In this document: piece by piece, positions 1 to 64,000 of the stretch
How the letters are laid out: every line of letters begins with the position of its first letter
Position numbering within the stretch: position 1 is the stretch's first letter
Source: Lichenostomus cassidix
Taxonomy: Eukaryota > Chordata > Aves > Passeriformes > Meliphagidae
Assembly: GCA_008360975.2 (NCBI GenBank)
Contig: CM039182.1
Location: 152,495,858-152,559,857, forward strand
Direction of reading: 5' to 3'
Length of the DNA stretch: 64,000 bases
Translations under genes and position numbers: made by a program
Notes under the pieces: generated by a model
The model's database searches: none
What the model was told of the DNA's origin: nothing
Seen by the model: the letters and a program-made list of their open reading frames with translations, nothing else

Positions 1-272
1 GTTCCCAGTCCATCCCAGTTCTGTTCCCAGTCCATCCCAGTGCAGTTCCCAATCCCAGTTCAGCTCTGGTCTGTTCCCAGTCCATCCCAGTGCATCTCTG
101 TCCTGTTTCCAGTTCATCCCAGTGCAGTTCTTAGTCCATCCCAGTTCAGTTCCCAATCCCAGTTCAGTTCCCAATCCCAGTTCAGTTCCCAGTCCATCCC
201 AGTGCAGTTCCCTTCCCAGTTCAGTTCCCAGTCCATCCCAGTGCAGTTCCCTTCCCAGTTCAGTTCCCATAC
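1..272. repeat. CCCAGTCCATCCCAGTTCAG minisatellite
   Basis: Imperfect tandem units of about 20-30 bp with variants CCCAATCCCAGTTCAG. Lies in the large BOP1 intron, 3' of SCX. Confidence 0.85.
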
Positions 273-374
273 TGGGAATGCTGGGATTTATTTCCCCAGG
301 AAACTCAGGTTCTTCCCCAATTCCGGTTTTTTTCCTGGTCTTTCTGACTCAGGGAAAGTTGGGAATAACCTAAG

Positions 375-715
375 GAAAGGGAAAAGGGAAAAGGAAATGG
401 GAAAAGGAAAGGGAAAAGGAAAGGGAAATGGGAAAAGGAAAGGGAAAAGGAAATGGGAAAAGGAAAGGGAAAAGGAAATGGGAAAAGGGAAAGGGAAATG
501 GGAAAGGGAAAAGGAAAGGGAAATGGGAAAGGGAAATGAGAAAGGGAAAAGGAAATGGGAAAAGGGAAAGGGAAAAGGGAAAGGGAAAGGGAAATGGGAA
601 AGGGAAATGAGAAAGGGAAAAGGAAATAGGAAAAGGAATTGGGAAAGGGAAAAGGGAAAGGGAAATGGGAAAGGGAAATGAGAAAGGGAAAAGGAAATGG
701 GAAAAGGAAAGGGAA
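375..715. repeat. Purine-only GGGAAAAGGAAAT array
   Basis: About 340 bp with almost no pyrimidine except scattered T, in 6- and 12-bp units. It is a homopurine/homopyrimidine tract able in principle to form triplex DNA. Confidence 0.9.
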
Positions 716-865
716 GAGGACCAGGAAGGAATTCCCAGCAGGATTTTCCCCACATTCCCAGTCAATGACACAAATTGCAGATTTAATTCATTCCCACATC
801 AATGACATGAAATTCCAGCATGTGATTGACAATTCCCAAAACACAGCAACCCCCTGGCCCAGCAG

Positions 866-1605
866 CTCTGGGATCAGTTCTGGGATCCACTTTGGGATCA
901 GTTCCAGGATCAGCTCTGGGATCAGTTCTGGGATCAATCCAATGATCAGTTCAATGATCAACTCTGGGATCAATCCTGGGATCAGTTCAGGGATCAGTTC
1001 CAGGATCAGCTCTGGGAGCAATTCAGTGATCAATTCCAGGATCAGTTCTGGGAGCAATCCTGGGATCAGCTCTGGGATTGATTCTGGGATCAGTTCAGGC
1101 ATCGGTTCAATGATCAGTTCAGGGATCAGCTCTGGGATCAATTAAATTATTAGCTCTGGGATCAATCCAATGATCAATTCAATGATCAGTTCAGGGATCA
1201 CCCCTGGGATTGGCTTTGGGATCAATTCAGTGATCAGTTCAATGATCAGTTCAGGGATCAATTCAATGATCAGTTCAATGATCAGTTCAGGGGTCAATTC
1301 AGTGATCACCTCTGGGATCAACTCTGATCAGTTCAGGGATCAATTCAATTATCAGTTCCTTGATCAGCTTCTGAATCAGTTCAGGGATCAATTCAGTGAT
1401 CAATTCAGTGATCAATTATCAGCTCTGGGATCAATTCCAGGATCAGTTCAGCAATCAGTTCTGGGATCAATTCAGTGATCAATTAAATGATCAGCTTTGG
1501 GATCAATTCAGTGATCAGCTCTGGGATCAGTTCTGGGATTGGCTTTGGGATCAATTCAATGATCAATTCAGTGATCAGCTCTGGAATCAGTTTTGGGACA
1601 GCTGA
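866..1605. repeat. Array rich in the palindrome TGATCA
   Basis: Units of about 12-20 bp such as GGGATCAGTTCAGTGATCAA. TGATCA recurs dozens of times. Confidence 0.9.
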
Positions 1606-1965
1606 GAGTTCCAGGAGCATCCATGAATCCCAGGACAGGAATTCCCGAGGATTCCCAGGGATTCCCAAGTGAATCCGGGAGATCCGAGAGTTCCAGGAGC
1701 ATCCATGGATTCTGGGGCAGGAATTCCCAGAGATTCCCAGGCAGATCCAGGAGATCCCAGTGTTCCAGGAATTCCCAGGGATTCCCAAGCAGATCCAGGA
1801 GATCCAAATGTTCCACAAGCATCCATGAATCCCAGGGTAGGAATTCCCGAGGATTCCCAGGGATTTCCAAGCAGATCTGGGAGATCCCAATGTTCCATGA
1901 GCATCTGTAATTCCTGGGGCAGCAATTCCCAGGGATTCCCAAGGATTCCCAGAGCAGCTCTCCGG
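1605..1965. repeat. Minisatellite, unit roughly 80 bp
   Basis: Four to five imperfect units with GATCCAGGAGATCC, GTTCCA, AGCATCCATGAATCC and GGAATTCCCGAGGATTCCCA. Confidence 0.8.
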
Positions 1966-2035
1966 GTTCCATTCCCTGGAGTCTCCCGGAATTCCCAGTC
2001 TCCTGCTGTGCTGTGTCTGTGCTGCTGTTCCCAGC

Positions 2036-3298
2036 TGGAATTCCCAGTGGGATCAGGCTGGAAAATGTCCGTGGATCCATCAATCCTTGAGTGTGGCTTT
2101 TCCTTGTTCCTGGTGGGAATTCCCAGCTGGGATTCCTGGTGAGATCAAGCTGGAAAATGTCCATGAATCCCTGGATCCAGCAGTGTGGCTGTTCCCATTC
2201 CTGGTGGGAATTCCTGGCTGGAATTCTCATCGGGATCAAGCCGGGAAATATCCATGGATCCATGAGTGTGGCTTTTCCCTTCTCATGGCTGGAATTCCCA
2301 TTGGGATAAATGTCCATGGATCCAAAAATCCATCAGTGTGGCTTTTTCCTGCTCCAGTGGGAATTCCCAGCTGGAATTCCCGTTGGGATAAATGTCCATG
2401 GGTTCTTTAGTGTGGCTTTTCCCTCGTGCTGTGGTGGGAATTCCCAGCTGGAATTCCCGTTGGGATCAGGCTGGAAAATGTCTGTAGATCCATGGATCAG
2501 TGAGAGTGGCTGTTCCCATTCCTGGTGGAATTCCCATCGGGATAAATGTCCATGAATCCCTAGATCCTTGTGTGGCTTTTCCCTCATGGTGCAGTGAGAA
2601 TTCCTGGCTGGAATTCCTGTCAGGATAAAAGTCTGTGGATCCCTGGATCCTTTCCCCATTCCTGGTGGGAATTCTCAGCTGGAATTCCCATTGGGATAAA
2701 CGTCCTTTGATCCATCAGTCCATCAGTGTGGCTTTTCCCTGTTTGTGCTGGAATTCCTGTCGGGATAAAAGTCCATGAATCCCTGGATCCATCAGTGTGG
2801 CTGTTCCCTGTTCTGGTGGGAAATCCCATTGGGATAAAAGTCCATGAATCCGTGGATCCTTGAGAGTGGCTGTTCCCTGTTCCTGCTGGAATTCCCAGCT
2901 GGAATATGTCCATGGATCCATCAATCCATCAGTGTGGCTGTTCCCATTCCTGCTGGAATTCCCAGCTGGAATATGTCCATGGATCCATCAATCCATCAGT
3001 GTGGCTGTTCCCATTCCTGCTGGAATTCCTGTCGGGATAAAAGTCCATGAATCCCTGGATCCATCAGTGTGGCTGTTCCCTGCTCTGGTGGGAAATCCCA
3101 TTGAGATCAGGCTGGAAAATGTCCTTGGATCCATCAACCCATCAGTGTGGCTGTTCCCTGTTCCTGCTGGAATTCCCAGCTGGAATTCCCGTTGGGATCA
3201 GGCTGGAAAATGTCCGTGGATCCATCAATCCATCAGAGTGGCTTTATTCCTGTTCCTGCTGGAATTCCCAGCTGGAATTCCCGGCTGGAATTCCCAGC
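2036..3298. repeat. Minisatellite next to the SCX stop codon
   Basis: About fifteen units of 70-110 bp with GGAAAATGTCCATGGATCCA, CAGTGTGGCTTTTCCC and GCTGGAATTCCCAGCTGG. It runs to the last base before the SCX stop, so SCX 3' UTR sequence must be repeat-derived. Confidence 0.88.
3243..3248 (-). terminator. SCX: Possible SCX poly(A) signal
   Basis: TTTATT on the plus strand reads AATAAA on the minus strand, about 50 nt after the SCX stop. It lies inside a minisatellite, where sister copies read CTTTTCC, so it is a variant of a repeat unit. A more distal signal further into the array is equally possible. Confidence 0.3.
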
Positions 3299-11567
<8,269 letters not shown>

Positions 11568-12425
11568 GCCGGAGGGATGGAGGGAGGGATGGAAAAACTC
11601 CGGGAATGCTGCCGGGAAAAGCGGGAGTGACGCCGGGGGGATCGCCGATCAGCTCCGGGCGCTCATGGCTCTGCTGGGAGTTCTAGCCCCGCTTTATCCC
11701 CGGGTTATCCCGGGTTATCCGGGCTTTATCCTGGTTTTATCCCGGTTTATCCCGGGTTTTGGGGGTTTAGAGCAGTGTCAGCCCGGGTTTGGGGTTTATT
11801 CCCGGGTTCAGCCTGGTTTGCTGGGAGTTATTCCCAGTTTTCTCCCGGGTTTTAGCGCTGTTCTCTCCCGGGTTCAGCCTGGTTTTCTGGGGTTTATTTC
11901 CCGCTTTTCTCCCGGGTTTTCTGCCGGGTTTTCTCCCGGTTCTCTCCGGGGTTTATTCCCGCTTTCCTCCCGGGTTTCAGCCTGCTTTCCTGGGGTTTAT
12001 TCCAGGTTTTCTCCCGGGTTTTCTCCGGAGTTTTAGCGGAGTTCTCTCCCGGGTTTCAGCCTGCTTTTCTGCTTTTTATTCCAGGTTTTTTCCCGGGTTT
12101 TCTCCCGGTTTCTCGGCTCTACTCCCGGTTTTTAGTGCGGTTCTCTCCCGGGTTTATCCCCGCTTTCCTCCCGGGGTTTTTTCCCGGCTCTCAGCGCGTC
12201 TCTCCCGGGTTAATTCCCGCTATCCTCCCGGGATTTTTCCCGCATTCCCGGGGCTCTCTCCCGGCTCTCAGCGCGGCTCTCCCGGGTTAATTCCCGCTAT
12301 TCTCCCGGGATTTTTCCCGCATTCCCGGGGCTCTCTCCCGGCTCTCAGCGCGGCTCTCCCGGGTTAATTCCCGCTATTCTCCCGGGATTTTCCCGGGGCT
12401 CTCTCCCGCTCCTCTCCCGGCGGCA
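11568..12425. repeat. CTCCCGGGTTTTCTCCCGG array in SCX 5' flank
   Basis: Units of 18-70 bp with CCCGGGTTTTCTCCC and, at the right, a 60-bp unit CCCGGGTTAATTCCCGCTAT three times. It lies between the SCX ATG and the candidate promoter, hence possible 5' UTR. Confidence 0.85.
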
Positions 12426-12473
12426 CACGTGCGCTTCCTGCGGGAGCTGCGGCCGAGCCGCCGCGATTTATGG
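12426..12473 (-). promoter_or_regulatory. Candidate SCX core promoter: TATA-like box and CACGTG E-box
   Basis: On the minus strand a TATA-like CCATAAATC (12,465-12,473) lies upstream of a GC-rich stretch with CACGTG at 12,426-12,431. A GAG-triplet run (12,486-12,513) sits further upstream. It faces SCX about 0.9 kb before the ATG, so it would imply a long 5' UTR through a repeat. This is a motif-level inference only. Confidence 0.3.
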
Positions 12474-12479
12474 CTTCGC

Positions 12480-13470
12480 CTTCGCTCCTCCTCCTCCTCC
12501 TCCTCCTCCTCGTCTTTCGCTCTCTGGAAAAAACAGGAGCTTTGGAAAGGGGAGCCCCAGGCTCGGCTCGGCTCGGCCCACCTGAGCTCAGCGCCTTAAC
12601 CCTTCCCGCCCGGGATCGTTCCCGGCAGCTCCTTTCCCCATTTTCCTTCCCCTCCCGAGGTTTTATCCCGATTTTCCTGCCTCTCCCGAGGGTTTTATTC
12701 CGATTTTCCTGCCCCTCCCGGAGGTTTCATCCTGATTTTCCTGCCCCTCCCGGAGTTTTATCCCGGTTTTCCTTCCCCTCCCGAGGTTTTATCCCGGTTT
12801 TCCTTCCCCTCCCGAGGTTTTATCCCGGTTTTCCTTCCCCTCCCGGAGGTGTTTTTATCCTGATTTTCCTGCCCTCCCAGAGGTTTTATCCCGATTTTCC
12901 TTCTCCTCCCGAAGGTTTTATCCCGGTTTTCCTGCCCCTCCCGGAGGTGTTTTTATCCCGAGGTTTTATCCCGATTTTCCTTCCCTTCCCGAAGTTTTAT
13001 CCCGATTTTCCTTCCCCTCCCGAGTTTTTATCCCGATTTTCCTTCCCCTCCTGAGGTTTTATCCTGATTTTCCTGTCCTTCCCGGAGGTTTTATCCGGAT
13101 TTTCCTGCCCCCCTGAGGTTTTATCCTGCTTTTCCTGCCCCCCCGAAGGTGTTTTTATCCCTGAGTTGTTTTGGGATCTCTCGGGATTCCCCCAGGAGTT
13201 TCCGGAGTTCAGGGAATTCTCTCCCTGCGACATTCCTGCTGTTCTGCTTTGTTCCTTTTCCAGCTGCTCCCATCCCGAAATTCCATCCCGAAATCCCGAA
13301 ATCCCCATCCCGAAATCCTATTCCAAAATCTCCATCCCGAAATCCCATCCTGAAATCCCCAAAATCCCAAAATCCCATCCTGAAATCTCCATCCCGAAAT
13401 CCCAAAATCCCATCCCGAAATCCCAAAATCCCATCCTGAAATCCCAAAATCCCATCCCCCATGGGATTAA
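12480..13470. repeat. CTC-triplet run, CTCCCGAGGTTTTATCCCGATTTTCC array and AAATCCC array
   Basis: (CTC)n at 12,486-12,510. About sixteen 27- to 32-bp units at 12,645-13,160. An ATCCCGAAATCCCAAAATCCC array at 13,270-13,460. The stretch 13,165-13,265 looks single-copy. Confidence 0.85.
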
Positions 13471-14405
13471 CCCTTGACGATCCCGCCGGGATTTGCTGGA
13501 ATTCCCTGCCCGAGGATGGAATTGGATCCCGGCAATTCCCGAGGGGTCAGGTGTCATTCCACAGGTGTCAGGTGTCATTCCCTGTCCCTTTCCCACAGGA
13601 CAGCCTGGATTCCCCGGGAATTCCCAAATTCCCAATTTCCCAAATTCCCTGGGAAGCCATTCAGCCTCGACCCCAAATCCCTGTGCAGCTCTCCCGGAAA
13701 AACCCTGGAAAAGAAAGGAGCTCTGGGATCTGCCGGGATTTCCCTTTGCCAGCCCCAGAGCATTCCCAGTCCATTCCCAGTTCATTCCCAGTCCATTCCC
13801 AGTCCATTCCCAGTCCATTCCCAGTTCATTCATTCCCAGTCCATTCCCAGTCCATTCCCAGTTCATTCATTCCCAGTCCATTCCCAGTCCATTCCCAGTT
13901 CATTCCCAGCCTGGCTCCAGCACTGCTCCTCCCCTGAATTCTGCCTTTTCCCACCTTTGCATCCCTGGAATTCTGCCTTTTCCCAGTTTTGTGATCCCAC
14001 TTTGAGGAATTCTTCCTCTTCCCAGTTTTGCATCCCAGGGAATTCTTCCTTTTCCCAGTTTTGCATCCCAGGGAATTCTTCCTTTTCCCAGTTTTGGATC
14101 TCAGGGAATTCTGCCTTTTCCCACTTTAGTGATCTCAGGGAATTCTGCCTTTTCCCAGTTTGTGATCTCAGGGAATTCTTCCTTTTCCCAGTTTAGTGAT
14201 CCCAGGGAATTCTGCCTTTTCCCAGTTTGTGATCCCCTGGAATTCTGCCTTTTCCCACCCTTGGATCCCAAGGAATTCTGCCTTTTCCCAGTTTCGGATC
14301 CCAGTGAATTCTGCCTTTTCCCACTTCCGTGATCCCAGGGAATTCTGCCTTTTCCCAGTTTCGGATCCCAGGGAATTCTTCCTTTTCCCACCTTTGGATC
14401 CCGGG
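13471..14405. repeat. Three short arrays with single-copy lead
   Basis: 13,471-13,755 is largely unique. CCCAGTCCATTCCCAGTTCATT is at 13,757-13,912. A 30-bp unit GGGAATTCTGCCTTTTCCCAGTTT follows at 13,965-14,405. Confidence 0.85.
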
Positions 14406-14489
14406 AATTCCCCCTCACCCCACAAACCCCCAGAGCTCCCAACTCACCCCGACCCTCCAGCTCCCCCAAATCCCCACCATTCCCTCCTC

Positions 14490-15050
14490 TCCCCCAAACC
14501 CCGGGAAACCCTCTGCACCCCAAACCCCGGGAAACCCTCTGCACCCCAAACCCCGGGAAATCCCTCTGCACCCCAAACCCCATCCCGGGAAATCCCTCTG
14601 CACCCCAAACCCTGGGAAACCCTCTGCACCCCAAACCCCGGGAAACCCTCTGCACCCCAAACCCCGGGAAACCCTCTGCACCCCATCCCGGGAAACCCTC
14701 TGCACCCCATCCCGGGAAACCCTCTGCACCCCATCCCGGGAAACCCTCTGCACCCCATCCCGGGAAAACCCTCTGCACCCCAAACCCCGGGAAATCCCTC
14801 TGCACCCCATCCCAGGAAATCCCTCTGCACCCCATCCCAGGAAATCCCTCCAGCCCACCCCGCAGCCCTTCCAGCCGGAGCGAGCCGGGAATGGGATCGA
14901 GCCGGGAATGGGAGCGAGCCGGGAACGGGATCGAGCCGGGAATGGGATCGAGCCGGGAATGGGATCGAGCCGGGAACGGGAGCGAGCCGGGAATGGGATC
15001 GAGCCGGGAATGGGATCGAGCCGGGAACGGGAGCGAGCCGGGAATCGCCG
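14490..15050. repeat. GGGAAACCCTCTGCACCCCA and GAGCCGGGAATGGGATC arrays
   Basis: About fourteen 24- to 27-bp units (14,490-14,860), then about ten 17-bp units (14,878-15,045) of CpG-containing GAGCCGGGAAYGGGAKC. Confidence 0.92.
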
Positions 15051-15334
15051 TTTTTTCGGGAATGCCGCTCTCGCTCCCCCAGCGGCGCCTCCCTGCCAGC
15101 AGCAGTTGTGACTCCCGGCCGGCGCTCTGCACCTTCCCTTTTCCCTTCCCCGCACTTAATCCCTGTCTCGGCAGCTTCCGAAATCCAAGCTGCTGTCATC
15201 CCCTGCCGGCCTCGGCAGCTCCCGGCGCATCTGCTTTCGTTTAGCGCCGCGCCGAGTTCCTGCCGCTGGCCCTGGCCGCGCCGAGCCTTCCCAGCCGCCA
15301 GTCAACGAGCTTTCCTGGCCTGCCTGCCCTTCCT
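15051..15334. other. Single-copy GC-rich island 3.5 kb upstream of SCX
   Basis: About 280 bp with no tandem structure, CpG-rich, containing CAGTTG near 15,100, a direct CTCGGCAG doublet near 15,167 and 15,210, and CTTAATCCCTGTC. No BOP1-like reading frame. Possible SCX enhancer or remnant CpG island (inference). Confidence 0.4.
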
Positions 15335-16500
15335 TCCAGCCGGGAATAAATGATCCTTCCTGGCTGTGCTTTCCAGCCGGGAATAAATGATCCTTCCTGG
15401 TTTTTCCTTGGCTTACCTTTGCAGCCGGGGGGGAATGATCCTTCCTGACCTTGCCTTTCCTCGGCTCTCCTTTCCAGCCGGGAATGAATTATCCTTCCTT
15501 TGCAACCAGGAATGATCCTTTCTTGCTTTTCCTTTCCAGCCAGGAATAAATGATCCTTCCTGGTTTTTCCTTGGCTTACCTTTGCAGCTGGGGGGGAATG
15601 ATCCTTCCTGTCCTTTCCTTGCCTTTCCAGCCAGGAATGAATTATCCTTCCTTTGCAAGCAGGAATGATCCTTTCTTGCTTTTCCTTTCCAGCCAGGAGG
15701 GAATGATCTTTCCTTTCCAACTGGGAATGATCCTTCCTGACCTTCCCAGCCGTGACTCAATGAGCTTTCCTTGCTTTGCCTTTCCTTTCCAGCCGGGAGT
15801 CAATGATCCTTCCTGGTTTTTCCTTGGCTTACCTTTCCAGCCAGGAGGGAATGATCTTTCCTGGTTTTTCCAGCCAGGAGGGAATGATCCTTCCTCTGCA
15901 GCCAGAGTGGTCCTTCCTGACCTTTCCTTGCCTTTCCAGCTGGGAGTCAATGATCCTGGCTTTCTTTTCCTGACCTTTCCAGCTGGGGATGAATGATCCT
16001 TCCTGGTTTTTCCTTTCCTTTCCTTTCCAGCCAGGAGTGAATGATCTTTCCTTTCCAACTGGGAATGATCCTTCCTGAGCTTTCCAGCTGGGAGTCAATG
16101 ATCCTTCCTGGCCTTTCCTTGCCTTTCCTGCTGGGGATGAATGATCCTTCCTGGCCTCTCCTCGGCTCTCCTTTCCAGCCAGGACTGAATTATCTTTCCT
16201 GGTTTTTCCAGCCAGGAGTGAATGATCCTTCCTGGATTTTCCTTGGCTTTGCTTTCCAGCTGGGAATGAATGATCTTTCCTGGCCTTTCCAGCCAAGAAT
16301 TATTTTTCTTCTTCCCTTTCCCCCTTTCTTGATTCCCCTTTCCCCTTTCCCCTTTCCTTTTCAGCCAGGAATGATCCTTTCCTTTCCTTTCCTTTCCTTT
16401 CCTTTCCTTTCCTTTCCTTTCCTTTCCTTTCCTTTCCTTTCCTTCCCAACTTCCCTGAAACTTCCCTGAATAAATTTTCCTTTCCCTTTCCTTCTGGGAA
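15335..16500. repeat. TTTCCAGCCGGGAATGAATGATCCTTCCTGG array, then (CCTTT)n
   Basis: About thirty units of 28-36 bp to 16,300, then pyrimidine-rich sequence with a pure CCTTT pentamer run at 16,376-16,443. Confidence 0.92.
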
Positions 16501-17678
16501 TGGATGATCCTTCCAGCCAGGAATGATCCTTCCTTTCTGCCTCTTCCCACTTTTGTGATCCCTTGGAATTCTGTTCCTTCCCACCTTGGGATCCTCCCAG
16601 TCCCTGCTCCCCGGGAAGTGCGGCTGGAGGTGCAGAGAATTCCCAAAACTGCTGGAAAATCGGGAATTCAGTTGCCTCGGGGGACACATGAGGTGTCATT
16701 TCGCTGGAATTCCAGGATTCCTGACATCAGAAATGCTGGGATTCGGGATGGGAATGGGAATTTTGGGATTTGGGATGGGAATTCTGTGCCTCTCCCATCC
16801 CAAAGAACTGGGAACTCTGGGATTTGGGATGGGAATGGGAACTCTGGGATTTGGGATGGGAATTCGGGATGGGAATTCTGCACCTCTGCCATCCCAAAGA
16901 ACTGGGAACTCTGGGATTTGGGATGGGAATTCTGTGCCTCTCCCATCCCCTTTTCCCTGCTCCTTTCCTGGATATTTTCAGGGAAGGATCCTTTCCTGCC
17001 AGGAATGCCCAGAGCCATTCCAAGAAAAACTTCCAGCTGGGAATGAGGGAGGGAGGGAGGGACAGAGGCTGTGCCAGCGCCGATCCCATTCCTGGATCCA
17101 TTCCCAGCTCCTGGATCCATTCCCAGCTCCATTCTCCATTCCCAACTCTGTTTCTGGATTCATTCCCCATTCCCGAGGGATGAGATCCCAAAAGGATCCT
17201 CATCCCAACTCCCATCCCAAGGGCAGAATTCCAGGAAAATCCTCATCCCAAGTCCTCACCCCAAGGACAGAATTCCAAGAAAATTTTCATCCCAAGGACA
17301 GAATTCCAGGAAAATCCTCATCCCAAAGACAGAACTCCAAGAGAATCCTCATCCCAAGCAGAAAAATTCCCATCCCTCACTCCAAGGATAGAATTCCCAT
17401 CCCTCATCCCAAGGATAGAATTCCAAGAGAATTTTCATCCCAATCCCCATTCCCAAGGGCAGAATTCCAGGAAAATCCTCATCCTAAGCACAAAATTCCC
17501 ATCCCTCATCCCAAGGACAGAATTCCAGGAAAATCCCCATTCCCAAGGACAGAATTCCCATCCCTCATCCATCCCAACCCCCTCCCCGGCATTCCCAGCT
17601 CCCCCAGAAGCATCTCCGAGGTTTCCCTGGGATTCCCAGGAATTCCCTGACGCCATTCCCGGCGTTTTCCCGTTGCAG
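16501..17678. repeat. Intron end before BOP1 window exon 1
   Basis: 16,560-16,735 is mostly single-copy. GGGATTTGGGATGGGAATTC is at 16,735-16,945. A CCCAAGGACAGAATTCCAGGAAAATCCTCATC array is at 17,175-17,560. The last 100 bp lead into the acceptor. Confidence 0.8.
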
Positions 17679-17833
17679 GACATCCGGAACACGGTGGGGA
17701 ACATCCCCATGGAATGGTACCAGGAATTCCCACACGTCGGATACGACCTGGATGGGAAGAAGATCTACAAACCCATCCGGAGCAAGGATGAGCTGGACGA
17801 GTTCCTGGAGAAGATGGAAAACCCGGAATACTG
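17679..17833 (+). CDS. BOP1: BOP1 window exon 1 (BOP1NT start)
   Basis: Acceptor CCCGTTGCAG, then GAC ATC CGG AAC (DIRNTVGN). It ends in phase 2 inside a TGG codon before donor GTGAGG. It encodes the conserved [18 protein letters not shown] segment of the BOP1NT domain. The preceding exon, expected to end with acidic residues, is not in the window. Confidence 0.96.
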
Positions 17834-20800
17834 GTGAGGAATGCCGGGAGAGAGGCTGGGAAGGGCTTGGAAAACCTGGGATAATGGGAGGTGGAAAACC
17901 CATGGAAAATCCTGGGATAATGGGAGGTGACCCCATGGGACATCCATGGAAAACCCATGGAAAATCCCAAGATAATCCATGGAAAACCCTGGGATATCAG
18001 GAGGTGCTCCCATGGAAAATCCATGGAAAACTCTGGGATAATGGGAGGTGGAAAACCCTGGAAAAACCCTGGGATAACAGAAGGTGACCCCATGGATAAT
18101 CCATGGAAAAGCCATGGAAAATCCCAGGATAATGGGAGGTGACCCCATGGAAAACCCATGGAAAACCCTGGGATAACAAAAGGTGTTCCCATGGAAAACC
18201 CATGGAAAACTGTGGGATAACGGGAGGAGTTCCCACGGAATGAGGAGGAGCCAGGAAATCTCAACCATCCTCCCAAAGCATTTTGGGATTTCATGGCATT
18301 TTTGTGGCCATGCTGGGGCTTGGAATTCTTCAGATTCCCAGGATTTGGGGTTTTGGAGCCTCCCTGGGAATTCCCACCCATCCCAGAATTCCTGTCCATC
18401 CTGGAACTCCCATCCATCTCCCTGTCAATCCCAAAATTCCTGTCCATCCCACAAATCCCAGAATTCCTGTCATTCCTGCAGGAGAACGGTCCAGGACCTC
18501 CCGACTGTCCGTCCATCCCAGAATTCCTGTCCATCTCCCTGTCCATCCATCCCAGAATTCCCATTCATCCCGGAATTCCCTTGGGTCCATCCTGGAATTC
18601 CCATCCATCCCAAATTCCTGTCCATCCCACAAATCCCAGAATTCCCATCGGTCGTTCCCACAGGAGAACAGTCCAGGACCACCTGACTGTCCTGTCCATC
18701 CTGGGAATTCCTGTCCATCTCCCTGTCCATCCATCCCAAATTCCTGTCCATCCCACAAATCCCAGAATTCCCATTGGTTGTTCCCACAGGAGAACGGTCC
18801 AGGACCACCTGACTGTCCCGTCCATCCCAGAATTCCTGTCCATCCCACAGTCCCCATCCATCCCAGAATTCCCACAAATCCCATTGGTCATTCCCGCAGG
18901 AGAACGGTCCAGGACCGCCTGACTGTCCTGTCCATCTCCCTGTCCATCCCAGAATTCCTGTCCATCCCGGAATTCCCACAAATCCCATTGGTCATTCCCG
19001 CAGGAGAACTGTCCAGGACCGCCTGACCGGCGCTGACATCACTCTGTCGGACGAGCAGCTGGAGTTGGTCCAGAGGCTCCAGAAAGGACAATTCGGCGAC
19101 GTCAACTTCGATCCCTACGAGGTGAGGAGGAGTTTTTCCAGGGAATTCGGGGGATCCCGTGGGGTTCCCGCCGGGAATTCTGTGTCCCAGCTCGGCATTC
19201 CCTGTTTTCCCAGCCGGCCGTGGATTTCTTCAGCCACGAGGTTCGGATCCATCCGGTGACCAACAGGCCGGCGGACAAGCGGAGCTTCATCCCTTCCCTG
19301 GTGGAGAAGGAGAAGGTGGGAATTCCGAGGGGATGGGAGGGTGGGGAGATCCCAGTGGGATTGAGGAGGTGGGAAAATCCCAATGGGATGAGAATGGGAA
19401 AGATCCCAATGGGATGAAGAGAATGGGAAAATCCCAGTGGCTTTAGGAGAATCCCAGTGGCTTTAGGAGACTGGGAAAGATCCCAATGGGATGAGGAGAA
19501 TGGGAAAAATCCCAATGGGATGAAGAGAATGGGAAAATTCCGGTGGGATGAGATTGGAAAGATCCCAATGGGATGAAGAGAATGGGAAAAATCCCAATGG
19601 GATGAAGAGAATGGGAAAAATCCTGATGGGATGAGGTTGGAAAGTTCCCAATGGGATGAGGATAATGGGAAAATCTCAGTGGGTTTAGGAGGTTGGAAAA
19701 ATCCCAGTGGGTTTGAGGAGATGGGAAAGATCCCAGTGGGATGAGGAGAATGGGAAATATCCTGGTGGGATGAGGAGATGGGAAAGATCCCAATGGGTTT
19801 TTGAGGAGATTGGAAAAATCCCAGTGGGTTTGAGGAGGTGGGAAAGCTCCCAGTGGGATGAGGAGGGTGGGAAAATCCCAGTGGGAAGGGGAGGTTGGAA
19901 TGATCCTGGTGGGATGAGGAAGGTGGAAAAGCTGAGGAGGATGAAAAAATCCCAATGGGATGAGGAGATTGGGAAGATCCTGATCGGGATAAAGAGGAGG
20001 GAAAAGCTGAAAAGGATGGAAAAATCCCAGTGAGATGAGGAGATTGGAAAAATCCTGATCAGGATAAGGAGGATGAAAAAGCTGAGGAGATGGAAAGATC
20101 CCAGTGAGATTCCAGTGGAACAGAGAGGATGAAAAAATCCTCCAAGCCCCCAAATCCTGCTTTTCCCAGTTTTCCCACTTTTCCCACTATCTCCCAGGTC
20201 TCCAAGCTGGTCCACGCCGTCAAGATGGGTTTTTCCCATTTTTCCCACTTTTCTCCCAGGTGTCCAAGCTGGTCCATGCCATCAAAATGGGCTGGATCCA
20301 ACCTTGGCTTTCCATCACTTTTCCCACTTTTCCCATTTTTCCCACTTTTCCCACTTTTCCCACATTTCCCATTTTTCCTGTCTCCCAGGTCTCCAAGCTG
20401 GTCCATGCCATCAAGACGGGTTTTTCCCACTTTTCCCACTTTTCCCATTTTTCCTGTCCCCCAGGTGTCCAAGCTGGTCCATGTCATCAAGATGGGTTAG
20501 ATCCAACCTTGGCTTTCCATCACTTTTCCCACTTTTCCCATTTTTCGTGTCTCCCAGGTGTCCAAGCTGGTCCATGCCATCAAGACGGGCTGGATCCAAC
20601 CTTGGCTTTCCATCACTTTTCCCATTTTTCCTGTCCCCAGGTGTCCAAGCTGGTCCACGCCATCAAGATGGGCTGGATCCAGCCCCGCAAGCCCAAGGCC
20701 GACTCGCCCGTGTTCTACGACCTGTGGGCCCGCGAGGATCCCAACTCCATCCTGGGGCGCCACAAGATGCACATCCCTGCCCCCAAGCTGCCCCTGCCCG

Positions 20801-23800
20801 GCCACGCCGAGTCCTACAACCCGCCCCCGGAATTCCTGCTCAGCCCTGAGGAGGTGCGCCGGGAATGCCGGAGGGGAAGGATGGGAATTCCGGGTGGGAA
20901 TGCCCAGCGGAGGGGTTTGGGGCATCTGCTCGGGTCTGGAGGGGTTGGGAGTTGTTCTGCCAGGGAATTTGGGGGATCTGGAGGGGTTTGGAGGAGTTGG
21001 GAGTTGTTCTGCCAGGGAATTTGGGGGATCTGGGTGGGTTTGGAAGTGTTTTTCTGGAGAATTTGGGGAATTCTGCTGGGTCTGGATGGGTTTGGAGTTG
21101 TTTTTCTGGAGAATTTGGGGAATTCCATCGGGTCTGGAGGGGTTTGGAGTTGTTTTGCCAGGGAATTTGGGGGATCTGGGTAGGTTTGGAGTTGTTTTTG
21201 CGGAGAATTTGGGGGATCCTCTTGGATCTGGAGGGATTTGGAGTTGTTTTTCTGGAGAATTTGGGGAATTCCATTGGGTCTGGAGGGGTTTGGAAGGATT
21301 TTCCCCGGGAATTTGGGGGATCTGGATGAGTTTGGAGTTGTTTTTCCAGGGAATTTGGGGTGTTTGACCTCTTTTCTCATCCCCTTTTCCCATTCCCACC
21401 ATTCCCATTATTCCCACCATCCCCATCCCCATTCCCATTCCCCCAATATTCCCGGGATTCCGTCAGGAGTCAGCCTGGGAGCAGCAGGAGCCGGCGGAGC
21501 GCAAGCTGAACTTCGTCCCGCGGAAATTCCCGAGCCTGCGCGCCGTTCCTGCGTATTCCCGCTTCATCCACGAGAGGTTCGAGCGCTGCCTCGACCTCTA
21601 CCTGTGCCCCCGGCAGAGGAAGATGAGGGTAACTCCCAAAAAATGGGGGAAAATGGGAAAAAATGGGGAAAAACGGGAAATGCTGCCTCGACCTCTACCT
21701 GTGCCCCCGGCAGAGGAAGATGAGGGTAACTCCCAAAAAATGGGGAAAATGGGGAAAAATGGGAAAAAATGGGGGAAAAATGGGGAAAAATGGGAAAATA
21801 TTGGGAATTAATGGGGAAAAATGGGGAATAATGGGAAACAATGGGGGAAAATGGGGAAAAATAGGAAAAAACAGGAAAAGAATGGGAAAAAAAGGGAAGA
21901 GAATGGGGGAAAATGGAGAAAAAAGGGAAAAAGGGGGAAAAATGGGAAAAAATGGGGAAAAAATGGGGAAAAAACAGGGAAAAACAGGGAAAAATGGGGA
22001 GAAATGGGAAGAAATGGGAAAAATGGGAAAAAATGGGGAAAACCAGGAAAAATGGGGAAAAATGGGGAAAAGCCAGGAAAAATGGGAAAATCCAGGACAA
22101 AAATGGGAAAAACCAGGAATGTGGGGCTGGGAATTCCTTCTGGAGAAGATCTGAGTTGGGATTTGGTTTCATTTTTCTCCCGCAGGTCAATGTGGATCCC
22201 GAGGATCTCATTCCCAAACTTCCCAAGCCGCGGGATTTGCAGCCTTTCCCGACCACGCAGGCACTGGTGAGGGAATTTTGGGAATTATTTTGGGAATTTT
22301 GGGAATTTTTCCCCCCTCAGGAAGGGTTGGGATTGCTGGAAAATCAGGATTTGTGGCCTCAGGAAGCAGGGTGGGAATTCAGGCTGAGGATTCCCAGGAA
22401 AAACTGGGAGAAGGAGTTGATCCCAGCTGGAATTCCCATGGATCCGGCGGCTCTGAGGGTCTGGGAAATACTCCTGGAAATCCCTGGGGATTGGGAACTG
22501 CTGAGATTTGGGATTTCCCTCCTCATTCTGGTTTTTTCCCAGGTTTACCGAGGTCATTCCAGCCTGGTGAGAACCATCAGCATCTCTCCCAGCGGGCAGT
22601 GGTTGGTGTCAGGTATGGGATTGGGAATTCTGTGGGATAAATTCCATGGATCTGCTGTGGATTGGGAATGGGAATAATGGGAATGGAATGGGAATGGGAA
22701 TGGGAATGGGAAAAGGGAATAGGATGGGATGGGATGGAAATAATGGGAATAATGAAAATGGGAATGGAATAGGGATGGAGATGGGAATGGGAATGTGTGG
22801 GGATTGGGAATAGGGAATGGATGAGAATGGGAATGGAGATGGAGATGGGAATGGAAAAAAGAAATGGGAATATGGATGGGATGGGAATAATGGGAAAAGG
22901 AAATGGGAATGAGAATGGAGATACAGATGGGAATGGGAAAAGATAATGGGATTGGGAATGGGATGGGATGGGATGGGAATGGGAATGATGGGATGGGAAT
23001 GGGATGGATGGGAATGATGGGAATGGGAATGGGATTGGGAACGGGAAAAGGGAATAGGGAATGGGAATAATGAGAATGGAGATGGGAATGGAATGGGAAT
23101 GGGAATGGGAATAATGACAATGGGAAAACAGAATGGAATCGGGAATGGGATGGGATTCCCATTCCCACCATTCCCAATCCCATTCCCACCATTCCCATCC
23201 TCATTCCCACCATTCCCAATCCCATTCCCACCATCCCTCAGGCTCTGACGACGGCACGCTGCGGCTGTGGGAGGTGAGCTCGGCTCGCTGTCTGCGCTGC
23301 ATCCCCCTTGGCTCTGTGGTCACCAGCGTGGCCTGGAACCCAAACCCCAGCGTGTGCCTGCTGGCCGTGGCCGTGTGAGTGTCCCACAGTTCCCAAATTC
23401 CCAAATTTCCCAGAATTCCCAAGCGAGAGTTCCCAAATTCCCCACAATTCCCAAATTCCCAGAATTCCCAAATTTTCCCACAATTCCCAAGCAAGAGTTC
23501 CCAAATTTCCCACAATTCCCAAGCAAGAGTTCCCAAATTTCCTCCCCGGGGTGAGTATTCCCTGGCGGGATTCCCAAATTCTGAGAATTCCCCTGGGAGA
23601 ATTCCCAAATTTCCCACAATTCCCAAATTTCCTCCTCCGTGTGAGTATTCCCTCCCCGGGAGAATTCCCAAATTTCCCAGAATTCCCCTGGAAAAATTCC
23701 CAATTTTCCAAGAATTCCCCTGGCAGAATTCCCAGATTTCCTCCCCTGTGTATTCCCGCTTTCCCCACAATTCCCAGATTCCCCAGAATTCCCAAATTCC

Positions 23801-26800
23801 CCAGAATTCCGAGATTTCCTCCCCATGTGAGTATTCCCACTTTTCCCAGAATTCCCAAATTTCCCAGAATTCCCACATTTCCTCTGCCCAGGGGAATCCT
23901 GGATTCTCTCCCGAAGTTCATTCCATGCCCAGAGCTTGGAGGATCCCAATTCCAGACAAATCCATCTCTGTCCTGATCCCACTTTATTCCCACTTTATTC
24001 CCACTTTATTCCCTCCACATTCCCACTTTATTCCCACTTTATTCCCACCTTATCCCTTCCCAATTCCCTCCATTTTTCCCTCCCAATTCCCTCCTTATTC
24101 CCCCCAATCCCTTCCCAATATTCCCTGTTTATTCCTGCTTTATTCCTCCATTTTCACTCCTAATTCCTTCCTCATTCCCTCCCAGTTCCCTCTTTATCCC
24201 TTCCCAAAAATCCCTGCCTCTATCCCAATCCCGATCCCATTCCCAATCCCATTTTTCCCAATCCCGATCCCACTTTTTGTGATTTCCTGTTCCCAATCCC
24301 ATTTTCCCATCCCAAATCCCATTTTTCCCGTTCCCAATCCTGTTTTCTCTCAGGGATGATCATACTCCTGGGGAGGATTTTTCCCATCCCAATCCCATTT
24401 TTCCCCATCCTGATCACATTTTTTGGGATTTCCCGATCCCGTTTTTTGGGATTTCCCCATTCCCAAATCCCATTTTTCCCGTTCCCAATCCCGTTTTATC
24501 CCAGGGATGATTGCGCTCTCCTGGGCAGGATTTTCCCCAATCCCAACCCCTTTTTTTCCAACCCCAATCCCATTTTTCCCATTCCCAATCCCATTTTTCC
24601 TATTCCCAATCCCATTTTTCGGGATTTCCTGGTCCCAAATCCCATTTTCCCAATTCCAATCCCATTTTTCAGGATTTCCCAATCACAATCCAGTTTTTGG
24701 GATTTCCCTCATCCCAATCCCATTATTTCCCATAGGGATGAGCGCGCGGTGCTGCTGAACCCGGGCCTGGGCGATCGGCTGCTGCTCTAATCCCAATCCC
24801 AAATCCCATTTTTTGGGATTTTCCCCAGGGATGAGCGCGCAGTGCTGCTGAACCCCGGGCTGGGCAATCGGCTGCTGCTCTAATCCCAATCCCAATCCCA
24901 ATCCCATTTTTTGGGGTTTTCCCCAGGGATGAGCGCGCAGTGCTGCTGAACCCCGGGCTGGGCAATCGGCTGCTGCTCTAATCCCAATCCCATTTTCCCA
25001 ATCCCATTTTTTGGGATTTTCCCCAGGGATGAGCGCGCGGTGCTGCTGAACCCCGGGCTGGGCGATCGGCTGCTGCTCTAATCCCAATCCCAATCCCATT
25101 TTTTGGGATTTTCCCCAGGGATGAGCGTGCCCTGCTGCTGAACCCCGGGCTGGGCGATCGGCTGCTGCTCCAATCCCAATCCCAATCCCATTTTTTGGGA
25201 TTTTCCCCAGGGATGAGCGTGCCCTGCTGCTGAACCCCGGGCTGGGCGATCGGCTGCTGCTCTAATCCCAATCCCAATCCCATTTTTTGGGGTTTTCCCA
25301 TAGGGATGAGCGTGCCCTGCTGCTGAACCCCGGGCTGGGCGATCGGCTGCTGCTCTCCAGCACAGATCAGCTGCTGCAGTCCTGGGAAGCTCCGCAGGAG
25401 GAGAGAATCCAACCTGTCCGGTGGATCCCGGCGAGCCCCGAGGAGTTCCAGAGCGGGGTCAGGCTGGTCCTGGAGCACGGCAAGGTGGGGATTCCTGGGA
25501 TTTGGGATTTCTGGGATTGGGATTATTGGGATCCGTCTGGTCCTAGAGCACGGCAAGGTGGGGATTCCCAGGATTCCTGGGATTTGGGATTTCTGGGATT
25601 TCTGGGATCCGGCTGGTCCTGGAGCATGGCAAGGTGGGGATTGAATTCCTGGGATTTGGGATTTCTGGGATTTCTGGGATTGGGATTCTCGGGATTTGGG
25701 GATTTCTGGGATTGGGATTATTGGGATCAGGCTGGTCCTGGAGCACAGCAAGGTGGGGATTGAATTCCCGGGATTCCTGGGATTTGGGGTTTCTGGGATC
25801 GGGAGAGGCTTTGGAGGTCCTGCAGTTACTGAAGGTGACTGCTGGGATCCCAAATCGCATTATTCCCAATCCCATAAATCCCCTAATTCCCATTTTTCCC
25901 ATTTTCCCAGCTGGTGACCCAGGTGACCTTGCATGATAAAGGATCCCATTCCTACTCCCATAATTCCCAATCCCAACATTCCTATTTTTCCTATAATTCC
26001 AGCCGGTGACGCAGGTGACGTGGCATGGCAAGGATCCCAAATCCATTCCCAATCCCATAAATCCCCATAATTCCCATTATCCCAGCCATTAACACAGGTG
26101 ACGTGGCACGGCAAGGGCAACTACTGACATCCCAAATCCATAATTCCCAATCCCATAAATCCCATTTTTCCCGTTATCCCAGGCGGTGACGCAGGTGATG
26201 TGGCACGGCAAGGATCCCAAATCCATTCCCAATCCATTCCCAATCCCATAAATCCCATAAATCCCATTTTCCCCTCGTTCCCAGCCGGTGACGCAGGTGA
26301 CGTGGCACGGCAAGGGCGACTACTGACATCCCAAATCCCGATATTCCCATTTTTCCCATAAATCCCATTATTCCGTCGTTCCCAGGCGGTGACGCAGGTG
26401 ACGTGGCACAGCAAGGATCCCAAATCCATTCCCAATCCATTCCCAATCCCCTAAATCCCATTTTCCCCACATTCCCAGGCGGTGACGCAGGTGACGTGGC
26501 ACGGCAAGGATCCCAAATCCATTCCCAATCCATTCCCAATCCCACAAATCCCAATATTCCCGTTATTCCCATTATCCCAGGCGGTGATGCAGGTGACGTG
26601 GCACGGCAAGGGTGACTGCTGACATTCCCAATCCATTCCCAATCCATTCCCAATCCCATAAATCCCATAAATCCCCTAATTCCCACATTCCCAGGCGGTG
26701 ACGCAGGTGACGTGGCACGGCAAGGGCGACTGCTGACATCCCCAATCCATTCCCAATCCCCTAAATCCCATTATTCCCATTATCCCAGGCGGTGACGCAG

Positions 26801-29800
26801 GTGACGTGGCACTGCAAGGATCCCAAATCCATTCCCAATCCCCTAAATCCCATTATTCCCTCGTTCCCAGGCGGTGACGCAGGTGACGTGGCACGGCAAG
26901 GGCGACTACTGGGCGTCGGTGCAGCGCGGTGCCGGCGGCGCGCAGGTGCTGATCCACCAGAGCAGCCGGCGCTGGAGCCAGAACCCCTTCCGGAAGTGCC
27001 CCGGCATGGTGCAGTGCGTGCAGTTCCACCCCTGCCGCCCCTACCTGCTGGTGGCTTCACAGAGATCCGTCAGGATCTACAACCTGCTGCGCCAGGAGCT
27101 CTGCAAGAAACTCGACTCCAACTGCCAGTGGATCTCCAGCATGGCTGTGCACCCCGGAGGTGAGGAATGTGGGGATTCTGGGGGAATTATGTGGGAATTA
27201 TGTGGGAATTCTGGGGGTGAGGATCCCAAAGGGAATCCCAAAGGGATCTCCAGCATGGCTGTGCATCCTGGAGGTGAGAGTGACGGGAATTCTGGGGGAA
27301 TTATGTGGGAATTCTGTGGGAATTCTGGAGGTGAGGATCCCAAAGGGATCTCCAGCATGGCTGTGCACCCCGGAGGTGAGGAATCTGGGAATTCTGGGGG
27401 AGTTCTGGGGGTGAGAATCCCAAAGGGAATCCCACAGGGATCTCCAGCATGGCCGTGCACCCCGGAGGTGAGAGTTATGGAAATTCTGTGGGAATTATGT
27501 GGGAATTCCAAAGGGAATCTCAAAGGGGATCCCAAAGGGAATCCCGAAGGGATCTCCAGCATGGCTGTGCATCCTGGAGGTGAGAGTTATGGGAATTCCA
27601 TGGGAATGTGGGAATTACAGAGGTGAGGCTCCCACAGGGAATCCCACAGGAATCCCAAAGGAAATCCCAAAGAGAATCTCAAAGGGAATCCCGAAGGGAA
27701 TCTCAAAGGGATCATCTGAGGATATGGGAATTCTGGAGGTGAGGAGAATCCCATGGGGATGTCAAATGGATCCCAAAGGGAATCCCAAAGGGATCATCCA
27801 GGGGATGTAGGAATTCCGGAGGTGACGAGAATCCCATGAGAATCCCAAAGGGAATCCCAAAGGAATTCGAAAGGAAATCCCAAAGGAATCCCAAAGGAAA
27901 TCTAAAGGAAATCCCAAAGGGAATAATTGTCCAAGGATACGGGAATTCCGGAGGTGAGGAGAATCCCATGGGAATCCCCAGTGGATCACCCAGGATGTGG
28001 AATTCCCGGTAATAATTCCCATAATAATTCCCATTTTTCCCAGGGGACAACGTGATCTGCGGGAGCTACGACAGCAAGCTGGCCTGGTTCGACCTGGATT
28101 TGTCCACGCGGCCCTACAAGCTGCTGCGGTGAGTGTGGGATTCCCAAAATTCCCAAAATTCCGGGAATTCTGATCCATTGGGATGGGCTGGTGTTCCGGA
28201 AAATCCTGCTTTGGCCTGGGATTTGTGCGGTGGGAGCCTCGTTATCCCAGATTATCCCAAAATTGTCCTGAATTATCCTGAATTATCCCAAAATTATCCT
28301 GGGCTGTTATCCCAAACCATCCCAGGCTGTTAACCCAAATTATCCCGAATTGTCCTGAATTATCCCAAATTATCCCGGGTTGTTATCCCAGACTATCCCA
28401 GGCTGTTATCTCACATTATCCCAGATTATGCCGTGTTGTTATCCCAAATTATTCCAAAATTATCTCAGGCTGTTATCCCAAACTATCCCAGCCTGTTATC
28501 CCACATTACCCTGGGTTGTTATCCCAAGTTATCCCACATAATCACACTTTTTCCTGGGCATTTATCCCTGTTTTTCCAGGTGTTTATCCCAGTTTTTCCC
28601 GGGCATTTATCCCATTTTTTCCAGGCTGTTATCCCTGTTTTCCCAGCTGTTATCCCGTTCTTTCCTTTGTGTTTATCCTGTTTTTTCCCAGCGTTTATCC
28701 CAGTTTTTCCCGGCTGTTATCCCATTTTTCCCGGGCTGTTATCCCTGTTTTCCCGGTGTTTATCCAGTTTTTTCCCACCTCATTCCCGGTTTTCCAGGCA
28801 CCATCACCGCGTTCTCTGCAGCGTTGCTTTCCCGGGTTGTTATCCCTGTTTTCCCAGCTGTTATCCTGGTTTTTCCCATCTCATTGCTGTTTTTTCCCAC
28901 CTCATTCCCATTTTTCCCCATCTCATTCCCGTTTTTCCTGGACACCATCGCCGCGCTCTCCTCAGTGTCACTTTCCCTGGTTGTTATCCCGTTTTTCCCA
29001 TTTTTTCCCATTTTTTCCCGTTTTTTCCCAGTGTTTACCCCGTTTTTTCCCACAGGCACCATCGCCGTGCTCTCCGCAGCGTCGCTTTCCCAGCTTGTTA
29101 TCCCTTTTTTTCCCATTTTTTCCCATTTTTCCCGGTGTTTATCCCGTTTTTCCCCACAGGCACCATCGCCGCGCTCTCCGCAGTGTCGCTTTCCCGGGTT
29201 GTTATCCCGTTTTTCCCATTTTTTCCCGTTTTTTCCCGTTTTTTCCCGGTGTTTATCCCGTTTTTTCCTGTTTTTTCCCATTTTTTCCCGTTTTTTCCCA
29301 TTTTTTCCCGTTTTTTCCCGTTTTTCCCGGTGTTTATCCCGTTTTCCCCACAGGCACCATCGCCGCGCTCTCCGCAGCGTCGCGTTCCATCGCCGATACC
29401 CGCTGTTCGCCTCGGGATCTGACGACGGAACTGTCATCGTCTGCCACGGCATGGTCTACAAGTATGGGAATTATTTATGGGATTTGTGGCATTATTTATG
29501 GGATTTGTGGGATTTGTGGGATTATTTATGTGATTTGTGGAACTGTGATCGTCTGCCATGGGATGGTCTACAAGTACGGGAATTATTTATGGGATTTGTG
29601 GGATTGTTTGTGAGATTTGTGGGATTGTTTATGGCATTATTTAGGGGATTTGTGGGATTTATGGAACTGTGATTGTCTGCCATGGCATGGTCTACAAGTA
29701 TGGGAATGTCTGTGGGATTGTCTATGGGATATGTGGGATTTGTGGGATTGTTTATGGGATTTGTGGGATTTACAGGATTTATGGGATCCATGGGATTCAT

Positions 29801-30349
29801 GGGATCTGTGGGATTTACTTTATTCACAGGATTTATGGGATTTATGGATTTTTGGGATTCCTGGGATCTACAGGATTTACAGATTTATGGGATTCATGGG
29901 ATCCACAGGATTTAGGATTTTTGGGATTCACTGGATTCAAGGGATTTATGGGATTTAGGGCATTCACGGGATTTGTGGATCCCCAGGATTTACAGGATCA
30001 GATCCTTTTAGGGCTCCAGGGAAGGCAGCAGCATTTTTGGTGTGATTGGAGAGAATCCCAGAATTATCTGGGATTGCTTCCTTCCCGCTGGGCATTTTTG
30101 GGTTCCCTGAGCCATCAGAATTCTGGGAAATTCCGGGAAGTTCCAGGAAATTCCAGGAAATTCCGTGAAATTCCGACATTTCCCTCTCCCCGCAGCGACC
30201 TGCTGCAGAACGCGCTGCTGGTGCCGCTGAAGGTGCTCAAGGGCCACGCGAATTCCCTGGATCTGGGAGTTCTCCAGGTGCTTTTCCATCCCACCCAGCC
30301 CTGGATCTTCTCCTCGGGCGCCGACGGAACCATCCGGCTCTACACCTGA
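17679..30349 (+). CDS. BOP1: BOP1 ribosome biogenesis protein, 3' thirteen exons (last 616 residues)
   Basis: BOP1 forms the PeBoW complex with PES1 and WDR12 in the nucleolus and is needed for 28S and 5.8S rRNA maturation in the 60S subunit (established). Exons: 17679-17833, 19004-19121, 19214-19315, 20641-20853, 21467-21628, 22186-22266, 22543-22612, 23242-23374, 25304-25484, 26871-27159, 28044-28128, 29354-29461, 30196-30349. Together they are 1,851 nt, exactly 617 codons including TGA. The start DIRNTVGN corresponds to about residue 130 of the 746-residue human protein. The BOP1NT domain covers exons 1-6. WD40 repeats follow, for example [15 protein letters not shown] in exon 7, [11 protein letters not shown] in exon 8, [11 protein letters not shown] in exon 12 and [12 protein letters not shown] at the end. 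Exons encoding the acidic N-terminus lie left of the window. SCX is antisense in the preceding intron. Confidence 0.97.
17834..18250. repeat. CCATGGAAAACCCTGGGATAATGGGAGGTGA array
   Basis: About twelve units of 28-36 bp in the donor half of BOP1 intron 1 of the window. The last element GGGAGGTGA resembles a donor but does not match the exon 1 edge. Confidence 0.88.
18380..19003 (+). repeat. Array containing four decoy copies of BOP1 exon 2 acceptor and start
   Basis: Units of about 100-180 bp. Each has CCATCCCAGAATTCC sub-repeats plus TTCCCRCAGGAGAACNGTCC and AGGACC. Decoy exon starts are 18482, 18664, 18790 and 18900, and the true exon is 19004. Intervals shrink toward the exon (182, 126, 110, 104). 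Confidence 0.93.
19004..19121 (+). CDS. BOP1: BOP1 window exon 2
   Basis: Acceptor TTCCCGCAG at 18,995-19,003. The first G completes the Trp codon, then RTVQDRLTG, and the exon ends [11 protein letters not shown] before GTGAGG. Only this fifth copy of the repeated acceptor/exon edge continues into GGCGCTGACATC and a donor. The four upstream copies do not. Confidence 0.95.
19214..19315 (+). CDS. BOP1: BOP1 window exon 3
   Basis: Acceptor TTTTCCCAG, then 34 codons ([20 protein letters not shown], followed by [14 protein letters not shown]), then donor GTGGGA. The intron before it is only 92 bp, one of the few here without a minisatellite. Confidence 0.96.
19316..20120. repeat. GATGAGGAGAATGGGAAAGATCCCAATGG array
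   Basis: About twenty-five units of 26-33 bp starting right at the exon 3 donor. The unit core GGGAAAATCCCAATGGGAT is purine-rich on the sense strand. The exon end GAGAAGGTGGGAATTCC resembles the unit, so the donor may be its seed. Confidence 0.88.
20150..20640 (+). repeat. Array containing five decoy copies of BOP1 exon 4 acceptor and start
   Basis: CTCCCAGGTCTCCAAGCTGG, then TCCAYGCCRTCAARAYGGG, at exon-like starts 20198, 20260, 20389, 20465 and 20558, alternating with TTTTCCCACTTTTCCC. Two (20260, 20558) extend to GGCTGGATCCAACCTTGG, and 20465 carries GGGTTAGATCC (in-frame TAG). Confidence 0.94.
20641..20853 (+). CDS. BOP1: BOP1 window exon 4
   Basis: Acceptor CTGTCCCCAG, then [19 protein letters not shown] through [20 protein letters not shown] and on to [12 protein letters not shown], 71 codons, phase 0 at both ends, donor GTGCGC. 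It is the only one of six similar exon-start copies that reads past GGCTGGATCCAGCC into conserved BOP1NT sequence. Confidence 0.96.
20880..21365. repeat. GGTTTGGAGTTGTTTTTCTGGAGAATTTGGGG array
   Basis: About nine 50- to 55-bp units, G/T-rich on the sense strand, in the donor part of BOP1 intron 4. Confidence 0.9.
21467..21628 (+). CDS. BOP1: BOP1 window exon 5
   Basis: Acceptor CCGTCAG, 54 codons from [14 protein letters not shown] to [14 protein letters not shown], donor GTAACT. A second copy of the last 44 nt plus donor lies 97 bp downstream (21,682-21,731). Using it would add 97 nt and shift the frame, so 21,628 is taken as the end. Confidence 0.96.
21640..22110. repeat. AAAATGGGGAAAAATGGG array with one exon 5 edge copy
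   Basis: Purine-rich 6- to 15-bp units. The duplicate of exon 5 end and donor lies at 21,682-21,731. Confidence 0.92.
22186..22266 (+). CDS. BOP1: BOP1 window exon 6
   Basis: Acceptor TTTTTCTCCCGCAG, 27 codons [20 protein letters not shown] then FPTTQAL, donor GTGAGG. Phase 0 at both ends. It is the end of the BOP1NT region leading into the propeller. Confidence 0.96.
22543..22612 (+). CDS. BOP1: BOP1 window exon 7 (first WD40 strand set)
   Basis: Acceptor TTTTTTCCCAG, then [20 protein letters not shown] and LVS plus one base of a Gly codon, donor GTATGG. The GH dipeptide and the LVSG end are the standard opening of a WD40 repeat. Confidence 0.96.
22670..23241. repeat. GGGAATGGGAATGG array turning into ATTCCCACC at 23,155
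   Basis: About 480 bp of GGGAAT/GGGATG hexamer-like units, then 85 bp of the complementary ATTCCCACCATTCCC type leading to the exon 8 acceptor. The switch is at about 23,153 (GGGATGGGATTCCCATTCCC). Confidence 0.92.
23242..23374 (+). CDS. BOP1: BOP1 window exon 8 (WD40)
   Basis: Acceptor CATCCCTCAG. Two bases complete Gly, then [20 protein letters not shown] and on to [16 protein letters not shown]. It ends in phase 2 before GTGAGT. It contains a textbook WD40 DDGTLRLW strand. Confidence 0.96.
23380..24350. repeat. AGAATTCCCAAATTTCCC and TTATTCCCACTTTATTCCC arrays
   Basis: First part 23,385-23,880, including CCTCCCCGTGTGAGTATTCCC units that copy GTGTGAGT, the exon 8 donor, at about 23,550, 23,640 and 23,826. 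The second part is T/C-rich. On sense it is C-rich throughout, an exception to the G-first polarity. Confidence 0.85.
24351..25303 (+). repeat. Array with six decoy copies of BOP1 exon 9 start, plus two degenerate ones
   Basis: Full decoys start at 24736, 24829, 24927, 25027, 25119 and 25211, each TTCCCCAGGGATGAGCGYGC followed by CTGCTGAACCCCGGGCTGGG, about 55 nt of exon. Degenerate ones (CAGGGATGATCATACTCCTG and CAGGGATGATTGCGCTCTCC) lie at 24354 and 24504. Unit about 92-100 bp. Confidence 0.95.
25304..25484 (+). CDS. BOP1: BOP1 window exon 9
   Basis: Acceptor TTTCCCATAG. One base completes Val, then [20 protein letters not shown] and on to [13 protein letters not shown], donor GTGGGG. It is the last of seven near-identical copies of the exon start. 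Only this copy continues CTCTCCAGCACAGATCAG. Four of the six decoys read CTC TAA, an in-frame stop, at the divergence point. It uses the less common TAG acceptor, whereas most decoys have CAG. Confidence 0.94.
25485..25830 (+). repeat. Array with three decoy copies of BOP1 exon 9 end and donor
   Basis: CTGGTCCTRGAGCAYGGCAA followed by GGTGGGG recurs with donors at 25558, 25634 and 25753. The true donor is 25485. The spacer is GGGATTTGGGATTTCTGGGA. Confidence 0.94.
25850..26870 (+). repeat. Array with ten decoy copies of BOP1 exon 10 start
   Basis: CCCAGGCGGTGACGCAGGTG then ACGTGGCACGGCAAGG at exon-like starts 25911, 26003, 26086, 26183, 26285, 26386, 26479, 26581, 26695 and 26789. Four of them extend to GGGCGACTACTGACATCC or GGGYGACTGCTGACATYC. 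Spacer is ATTCCCAATCCCATAAATCCC. Period about 80-115 bp. Confidence 0.96.
26871..27159 (+). CDS. BOP1: BOP1 window exon 10 (largest exon)
   Basis: Acceptor TCGTTCCCAG, then [20 protein letters not shown] and on through [18 protein letters not shown] to [10 protein letters not shown], ending in phase 1 before GTGAGG. It is the only one of eleven edge copies that continues past GACTACTGG. The first residue is Ala (GCG), where I recall Pro in human. Two decoy copies upstream read CCG. Confidence 0.95.
27160..28000 (+). repeat. Array with four full decoy copies of BOP1 exon 10 end and donor
   Basis: GGATCTCCAGCATGGCTGTG then CACCCCGGAGGTGAG, with donors at 27274, 27376, 27468 and 27580. Shortened copies (AATTCYGGAGGTGAGGAGAA) recur near 27740, 27820 and 27950. 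Spacer is GGGAATCCCAAAGGGAATC. Confidence 0.95.
28044..28128 (+). CDS. BOP1: BOP1 window exon 11 (WD40)
   Basis: Acceptor TTTTTCCCAG. Two bases complete Gly, then [20 protein letters not shown] and TRPYKLL plus two bases of Arg, donor GTGAGT. It encodes the conserved GSYDSKLxWFD propeller strand. Confidence 0.96.
28129..28790. repeat. CCCAGATTATCCC and GTTTATCCCGTTTTTTCC arrays
   Basis: TTATCCCAAATTATCCC units (28,240-28,550) grade into TGTTATCCCNNTTTTCCC units leading toward exon 12. Confidence 0.88.
28791..29353 (+). repeat. Array with four decoy copies of BOP1 exon 12 start
   Basis: GGCACCATCGCCGCGCTCTC then CGCAGCGTCGCTTTCC, exon-like starts near 28798, 28942, 29056 and 29160. The 28942 copy has lost its AG (CCTGGACACC). 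Spacer is TTATCCCGTTTTTCCCATTT. Confidence 0.94.
29354..29461 (+). CDS. BOP1: BOP1 window exon 12 (WD40)
   Basis: Acceptor TTCCCCACAG. One base completes Arg, then [20 protein letters not shown] and [15 protein letters not shown] plus AA of an Asn codon, donor GTATGG. Both edges of this exon are copied into the adjoining introns. Confidence 0.95.
29462..30000 (+). repeat. GGGATTTGTGGGATTTATGG array with two decoy copies of BOP1 exon 12 end
   Basis: GGAACTGTGATCGTCTGCCA then TGGGATGGTCTACAAGTACG with donors at 29574 and 29698. The rest is heptamer-like GGGATTT. Confidence 0.94.
30196..30349 (+). CDS. BOP1: BOP1 terminal exon
   Basis: Acceptor CTCCCCGCAG. One base completes Asn, then [20 protein letters not shown] and on to [10 protein letters not shown] and TGA at 30,347-30,349. 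The C-terminal IRLYT matches the human IRLFT. The last coding nucleotides and stop are copied downstream. Confidence 0.97.
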
Positions 30350-30515
30350 CCTTCCCGACGGGATTCCCGCGGGAATCGCCGGGAAAATCCACCTGGAGAG
30401 GAGATCCTGCGGAAATTCTCGTTGGAAATCCACCTGGAGAGGAATTCCCTCTGGAATTCTCATTGAAAATCTGCCTGGAGAGGAATTCCTGCTGGAATTC
30501 TCATTCCCAGAGCTC

Positions 30516-30521
30516 AATAAA
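30516..30521 (+). terminator. BOP1: First BOP1 poly(A) signal
   Basis: AATAAA in the context AGAGCTCAATAAAGGG, 167 nt after the stop and followed by T-rich sequence. It is the first of seven such signals and the most likely main cleavage signal because it is closest to the stop. Confidence 0.75.
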
Positions 30522-30549
30522 GGGTTTATTTTGGAATTTTCCGTGTCTT

Positions 30550-31280
30550 GAATTCTCCATTCCCAAATTTCCCCATCCCATTCCCCTCTCCTGGATTTCT
30601 GGCACCATCCAGCTCTACACCTGACCTTCCCAACGGGATTCCCGCGGAATTCTCATTCCCAGAGCTCAATAAAGGGATTTTTTGGGAATTTTTGTGTCCT
30701 GAATTTCCCATTCCATTCCCATTCCTGGATTTCTGGCACCATCCAGCTCTACACCTGACCTTCCCGACGGGATTCCCGTGGAATTCTCATTCCCAGAGCT
30801 CAATAAAGGGTTTATTTTGGAATTTTCCATGTCTTGAATTCTCCATTCCCGAATTTCCCAATCCCATTCCCATCTCCTGGATTTCTGGCACCATCCAGCT
30901 CTACACCTGACCTTCCCGACGGGATTCCCACAGAATTCTCATTCCCAGAGCGCAATAAAGGGTTTATTTTGGATTTTCCGTGTCCTGAATTCTCAGTTCC
31001 TCAGTTTCCCCATTCCACTCCCATCCCTGGATTTCTCGGATTCTTTGGGATTCCCAGAGCTCAATAAAGGCTTTTTATTTTGGATTTTCCGTGTCCTGAA
31101 TTCTCCATTCCTGAGTTTCCCAATCCCATTCCCATCCTTGGATTCCCAGGATCCTTTGGAATTCTCATTCCCAGAGCTCAATAAAGGATTATTTTTGGGA
31201 TTTTCCATGTCCTGAATTCTCCATTCCTGAATTCCCAAATCCCATTCCCATCCCTACATTCCCAGGGCTCAATAAAAGCT
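30550..31280 (+). repeat. Tandem array of terminal-exon and poly(A)-signal copies
   Basis: About six further units carry AATAAA at 30668, 30802, 30954, 31063, 31180 and 31271, each in CCAGAGCTCAATAAAGG-like context. The first three units also carry a copy of the BOP1 coding end and stop (ACCATCCAGCTCTACACCTG, then A, around 30,603, 30,740 and 30,889). Later units have lost it. Unit length is about 110-150 bp. Confidence 0.9.
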
Positions 31281-31554
31281 TTTTTGGGATACATTTCCAG
31301 GTTTTTTGTGTCCCGAATTCCCCACATTCCCCCATCCCTCAGTGTCCCCATCCCCACATTCCCAAGTTTCCCAATCCCATCCCCACACTCATTCCCGGGA
31401 TCCTCCAGGATCGGAATTCTCACTCCCAGACCTCAACCAAGGCTTTTTTGGGATACAATTCCAGCTCTTCGCGTCCCAAATTCCCCACATTCCCGAGTTT
31501 CCCCCAAACCTGGCGCCATCCCACAATTCCCGAGCGGCACGGGGAGCCAAAAGC

Positions 31555-31560
31555 TTTATT
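31555..31560 (-). terminator. MROH1: MROH1 poly(A) signal
   Basis: TTTATT on the plus strand gives AATAAA on the minus strand, 286 nt after the MROH1 TGA and in a single-copy context (AGCTTTATTTAAAAATAG). The segment between it and the stop (31,561-31,845) is the inferred 3' UTR and includes a short GGAT run near 31,754. Confidence 0.7.
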
Positions 31561-31845
31561 TAAAAATAGCACTCTGTGGGGGCAGCTGGGAATTCCCGAA
31601 ATTCTGGGAATTCCCGGAATTCTGGGAATATTCCCGTCGGGAAGCAGCAGAGCAGGATCGGGACGGATTGAGTTCCGTCCAAATCCCGAAATTCCGGCCG
31701 TTTTCCCACTTTTCTCACTCCCGAGGAAGAAGGTGCTGGAAGACTTCCCACGGATGGATGGATGGATGGAACCTCCACCGGTATTGCTGAGCGGAATTCC
31801 CGGAATTTTTCCCCAGGAATTTTTCCTGGGAATTTTCCCCGGGAT

Positions 31846-31931
31846 TCACAGGAGGCGGACGAGGCGCCCCAGAGCTTCGGCGACTTTGATCCTCACGGCG
31901 GGAATCGGATCCTTCAGGAGCAGCTTCAGGG
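31846..31931 (-). CDS. MROH1: MROH1 terminal coding exon
   Basis: Acceptor CTGCCCTTCCAG. Two bases complete Ala, then LKLLLKDPIPAVRIKVAEAL and GRLVRLL and TGA. The human C-terminus is ILLKDPAPEVRTRAAEALGR followed by LVKLA, so this is the full end of the protein. Confidence 0.96.
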
Positions 31932-34900
31932 CTGGAAGGGCAGAGCAGGGGTTGGGATTTGGGGATTTGGGGATTTGGGATTTGGGGATTTGGGATTTGG
32001 GATTTTGGGATTTTGGGATTTGGGATTTGGGGATTGGGGATTTTGGGATTTGGGATTTGGGGATTTGGGGATTTGGGATTGGCAATGATCAATCCTAATC
32101 CCAATCAATAATCTATTTCCCAGTCAAACCCCAAATCCTGGGATTGGCAATAATCAATCCTAACCCAAATCAAAAATCAATTTCCCTGTCAATCCCCAAA
32201 TCCTGGGATTCACAATGATCAATTCTAATCAATAATCAATTTTCCTATCAATCCCCAAATCCTGGGATTAGCAACAATCAATCCCAATCAATAATCAATT
32301 TCCTTATCATTCCAAATCAATATCCAATAATCAATTTCCCTGGCGATCCCCAAATCTTGCAACTGGCAACAATCAATCCCAGTCAATAATCAATAATCAG
32401 TTTCCCTGGCAATCCCCAAATCCCGGGATTGGTAATAATCAATACCAATCAGTAATCAATATTCAATTCCCCTGTCAATCCAGAAATCCTGGGATTGGCA
32501 ACAATCAATCCCAATCAATAATCAATTTCCCTGTAAATTCCAATCCCAATCAATAATCAATTTCCCTGCCAATCTCCAAATCCTGGGATTGACAACAACC
32601 AATCCAATCAATAATCAATAATCAATTTCCCTGGCGATCCCCAAATCCTGGGATTCACAATGATCAATTCTAATCAATAATCAATTTTCCTGTCATTCCC
32701 CAAATCCTGGGATTGGCAACAATCAATCCCAATCAATAATCAATAATCAATAATCAATTTCCCTGGTAAACCCCAAATCCTGCAATTGGCAATAATGAAT
32801 CCCAATCAATAATCAATAATTTCCCTGTCAATCCCTAAATCCTGAGATTGGCAACAATCAATCCCAATCAATAATAATCAATTTCCCTGTCAATCCCAAT
32901 CAATAATCAATAATCAATTCCCCTTTCAATCCCCTAATCCCGATGAGAATAAAATCCACATTTTTTTGGGAACAAATCCACAAAATCCCGGCAGCTCTGG
33001 GATTTGGGATTTGGGAATTGGAGAATCCCAAAAAATCCTGGATTTCATCCCAAAACAAATCCCATGGAATTTCCTCCTCCCTTTCCCCATTCCGGGAAAA
33101 ATTCCAACTCCTTTTTCCGAGCTTTTTTCCAAGTTTTTTCTACGTTTTTTTTCCGGTAGCTCAGTTTACTTAACCCACAAATCCTTTGGGATTTTCCCTC
33201 ATTCCAGAGGTTTTCAATCCCACAAATCTTTTGGGATTTTCCCTCATTCCGGATTTTCCAGTTCCCCCAAATCCCTCGGGATTTTCCCTCATTCTCTATT
33301 TTCCAGATCCCCCAAATCTTTTGGGATTTTCCCTCATTCCAGAGGTTTTCAATCCCACAAATCTTTTGGGATTTCCCCTCATTCCTGAGGTTTGCAATCC
33401 CCCAAATCCCTCGGCATTTTCCCTCATTCCAGATCCCCCAAATCTTTTGGGATTTCCCCTCATTCCCTATTTTTCAGATCCCCAAATCCTTTGGGATTTT
33501 CCCTCATTCCAGAGGTTTTCAATCCTATAGGATTTTCCCTCATTCCAGAGGTTTTCAATCCTATAGGATTTTCCCTCATTCCAGAGGTTTTCAATCCCCC
33601 AAATCCCTCGGGATTTTCCCTCATTCCCTATTTTCCAAATCCTTTGGGATTTTCCCCCATTCCCGATTTTCCCGACCCCCCAGATGCCCCAAATCCCCCA
33701 AATCCTTCCCCCACCCCACTCCAGCTCCCCCAGTGGCCCCAAACCGCTGGAATCTCTCCCAGCCAACGGAAAAACCACTTTTTCCCTTTTTTAGAGTTTT
33801 TCGCGGCTCCCCTTGGAAAAGTTCCGGAACTTTCCGGGCTCCGATCCATCCCGGTGAGGTCATCGGGAGAGAGGGAAAAAATCCCAAAAAATCCAGGAAA
33901 GTGACTTCACCCCGTTTAAAGGGACCCGAACGGGATTTTTTGGGGATTTTTGGGATCCTAAATCCCGAAATTCCCACTGTGGAGTATTTCTGGATTTGGG
34001 ATATTTGGGATTTTCCTGGATTTCCCCATGGGATGTGGGAATTCCTTGGGATGATCCTGATCCCAAAATCCCGAGAGTTCCAGGATCATCCCAGCCAGGA
34101 ATTTTTGGGATTTTTGTTTTCCTTTTGGGATTGGTTTTTTTCTTTTGTGTTTTTTTGTTTTTTCTTTTGGGATTTTCTTCTTTTGGGATTTTTTCTTCTG
34201 TGTTTTTTTTTAATTTTTGTTTTCCTTTTGGGATTTTTATTTTTCTTTTGGGGTTTTTGTTTTTCTCTTGGGATTTTTTTTTTCTTTTTGGGATTTTGTT
34301 TTTTCTGTTGTGGTTTTTTTTTTTTTTTGTTTTTCTTTTGGGATTTTTGTTTTTCTTTTGTAGTTTTTTTTATTATTTTTATTTTCCTTTTGGGGTTTTT
34401 GTTTTTTCTTTTGTGTTTTTTTTTATTTTTATTTTTCTTTTGGGGTTTTTGTTTTTCTTTTGGGGTTTTTATTTTGCTTTTGGGGTTTTAGTTTTACTTC
34501 TGGGATTTTTTTTTTAAATTTTTATTTTTCTTTTGGGATTTTCGTTTTTCTTCTGGGATTTTTTTTTTTTTTTGATTTTCCCTCAAACCCTAATTATTGG
34601 GATTCTCCATCCCGAATTTTCTGGGAATTTTGGGAATTCTCACTCACCTGAGATGAGCTCATCCAGATCCACCTGCTGGCCTTGCTCCTCATCCACATGA
34701 AGCACCAGAAATCCTAAATGGGAATTTCGGGATTTGGGATTGGGAATTGGGAATTTGGAAAATCCCTCGGAATTCCTGACCCCAAATGACAAATTTTCCC
34801 TAAAAAACCCAAAAATTATTCCCAAAAACCTCATCCAAAATATCCCACGGGAAAATAAATTCCCTAAAAACCCCAAAATTATCCCAAAAAAACCATTCAA

Positions 34901-37900
34901 AATATCCCACAGGGAACATATTTCTTAAAAACCCCAAATTTACCCCAAAATTACTCCAAAAATGGTTGAAACTTACTCCGAAAATGGCCAAAAATGACCC
35001 CAAAAATGACCCCAAAAATGGCCAAAAATAACCCAAAATGGCCAAAGTTACCCTAAAACTGGCCCCAAAATGACCCCAAAATGGCCCAAAATGGCTCAAA
35101 ATGACCCCAAAATGACCCAAAATTACCCCAAAATGGCCCAAAATGACCCCAAACTGACCCAAAATGACCCAAAATGGCCCAAAATGACCCCAAACCAACC
35201 AAAACCACCCCGAAGTCCCCTGGGGCCACCAGGAGCAATGTCACCCCCTGGTGGCAGAAGTCCCTGCAGTGTCCCCATGGTGTCCCCAAGGTGTCCCCAA
35301 GGTGTCCCCAAGTCCCTCACTGATGAACATGGAAACCCCAATGTCACTGATGTCACTCCCGGTGACAAAGGCCACCCACAGTGGCCCCATGATGTCCCCA
35401 GGTTGTCCCCAGGTTGTCCCCATGGAGTCCCCATGTCCCTGCAGTGTCCCCATGGTGTCCCCATGGTGTTCCCAAGTCCCTCACTGATGAACATGGAGAC
35501 CCCAGTGTCACTGATGTCACTCCCGGTGACAAAGGCCACCCACAGTGTCCCCATGATGTCCCCATGATGTCCCCAGGTTGTCCCCATGGTGTCCACATGT
35601 CTCTGCAGTGTCTCCAAGATGTCCCCAGCTTGTCCCCAAGGTGTCCCCAAGTCCTTCATTGATTAACATGGAAACCCCAAAGTCAATGATATCCCTCCTG
35701 GTGACAAAGGCCACCCACAGTGTCCCCATGATGCCCCCAGGTTGTCCCCACGGTGTCCCCATGATGTCCCCCAAGGTGTCCCCACTGTGTCCGTCACCGA
35801 TGAACATGGAGATCTCCAATGTCAATGATGTCCCCTGGTGACAAAGGCCACCCCAGGTTGTCCCCAAGGTGTCCCCAGGTCCCTGCAGTGTCCCCACAGT
35901 GTCCCCAAGGTGTCCCCAAGTCCCTCACCGATGAACATGGAGAACCCCAGTGTCACTGATGATGTTCCTGGTGACAAAGGCCACCCCAAGATGTCCCCAA
36001 GGTGTTCCCATGACATCCCCATGGTGACCCCAATGTCCCCACAGTGTCCCTGTGTCCCTGAAGTGTCCCTGCGGTGTCTCCAAGGTGTCTCCATGGTGTC
36101 CCTGCAGTGTCACCATGATGTTCCCATGGTGCCCCCATGATGTCCCCTGGTTGTCCCCAAGGTGTCCCCAAGTCCCTCACCGATGAACATGGAACCCCGA
36201 GGTCAATGATGATGACGTCCCTCCTAGTGAGAAAGGCCACCCCACAGTGTCCCCATGATGTCCCCACAGTGTCCCCAAGGTGTCCTCATGTCCCCACAGT
36301 GTCCCCATGATGTCCCCACAGTGTCCCCAAGGTGTCCTCATGTCCCTGCAGTGTTCCCATGATGTCCCCAAGGTGTCCCCGAGTCCCTCACTGATGAACA
36401 TGGAGACCCCAATGTCACTGATGTCCCTTTGGTGACAAAGGCCACCCCACAGTGTCCCCATGGTGTCCCCATGATGTCCCCAAGGTGTCCCCATGATGTC
36501 CCCAAGCCCCTCACTGATGAACATGGAAACCCCCAATGTCAATGATGTCCCCAAGGTGTCCCCATGGTGTCCCCAAGGTGTCCCCATGATGTCCCCAAGG
36601 TCCCTCACCGATGAACATGGAAACCCCCAATGTCAATGATGTCCCCAAGGTGTCCCCAAGGTGTCCCCAAGGTGTCCCCATGATGTCCCCAAGGTGTCCC
36701 CAAGGTGTCCCCAAGGTCCCTCACCGATGAACATGGAAACCCCCAATGTCCATGATGTCCCCCTGGTGACAAAGGCCACCCCACAGTGTCCCCAAGGTGT
36801 CCCCATGATGTCCCCAAGGTGTCCCCAAGGTCCCTCACCGATGAACATGGAAACCCCCAATGTCAATGATGTCCCCAAGGTGTCCCCAAGGTGTCCCCAT
36901 GATGTCCCCAAGGTGTCCCCAAGGTGTCCCCAAGGTGTCCCCACGGTGTCCCCAAGCTCCTCACCGATGAACATGGCCGCCGCTGCCCGCAGCTCCCGCC
37001 AGGAGCTCTTGAAGTAGAAGAGGTTGGTGGAGATGAGGCGATTGAGCAGCGAGGGGTGGCTGCGCATCTGGGGACAGCGGGGACAGCAGGGGACGTTGGG
37101 GATATTGGGAGATGTTGGGGGATATTGGGGACTTTGGGGATATTGGTGACATTGCAGACAGTGGAGACATTTGGGACAATGGGGATATTGGGGACATTGG
37201 GGACAGTGGAGACATTTGGGACATTGGGGATATTGGGGACATTGGGGATGTTTGGGATGTTGGGGACATTGGGGACACTGGGGACATTGGGGACATTGGG
37301 GATATTGGGGACATTGGGCACATTAGGATGTTGGGGACATTGGGGATATTGGGGATATTGGGAACATTGGGAACATTGGGGACATTGGGGGCATTGGGGG
37401 AACATTGTGGGCACATTGGGGGACATTGAGGATATTGGGGACATTGGGGGACATTGGGGGATGTTGGGGGATATTGGGGGATATTTTTCCATCTCCACAT
37501 TCCCACGTCCCCTGGGTGTCCCAACCCCAATCCCAATCCCACAATCCCAATCCCAATCCCAATCCCAATCCCACAATCCCAATCCCATTACCAGGTATTT
37601 GCAGACATCATTGATAAATTCCCCATAGTGCAATCCCATATCCTCCCGCAGGTGATTCCCAATCCCACAATCCCAATCCCAATCCCACAATCCCAGCCCC
37701 AATCCCATTACCAGGTACTTGCAGACATCGTTGAGGAACTCCCCATAATGCAATCCCATATCCTCCCGCAGGTGATTCCCAAACATTTCCCAATCCCACA
37801 ATCCCAATCCCAATTCCAATCCCACAATCCCTCAATCCCAACCCCAATCCCATTACCAGGTATTTGCAGACGTCATTGATGAACTCCCCATAGTGCAATC

Positions 37901-40900
37901 CCATATCCTCCCGCAGGTGATTCCCGAACATTTCCCGCAGCTCCTCACACCCCACACTCGGCCCACACATCCGCAGGGCGAATTTGCACGCCTGGAAAAC
38001 AAACGGGAATGCTGGGAATTTGGGATTGGGATTGGGATAGGGATCAGAATTGAAATCACAACACCCAGGGAATGTGGGAATTTGGGATTGGGACTGGGAC
38101 ACCCCAGGGCTGTGGGATCCTCACCTCCATCCCAACCCCATACCCACATTCCCTGGGTGTCCCAATCCCCATCCCAATTCCCGGAATTCCCAGAATTCCC
38201 GGGATTGCCGTGTCTCACCTTGACGACCTCGGGGCAGGGGTCCTGCAGGTGCAGCAGCAGCGTCACCAGCCCGTTCAGGATCTGCTCCGAGAACACCTCG
38301 GAGTCGCGGCGGCCGAAGCGCGAGAGATTCCCGAACAGGACGATGGAGCAGCGCCGCAGCTCCGAGTGCTCCTGCGGGAACGGGGCGGGAGGGGTGGGAA
38401 ACCCCGGAATTCCCATACTGGGATCCCAAAATAAACATCCCACTGGGATCCCGAAATCCCCATTCCACTGGGATCCCGAAATCACCATCCTTTGAACCCA
38501 AAATCCACATCCCACTGGGATCCCAAAATAAACATCCCACTGGGATCCCGAAATCCCCATCTTGGGATCCCAAAATAAACATCCTGTCATCCCAAAATCC
38601 CAATCCTGCTGGGATCCCGAAATCCACATCCTGTTTTTCCCACCCAACCCCAATGATCCAATCCCAATGATCCCAATGAACCAATCCCAAAAACCAATCC
38701 CAATGAACCAATCCCAATGATACAATCCCAATGATCCAATCCCAATGATGCAATCCTAATGATCCAATCCCAGTTATCTAATCCCAATGATCCAATCCAA
38801 ATAACCAATCCCAGTTATCCAATCCCATTGATCCAACCCCAGTTATCCAACCCCAATGATCCAATCCCAGTTATCCAACCCCAATGATCCAATCCCAGTT
38901 ATCCAATCCCAATGATCCAATCCCAAAGATCCAATCCCAACAGGACAATCCCAGCAGAACCCTCAGCTCTGCCCCAGAGCTGGGATGAATATCCAGGAAA
39001 AGCCCCAGGATTCGGGAATGATTTGGGAACAACAAACCCCACAGGACGTTCCAGCACCCCGGCAGTTCCAAAACCACCCCATTCCCAGAATTCCCCGTCC
39101 TGGCATTCCGGGATGTCTCCGTACGCTGTCGAAGAAGGGTCGGATCCGGATGGCCACGTGGAGCAGCGTGGATCTCACTTCCTGCTCCTCCAGGTGATGC
39201 AGGAGCTTGGAGAGACTCCTCATGGCTTCCAGAGCCACCAGGTTGTTGGGATCGTCCTTGTCGTCCAGGCCGCCCACCATGGAGGCGAGGAGCTGCGCGC
39301 CGTGCTGCCGGAGCTGCGGGAATTTGGGATGGGAGAGGGGATTTGGGATGGGAGAGGGAATTTGGGATTGGGGAGGGAAAAATGGGATTGGAGAGGGAAT
39401 TTGGGATTGGAGAGGGGATTTGGGATTGGAGAGGGAATTTGGGATTGGAGAGGGGATTTGGGATGGGAGAGGGGATTGGGATTGGAGAGGGAATTGGGAT
39501 GGAGAGGGAATTGGGATTGGAGAAGGAATTTGGGATCGGAGAGGGGATTTGGGATCGGAGAGGAAATTGGGATTGGAGAGAGAATTGGGATGGAGAGGGA
39601 AAAATGGGATTGGAGAGGGAAAAATGGGATTGGAGAGGGAAAAATGGGATTGGAGAGGGAATTGGGGATTGGAGAGGGAAAAATGAGATTGGAGGGATTC
39701 CAGGGGGATGTGGGGATGGTTTGGATTGCCAGATTCCTTGGGATTTAGCATTCCATGGTTTTAGGATTCCATGGTTTTAGGATTCTGTGATTTAAGGGTT
39801 CCTTGATTTTAGCTTTCCCTGATTTTAGGATTCCATTATTTCAGCACTCCCTGATTTTAGCATTCCATGATTTTTGCATTCCCTAATTTTAGCAATCCCC
39901 TTTTTCCAGGAATTCTGGGAATGGCTCAGGGGAAATTCCCAGGAGAGAGAGCTGGGGGGAAAAATCCCAGAAAAATCCAGGATTGAAGTGATCCAGGTTG
40001 GAATCTCCTCCAGCCTTCCCAATTTTTTTTCCCAATTTTTTTCCTCCTGGAAACTGGGAGAAAATTCCAGAAAATCCAAAAAAATCCCACAAAACCTCAT
40101 CCTGCCATTTCCCAGGACATTCCAATCTCCATCCACATGCAAGCAGGAAAAATGGGAATTTTTTCCCACTTTTCCCGATGGATTTCCATCCTCATTCCCA
40201 CCTTTTCCGGCGATCCCGAGGCGACATTCCCAAGCCCTCGGATCGCCAAAACTCGGACCAGCAGGGAGGAATCTTTTTCCAGAGCCGTCAGAGCATCCAG
40301 CAGTGGCTCCAGCAGGATCAGGTCATTCACCACGTGGTGGTTGAGGAGCTGGAAAAATCGGGAAAAAGAGAAAAAAAAAATCAGAAAAAAAATCGGAAAA
40401 ACCTTCCTGAAATTTCCATGGGATTTCCCTTTTCGTGAGGGAATTGGGGAAAGTTGGGAATTTCCATTTTCATGCAGGAATTGGGAAAAGCTGGGAATTT
40501 CCCTTTTCGTGAGGGAATTGGGGAAAGTTGGGAATTTCACTTTTCAGGAGGGAATTGGGAAAAGCTGGGAATTTTCATGAGGGAATTGGGATAATGCGAT
40601 AATGGGATCCGTGGGATAGTGGAATAGTGGAATAATGGGATAATGGGATAACGGGATGATGGAATGGGATCCATGGGATAATGGGATAATGGGATCCATG
40701 GGATCCATGGGATAATGAGATCCATGGGATCCATGGGATAATGGGATGGGATTGGGATGGAGATGGGAAAGGATGGATGGAAGCAAGAGAAGGATGGAGA
40801 GGCGGAGATGGATGGATGGAATGATCCCAGGATGGATCCATGGAATTATCCCTGGAAGGATCCCAGGATGGATCCCAGGATGGATCCCAGGATGGATCCA

Positions 40901-43900
40901 TGGAACTATCCCTGGAAGGATCCCAGGATGGATCCCAGGATGGATCCCAGGATGGATCCCAGGATGGATCCCAGGATGGATCCATGGAATTATCTCTGGA
41001 AGGATCCCAGGATGGATCCCAGGATGGATCCCAGGATGGATCCCAGGATGGATCCCAGGATTCCCATCCCAACATTCCCGTTTTTCCCGCTCACCTCGGC
41101 CAGGAATGCAGTGCTGGTCACCCTCTGGCACTCAAAGACACTTCCCAGCACTGGGATGAGGCTCTGGACAATCCGGGGGATTCTGGGACCGCAGAGCTCG
41201 GCCATCGCCCTGCGGGAATCCCGGAAATTATCCCAAAATCAGCCCGGAAATCAGCCCGGAAATAAACCCTGGAAATCCCAGAAATCCCACTGCCCCGGCA
41301 CTCGAAATCCTGGGAATCCCAGAAATCATCCTGGAAATTATCCCAGAAATTATCCCTGAAATCCTGGAAATCCTAGAAATTCCACTGCCCTGGCACTTGG
41401 AATCCCAGAAATCCCAGAAATCCCATTGCCCCAGCACTCAAAATCCTGGGAATTCCAGAAATCATCCCAGAAATCGTCCTGGAATCATCCTGGAAATCAT
41501 CCCAGAAATCATCACAGAAATTATTCCGGAAATCATCCCGGAAATCATCCCACAAATCCCAGAATGCTGCCTGGCTCCAGTCGGGAATGCCCCAAAATCC
41601 CATCCCACTACTTGGAATTCCCATCCCAATCCCGGAATTCCCATCCCACCCTTTGGAATTCCCACCCCAATCCCACAATTCCCACCCCAATCCCACAATT
41701 CCCACCCCAACCCCACAATTCCCTACCCGGCCAACAGGGCGACTCCGTCATGGTGTCTCTCGGGAATTCCCATCAATTCCCAACCTCCGGAATTTTCCAC
41801 CTTCCTGACGACGTCGTCGTTCCCAGCCCTGACCAGCATGGCCTTCAGCGTCTGCGCCGCGCAGCTGCAACGGGAGCGGGAGGGGTTGGATTGATTTGGG
41901 GTTGGATTTGGGATTGGTTGGATTTGGGATTGGATTTGGGATTGGTTGGATCTGGGGTTGGATTTGGGATTGGTTGGAGTTGGAATTGGATTTGGGATTG
42001 GTTGGAGTCAGGATTGGATTTGGGATTGGATTTGGGATTGGATTTGGGATTGGATCTGAAATTGGATCTAGGATTGATTTGGGATTGATTGGAGTTGGGA
42101 TTGATTGGATTGGGGATTGGATCTGAAATTGGATCTGGGATTGATTTGATTTGGGATTGATTGGATCTGGGATTGATTGGATTCAGGATTGGATTCAGGA
42201 TTGATTGAATTTGGGATTGGATTCAGGATTGACTGGATTCGGTATCAGATTTGGGATTGGAGTTGGGATTGATTGGATTCAGGACTGACTGCATTTGGGA
42301 TTGGATTTGGGATTAGGATTTGGGATTAGGATTTGGGATTAGGATTTGGGATTTATTGGATTCAGGATCAAATTCAGGATTGATTGAATTTGGTATTGGA
42401 TTCAGGATTGATTGGATTTGGGATCAGATCCAGGATTGATTGGATTTGGGATCAAATCCAGGATTGATTGGATTTGGGATCAGATCCAGGACTGATCAAT
42501 TACATTCAGGATCAATTCCATCTCCACCCGGACATCCCCAGGAATTCCTCCTCCTCTCCATCCCACCTCCTCCGGGGAACAAAATCCCAGACAAAACCGG
42601 GAAAGGAAAAAAAATCCCAAAAAACCCTCCGGAGCTACTGGAAGGAATTTATCTTTTTTTTTTTTCCACGGAATGAGCTTTTTATGGGGTTGGGATTTTT
42701 TCTGCCTCGGAGCAACATCTGGAAAACATCTGCAATTCCGTCAAAACACCGGGAAGAGCAGCCAGGGAGGAATCCTGGCCGGCGGGGAGGGCAGGGGAGC
42801 TGATCCCACCCACGGAGGAAATCTGGGATGGGGAATTTGGGATTCCGTCCGAGCTGCCGGGCTGGAATGGCTCCGGGGGGATTGGTGGGAATATTCCCAG
42901 TGGGAATTGTTGGGAATATTCGCATTGGGATTTATCCTGAATATTTGCATTGGGATTCATCCAAATTGGGATTGATCCCAAATATTCCCATTGGGATTTT
43001 TCCCTAATATTCTCATCGGGATTTATCCTGAATATTCCCATTTGGATTTATCCTGGATATTTGCATTGGGATTCATCCAAACTGGGATTTATCCTGAATA
43101 TTCCCACTGGGATTTTTCCTGAATATTTCCATTGGGATTTATCCTGGATATTCACATTGGGATTGATCCAAATTGGGATTTATCCCAAATATTCCCATTG
43201 GGGTTTGTCCTGAATATTCTCATTGGGATTTTTCCCCAATATTCCCAGTGAAATTTATCCCAAATATTTCCATTACATTTTATCCCAAATATTCCTGTTG
43301 GGATTCATCCTGAACATTCCCACTGGGATTTATCCTGACCATTCCCATTAAGATTTGTCCCAAATATTCCCCCTGGGATTTATCCCAAACATTCCCACTG
43401 GGATTTATCTCAAATATTCTCATTGGGATTTATCCCAAATATTCCCACTGGGATTTATCCCAAATATTCCCACTGGGCCAAGGGAAAAGCAGGATGAGGA
43501 ATGGGAATGGAAAAATTCTGTGGAAAACCTGGAAAACTTGGAGCATCCCAGGAGCCTCTGGGGATTCCCAGGATTAATTAGGGATTAATTAAAGGCTGCT
43601 GATGGGAAATCCTGGGAAATCCTGGGAAATCCCGGAATGGTTTGGGCTGGAAGGGATTCTGGGATGATCCCATTCCCAACAATTCCCACAATCCCAGGGT
43701 TCTCTGCCCTGCCTGGGACAATTCCAGGTTTCCTGGGAATCCAATCCCTGCTGCTCCTTTTTTTGGGAATCTCCTGCTCCGGAGGCTCCATCCCAGCGCT
43801 GCTTCCCAAATTCCCAACTCCCCAGTCCCAGCCCTTGGTGTCCATCCCATCCCATTAGCCCATGGATCCCATAAATCCCAAAAATCCCATAAATCCCAAA

Positions 43901-46900
43901 AATCCCATAAATCACATAAATCCTTTCTCATCCCATCCCATCCCATCCCATCCCATAAATTCCATATTCTCATAAATCCCAAAAATCTCATAAAGCCCAT
44001 CAATCCCATCCCATAAATCCCATCCCATGCTATGAATCCTATAAATCCCATAAATCCCATCCCGCTCCATCCCATAATTCCCATCAATCCCATCATCCCA
44101 CCCTCTTTATTCCCCCCATCCTGATTCCCCCTTTTCCCTTTCCTTTTCCCTCTTCTCTTTCCTTTTCCTTTTCCTTTTCCTTTTCCTTTTCCTTTTCCTT
44201 TTCCTTTTCCTTTTCCTTTTCCTTTTCCTTTTCCTTTTCCTCCTTTTCCTTTTCCTTTTCCTTCCTTTCCCCTCCTTTCCTTTCCTTCCCCTTTTCCCCT
44301 TTTTTCCCTTTTTCCCTTTTTTCCCTTTTTCCCTTTTCTGTTTTTCCCTTTTCCCCTTTTCCCCCTTTTTCCCCTTTTCCCCTTTCACCCTTTTCTCCTT
44401 TCTTTTTTCTTTTCCCTTTTCCCCTTTTTCCCCTTTTTCCTTTTTCCCCTTTTCTCCCTTTTTCCCTTTTCCCATTTTTTTCCCTTTCCCCATTTTCCCC
44501 ATTTCCCCCATTTTTCCCCATTTTCCCCCATTTTCCCCTTTTTCCCCTTTTCCCCATTTTTCCCCCTTTTTCCCCTTTTCCTTTTTTCCCTTTTTTTTCC
44601 CCTTTTCCCCTTTTTCCCCTTTTTCCCATTTTTTTCCCCATTTTTCCCCTTTTCCTTTTTTCCCTTTTTTCCCCCCTTTTTCCCCTTTTCTCCCCCTTTT
44701 CCCCTCCAGGTCACCTGCAGGGCTGGAGGTTCCTCCTCTCCCTGGTTCCCAGCAGGAATTTGGGGATCTGGACGCCCACGGAGCATCCCAGGCGGATCAG
44801 CAGCGCCTGGAAAAGCTTCGGGAATTTCTCCAAAACCGCAGCCGCAGCCTCCGGCACAGACATGAGCTCATCCAGCGCGCACGTGGCCTGCGGAGGCAGC
44901 GGGAAAACGGGAATCTCCCGGGAAAAACACTCGGAAAAGGAGTTTTCCGCCCGGCCAGGCGGCCCCAGCTTAACCCCTGATGGAGCTGAATGGGATTTGG
45001 CTTTTTCCCGAATTTTTCCCTGATTTCCTAGGAATTTTTCCCTGATTTACAAGGTTTTCCAGACCCTAAAATCTGAATTTTGGGGTGCAAATTAATCCCG
45101 AATTTTCCCTAGAAATTACTTCCTGATTCCCCAGGAACTAATCCCAGATTCCCTACGAATTATTCTCTCATTCCCAAGGATTTCCAGACCCTAAAACCCA
45201 AACTGTGGGGTGGAAAACTTGGGAATCCCCCGGGAAAAACACTCGGAAAAGGAGTTTTCCGCCCGGCCAGGCGGCCTGAGGTTAACCCCTGATGGAAATG
45301 ACTGGGATTTGGTTTTTTCCCTGATTTTCTAGGAATTTTTCCCTGATTTCCGAGTTTTTCCAGACCCTAAAATCCGAATTTTCGGGGTGGGAATTGTTCC
45401 CTGATTCCCTAGGAATTATTCCCAAATTCCCAAGGTTTTCCAGACCCTAAACCCAAAGTGTGGGGTGGAAATTATTCCCTGATTCTCCAGGAATTATTCC
45501 CTGATGCCCAAGTTTTTCCAGACCCTAAAATCCGAATTGTGGGGTGGAATTAATCCCTAATTTTCCCTAGGAATTATTCCCTCATTCCCAAGGTTTTCCA
45601 GACCCTAAAATCCCAAAGTTTTTGGAGTTTTGGGGGTGGGAATTATTCCCTGATTTTCCCTAGAAATTATTTCCTGGTTCCCTCGGAATTTTTCCCTGAT
45701 TTCTGAGGTTTTCCAGACCCTAAAATCTGAATTGAGGGGTGAGAATCATTCCCTGATTCCCCGGGAATTATTCCCACATTTTTTGGGAATGATTCCCTCA
45801 TTCCCAAGGATTTCCAGACCCTAAACCCAAAGTGTGGGGTGGGAATCAATCCCAGATGTGATTCCCAAAGCTGGAATTTCCTGGGATAATTCAGGAATGT
45901 TTAGGGTGGGAATGAATCCCAGTCAGTGCTGAGGAGGAGGAAAAGGGAATTGGGATTTTTCCAGCTTTTTTCCAGTTGAAAATCTCCCAAGGCAGTTTGG
46001 GATTTTTTTATTTTCTTTTTTTGGGATTTGGATTGGCTGAAATGCAAATATTCCTTGGGAATGGAGAGCTGGAAATCCCAAAAATCCCAGAAATCCCATC
46101 CTTTGGATCTTATCCCATAAATCCCAGAAATCCCATAAAACCCCTAAATCCCACGAATCCCATCCCAACCCATCCCAAAATTCCCAAAATTCCATGAGGA
46201 TTCTCCAGGATTTCCCCCCTTTTCCTGGATCCCAATGAACCTTCAAACTCTGGGAATTCCTTGGGAACTTTTTAGGAATTTAATGGGATTTTTTTAGAAA
46301 TTCCTTGGGAATGCCATGGGAATTTTTAAGGAATTTTTTGGGATTTTTTGGGAATTCCTTGGGAACTTTTCAGGAATTTTGGAGATTTTTTTGGTGAATT
46401 CCTTGGGAATTTTTGGGGGAATTTTTTTGGGAATTCTTTGGGAATTTCTTGGGAATTTCTTGGGAATTTTTTGGGGAATCATTTGGGAATTCCTCAGGAA
46501 TTTTTGGGGGAATTTTGGGCTATTTTCTTGGGAATTTTTTGGGGAATCTTTCGGGAATTTTTTTGGGAATTATTTTGGGAAATTCCCTGGGAATTTTTCC
46601 GTGGATTTTTGGGAATTTTTCCCAGGAATACTCACAGCCAGGCTGAGCGGTGTGGCAGTTCTCTCAGCAGCACTGCCCAGCAGGAAGGTTTTGCTCTCCC
46701 GGAAGGGAATTTCTCGACTTAACTTCTCCAGGAGATTCTCCAGGATTTGGGAAGTCAGAGAAGCTTCTGAGCCCAGAGATCTCCACATGGTGCGGGTGTG
46801 GCTGGGGGGGGAAAAAACGGGAATTTTGGGGGAAAAAATGGGAATTTTGGGGGAAAAAAAAAGGGAATTTTGGAGGAAAAAGTGGGAATAATGGGGAAAA

Positions 46901-49900
46901 AAAGAGATTTTTGGGGGAAAAAATAGGAATTTTTGGAAAAAATTGGGAACTTTGGGGGAAAAAAGTCAGGAACTTTGGGAATTCTTTTCCAGAAGATTCT
47001 CCAGGATTTGGGAAGTCAGAGAAGCTTCAGAGCTCAGAGATTGCCACATGGTGTGGGTGTGGCTGGGGGGGGAAAAACCAGGAATTTTGGAATTCTGGGG
47101 GGAAAAGGGAATTTTGGGGAAAAAAGGGAATTTTGGGTATTCTGGGGGAAAAAATGGGATTTTGGGGATTCTGGGGAAAAAAATAAGAATTTTGAGAAAA
47201 AACAGGAATTTCAGGAATTCCAGGAAAAGGGAAAAAAATCAGGAATTTTGGGAATTCTGGGAAAGAAAAAAAAGGGAATTTTGGTAATTCTGGGAAAAGG
47301 GAAAAAAGGGAAATTCGGGAATAACAGCTGCATCCAGAGCAAAATTCCCAATTTTCTGGTGGGAAACAGCTGGAGAACTCCCTAAAGATCAACTCTCAAT
47401 AGGAAATCCACATCTCTGGGAAAAGTGGTTTCTCCCACAGTGAAATTCCCAATTTTTTCATTAGAAAAATCCCTAAAAATCAACTCCTGAGAGAAATCAG
47501 AGCTCTGGGGAAAACCAGCTTCTCCCAAAGCAAAATTCCCAATTTTCTGCTTGGAAAAATCCCCAAAAATCAACTCTCAATAGGAAATCCACATCTCCAG
47601 GAGAAACAACTTCTCCCACAGCGAAATTCCCAATTTTCCACCCCAACAACCCCAAAAATTCCCTGAAATCCTCCCAAATCCAGGGATTTACACTTCCCAA
47701 CCTGTCGAAGGGCAGGGAGTTCCCCAGCAGGGAGGAAACCACAATTTCGGGATGCTGCAGAGCCAGGAGCAGAACTGATTGCTGAAGGGATTTCCGGAGG
47801 TTTTCCGAATCCAACAATTCCAGCTTGGAGTGGATGACGCCCAGCAGGTCGGGAATCTGCGGGAAAAAATTGGGATTTTGGGAGTTTTTTTGGGATTTTG
47901 GGATTGAGGGAAGGAATTCTGGGGGGTTTGGGATTTGCTGGTTGGGAGATTCCTGGGAAAAAAGGGAACTGTGGGATGGTTGGAGTTGGAAAATCCCTGA
48001 GAGATCATTTGGATCTCAATCCTATCCCATGATTCCCATTATTCCCATTTCATTCCCATTATTCCCATTATTCCCATTCTCAGTCCTATAATTTCCATTA
48101 TTCCCATCATTCTTATTATTCCCATTATTCCCATTCCCATCATTCCCATTCCCATTTCATTCCCATTATTCTTATTATTCCCATTCCCATTCCATGATTC
48201 CCATTATTCCCATTTCATTCCCATCATTCCCATTTCATTCCCACTCCATGCAGAACATTCCCAAAAAATCCTCCCTAAACCCTATGAATTTTTCTGGGAT
48301 TTTTTCTGGAATTCCACCTTTTCCTGCCAGGATTCCATCCCAAAATTCCCTTCCCATCCCACCCCAAAATTCCCCTTTTAAAGCTCCAAATTTTGTGAAT
48401 TTCCCCATGAATTTTTCCGGGAATTTCTCACTGAATTTCTCCAGGATTTTTTCCGGGATTTTTTTGGGAATTCCACCTTTTCCTGCAGGAATTCCACCCC
48501 AAAATTCCCATCCCATCCCATGCCAAAATTCCCAAAATTCTCCTTTTAAACCCCAAACTCTGGGAGTTTTTCCAGGAATTTCTCCGGGATTTTTTCCGGG
48601 ATTTTTTCCTGGATTTTTTCTGGGACTTTTCCTGGGATTTTTTTGGGAATCCCACCTTTTCCTGCAGGATTCCCCCTCTCTCCCTCAGCAGGGAATTCAG
48701 GATCACGGCTGCAGCTCGGGAACAATTCCCATCCGGATCCTCCAGTCCTTCGAAGAGGGAGAAGAGGAAATTCGGGATTTGCTCCGGAGGAATTCGCTTC
48801 CCGATCACCTGGGGGTGGAAAAAAACAGGAAAAATGGGAATAAAAAATGGGAATAAAAATTGGGAAAAATCCTGGGATTGGGAATGGGATTGGGGATGAG
48901 AATGATGGGAAGAATAGGAATAATGGGAATTATGGGGAATAATGGGAATGGTGGGAATGGGACTATGGAAATAATGGGAATAATGGGAATGGAATGGGAA
49001 TAATAGGAATAATGGGAATTATGGGGAATGATGGGAATGATAGAAATGATGGGAATTAATAATGGGAATATTGGGAATGAGGGGAATGATGGGAATGATG
49101 GGAAAATGGGAATGGGAATAATGGGAATTATTGGAATTATGGCAATTATGGGAATTATGGGAATGGAATGGGAAGAATGGGAATAATGGGAATGATGGGA
49201 CTGATGGGAATGATGGGAATATGGGAATAAAGTGAATAATGGAAATGAGGATGGAATGGGAAAAATGGGAATTAATACTGGGAATAATGGAAATAATGCA
49301 ATGGGAATAATGGGAATAGAATGGGAATGTTGGCAATCATGGGAATGGAATGGGAATGGGAATAATAGAAATAATGGGAATAATGGGAATAATGGGACTG
49401 GAATGGGAATGGACATTCCCAGAGGGATTGAATATTCCCACATGGCTTGGACATTCCAGGATCCCTGGGAATGTGGGATGAGGTTGGGAATTGCCTTGGG
49501 AAGATCCAGGAATGGCTGGGATTGGAGCTGAGCTTTCCCAGCCTTGGGAATTCCAGACATTCCCAGATGGAATTCTGGTGATTCCCATTCAGAATTCCAG
49601 CCATTCCCAATTCTGGTCATTCCCAGATGGAATTCCAGCCATTCCCAATTATAATTCCCACCATTCCCAATTCCAGCCATTCCCAATTGGAATTCCAGGA
49701 TTCCCAGCTCTCTCTCACCGAGGCCATCCTGGTGCAGGTGTGGAAAAGGACGGAGAAATCTGGATTTTCCAGCTTTTCCTTGAGTGATTCCAACTCTTCC
49801 AGCAGCTCATCCCGGTGATCCCGGGAAAAACCTGGAATGGGGAGAGAATTCCTGGGATTTGACGCCGAAAATTTGGGGTTTTCCCAGTTTTTGGGGTGAA

Positions 49901-52900
49901 TTCCTGAGGATGAAACCTTGGAAATCCCAGAATAGTTTGGTAAAGAAGAAAATCTTGGAATTCCAGGCTTGGAAAAACTCTTGGAAGTCAACAATTCCAT
50001 CGTGATCCCAGAAAAAAATGGGAATTTGGGCAATTTTCCTGATTTTTTGGGGTGAATTCCTGAGGATGCAGCCTTGGATATCCTGGAATAGTTTGGGAAA
50101 GAAGAAAATCCTGGAATTTTGGGCTTGGAAAAACCCTTGGAGGTCACTGAGTCCATCCAGGCCACAGAATTCCAGATTTTTGGGAATTTCCCAGAAATTT
50201 TTGGGAAGGAAAGAGAAGAATCCAAGTGGAAAATCGGGAAAAATATCCCAAAATCCTGGAAAAAATGGGGAACTCCAAAAATCTGGAATTGGGGTGGAGA
50301 TTGAACCCCAAAAACTCCTGGAATTCCATGGAATTCGGAAATTCCCGAATTGCGAAGGGCAGCAGCGACCTCTTGTGGAGAGTCGGAGAATTGCCGGAAA
50401 ATATTCCTAAATCCCAAAAAACCCGAAAAAAACCAGAAAAAACCCGAAAAAGAACCCGAAAAAACCTGAAAGAAAACCTGAAAAAAACCTGAAAAAACCC
50501 CGAAATAGAACTGAAAAAAACCCTGAAAAAAAACCCTGAAAAAACCTGACAGAAAACCTGAAAAAAAAACCTGAAAAGAAAATGAAAAAAACTCTGAAAA
50601 AACCCAAAAAAACAGCCAAAAAAAAGCCTTTAAAAAACCCCAAAAAATCTGAAGAAAGCAAAAAAAAAAAAAAAATCCGAATGAAATGGAGGTGTGAGGC
50701 TGGGGTTGGAAAAGGGAATTTTCCCATTTTCCGGTGGGAAAAATCTGGAAAAAGTTCCCAAAAATTCAGAAAAATTCTCCAAAAATTCCCCAAAATTTCC
50801 CAAACGCCCCAAATTTCCCCAAGACCCAAAATTCCCAAAAATTCCCCCGAAAATTCCCAAAAAATCCCCCAAAAATTCCCAAAAATTCTCCCCGAAAAAT
50901 CCCCAAAATTCCAAAAAAAAATTCCCAAAAATTCTCAAAAAATTCCCCTAAAATTCCTCAGAATCAAAAAAAATTCACCAAAAAAATCCCCAAAAACTTC
51001 CCAAAAAATCCCCAAAATTCTCAAAAACTCCCAAAAAATTCCCCAAAAATTCCCAAAATTTCCCCAAAAAATCCCCAAAATTCCCCAAAACTCCCACCTT
51101 GGTAGCAGAGCTGGATGTAGAGCAGGGAGCAAACGCAATCCAAAATTCCCAAAAATTCCCAAAAAAATTCCCCCAAAATTCCCAAAAAATCCCAAAAATT
51201 TCCCCAAAAATCCCCAAAAAAATTCCCAAAAAATCCCTGAAATCCCCAAAACTCCCACCTTGGTAGCAGAGCTGCATGTAGAGCATGAAGCAAACGCAAT
51301 CCACAATTCCCAAAAATTCCAAAAAATTCCCAAAAAATTCCCAAAAAATAAAAAAAATTCCCCAAAATTCCCCCAAAAAATTCCCAAAAAATTCCCAAAA
51401 TTCCCCAAAATTCCCTAAATCCCACCTTGGTAGCCGAGCTGGATGTAGAGCAGGGAGTGAATGCAATCCACAATTCCCAAAAATTCCCAAAAAATCTGCC
51501 AAAATTCCCAAAAAATTCCCAAAAAATCCCCCAAAAATTCCCAAAAAATCCCCAAAATTCCCAAAAAATTCCCAAAAATTCCCAAATCCCACCTTGGTAT
51601 CCGAGCTGGATGTAGAGCAGGCAGCGAACGCACTCGACGGCGTCTCTGCGGATTTCGGGAATTCCGTCGGAGCAGCGAGGGGAGAGCAGAGCCAGCAGCA
51701 GGCTGAGCGTGTGGAACGGAGTCACGCTCTGGGAAAATTGGGAATTTTGGGATTGGTGGGATTGGTGGGAATGGAGGCTGAGCGTGTGGAACGGAGTCAC
51801 GCTCTGGGAAAGGGGGAAATTGGGAATTTTGGGAATTTTGGGAATGGTGGGATTGGTGGGAATGAAGGCTGAGTGTGTGGAACGGAGTGACGCTCTGGGA
51901 AATGGGGGAAATTGGGAATTTTGGGAATGGGAATGGTGGGAATGAAGGGAATGATGGGATTGGGAATGATGGGAATATTGGGAATAACAGGAATATCGGG
52001 AATAATGGGAATAGGAAAAATTCCAGGTTTGGGGATTGAGATGGGAATGGGAATGAGAATAGGAATGGGAATAATGGGAAAAATTAAAAAATATGGAAAT
52101 AATGGGGATGGGAATAATGGGAATGGAATGGGAATAATGGGAATAATGGGATGGAATGGGAAGGGAATTAGGAATGAGAATAATGAGAATAATGGGAAAA
52201 ATGGGAATAATGGGAAAAATGGGAATAATGGGAATGATGGGAAAAATGGGAAAAATATGGGAAAAATGGGAAAAATGGGAATGATGGGAATAATGGGAAT
52301 GATGGGAATGGGAATGGAGGTGGGAATTATGGGAATGGGAATTATAGGAATGATGGGAATAATGGAATAATAGGAATAGTGGGAAGAATGGGAATGGGAA
52401 TGCAAATCAAACAGGAATGGGAATGGGAATAAATGGGAATAATGGGAATAATGGGAATAATGGGAATAATAGGAATGGGATGGGAGTAAGGGGAATGGGG
52501 ATGGGAATGAGAACGAAGTGGGAATAATGGGAATAATGGAATTGGGATGGGATGGGAATAATGGGAATGGGGATAATGGGAATAATGGGAATAATGGGAA
52601 TAATGGGAATAATGGGAATAATGGGAATAATGGGAATGGGATTGGAATGGGAATGGAATGGGAATGGGAATTGGGAATGGTACGGGAATGGGAATAATGG
52701 GAATGGAATTGGGAATGGATCCAATGGGAACAGGAGCAGCTCAGCCTCATTCCCGAGGCTCGGAATTTTGGGAATTCTCAGCCACTCACGCTGACTTGGA
52801 GCTTCTCCAGGTAGAACTGCAGCAGGGATTTGCTGACTGCCATCGCCCTCTGCCTCTCCTGCTCCCGCGGGGATTTGATCCAGGGCCCTAAATGCTGGGA

Positions 52901-55900
52901 ACGGGGCGGAAAATCCGGGAATTCCGGGATGGAATGGGGATTCCAGCGGGGAATGGGAATTCCAGGCTGGGCTGCTCCTTCCAGGGGGAATATTCCCGAA
53001 ATTCCCCCGGGATCATCTCCCTGATCCTGCTTTTCTCTGGGATGAGCTGCCTCAGCCACTCCTGGGAATCTCCCAATTCCCAATTCCCAATTCCCATTAT
53101 TCTAATTCTTCCCATTCCCAATCCCATCCCCATTATTCCCATTATTCCAATTCTTCCCATTCCCATTGTTCCCATTATTCCTATTTTTCCCATTATTCCC
53201 ATTCCATTCCCATTATTCCCATTATTCCCATTATTCCCATTATTCCCATTATTCCCATTATTCCCAATTCCCATTTGTATTCCCATTATTCCCATTCCCA
53301 TTCCATCTCCATTCCCAATTCCCATCATTCCCATCATTCCCATTATTCCCATTCCCATCATTCCCATCTCCATTCCCATCTCCATTCCCAATTCCCATTA
53401 TTCCCATTATTCCCAATTCCCATTCGTATCCCCAACATTCCCATCATTCCTATTCCCAATTCCCATTCTTCCTATTCTTCCCATTCCATTCCCATTACTC
53501 CCATTTTTCCCATTCTTCCTATGATTCCCATTCTTCCCATTACTCCCATTCCCATTATTCCCATTATCCCCATTATCCCCATTATTCCCATTATCCCCAT
53601 TATTCCCAATTCTCAATCCCCACCCTCCCCACCATTCCCACCATCCCCACCATTCCCAAATCCCAAAAAACTCACGGCAAACACATCCTGCAGCCCGTGG
53701 GGCGTCAGTCGCCTCCGGAGGAGACTTTGGAGCAACTCAGTCAGAGCTGCCAGTGCATCCCGGAGCAAATCCTGGGAAAATCCCGGAATTTTGGGGTTGG
53801 AAAAACCCTTGGAATTCACCAAGTCCATCCAGGCCATGGAATTCCAGAAAAAAACCCTGGAAATTTGGGGTTTTTCCCAATTTTTGGGGTGAATTCCCAT
53901 GGATGAGGCCTTGAAAATCCCGGGACGGTTTGGGAAAGAATTAAATCCTGGAATTCTGGGTTTGGAAAAATCCTTGGGAATCACTGAGACCATCCAGGCT
54001 GTGGAATCCCAGAAAAAAAAACCTGGAAATTTGGGCTTTTTCCCAGTTTTTGGGGTGAATTCCCATGGATGAGGCCTTGAAAATCCCAGGATGGTTTGGG
54101 AAAGAATAAAATCCTGGAATTCTGGGTTTGGAAAAACCCTTGGAAGTCATCAAGTCCATCATTATCCCAGGAAAAACAGGGAATTTGGGCTTTTTCCCAA
54201 TTTTTGGGGTGAATTCCCATGGATGAGGCCTTGAGAAATCCCAGGATGGTTTGGAAAAGGATCCTAAGGAATAAAATCCCAGGAATTTCTGCTGGTTTTT
54301 GGGATGAATTCCCAAAAATTCCACGGAATTCTCACTTCCGGGAGTTTGTTTTTTTTTTTTGGGATAAACCTCCCAAAAGGACCCAAAACCCAGGAAAAAA
54401 CAAGGAATTTTAATTCCCATTTTCCAGGCAGACGGAGCCAGAGCTGCCCCTCCCCCCCTCATTAGCATCTCATTAATTCCAGCCTCGGGAAGCTCCAGGG
54501 AAAAAATCTGGGAAGCAGCTGCTGGATTTTCGGGAAAAGGACTGGGAAACCCGAGGGGAGTTCTGGGAATTGGGTGGAAAATGGGGAATGGATGGAAAAA
54601 CTGGAATGGGAATGATGGGAAAAATGGGAATAATGGGAATAATGGGAATAATGGGAATAATGGGAATGATGGGAACGATGGGAATAATGGGAATGTAAGG
54701 GGAATAATGGGAATAATTGGAATAATGGGAATGGAATAGGAAAAATGGGAATGGGAATGGAATGGGAATAATAGGAATAATGAGAATAATAGGAATAATG
54801 GGAATGGGATGGGAATAAAGGGAATAATGGAATAATGGGAATAATAGGAATGGGAATAATAGGAATAATGGGAATAATAGGGATAATGGGGAAAATTAGA
54901 ATAATGGGAATTAAGGGAATAATGGGAATGGTGGGAATGATGGGAATAATAGGAATAATAGCAATATTGGGGAAAATGGGAATAATGGGAATAATGGGAA
55001 TAATAGGAATGGGAATGATAGGAATGATGAGAATGGAAATGGGAAAAATGGGAAAAATGGGAATAATGGGAATAATGGAATAAAGGGAATAATAGGAATG
55101 GGAATGATGGGAATAACAGGAATAATAGGGATAATGGGGATGGAATAATGGGAATAAAGAGGAATAATGGGAAAAATGGGAATAATAGGAATGATGGGAA
55201 TGATGGGAAGAATGAGAATGGAAATTCAGCCATTTCCCCCAAACCCTCCCAGAATTCCCATTTTCCCCAAATCCCACAGAATTCCCACCTGGCCAGCCTC
55301 GGCTCCAGGCTCTTCCCGGTTTTTCCCGGGGAATTCCGGCGGCAATCCCAGGACGCTGCCCAGCGCTGTGTCCAGCAGCTCCGTCCGCTCGGGGTCAGCC
55401 AGGGGAGGATCCAGGGCTCTGAGCTCGGAATTAGGGAAAATCCGGGAATTCTGCACGGGAAATCTGGGAATTCCAGCCGGGAAATCCAGGAATTCCAGCC
55501 GGGGAAATCTGGGAATTCCGGCCGGGAAATCCGGGAGTTCCAGCCGGGGAAATCTGGGAAATCTGGGAATTCCAGCCTGGAAAATCCAGGAAATCTGGGA
55601 ATTCCAGCCTGGGAAATCTGGGAATTCCGGCTGGGAAATCCAGGAGTTCCAGCCTGGGAAATCTGGGAAATCCAGCCCGGGAAATCCAGGAAATCTGGGA
55701 ATTCTGACCGGGAAATCCAGGAATTCCAGCCCAGAAAATCCGGGAAATCTGGGCATTCCGGCCAGAAAATCCAGGAATTCCAGCCCGGGAAATCTAGGAA
55801 ATCCAGGAATTCCTGCCCGGGGAGTTCCAAGGTTGAAAAAAGGGGAGAATTCCTGGTAATTGTTAGGGATTTTGGGATGGAGTTGAGGGGAGATTTTGGG

Positions 55901-58900
55901 ATTTGGGGATGCTGGGGAGCTGGAGGGGATGAGGAGAGGGAAAAGTGGGAAAAACAGGGAAAAGGAGGGAAAAGAGGGAAAAGAGAGGGAAAAGAGAAGG
56001 AAAATAAAGAGGGAAAAGGAGAAAAAGAGAAGGAAAAGAAAGGGGGGGAAGGAGGGAAAGAAGGAAAAAAGAAGGAAAAGAAGACGAAAAGGAGGGAAAG
56101 AAGGAAAAGAGAGGAAAAGAGAGGAAAAGAGAGGAAAAGAGAAGGAAAATAAAGGGAGAGAAAAGGAGGAAAAGAGAGGAGAAGAGAGGAAAAAAGGGGA
56201 AAAGGGAGAAGAGGAAAAGGAGGAAAAAGAGGGAAAAGGCTCTGGAGAAGGGAATGGGAATTTCCTGCCTGGGAAAAAATCCAAAAGCTCCAAACCTAAT
56301 CCAAAAACATTCCCAAACTCCCAAATAATTCCAAATTCCAAATCTCAAATCCCAAATCCCAACCCATTCCCAAACCCCAAATCCCAAAGTCCCAAAAATA
56401 AAAAAAATTGAAAAAAAAAAATCCCCAAAAATCCCCAAAATCCCCAAAAGATCCCCCCAAAAATTAAAAAAAAAAAATCCCCAAAATTCCCAACCCCAAA
56501 ATCCCAGCCCCGGAGAGGCTCCGGAATTCCCGGAATTCCCAGAATTAATTCCCAAGGATACACCAGGTGGGCGCAGGCGCTCAGCGCTCTCTGCCGCAGT
56601 CGATTCCGCAGAGATTCCGGAGGCTCTGAGCGCAGGAATTCCTGGGAAAACAGCCAGAATGGGAATGGTGGGAATGGTGGGAATGGTGGGAATGGTGGGA
56701 ATGATGGGAATGGTGGGAATTCCCCTCTGGAATGATCCTGGGAAGATCTGCAGGGTGGGAATTCCCAGATATCTCCAGGTGGGAATTCCCAGATTTCCCA
56801 GGATTCCCAGAATTCCCACATTCCCTTCCCTCTGTCATTCCCAGACTCCCCATGGAAAATTCCCAGTGCTCCCAGTACTTCCAGTATCCCCCACTCCCCT
56901 CCCAGTCCCACCCAGTCCCTCCCAGTATCCTCCAGTATCCCCCAGGTCTCTCCCAGTGCCTCCCAGTGCCATCCCAGTATCCCCCAGTATTCCCAAGGAC
57001 TCTCCCAGTCCATCCCAGTTCAATCCCAGTCTCTCCCAGTCCCCTCCAGTCCCTCCCAGTTCCTCCCAGTATCCCCCAGTATCCTTCCAGACTCCTCCAG
57101 TTTCCCTGAGGTCTCTCCCAGTACCCTCCCAGTACTTCCCAGTGCCTCCCAGTGCCATCCCAGTATCCCCCAGTATTCCCAAGGACTCTCCCAGTATCCC
57201 CCAATCCCCTCCCAGTATCCCCTGGCATCTCCCAGTTCCTCCCAGTATTCCCAGTTCCCCACAGGACTCTCCCAGTGCTGCACAGATCCTTCCCAGTCCC
57301 TCCCAGTATCCCCCAGTCTCTTCCAGGACCCTCCCAGTTCCTCCCAGTATCCCTGATGACTCTCCCAGTGCCTCCCAGTGCCCTCCAGGTCCCTCCCAGT
57401 ATTCCCAAGGACTCTCCCAGTCCATCCCAGTTCAATCCCAGTCTCTCCCAGTCCCCTCCAGTCCCTCCCAGTTCCTCCCAGTATCCCCCAGTATCCCTCC
57501 AGACTCCCCCAGTATCCCCCAAGTCTCTCCCAGTACCCTCCCAGTACTTCCCAGTGCCTCCCAGTGCCATCCCAGTATCCCCCAGTATTCCCAAGGACTC
57601 TCCCAGTATCCCCCAATCCCCTCCCAGTATCCCCTGGCATCTCCCAGTCCCTCCCAGTACTTCCCAGTGTCCCCCACTCCCCTCCCAGTCCCTCCCAGTC
57701 CATCCCAGTCCCTCCCAGTACTTCCCAGTCCCCCCAATCCCCCCAGTCCCTGTTCCCAGTCCATCCCAGTTCCCCCCCAGTATCTCCCAGTCCCCTCCAG
57801 ATCCCTCCCAGTTCCTCCCAGTGTCCCCCAGTATCCCTGAGAACTCTCCCAGTGCCCTCCTGGTCCCTCCCAGTCCCTCCCAGTATCCCCTGGTATCTCC
57901 CAGTCCCTCCCAGTCCCTCCCAGTCCAATCCCAGTCCATCCCAGTCCACCCAGTCCCTGTTCCCAGTCTCTCCCAGTCCATTCCCAGTCCATTCCCAGTC
58001 CCTCCCAGTCCAATCCCAGTTCCTCCCAGTATTCCCAGTCCCTCCCAGTCCCTCCCAGTCCCTCCCAGTATCCCCAGTTGCTCACCACCATGAGCGCCAC
58101 CAGCTCAGCCTTCCGGGCGATGCCGACAGAATTCCCGGGAGGATTCCCGGGCTGAATCCCGGAATTCCCGGAATAATTCCCAGAATAAGAATTCCCGGAA
58201 CAATTCCCGGAGCTGCCCAGGGCCTGGCTGATCATGGAGACGCTGCGGATCAGGCTGAGCTTCAGGGAAGTGTCCTGCGGGAAAATCGGGATCAGCGGGA
58301 TCAGCGGGATAACCGGGATAATTGGGATCAGTGGGATCAGTGGGATTACAATAACCGGGATTGGGATCAGTGGGATTGGGATTGGGATAGGCAGGATCAG
58401 CAGGATCGGGAAACCGGGATTGGGATCAGCAGGATAACCGGATTTGGATCAGTGGGATTGGGATCGTCGGGATCAGGATTTGGATCATTGGGATCCCTGG
58501 GGTTAGGATCACCGGGATTGGGATGATTGGGATCTCTGGGATCACCAGCATTGGGATCTCCAGGATCAGAATCTCTGGGATCTCTGGGATCGGACATTGA
58601 TTAGACATTGATGGGACATTGATCAGATATTGATTAGACATTGATTGGACATCAGTCAGATATTGATCAGACCTTGATCAGACATTGATTAGACATTGAT
58701 CAGACATTCCCAGATCCAATTCTTCCCTCATTATTCCAATCAGATGAAAATCCAATAATCAATGGGTTGTCATCAATATCCATCAAAAATGATAAATTAA
58801 TATTAATGTAATTAATGAGCATATGAATATTAATGTAATATTAATAACAAATTGATGGATTAATATGGATTTATATTGATACTAATGTAATTTATAGAAA

Positions 58901-61900
58901 TAAAAATTAAATTAGTAGCATGTAATTTATATTACTAAAATAATTAATATTCATGGTAGGCAATAAATCAATGTAATGTAATTTATAATAATATTAATAA
59001 ATAAATATTCATAACAGATCAGCAATTAGTAAACAGATCATTAGAACTACTCTAATTAATCGTATTAGCAATGATAATTAGTAGTTACTGATTACAGATC
59101 AACTTGTGCATATAATAATACTAAATTAAACTTAATTACAACAATTAAATTAAACATTATTAAATGTAATTCCTATTAAAAAACAATAAAACAACAATAA
59201 ATCCTTGTTAATAAAATTATTCCGATTGGTGATATTATTAGTAGAAATTAATTAATAATTTACCTATATATGTTACTATCAGTATTATTATTTTATTTTT
59301 TATTAATATTAGCATTAATACTGTTTTATTTTTTAAAAAATTAATTGTTCACAGTTTAATAATCTTAATTATTAATTTACTTTTTAAATTTGCTTTTAAT
59401 TTCTTCATTTGCTTACTTAATTTTTATTTATTTATCTAATTAAGAATTTAATATCAAATAATTGTAATTTTATTATTTTTAATCAATTATTCATTATTTT
59501 AATAATAACTTTAATACCTTGATTCAACTATTCATACAATTACTTATTTGTTATTCATTTATTTAAATTTTTAATAAAATTTAAAATTAAAATGTATTAA
59601 CGATTGTATTTTAATTAACTCATTACAATTTTCAATTAAAAATTAATTAACCACCAACCATTCCCGCAGAATTCCAACCCCAAATTCCAACCCCAAATTC
59701 CAACCCCAATTCCCACCCGGAGCTCCCGGAAAGCCTGGAATGAGGCAGCAGATCCCAACAGAATTCAGGAATTCCCGGAATTCCAGCAGAATCCTGGAAA
59801 AATCCAGGAATCTTTGCCCAAATCCAGGAATCCCCGGAATTCCAGCAGGAAAAAAATCTGGAAATTCCTGGCCAAATCTGAAAATTCCCGGAATTCCAGC
59901 AGAAAAAAAATCAGTGAATTCCTGGAATTCCAGCAGAATCCCAAAAAATATGGGAATCTTTGCCAAATCTGGGAATTCCTGGAATTCCAGCAGAAAAAAA
60001 TCTGGGAATTCCTATAAAAGTTCCGGGAATTCCGGTGAAGCCGTTAGTGGCAGAGAGGAAGAGGAGTTAGTGAAGCCCAAGGGAAAAATTCCATGGAAAA
60101 ACTTGGGAATTCCCCAAATCCCAAAATGGGGAAAAACTCGGGATTCATCCCAAAAAGGATGGATTTTGGGAATTCCGGGATGGGAGGGAAGAGCTCGGGT
60201 TTGGCGGGAAGGAGAATTCCAACGGATCCGAGATCCTTCGGGAAGCTCGGGAATTCCGGGGGATCTTACGGAATTCTGGGATCAGAGAATTCCGGAATTA
60301 TGGAATTTGGGAATTCCGGGATAATGGAGTGACAGAATTATGGAATCGTGGGATCCTGGAATGATGGAATCATGGGATTCCAGAATTTATGGAATTACAG
60401 AATTCCGGGATTGTGGAATTCTGGGATCAGAGAATGAGGAGATTTTGGAATTATGGGATTGTGGGAATTACAGAATTGTGGAATTGTGGAATTCTGGAAT
60501 TCCAAAATTATGGGATTGTGGAAGGATGGAAATCCAGGATTATGGAATTATGGAATTCCGGGATCACAGAATTCTGGGATGGTGGGAAATATAGAATTAT
60601 GGAATTTCCTGGAATCATGGAATTCTGGGATTATGGAATTCTGGGATTGTGGAATTCTGGGATCACAGAATGACAAAATTACGGAATTCTGGGATGACAG
60701 AATTATGGGATTGTGGGAAATACAGAATTATGGAATTACAGGATAATGGAATTCTGGAATTCTGGACTTTCAGGATTATGGAATTCTGGAATCATGGGAT
60801 CATGGAATTCCGGGATTGTGGAATTCTGGGATCACAGAATGAGGAGATTTTGGAAATGCAGAATTCTGGAATAACGGGATAACGGAATTATGGAATTTCA
60901 TGGAATCATGGAATTTCGGGATCCCAGAATTAAAAAATCATGGAATTCTGGGATCACGGAATTCCAGCATTATGGAATTCTGGGATCATTCCAGCTGGAA
61001 TCTCCAAGCCACCTTTTCCCATCCCTTTTTCCCGGGAATTCCGGCGTTTCCTCCGGAAGCAATTCCAGCCCGGAAAAGCTCAGGAATGAGGAGCGAAAGG
61101 CAGAAAGAGAGGGAAAAAAATTCCAAAGCCAATCCCAGAAAAAATTCCCTACCTTGGTCTCTACTTTTATCCCCAGAACCTGAACGGGCGGAAAAACAGA
61201 ATTCCCATCAGGAAAATCCCAAAATTCCAGAGGGAAAAGCCGAAATTCCGGCAGGAAAAACTGAAATTCTGGTGGGAAAAAAAACTGAACTCCATCAGGA
61301 AAAACAAAAATTCCATCAGGAAAAATGGAAATTTTACCAGGAAAAGGAAAATTCCACCAGGAAAACCCAAATTCCGGCAGGAAAAATAAAATTCCATCAG
61401 GAAAAATGAAATCCCGTTTGGAAAAAAACCAAATTCCAGCAGGAAAAAAGCCAAAATCTCATTAGGAAAACCAAAATTCCACAGGGGAAAAAACCTCCCA
61501 AAATTCCATGGAGAAAACCCAAATCCCAGCGGGAAAAAATGAAATTCCAATGGAAAACCCAAATTCCCATTGGGAAAACCAAAATTCCATCCGAAAAAAC
61601 CCAAAATCCCAGCAGAACAAAATGAAATTCCATTGGGAAAACCATGAAACCTGGGAAAATCTGGGAAAAATCAGGGAAAATTCTGGGAGAAATATGGGAA
61701 AAATCCAGGAAAAATCCAGGAAAAAAATGGGAGAAATCTGGGAAAAAACTGGGAAGAATCTGGAAAAATCCAGGAAAAATCTGCCAAAAAAAAAAAAAAA
61801 AAAAAAAAAAACTGGGAAAAAAATATGAAAAAATCTGAAGAGATTCCTGGAAAAAAACTGGCAAAAATCTGGAAAAATGCAGGAAAAATGCAGGAAAAAT

Positions 61901-62835
61901 GCAGAAAAAGTTCGGGGAAAAATGCAGGAAAAATCTGAAAAAATCTGGGAAAAACCCGAGGAAAAAATCTGGGAAAAAAGTGGGAAAAATCAAAGAAAAA
62001 ACTGGGAAAATCTGGGGAAACTCTGGGAAAAATCCCAGGAAAAATCTAGGAAAAAAGTGGGAAAAATCCAAGAAAAATCCAGGAAAATCGGGGGGAAATC
62101 TAGAAAAATGTGGGAAAAAACTGGGAAAAATCTGGGAAAAATCTGGGAAAAGTTCCAGGAAAAGTCCAGAAAACTCTGGGAAAAATACAGGAAAATTCCA
62201 GGAAAAAAGTGGGAAAAATCAAAGAAAAAACAGGAAAAATCCAGGAAAAAAATCCACAAAAATCAGGGGGAAATGCAAAAAAAATACGGGAAAAAACAGG
62301 GGAAATGCAGGAAAAAATCTGGGAAAAATCCAGGAAAAATCTGGAAAAATCAGGGAAAAACCTGAGGAAAAAAAAGGGAAAAGTCAAACAAAAAACTTGG
62401 AAAATCTGGGAAAGCTTTGGGAAAAATCCCAGGAAAAATCTTGGAAAAAAGTGGGAACAATCGGAGAAAAAACTGGGAAAATCCCAGAAAATGAGCTGAA
62501 ATAATGCGGGAAAAACATGGGAAAAATCCAAGAAATGTGAGAAAAATCCATGAAAAATCCAGGAAAATTGGTCAAAAATCAGGGAAAATCCATGAAAAAT
62601 CCAGGAAAATCAGGGAAAAATGGGGAAAAAATCCAGGAAAACCCGGGAAAATCCCAAAAAAAATGCGGGAAAGGAATTCCAGGCTCACCTTGGTGTGGAA
62701 GTGCTGCAGGAGGTTTTTCAGGATGTGAGATTCCAGCTGGGAATGAAGCAATTCCCGAGGAGCTGCTTGAGCCACTCGACCCCAGCAGAGAACCAAACAG
62801 CTCCTGGTTTTCTCCAGCTCTGACTCGCTCCTTTC
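31846..62835 (-). CDS. MROH1: MROH1 (HEAT-repeat, formerly HEATR7A), 3' 22 exons (last 933 residues)
   Basis: Maestro heat-like repeat family member 1: a long alpha-solenoid of HEAT repeats. The mammalian protein has been linked to lysosomes and Rab7/WASH (from memory), and its molecular role is unclear. Minus-strand exons: 62835-62689, 61179-61153, 58274-58086, 56641-56562, 55418-55289, 53771-53676, 52894-52790, 51728-51593, 49831-49719, 48808-48656, 47856-47702, 46801-46636, 44887-44715, 41864-41727, 41209-41095, 40348-40202, 39313-39125, 38371-38219, 37991-37857, 37067-36965, 34713-34648, 31931-31846. They sum to 2,802 nt, exactly 934 codons with TGA, and all phases agree. The protein aligns with human MROH1 from about residue 730 to its end. 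Recognisable stretches are RKAELVA, PWIKSPR, CSRAAAVI, LHVAIRIRPFFDS, FYFKSSW and AEALGRLVRLL. The 5' exons lie right of the window. Confidence 0.95.
31932..32095. repeat. GGGATTTGGGGATTT array
   Basis: About 20 heptamer/octamer units next to the last MROH1 acceptor. G-rich on plus, so C-rich polypyrimidine on MROH1 sense. Confidence 0.92.
32096..32940. repeat. CAATCCCAATCAATAATCAATTTCCCTG array
   Basis: About fifteen units of 45-65 bp: TCAATAATCAATTTCCCTGT then CAATCCCCAAATCCTGGGAT. Confidence 0.92.
33170..33700. repeat. CCCAAATCCTTTGGGATTTTCCCTCATTCCAGAGGTTTTCAAT array
   Basis: About twelve units of 28-47 bp. The flank 32,941-33,170 is single-copy and AT-richer, with no exon seen. Confidence 0.92.
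33700..34105. other. Largely single-copy intronic stretch
   Basis: Between two arrays, no tandem structure beyond short GGGATTTTT runs. No reading frame resembles MROH1, and the flanking exons join without missing residues. Confidence 0.5.
34110..34580. repeat. T-rich TTTTGGGATTTTTGTTTTTC array
   Basis: Units of 20-30 bp, nearly all T and G on plus. On MROH1 sense it is an A/C-rich tract just after the exon 21 donor. Confidence 0.92.
34648..34713 (-). CDS. MROH1: MROH1 window exon 21
   Basis: Acceptor TTCCCATTTAG. Two bases complete Gly, then FLVLHVDEEQGQQVDLDELI and S plus one base, donor GTGAGT. Human has GFLVLHSEPRQQPQVDLDQLI. Confidence 0.94.
34760..35225. repeat. CCAAAATGACCCAAAATGGC array
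   Basis: 9- to 10-bp units CCCAAAATG/CCAAAAATG. The acceptor-proximal part of this intron (34,714-34,800) is degenerate. Confidence 0.9.
35226..36964 (-). repeat. 1.7-kb array containing about eleven decoy copies of MROH1 exon 20 donor
   Basis: Plus-strand TCCCTCACYGATGAACATGG, that is ATGTTCATCG|GTGAGG on sense, recurs near 35315, 35485, 35655, 35795, 35925, 36175, 36385, 36508, 36605, 36718 and 36833. Spacers are GGTGTCCCCAAGGTGTCCCC and a GTGACAAAGGCCACCC module. Confidence 0.92.
36965..37067 (-). CDS. MROH1: MROH1 window exon 20
   Basis: Acceptor CGCTGTCCCCAG, then MRSHPSLLNRLISTNLFYFK and on to LRAAAAMFI plus one base of Gly, donor GTGAGG. LFYFKSSW is shared with human. The donor edge is the seed of a 1.7-kb array downstream. 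Confidence 0.95.
37068..37490. repeat. GGGGACATTGGGGATATTGG array
   Basis: 9-bp and 18-bp units (GGGGACATT, GGGGATATT) beginning at the exon 20 acceptor. Confidence 0.93.
37510..37856 (-). repeat. Two decoy copies of MROH1 exon 19 end and donor
   Basis: CATTACCAGGTATTTGCAGA and on through CCCATATCCTCCCGCAGGTG at 37,586-37,660 and 37,706-37,790. The spacer is CCCAATCCCACAATCCC. The true exon copy is 37,852-37,925. Confidence 0.95.
37857..37991 (-). CDS. MROH1: MROH1 window exon 19
   Basis: Acceptor TTGTTTTCCAG, 45 codons ACKFALRMCGPSVGCEELRE and on to HYGEFINDVCKYL, donor GTAATG. Human has ACRFALRMCGPNLACEEL. The last 65 or so nt plus donor are copied twice downstream (37,586 and 37,706). 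Only this copy reaches back to a splice acceptor. Confidence 0.95.
38219..38371 (-). CDS. MROH1: MROH1 window exon 18
   Basis: Acceptor CCGTTCCCGCAG, 51 codons EHSELRRCSIVLFGNLSRFG and on to VTLLLHLQDPCPEVVK, donor GTGAGA. Human has PLLLHLQDPQATVAS. Confidence 0.95.
38400..38950. repeat. CATCCCACTGGGATCCCGAAATCCC and AATGATCCAATCCC arrays
   Basis: 38,410-38,635 has 30- to 39-bp units. 38,640-38,945 has 12- to 15-bp units CCAATGATCCAATCCC. Confidence 0.92.
39125..39313 (-). CDS. MROH1: MROH1 window exon 17
   Basis: Acceptor AAATTCCCGCAG, 63 codons LRQHGAQLLASMVGGLDDKD through VALEAMRSLSKLLHHLEEQE to LHVAIRIRPFFDS, donor GTACGG. LHVAIRIRPFFDS is identical to human. Confidence 0.96.
39314..39700. 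repeat. GGGATTGGAGAGGGAATTT array
   Basis: About twenty 18- to 20-bp units, purine-rich on plus (pyrimidine-rich on MROH1 sense) against the exon 17 acceptor. Followed by GATTCCATGGTTTTAG units at 39,740-39,900. Confidence 0.93.
40202..40348 (-). CDS. MROH1: MROH1 window exon 16
   Basis: Acceptor GATTTTTCCAG, then LLNHHVVNDLILLEPLLDAL and on to VLAIRGLGNVASGSPEK, 49 codons, donor GTGGGA. It contains a clear HEAT helix pair and matches human VLRGLANLASGCPDK. Confidence 0.94.
40349..41094. repeat. GGGAATTGGGAAAAGTTGGG, GGGATAATGGGATCCAT and CCAGGATGGATC arrays
   Basis: 40,430-40,590 has 36-bp units. 40,590-40,750 has GATAATGG units. 40,810-41,060 has a 12-bp CCCAGGATGGAT array in two blocks split by CCATGGAATTATCCCTGGAA. 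Confidence 0.92.
41095..41209 (-). CDS. MROH1: MROH1 window exon 15
   Basis: Acceptor GGATTCCCGCAG. One base completes Gly, then AMAELCGPRIPRIVQSLIPV and on to ECQRVTSTAFLAE, donor GTGAGC. It matches human AMAEHAGPRLP and NQRVTTTAFLAE. Confidence 0.94.
41210..41720. repeat. ATCCCAGAAATCATCCTGGAA array
   Basis: 11- to 12-bp units, including near 120-bp higher-order copies starting CCCTGCCCCAGCACTC. Then CCCACCCCAATCCCACAATT next to the exon 14 donor. Confidence 0.9.
41727..41864 (-). CDS. MROH1: MROH1 window exon 14
   Basis: Acceptor CTCCCGTTGCAG. One base completes Ser, then CAAQTLKAMLVRAGNDDVVR and on to GGWELMGIPERHHDGVALLA plus GG, donor GTAGGG. Human has DTLRSMLLRSGSEDVVQR and GGWELL. 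Confidence 0.93.
41865..42500. repeat. GGATTGGATTTGGGATTGATT array
   Basis: 7- to 20-bp units on the acceptor side of exon 14, G/T-rich on plus. Confidence 0.92.
42501..42885. other. Single-copy intronic stretch
   Basis: Includes a T run near 42,655 and GC-rich sequence at 42,760-42,880. No tandem repeats and no MROH1-like frame. Confidence 0.5.
42886..43490. repeat. ATTCCCATTGGGATTTATCC array
   Basis: About twenty-two units of 24-26 bp, often with CCAAATATTCCCACTGGGAT. Confidence 0.93.
43625..43690 (-). mobile_element. Possible degenerate CR1 LINE 3' fragment
   Basis: GGAATGGTTTGGGCTGGAAG then GGATTCTGGGATGATCCCATTCCCAAC resembles the common avian CR1 3'-end sequence (antisense) as I recall it. 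Only about 50 bp can be matched. Confidence 0.35.
43860..44714. repeat. CCATAAATCCC array, (TTTTCC)n and TTTTCCCC array
   Basis: 43,865-44,100 has CATAAATCCCATAAATCCC. A pure hexamer TTTTCC run lies at about 44,158-44,240. Then pyrimidine-only TTTTTCCCC units up to the exon 13 donor. Confidence 0.93.
44715..44887 (-). CDS. MROH1: MROH1 window exon 13
   Basis: Acceptor GCCTCCGCAG, then ATCALDELMSVPEAAAAVLE and on to LGCSVGVQIPKFLLG and NLQPC plus AG of Ser, donor GTGACC. It is about nine residues shorter than human before the NLxPCS motif. Confidence 0.92.
44888..45900. repeat. Duplicated 300-bp block and TTCCAGACCCTAAAATCC array
   Basis: A block with CGGGAAAAACACTCGGAAAA, GGAGTTTTCCGCCCGGCC and TTAACCCCTGATGG occurs at about 44,920 and again at 45,225. 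Units of 75-100 bp with CCAGACCCTAAAATC follow to 45,830. Confidence 0.88.
46255..46630. repeat. TTGGGAATTTTTTGGGAATT array
   Basis: 15- to 20-bp units directly after the exon 12 donor. 45,900-46,255 is degenerate, with AAATCCCATAAATCCC near 46,120. Confidence 0.9.
46636..46801 (-). CDS. MROH1: MROH1 window exon 12
   Basis: Acceptor CCCCCCCCAG. One base completes Ser, then HTRTMWRSLGSEASLTSQIL and on to REIPFRESKTFLLG and TPLSLA, donor GTGAGT. Human has HTCMLWRAL and VPFKESRAFLLG. A truncated copy of the acceptor and first half lies upstream at 46,985-47,067. Confidence 0.94.
46802..47330 (-). repeat. GGGAATTTTGGGGGAAAAAA array with one partial copy of MROH1 exon 12
   Basis: A copy of the acceptor plus the first 70-80 nt of exon 12 lies at 46,985-47,067 (plus-strand GATTTGGGAAGTCAGAGAAG and CACATGGTGTGGGTGTGGCT). 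The rest is purine-rich spacer. Confidence 0.93.
47331..47660. repeat. Three units of about 90 bp
   Basis: Each has CAAAATTCCCAATTTTCTGC, GGAAAAATCCCTAAAAATCA and ACTCTCAATAGGAAATCCAC. Donor side of exon 11. Confidence 0.92.
47702..47856 (-). CDS. MROH1: MROH1 window exon 11
   Basis: Acceptor TTTTTCCCGCAG, then IPDLLGVIHSKLELLDSENL and on to VVSSLLGNSLPFD plus AG of Ser, donor GTTGGG. It matches human VVSSLLGSPLPLDS. Confidence 0.94.
48020..48655 (-). repeat. ATTCCCATTATTCCC array, then two 165-bp units with exon 10 donor copies
   Basis: 48,020-48,240 is ATTCCC-type. Units starting GGAATTCCACCTTTTCCTGC at 48,308 and 48,470 copy the exon 10 end ATCCTGCAGGAAAAG|GTGGAA. The true donor is at 48,655. 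Confidence 0.9.
48656..48808 (-). CDS. MROH1: MROH1 window exon 10
   Basis: Acceptor CCACCCCCAG, 51 codons from VIGKRIPPEQIPNFLFSLFE through CSRAAAVILNSLLRERGG to ILQEK, donor GTGGGA. Human has IIAKRLPPDQ and ERGGVLQEK. Copies of the last 15 or so nt plus donor lie at 48,310 and 48,473. Confidence 0.95.
48830..49420. repeat. GGGAATAATGGGAATGATGG array
   Basis: 9- to 10-bp units on the acceptor side of exon 10. 49,425-49,715 then has ATTCCAGCCATTCCCAATT units on the donor side of exon 9. Confidence 0.92.
49719..49831 (-). CDS. MROH1: MROH1 window exon 9
   Basis: Acceptor CCATTCCAG. Two bases complete Gly, then FSRDHRDELLEELESLKEKL and on to LFHTCTRMAS, donor GTGAGA. It matches human GFSRDYRDD and ILFHTCHSVGQ. 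Confidence 0.94.
49850..50290. repeat. About 160-bp unit shared with the intron at 53.8-54.3 kb
   Basis: Two-plus units with TTTTGGGGTGAATTCCTGAGGATG, GAAATCCCAGAATAGTTTGG and GGCTTGGAAAAACYCTTGGA. The GGAAAAACCCTTGGAGGTCA part resembles avian CR1 3' ends. Confidence 0.88.
50400..51592 (-). repeat. A-rich arrays with three decoy copies of MROH1 exon 8 end and donor
   Basis: 50,400-50,690 is CCTGAAAAAAACCC. 50,740-51,590 is AATTCCCAAAAAATCCCC, with ACTCCCACCTTGGTAGCAGA then GCTGGATGTAGAGCAGGGAG at about 51,093, 51,253 and 51,419. Confidence 0.95.
51593..51728 (-). CDS. MROH1: MROH1 window exon 8
   Basis: Acceptor AATTTTCCCAG, then SVTPFHTLSLLLALLSPRCS and on to VRCLLYIQLGYQ plus one base of Gly, donor GTGGGA. 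Human has LVPFHNLGLLIGLFSPRC and LLYLQLGYEG. Both edges are copied outward: the donor side at about 51,093, 51,253 and 51,419, the acceptor side at about 51,776 and 51,868. Confidence 0.94.
51729..52740 (-). repeat. Two decoy copies of MROH1 exon 8 start, then GGGAATAATGGGAATGG array
   Basis: GGCTGAGCGTGTGGAACGGA then GTCACGCTCTGGG copied at 51,776-51,810 and 51,868-51,902. The rest is GGGAAT-type units. Confidence 0.94.
52790..52894 (-). CDS. MROH1: MROH1 window exon 7
   Basis: Acceptor CCGTTCCCAG, then HLGPWIKSPREQERQRAMAV and on to FYLEKLQVS, 35 codons, donor GTGAGT. HLxPWIKSPR is a hallmark of the family. Confidence 0.95.
53080..53660. repeat. ATTCCCATTATTCCC array
   Basis: Complementary in composition to the array left of exon 7. 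G-rich on MROH1 sense, next to the exon 6 donor. 52,895-53,079 is mostly single-copy. Confidence 0.92.
53676..53771 (-). CDS. MROH1: MROH1 window exon 6
   Basis: Acceptor ATTTTCCCAG, then DLLRDALAALTELLQSLLRR and RLTPHGLQDVFA, 32 codons, donor GTGAGT. It matches human LEDLLTSLLQRNMTPQGLQ. Confidence 0.93.
53772..54330. repeat. About 160-bp unit, three copies, acceptor side of exon 6
   Basis: Same family as 49,850-50,290: TTTTTGGGGTGAATTCCCAT, GGATGAGGCCTTGAAAATCC and TGGAAAAACCCTTGGAAGTC. Confidence 0.9.
54590..55215. repeat. GGGAATAATAGGAATGGG array
   Basis: 9-bp units. Preceded by a single-copy stretch (54,331-54,590) that includes CATTAGCATCTCATTAATTC. Confidence 0.92.
55289..55418 (-). 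CDS. MROH1: MROH1 window exon 5
   Basis: Acceptor GAGCTCAG. One base completes Val, then ALDPPLADPERTELLDTALG and on to EEPGAEAGQ, donor GTGGGA. It aligns with human SVEPALDEQARADVIHGC. The proline/glutamate-rich end is poorly conserved, as in mammals. Confidence 0.88.
55430..55830. repeat. GGGAAATCTGGGAATTCCAGCC array
   Basis: About fifteen 22- to 44-bp units starting at the exon 5 acceptor. Confidence 0.93.
55925..56260. repeat. Purine-only GGAAAAGAGGGAAAA tract
   Basis: About 330 bp of A and G with almost no pyrimidine. Homopurine on plus. Confidence 0.9.
56261..56560. other. A-rich degenerate sequence before the exon 4 donor
   Basis: CCCAAATCCCAAA and AAAAATCCCC stretches, no clear unit, no exon. 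Confidence 0.5.
56562..56641 (-). CDS. MROH1: MROH1 window exon 4
   Basis: Acceptor CTGTTTTCCCAG, then EFLRSEPPESLRNRLRQRAL and SACAHL plus GT of a Val codon, donor GTATCC. Phase and homology (human EFIRAEPPDSL and TCTYLV) favour GT|GTATCC over the overlapping GTGTAT two bases earlier. Confidence 0.9.
56850..58080. repeat. CTCCCAGTATCCCCCAGTCC array
   Basis: 1.2 kb of 10- to 11-bp units (TCCCAGTCCC, TCCCAGTATC) with higher-order copies of about 400-500 bp. 56,930-57,230 closely resembles 57,400-57,650. Confidence 0.93.
58086..58274 (-). CDS. MROH1: MROH1 window exon 3 with repeat-derived insert
   Basis: Acceptor TTTTCCCGCAG, then DTSLKLSLIRSVSMISQALG, a Ser/Gly/Asn/Pro-rich stretch, and ARKAELVALMV, donor GTGAGC. 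Human has about nine residues between SS and RKAELV. Here there are about 31 (residues 23-53 of the exon: units SGN, PGN and GIQ). The DNA there is the local GGGAATTCCCGG intron motif, kept in frame. Confidence 0.93.
58280..58700. repeat. GGGATCAGTGGGATT and GACATTGATCAGA arrays
   Basis: 58,285-58,590 is GGGATCAGNGGGATTGGGAT. 58,590-58,700 is GACATTGATTAGACATTGAT. Confidence 0.92.
58590..59640. other. AT-rich island in MROH1 intron
   Basis: About 1 kb of AATTAATATTA-type sequence with almost no G or C runs, abruptly bounded at 59,640 by ATTCCCGCAGAATTCC repeat. No tandem unit, open reading frame or transposon ends that I can recognise. Confidence 0.85.
59650..60240. repeat. GGAATTCCAGCAGAAAAAAATCTGGGAATTCC array and unique flank
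   Basis: 59,760-60,030 has 55- to 60-bp units. 60,030-60,240 is single-copy. Confidence 0.85.
60241..60995. repeat. GGAATTCTGGGATTATGGAATT array
   Basis: About 750 bp of 12- to 24-bp units. Confidence 0.92.
61153..61179 (-). CDS. MROH1: MROH1 window exon 2, 27-nt microexon
   Basis: Acceptor CCGCCCGTTCAG, nine codons VLGIKVETK, donor GTAGGG. The peptide equals the human VLGIKVETK that joins the flanking exons, and both junctions are phase 0. It is an island of conserved sequence inside purine-rich repeats. Confidence 0.94.
61195..62685. repeat. AATTCCAGCAGGAAAAA array, then purine-rich TCTGGGAAAAATCCAGGAAAA array
   Basis: First part to 61,640, then 1 kb of AAATCTGGGAAAAATCCAGG units including an A run at about 61,785-61,810. 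Lies between the microexon and window exon 1. Confidence 0.92.
62689..62835 (-). CDS. MROH1: MROH1 window exon 1
   Basis: Acceptor TTTTTTCCGCAG, then ERSESELEKTRSCLVLCWGR and on to HILKNLLQHFHTK, 49 codons, donor GTGAGC. It matches human DRSENEVEKVKSALILCYG and ILRNICQHFSTK. Phase 0 at both ends. Confidence 0.93.
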
Positions 62836-64000
62836 CTGCGGAAAAAAATGGGAATTCCAGCGGGAAAAATGGGAATTCCAGCGGGAAAAATAAAATCCTG
62901 GAGGGAAAAGTGAAAATTCCAGCAGGAAAACCCAAATTCTGGCAGGAAAAATGGAATTTCCTGGCAGGAAAATCCAAAATTCCCTGGGAAAAATTGGAAT
63001 TCTGGTGGGAAAAGTGGGAATTCTGGCGGGAAAAATGGGAATTCCAGCGGGAAAAATAAAATCCTGGAGGCAAAAGGCAAAATTCTAGAGGGAAAAGGGA
63101 AAATTCCAGCGGGAAAACTCAAATTTTGGCAGGAAAAATGGAATTTCCCGCCAGGAAAACTCAAATTCTGGTGTGAAAATCCAAAATTCCCTTGGGAAAA
63201 ATTGGAATTCCAACAGGAAAAATGTGAATTCCAGAGAATTTGAGAAAACTGGAAATTCTGGGAATTCTGGAGAATCTGGGAAATTGGGGAAATTTGGGAA
63301 ATCTGGGGATTTGGGGAATTCTGGGAATTAATCCAGGAATTCTGGGAGTTCTGGGAATTAATCTGGGAAATTTGGGAAATCTGGGAAATCTGGGGAATTC
63401 CGGGAACGCCGGGAAGGATGGGAAAAGGGTTGTCGGGGTTTTTGGGGAATTTCTGAGGAATTAGGAGCTTTTAAAGGGATTTTTTCCCCCCAAGGAATTC
63501 CAGGATTTCAGGCAGGTTTTCCGTGGATGTGGAAAAATGGGAATTCTGGGAATTCTGGGGAAAGGGAGACGTGGAGGATTCCATTGGCTTCTCCTGGTGG
63601 GATTTCTTTGGAATGTTGGGATTTTGGAGGGGATTTCGCAGAATTCCGGGATTGTTTCAATGGGATTCCCACGGAATTGTGGGATTTTAATAGGAATTCC
63701 TGGGAATTCTGGGATTTTTAGCAGGATTCCCACAGAATTCCGTGATTTTAGCAGCGATTCCTTGGAATTGTGCGACTGATTTTAGTAGGAATTCCAGGAT
63801 TTCCTCAGGATTCCCACAGAATTCCAGGATTTTAACAGGATTCTCCCAGAATTTCCTTACTTCAGCCAGGATTCCATGGAACTCCAGGATTTTAGCAGGA
63901 ATTCGACGGAATTCCATGATTTTAATTGGGATTCCAGGGAATTCCGGGATTTCAGTAGGATTGCTGTGGAATTCCAGGATTTTTCACAGGGTTCCCTGGA
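62836..64000. repeat. Repeats at the right end, no exon seen
   Basis: 62,840-63,235 has GGAATTCCAGCGGGAAAAAT. 63,240-63,415 has AATTCTGGGAAATCTGGGG. 63,650-64,000 has GATTTTAGCAGGAATTCCA. 63,420-63,600 is single-copy but shows no MROH1 frame. Confidence 0.85.

Follow-up and report, generated by a model that had tools for sequence, protein, structure and literature searches.

In a window of 64,000 nucleotides from Lichenostomus cassidix (contig CM039182.1), carrying BOP1 and MROH1, tandem arrays occupy nearly all of the non-coding DNA, and the copies of exon edges found among them look like by-catch rather than the products of a process targeted to exon borders. The locus is very probably a case of exon stuttering, with tandem duplications arising across non-coding DNA and exon edges being caught up in them. 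Exon stuttering, which belongs to the wider phenomenon of sequence stuttering on the dot chromosomes of chicken, its smallest, was published in February 2026 (Hron et al. 2026, Genome Biol Evol evag038, PMC12954441), so the earlier note on this DNA, which knew of no named process, is superseded on that point. The main text of that article reports the phenomenon in chicken, mentions other birds and gerbils, and counts high intraspecies intron-length variation as part of it; BOP1 and MROH1 are absent from this main text. The window offers a dense two-gene example of an already published genome instability.

BOP1 lies on the forward strand, where 13 exons were placed between 17679 and 30349: a (17679-17833), b (19004-19121), c (19214-19315), d (20641-20853), e (21467-21628), f (22186-22266), g (22543-22612), h (23242-23374), i (25304-25484), j (26871-27159), k (28044-28128), l (29354-29461) and m (30196-30349, including the stop). 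Spliced together they form a single open reading frame with 616 codons before the stop, and their frames align with human BOP1 (chain 8fkp_SS); a search for exons 5' of exon a found none. For exon l, a decoy acceptor was rejected in favour of the placement 29354-29461. MROH1 is convergent with BOP1 in the window, lies on the reverse strand and is identified by matches to Maestro-type HEAT models. Its 16 placed exons span 31846-53771, with the stop at 31846: M1 (53676-53771), M2 (52790-52894), M3 (51593-51728), M4 (49719-49831), M5 (48656-48808), M6 (47702-47856), M7 (46636-46801), M8 (44715-44887), M9 (41801-41864), M10 (41095-41209), M11 (40202-40348), M12 (39125-39313), M13 (38219-38371), M14 (37857-37991), M15 (36965-37067) and M16 (31846-31931, including the stop). 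Among the acceptors, those of M4, M9 and M16 are the most doubtful, and the gene surely has further exons. SCX lies on the reverse strand within 1.6-14 kb of the window; this stretch was dropped as an 'intergenic' control because SCX is located there and human SCX sits within a BOP1 intron. HSF1 would be expected past the 5' end of BOP1, but Pfam gave no match to it in six frames of 1-15 kb.

Exon-edge sequence together with its splice site is copied into the intron on its own side, as the earlier note had reported. Up to 60 exonic nucleotides from each of 56 edges (29 acceptors and 27 donors, leaving out the donor ends of the terminal exons m and M16, which are not splice sites) were scored against the own-side intron, with 30 dinucleotide shuffles per edge as background. 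An own-side copy scoring at least 40 was present at 13 edges, the top shuffle score over all edges being 32; 17 edges exceeded all of their own shuffles and 17 outscored all distal introns used for comparison. Opposite-side scores exceeded the shuffles at one edge of 56 (25 against 24, with about 1.8 expected by chance), which is the level of noise, and exceeded the distal introns at one. The statement that copies never occur across the exon is borne out, except that an interior piece of M7 weakly matches the downstream side over 23 nt. A border-spanning search, with queries limited to 80 exonic nt and BLAST rows with E >1e-3 or <12 exonic nt left out, returned 60 copies at 15 of the 56 edges (seven acceptors, eight donors), each with 12-80 exonic nt; the 12-65 nt given previously is slightly low, and whole-exon queries likewise reached 80 nt in their longest match. 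A screen modelled on that of Hron et al. 2026 (bits >=42.1, rows <20 nt left out) yielded 37 matches, of which 25 lie upstream and 12 downstream of their exon, spread over 11 of 27 inter-exon intervals; 20 shuffles gave none. All 37 were proximal, none lying distally above threshold; among matches of at least 20 nt, 4 of 48 were distal, all of them sub-threshold.

These local, border-spanning copies, which bear splice sites and lie on the intron side, occur in both genes and thus on opposite strands, as had been claimed. On the forward strand, BOP1 acceptor edges are copied at exons b (18447..18944, four copies), d (20162..20598, five), i (24711..25263, six, head to tail), j (25877..26819, ten) and l (28742..29194, four, one without AG); the unit at exon i consists of 53 exonic and about 40 intronic nt, and its array continues into the exon. 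BOP1 donor edges are copied at exons e (21682..21763, one copy with 44 identical exonic nt), i (25528..25804, three), j (27244..27616, four) and l (29539..29719, two). At the donor of exon a (17833), next to position 17834 where the range given in the earlier note starts, no copy passed (score 27 against a shuffle maximum of 26). On the reverse strand, MROH1 acceptor edges are copied at M3 (51775..51939, two copies) and M7 (46984..47090, one copy with 79 exonic nt), and donor edges at M3 (51054..51471, three), M5 (48286..48498, two with 18-21 exonic nt), M14 (37554..37791, two with 69-80 exonic nt) and M15 (35281..36850, eleven with 12 exonic nt each, one without GT). Conservation supports the exon as the source of the copies: at exons d, i and j, for example, the copied edge codes for protein that is conserved in human BOP1.

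These arrays are not preferentially seeded at exon borders, which are poorer in repeats than every intron position tested. Local copies were found for 81% of random intronic 40-mers and 27% of border-straddling windows; within exons the figure was 23% for the outermost 40 nt and 1 of 30 for interior windows. Repetition peaks deep in introns and drops towards and into exons, with acceptor and donor curves alike. Arrays arising specifically from exon-intron borders, as had been proposed, would place borders in arrays more often than other non-coding DNA, and the frequencies are the reverse (0.27 vs 0.81). Median Tandem Repeats Finder (TRF) coverage of inter-exon intervals is 0.84 in BOP1 and 0.72 in MROH1, exon bases being covered to 0.18 and 0.057 respectively, and the 185 non-overlapping TRF arrays have a median period of 31 (quartiles 14 and 77, 90th percentile 146), so the repeats are minisatellites in the usual sense, with imperfect units of some 10-100 bp arranged head to tail. 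Duplication without bias, in a toy simulation, predicts three to four times more edge repetition than is observed; another simulation, in which edge and intron levels were likewise nearly equal, was set aside since its windows could touch the other exon edge and its contraction was excessive.

By this account, short tandem duplications would occur throughout non-coding DNA, so that introns become minisatellites of imperfect units; candidates for the duplication step are slippage during replication, unequal exchange and the repair of forks that have stalled or broken. Some duplicated units straddle a border, comprising either intron tail and exon head or exon tail and intron head, and such a tandem copy would leave the original exon and splice site untouched while adding a decoy edge on the intron side. 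A straddling duplication should be tolerable because the original exon and splice site remain in place, whereas duplications inside an exon or of an entire exon would alter the protein and presumably be lost to selection. Further rounds would multiply the decoys, the exon edge would persist as the terminal unit of the array, kept constant by selection, and correct splicing may be secured by exon definition. The own-side polarity would then follow from geometry, because a border-straddling tandem duplication that spares the exon puts the extra copy in the intron. The suggestion that the process follows transcript orientation thus becomes unnecessary, and the tempting reading is corrected in two respects: borders in the window belong to arrays less often, not more, and no mechanism linked to transcription is required to explain which way the copies lie.

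Exon borders might instead be active seeds, if some process coupled to transcription or splicing, such as R-loop-linked repair, repeatedly copied the edge outward and displaced older copies. This is quite improbable, although the arrays show features in its favour. At edges with at least three copies, identity to the exon declines with distance in nine of nine cases by BLAST identity and in seven of nine after realignment. The controls have no such trend, the gradient being negative for 77 of 150 random intronic units and, for array-end units located away from exons, in 23 of 39 clusters. At 12 of 13 edges the copy nearest the exon resembles it more than the most distant copy does, and in five of nine arrays the copies are at least as exon-like as mutually alike, in one by 0.001. 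Against active seeding, the M3 donor opposes the distance trend (+1.0, realigned), and in the other four arrays, at the acceptors of b and d and the donors of M3 and M15, the copies resemble each other more than the exon, the mark of one seeding followed by internal growth; borders are also lowest in local repeats among non-interior positions, and the unbiased simulation already exceeds the observed edge repetition. Exon edges could also act as permanent templates that re-seed the intron, with copies ageing outward and retained decoy sites perhaps influencing splicing; this is unlikely, but if true the arrays would preserve a legible record of past border duplications. An edge gradient that the controls lack is not predicted by plain by-catch, and intervals with exon-edge copies are more frequent here (11 of 27) than in the published data (3.4% of dot introns; PMC12954441, main text).

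The gradient and the retention of AG/GT are both less expected, and neither is conclusive. The dinucleotide is intact in 58 of 60 copies, and mismatches affect 2 of 120 splice-dinucleotide positions, compared with 30 of 540 for exon positions 3-11 and 62 of 360 for intron positions 3-8, as might be expected if decoy sites were maintained for alternative or regulated splicing, for which the downstream repeat units serving as donors in human IFI6 provide a precedent (PMC4526556). Copies within an array are non-independent, however, and the retention is therefore not called significant (P 0.00004-0.034 assumes independence); counted per edge position, changed splice sites (2 of 30) and near-exon sites (24 of 180) do not clearly differ. 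No copy contains both edges of one exon, the longest spanning 80 of 135 nt, and from the sequence such a function appears very unlikely. Minisatellite-rich introns are difficult to assemble, and misassembly could have over-expanded the arrays, which is nonetheless extremely unlikely. Local technical variation is mentioned in the main text of PMC12954441, but the same text describes equivalent structure in raw nanopore reads of chicken PHF8. The copies in the nine aligned arrays each have their own differences, which argues against simple misassembly, and they differ mutually and from the exon by roughly 3-30% mismatch plus gap; the BOP1 exons, moreover, splice to an intact frame.

Exon stuttering matches the window closely. 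In both, lateral exon parts with the splice site are copied through the adjacent intron as imperfect tandems, copies stay out of the exon, and introns are heavily covered by tandem repeats (PMC12954441, main text); here the direct repeats of exon parts exceed shuffles and are proximal and border-sourced, introns are mostly imperfect tandem repeats and the exons are intact, as the BOP1 frame attests. The source lies within one base of the border in >90% of published cases and in 32 of 37 matches here, and exon parts range over 20-187 bp with a median of 36 in the published cases, compared with 12-80 in the window. GC content, at 0.35-0.61 per 2 kb, is not extreme in the window, a difference from the exon stuttering of Hron et al. 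2026. Introns built of tandem motifs are likewise described for avian GC-rich genes, with emphasis on GC-rich, G-quadruplex-prone motifs and, in the portion consulted, no description of exon-edge copies (Beauclair et al. 2019, PMC6792250). In a potato RdRp gene, an intron was gained through a border-crossing tandem duplication whose unit spans the intron-exon boundary and includes the 3' splice site, as here, although that case is a single duplication creating a new intron, without an array (Ma et al. 2016, PMC4974935).

With dozens of intact decoy sites lying next to coding exons, the locus would offer a natural test of correct splice-site choice, and since the exon end of each array would be fixed by selection, the order of tandem duplications may be readable from one sequence. 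A minisatellite in human IFI6 (G1P3, 6-16) reportedly yields multiple splice donors, as is attributed to Turri et al. 1995. It resembles the present arrays in lying at an exon-intron border with donor sites in its units, and differs in comprising one locus and one edge, with units acting as alternative donors. At low-copy edges in the window, a check for microhomology found that homology runs reach into other arrays.

BOP1 and MROH1 lie tail to tail on opposite strands, in a window of which Tandem Repeats Finder (TRF) arrays make up 70% (59% to 84% per 4-kb block). On the + strand, translated frames align piecewise with human BOP1 (chain 8fkp_SS), and 13 exons (a-m, 17679-30349) are spliced at consensus sites into a single open frame of 616 codons plus a stop. 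MROH1, on the - strand, is recognised by pieces matching Maestro-type HEAT models, with PF21047 exceeding Pfam's own cut-off in three of five such matches, and by one further piece matching PF23210 (Pfam); 16 exons were placed (M1-M16, 31846-53771), others remain, and some of its "introns" are intervals possibly holding more exons. The gene goes on into 54000-64000 (- strand), with a HEAT_Maestro_2 match at about 62.7-62.8 kb and another, below cut-off, at 55.3-55.5 kb (- strand); the exon-edge copy counts cover the placed exons up to 53771. At about 11137-11690 (- strand) there is a bHLH exon (Pfam: HLH). We take it to be scleraxis (SCX), and because human SCX sits within a BOP1 intron, the left 14 kb of the window may be BOP1 intron as well.

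The reiteration of exon edges, together with their splice sites, in the neighbouring introns, as described in the earlier note, is real, well supported, and striking. Up to 60 exonic nt at each of 56 edges were scored against the intron adjoining that edge (its own side), the opposite-side and distal introns, and 30 dinucleotide shuffles. The own-side score reached at least 40 at 13 of the 56 edges, the top shuffle across all edges being 32, and exceeded all of the edge's own shuffles at 17/56; on the opposite side shuffles were exceeded at 1/56, where chance alone would give about 1.8. A search with queries spanning the border, of up to 80 exonic and 40 intronic nt (E ≤1e-3, a minimum of 12 exonic nt per copy), recovered 60 copies at 15 edges, spread over acceptors (7/29) and donors (8/27) as well as BOP1 (9/25) and MROH1 (6/31), and in exons i, j, l, and M3 both edges are copied, always into the edge's own side. 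The clearest array, upstream of exon i, has a unit of 53 exonic and about 40 intronic nt, its six extra head-to-tail copies continuing into the exon. That edges are never copied across the exon holds insofar as opposite-side matches occur at about the chance rate; the sole candidate for such a copy is a weak 23-nt match, downstream of exon M7, to a piece of that exon's interior (46191-46213, - strand).

Although the earlier note knew of no named process of this kind, the phenomenon is already named and described in chicken. The main text of Hron et al. (Genome Biol Evol, February 2026, PMC12954441) reports sequence stuttering on chicken dot chromosomes, one form of which, exon stuttering, copies a lateral exon part with its splice site through the adjacent intron. 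It is reported there for 115 genes and 236 introns, 190 of these on dot chromosomes, with more than 90% of sources at most 1 base from the border, a median exon part of 36 bp, and exons not entered by crossing repeats. A screen patterned on that study, run on hand-placed exons and keeping hits of at least 20 nt, gave 48 hits, 37 of them at or above the paper's bit-score threshold, and none on 20 shuffles. These 37 lie upstream (25) or downstream (12), none distally, all on the same strand; 32 begin within 1 nt of the border, and 11 of 27 inter-exon intervals are occupied as against 190 of 5,572 annotated chicken dot introns (PMC12954441), a loose comparison, the paper's annotation being automatic and then hand-filtered. 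BOP1 and MROH1 are absent from the main text of the paper, and a limited term search found neither "sequence stuttering" nor "exon stuttering" in other literature.

The arrays fade out at exon borders rather than originating there, contrary to the proposal that they are made specifically from exon-intron borders. For 40-nt windows at fixed distances from each edge, a copy was sought within 1.5 kb at a score of at least 36, a level never reached in 400 mononucleotide-shuffle trials, which peaked at 31. Such local copies exist for 0.81 of 500 random intronic windows and 0.78 of 300 windows in 1.6-14 kb; around exons the rate, about 0.9 in windows lying 250-400 nt into the intron, drops to 0.78 at 60-120 nt and 0.48 immediately outside the exon, then to 0.27 straddling the border and 0.23 immediately inside it, and reaches 0.19 at 20-60 nt into the exon (31 windows) and 0.07 at 40-80 nt (14 windows). 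It is this drop from intron into exon that marks the borders as the place where arrays end. The curves are alike for acceptors and donors, and exon interiors have a local copy in 1 of 30 windows (exon M7). When random tandem duplications were simulated in a toy model that rejects just exon-altering events, edge repetition came out at 0.80 to 1.06 of the intron level, against about a quarter in the data. The observed ratio falls between the runs in which 10% and those in which 30% of straddling events were accepted; the simulation fell short of the absolute intron level, so that the ratio alone serves, as a guide.

The pattern looks, for the most part, like by-catch of minisatellites growing throughout the introns, with selection on exons as the constraint. 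When a segment crossing a border is duplicated, the original edge stays beside the exon and the new edge comes to lie in the intron, on either strand, and duplications within an exon or of a whole exon would alter the protein. Own-side polarity thus probably follows from geometry and selection, and genes on opposite strands require no orientation-aware process, which the earlier note had proposed as one option. Likeness to the exon nonetheless declines with distance, by BLAST identity, at all nine edges having at least three copies, and after realignment at seven of the nine, with no slope at one edge and the reverse at another (M3 donor, +1.0). Since neither random intronic units (77/150 negative) nor array-end units away from exons (33/60 negative, 23/39 clusters) show a trend, the gradient speaks for border duplication having recurred to some extent, or for local homogenisation close to the exon. 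Pure re-seeding of the edge arrays from the exon is opposed by four of the nine arrays (b and d acceptors, M3 and M15 donors), where copies are closer to one another than to the exon; in the remaining five they are closer to the exon, once by 0.001.

The decoy splice sites carried by the copies are not eroded, AG/GT being preserved in 58/60. Mismatches affect 2/120 splice-dinucleotide positions against 14/180 at exon positions 0-2, 30/540 at exon positions 3-11, and 62/360 at intron positions 3-8. Copies within one array share ancestry; tallied per edge position, the contrast is weak (2/30 for the dinucleotide against 24/180 for exon positions 0-11 and 78/270 for intron positions 3-20).

A short core is common to many unrelated arrays across the window (1-64000), with TGGGAA/TTCCCA, ATTCCC, and ATCCCA about 29-33 times over-represented relative to base composition. 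Many of the acceptors are core-like (TTTCCCAG, TCCCGCAG), as are some of the donors (GTGGGAAT, GTATGGGA). The strand of the core contrasts sharply between neighbouring introns of BOP1 and MROH1, and each intron seems to have a prevailing array orientation of its own: on the + strand, TTCCC and GGGAA occur 83 times and once between BOP1 exons h and i, 0 and 35 times between e and f, and once and 81 times between MROH1 exons M3 and M2.
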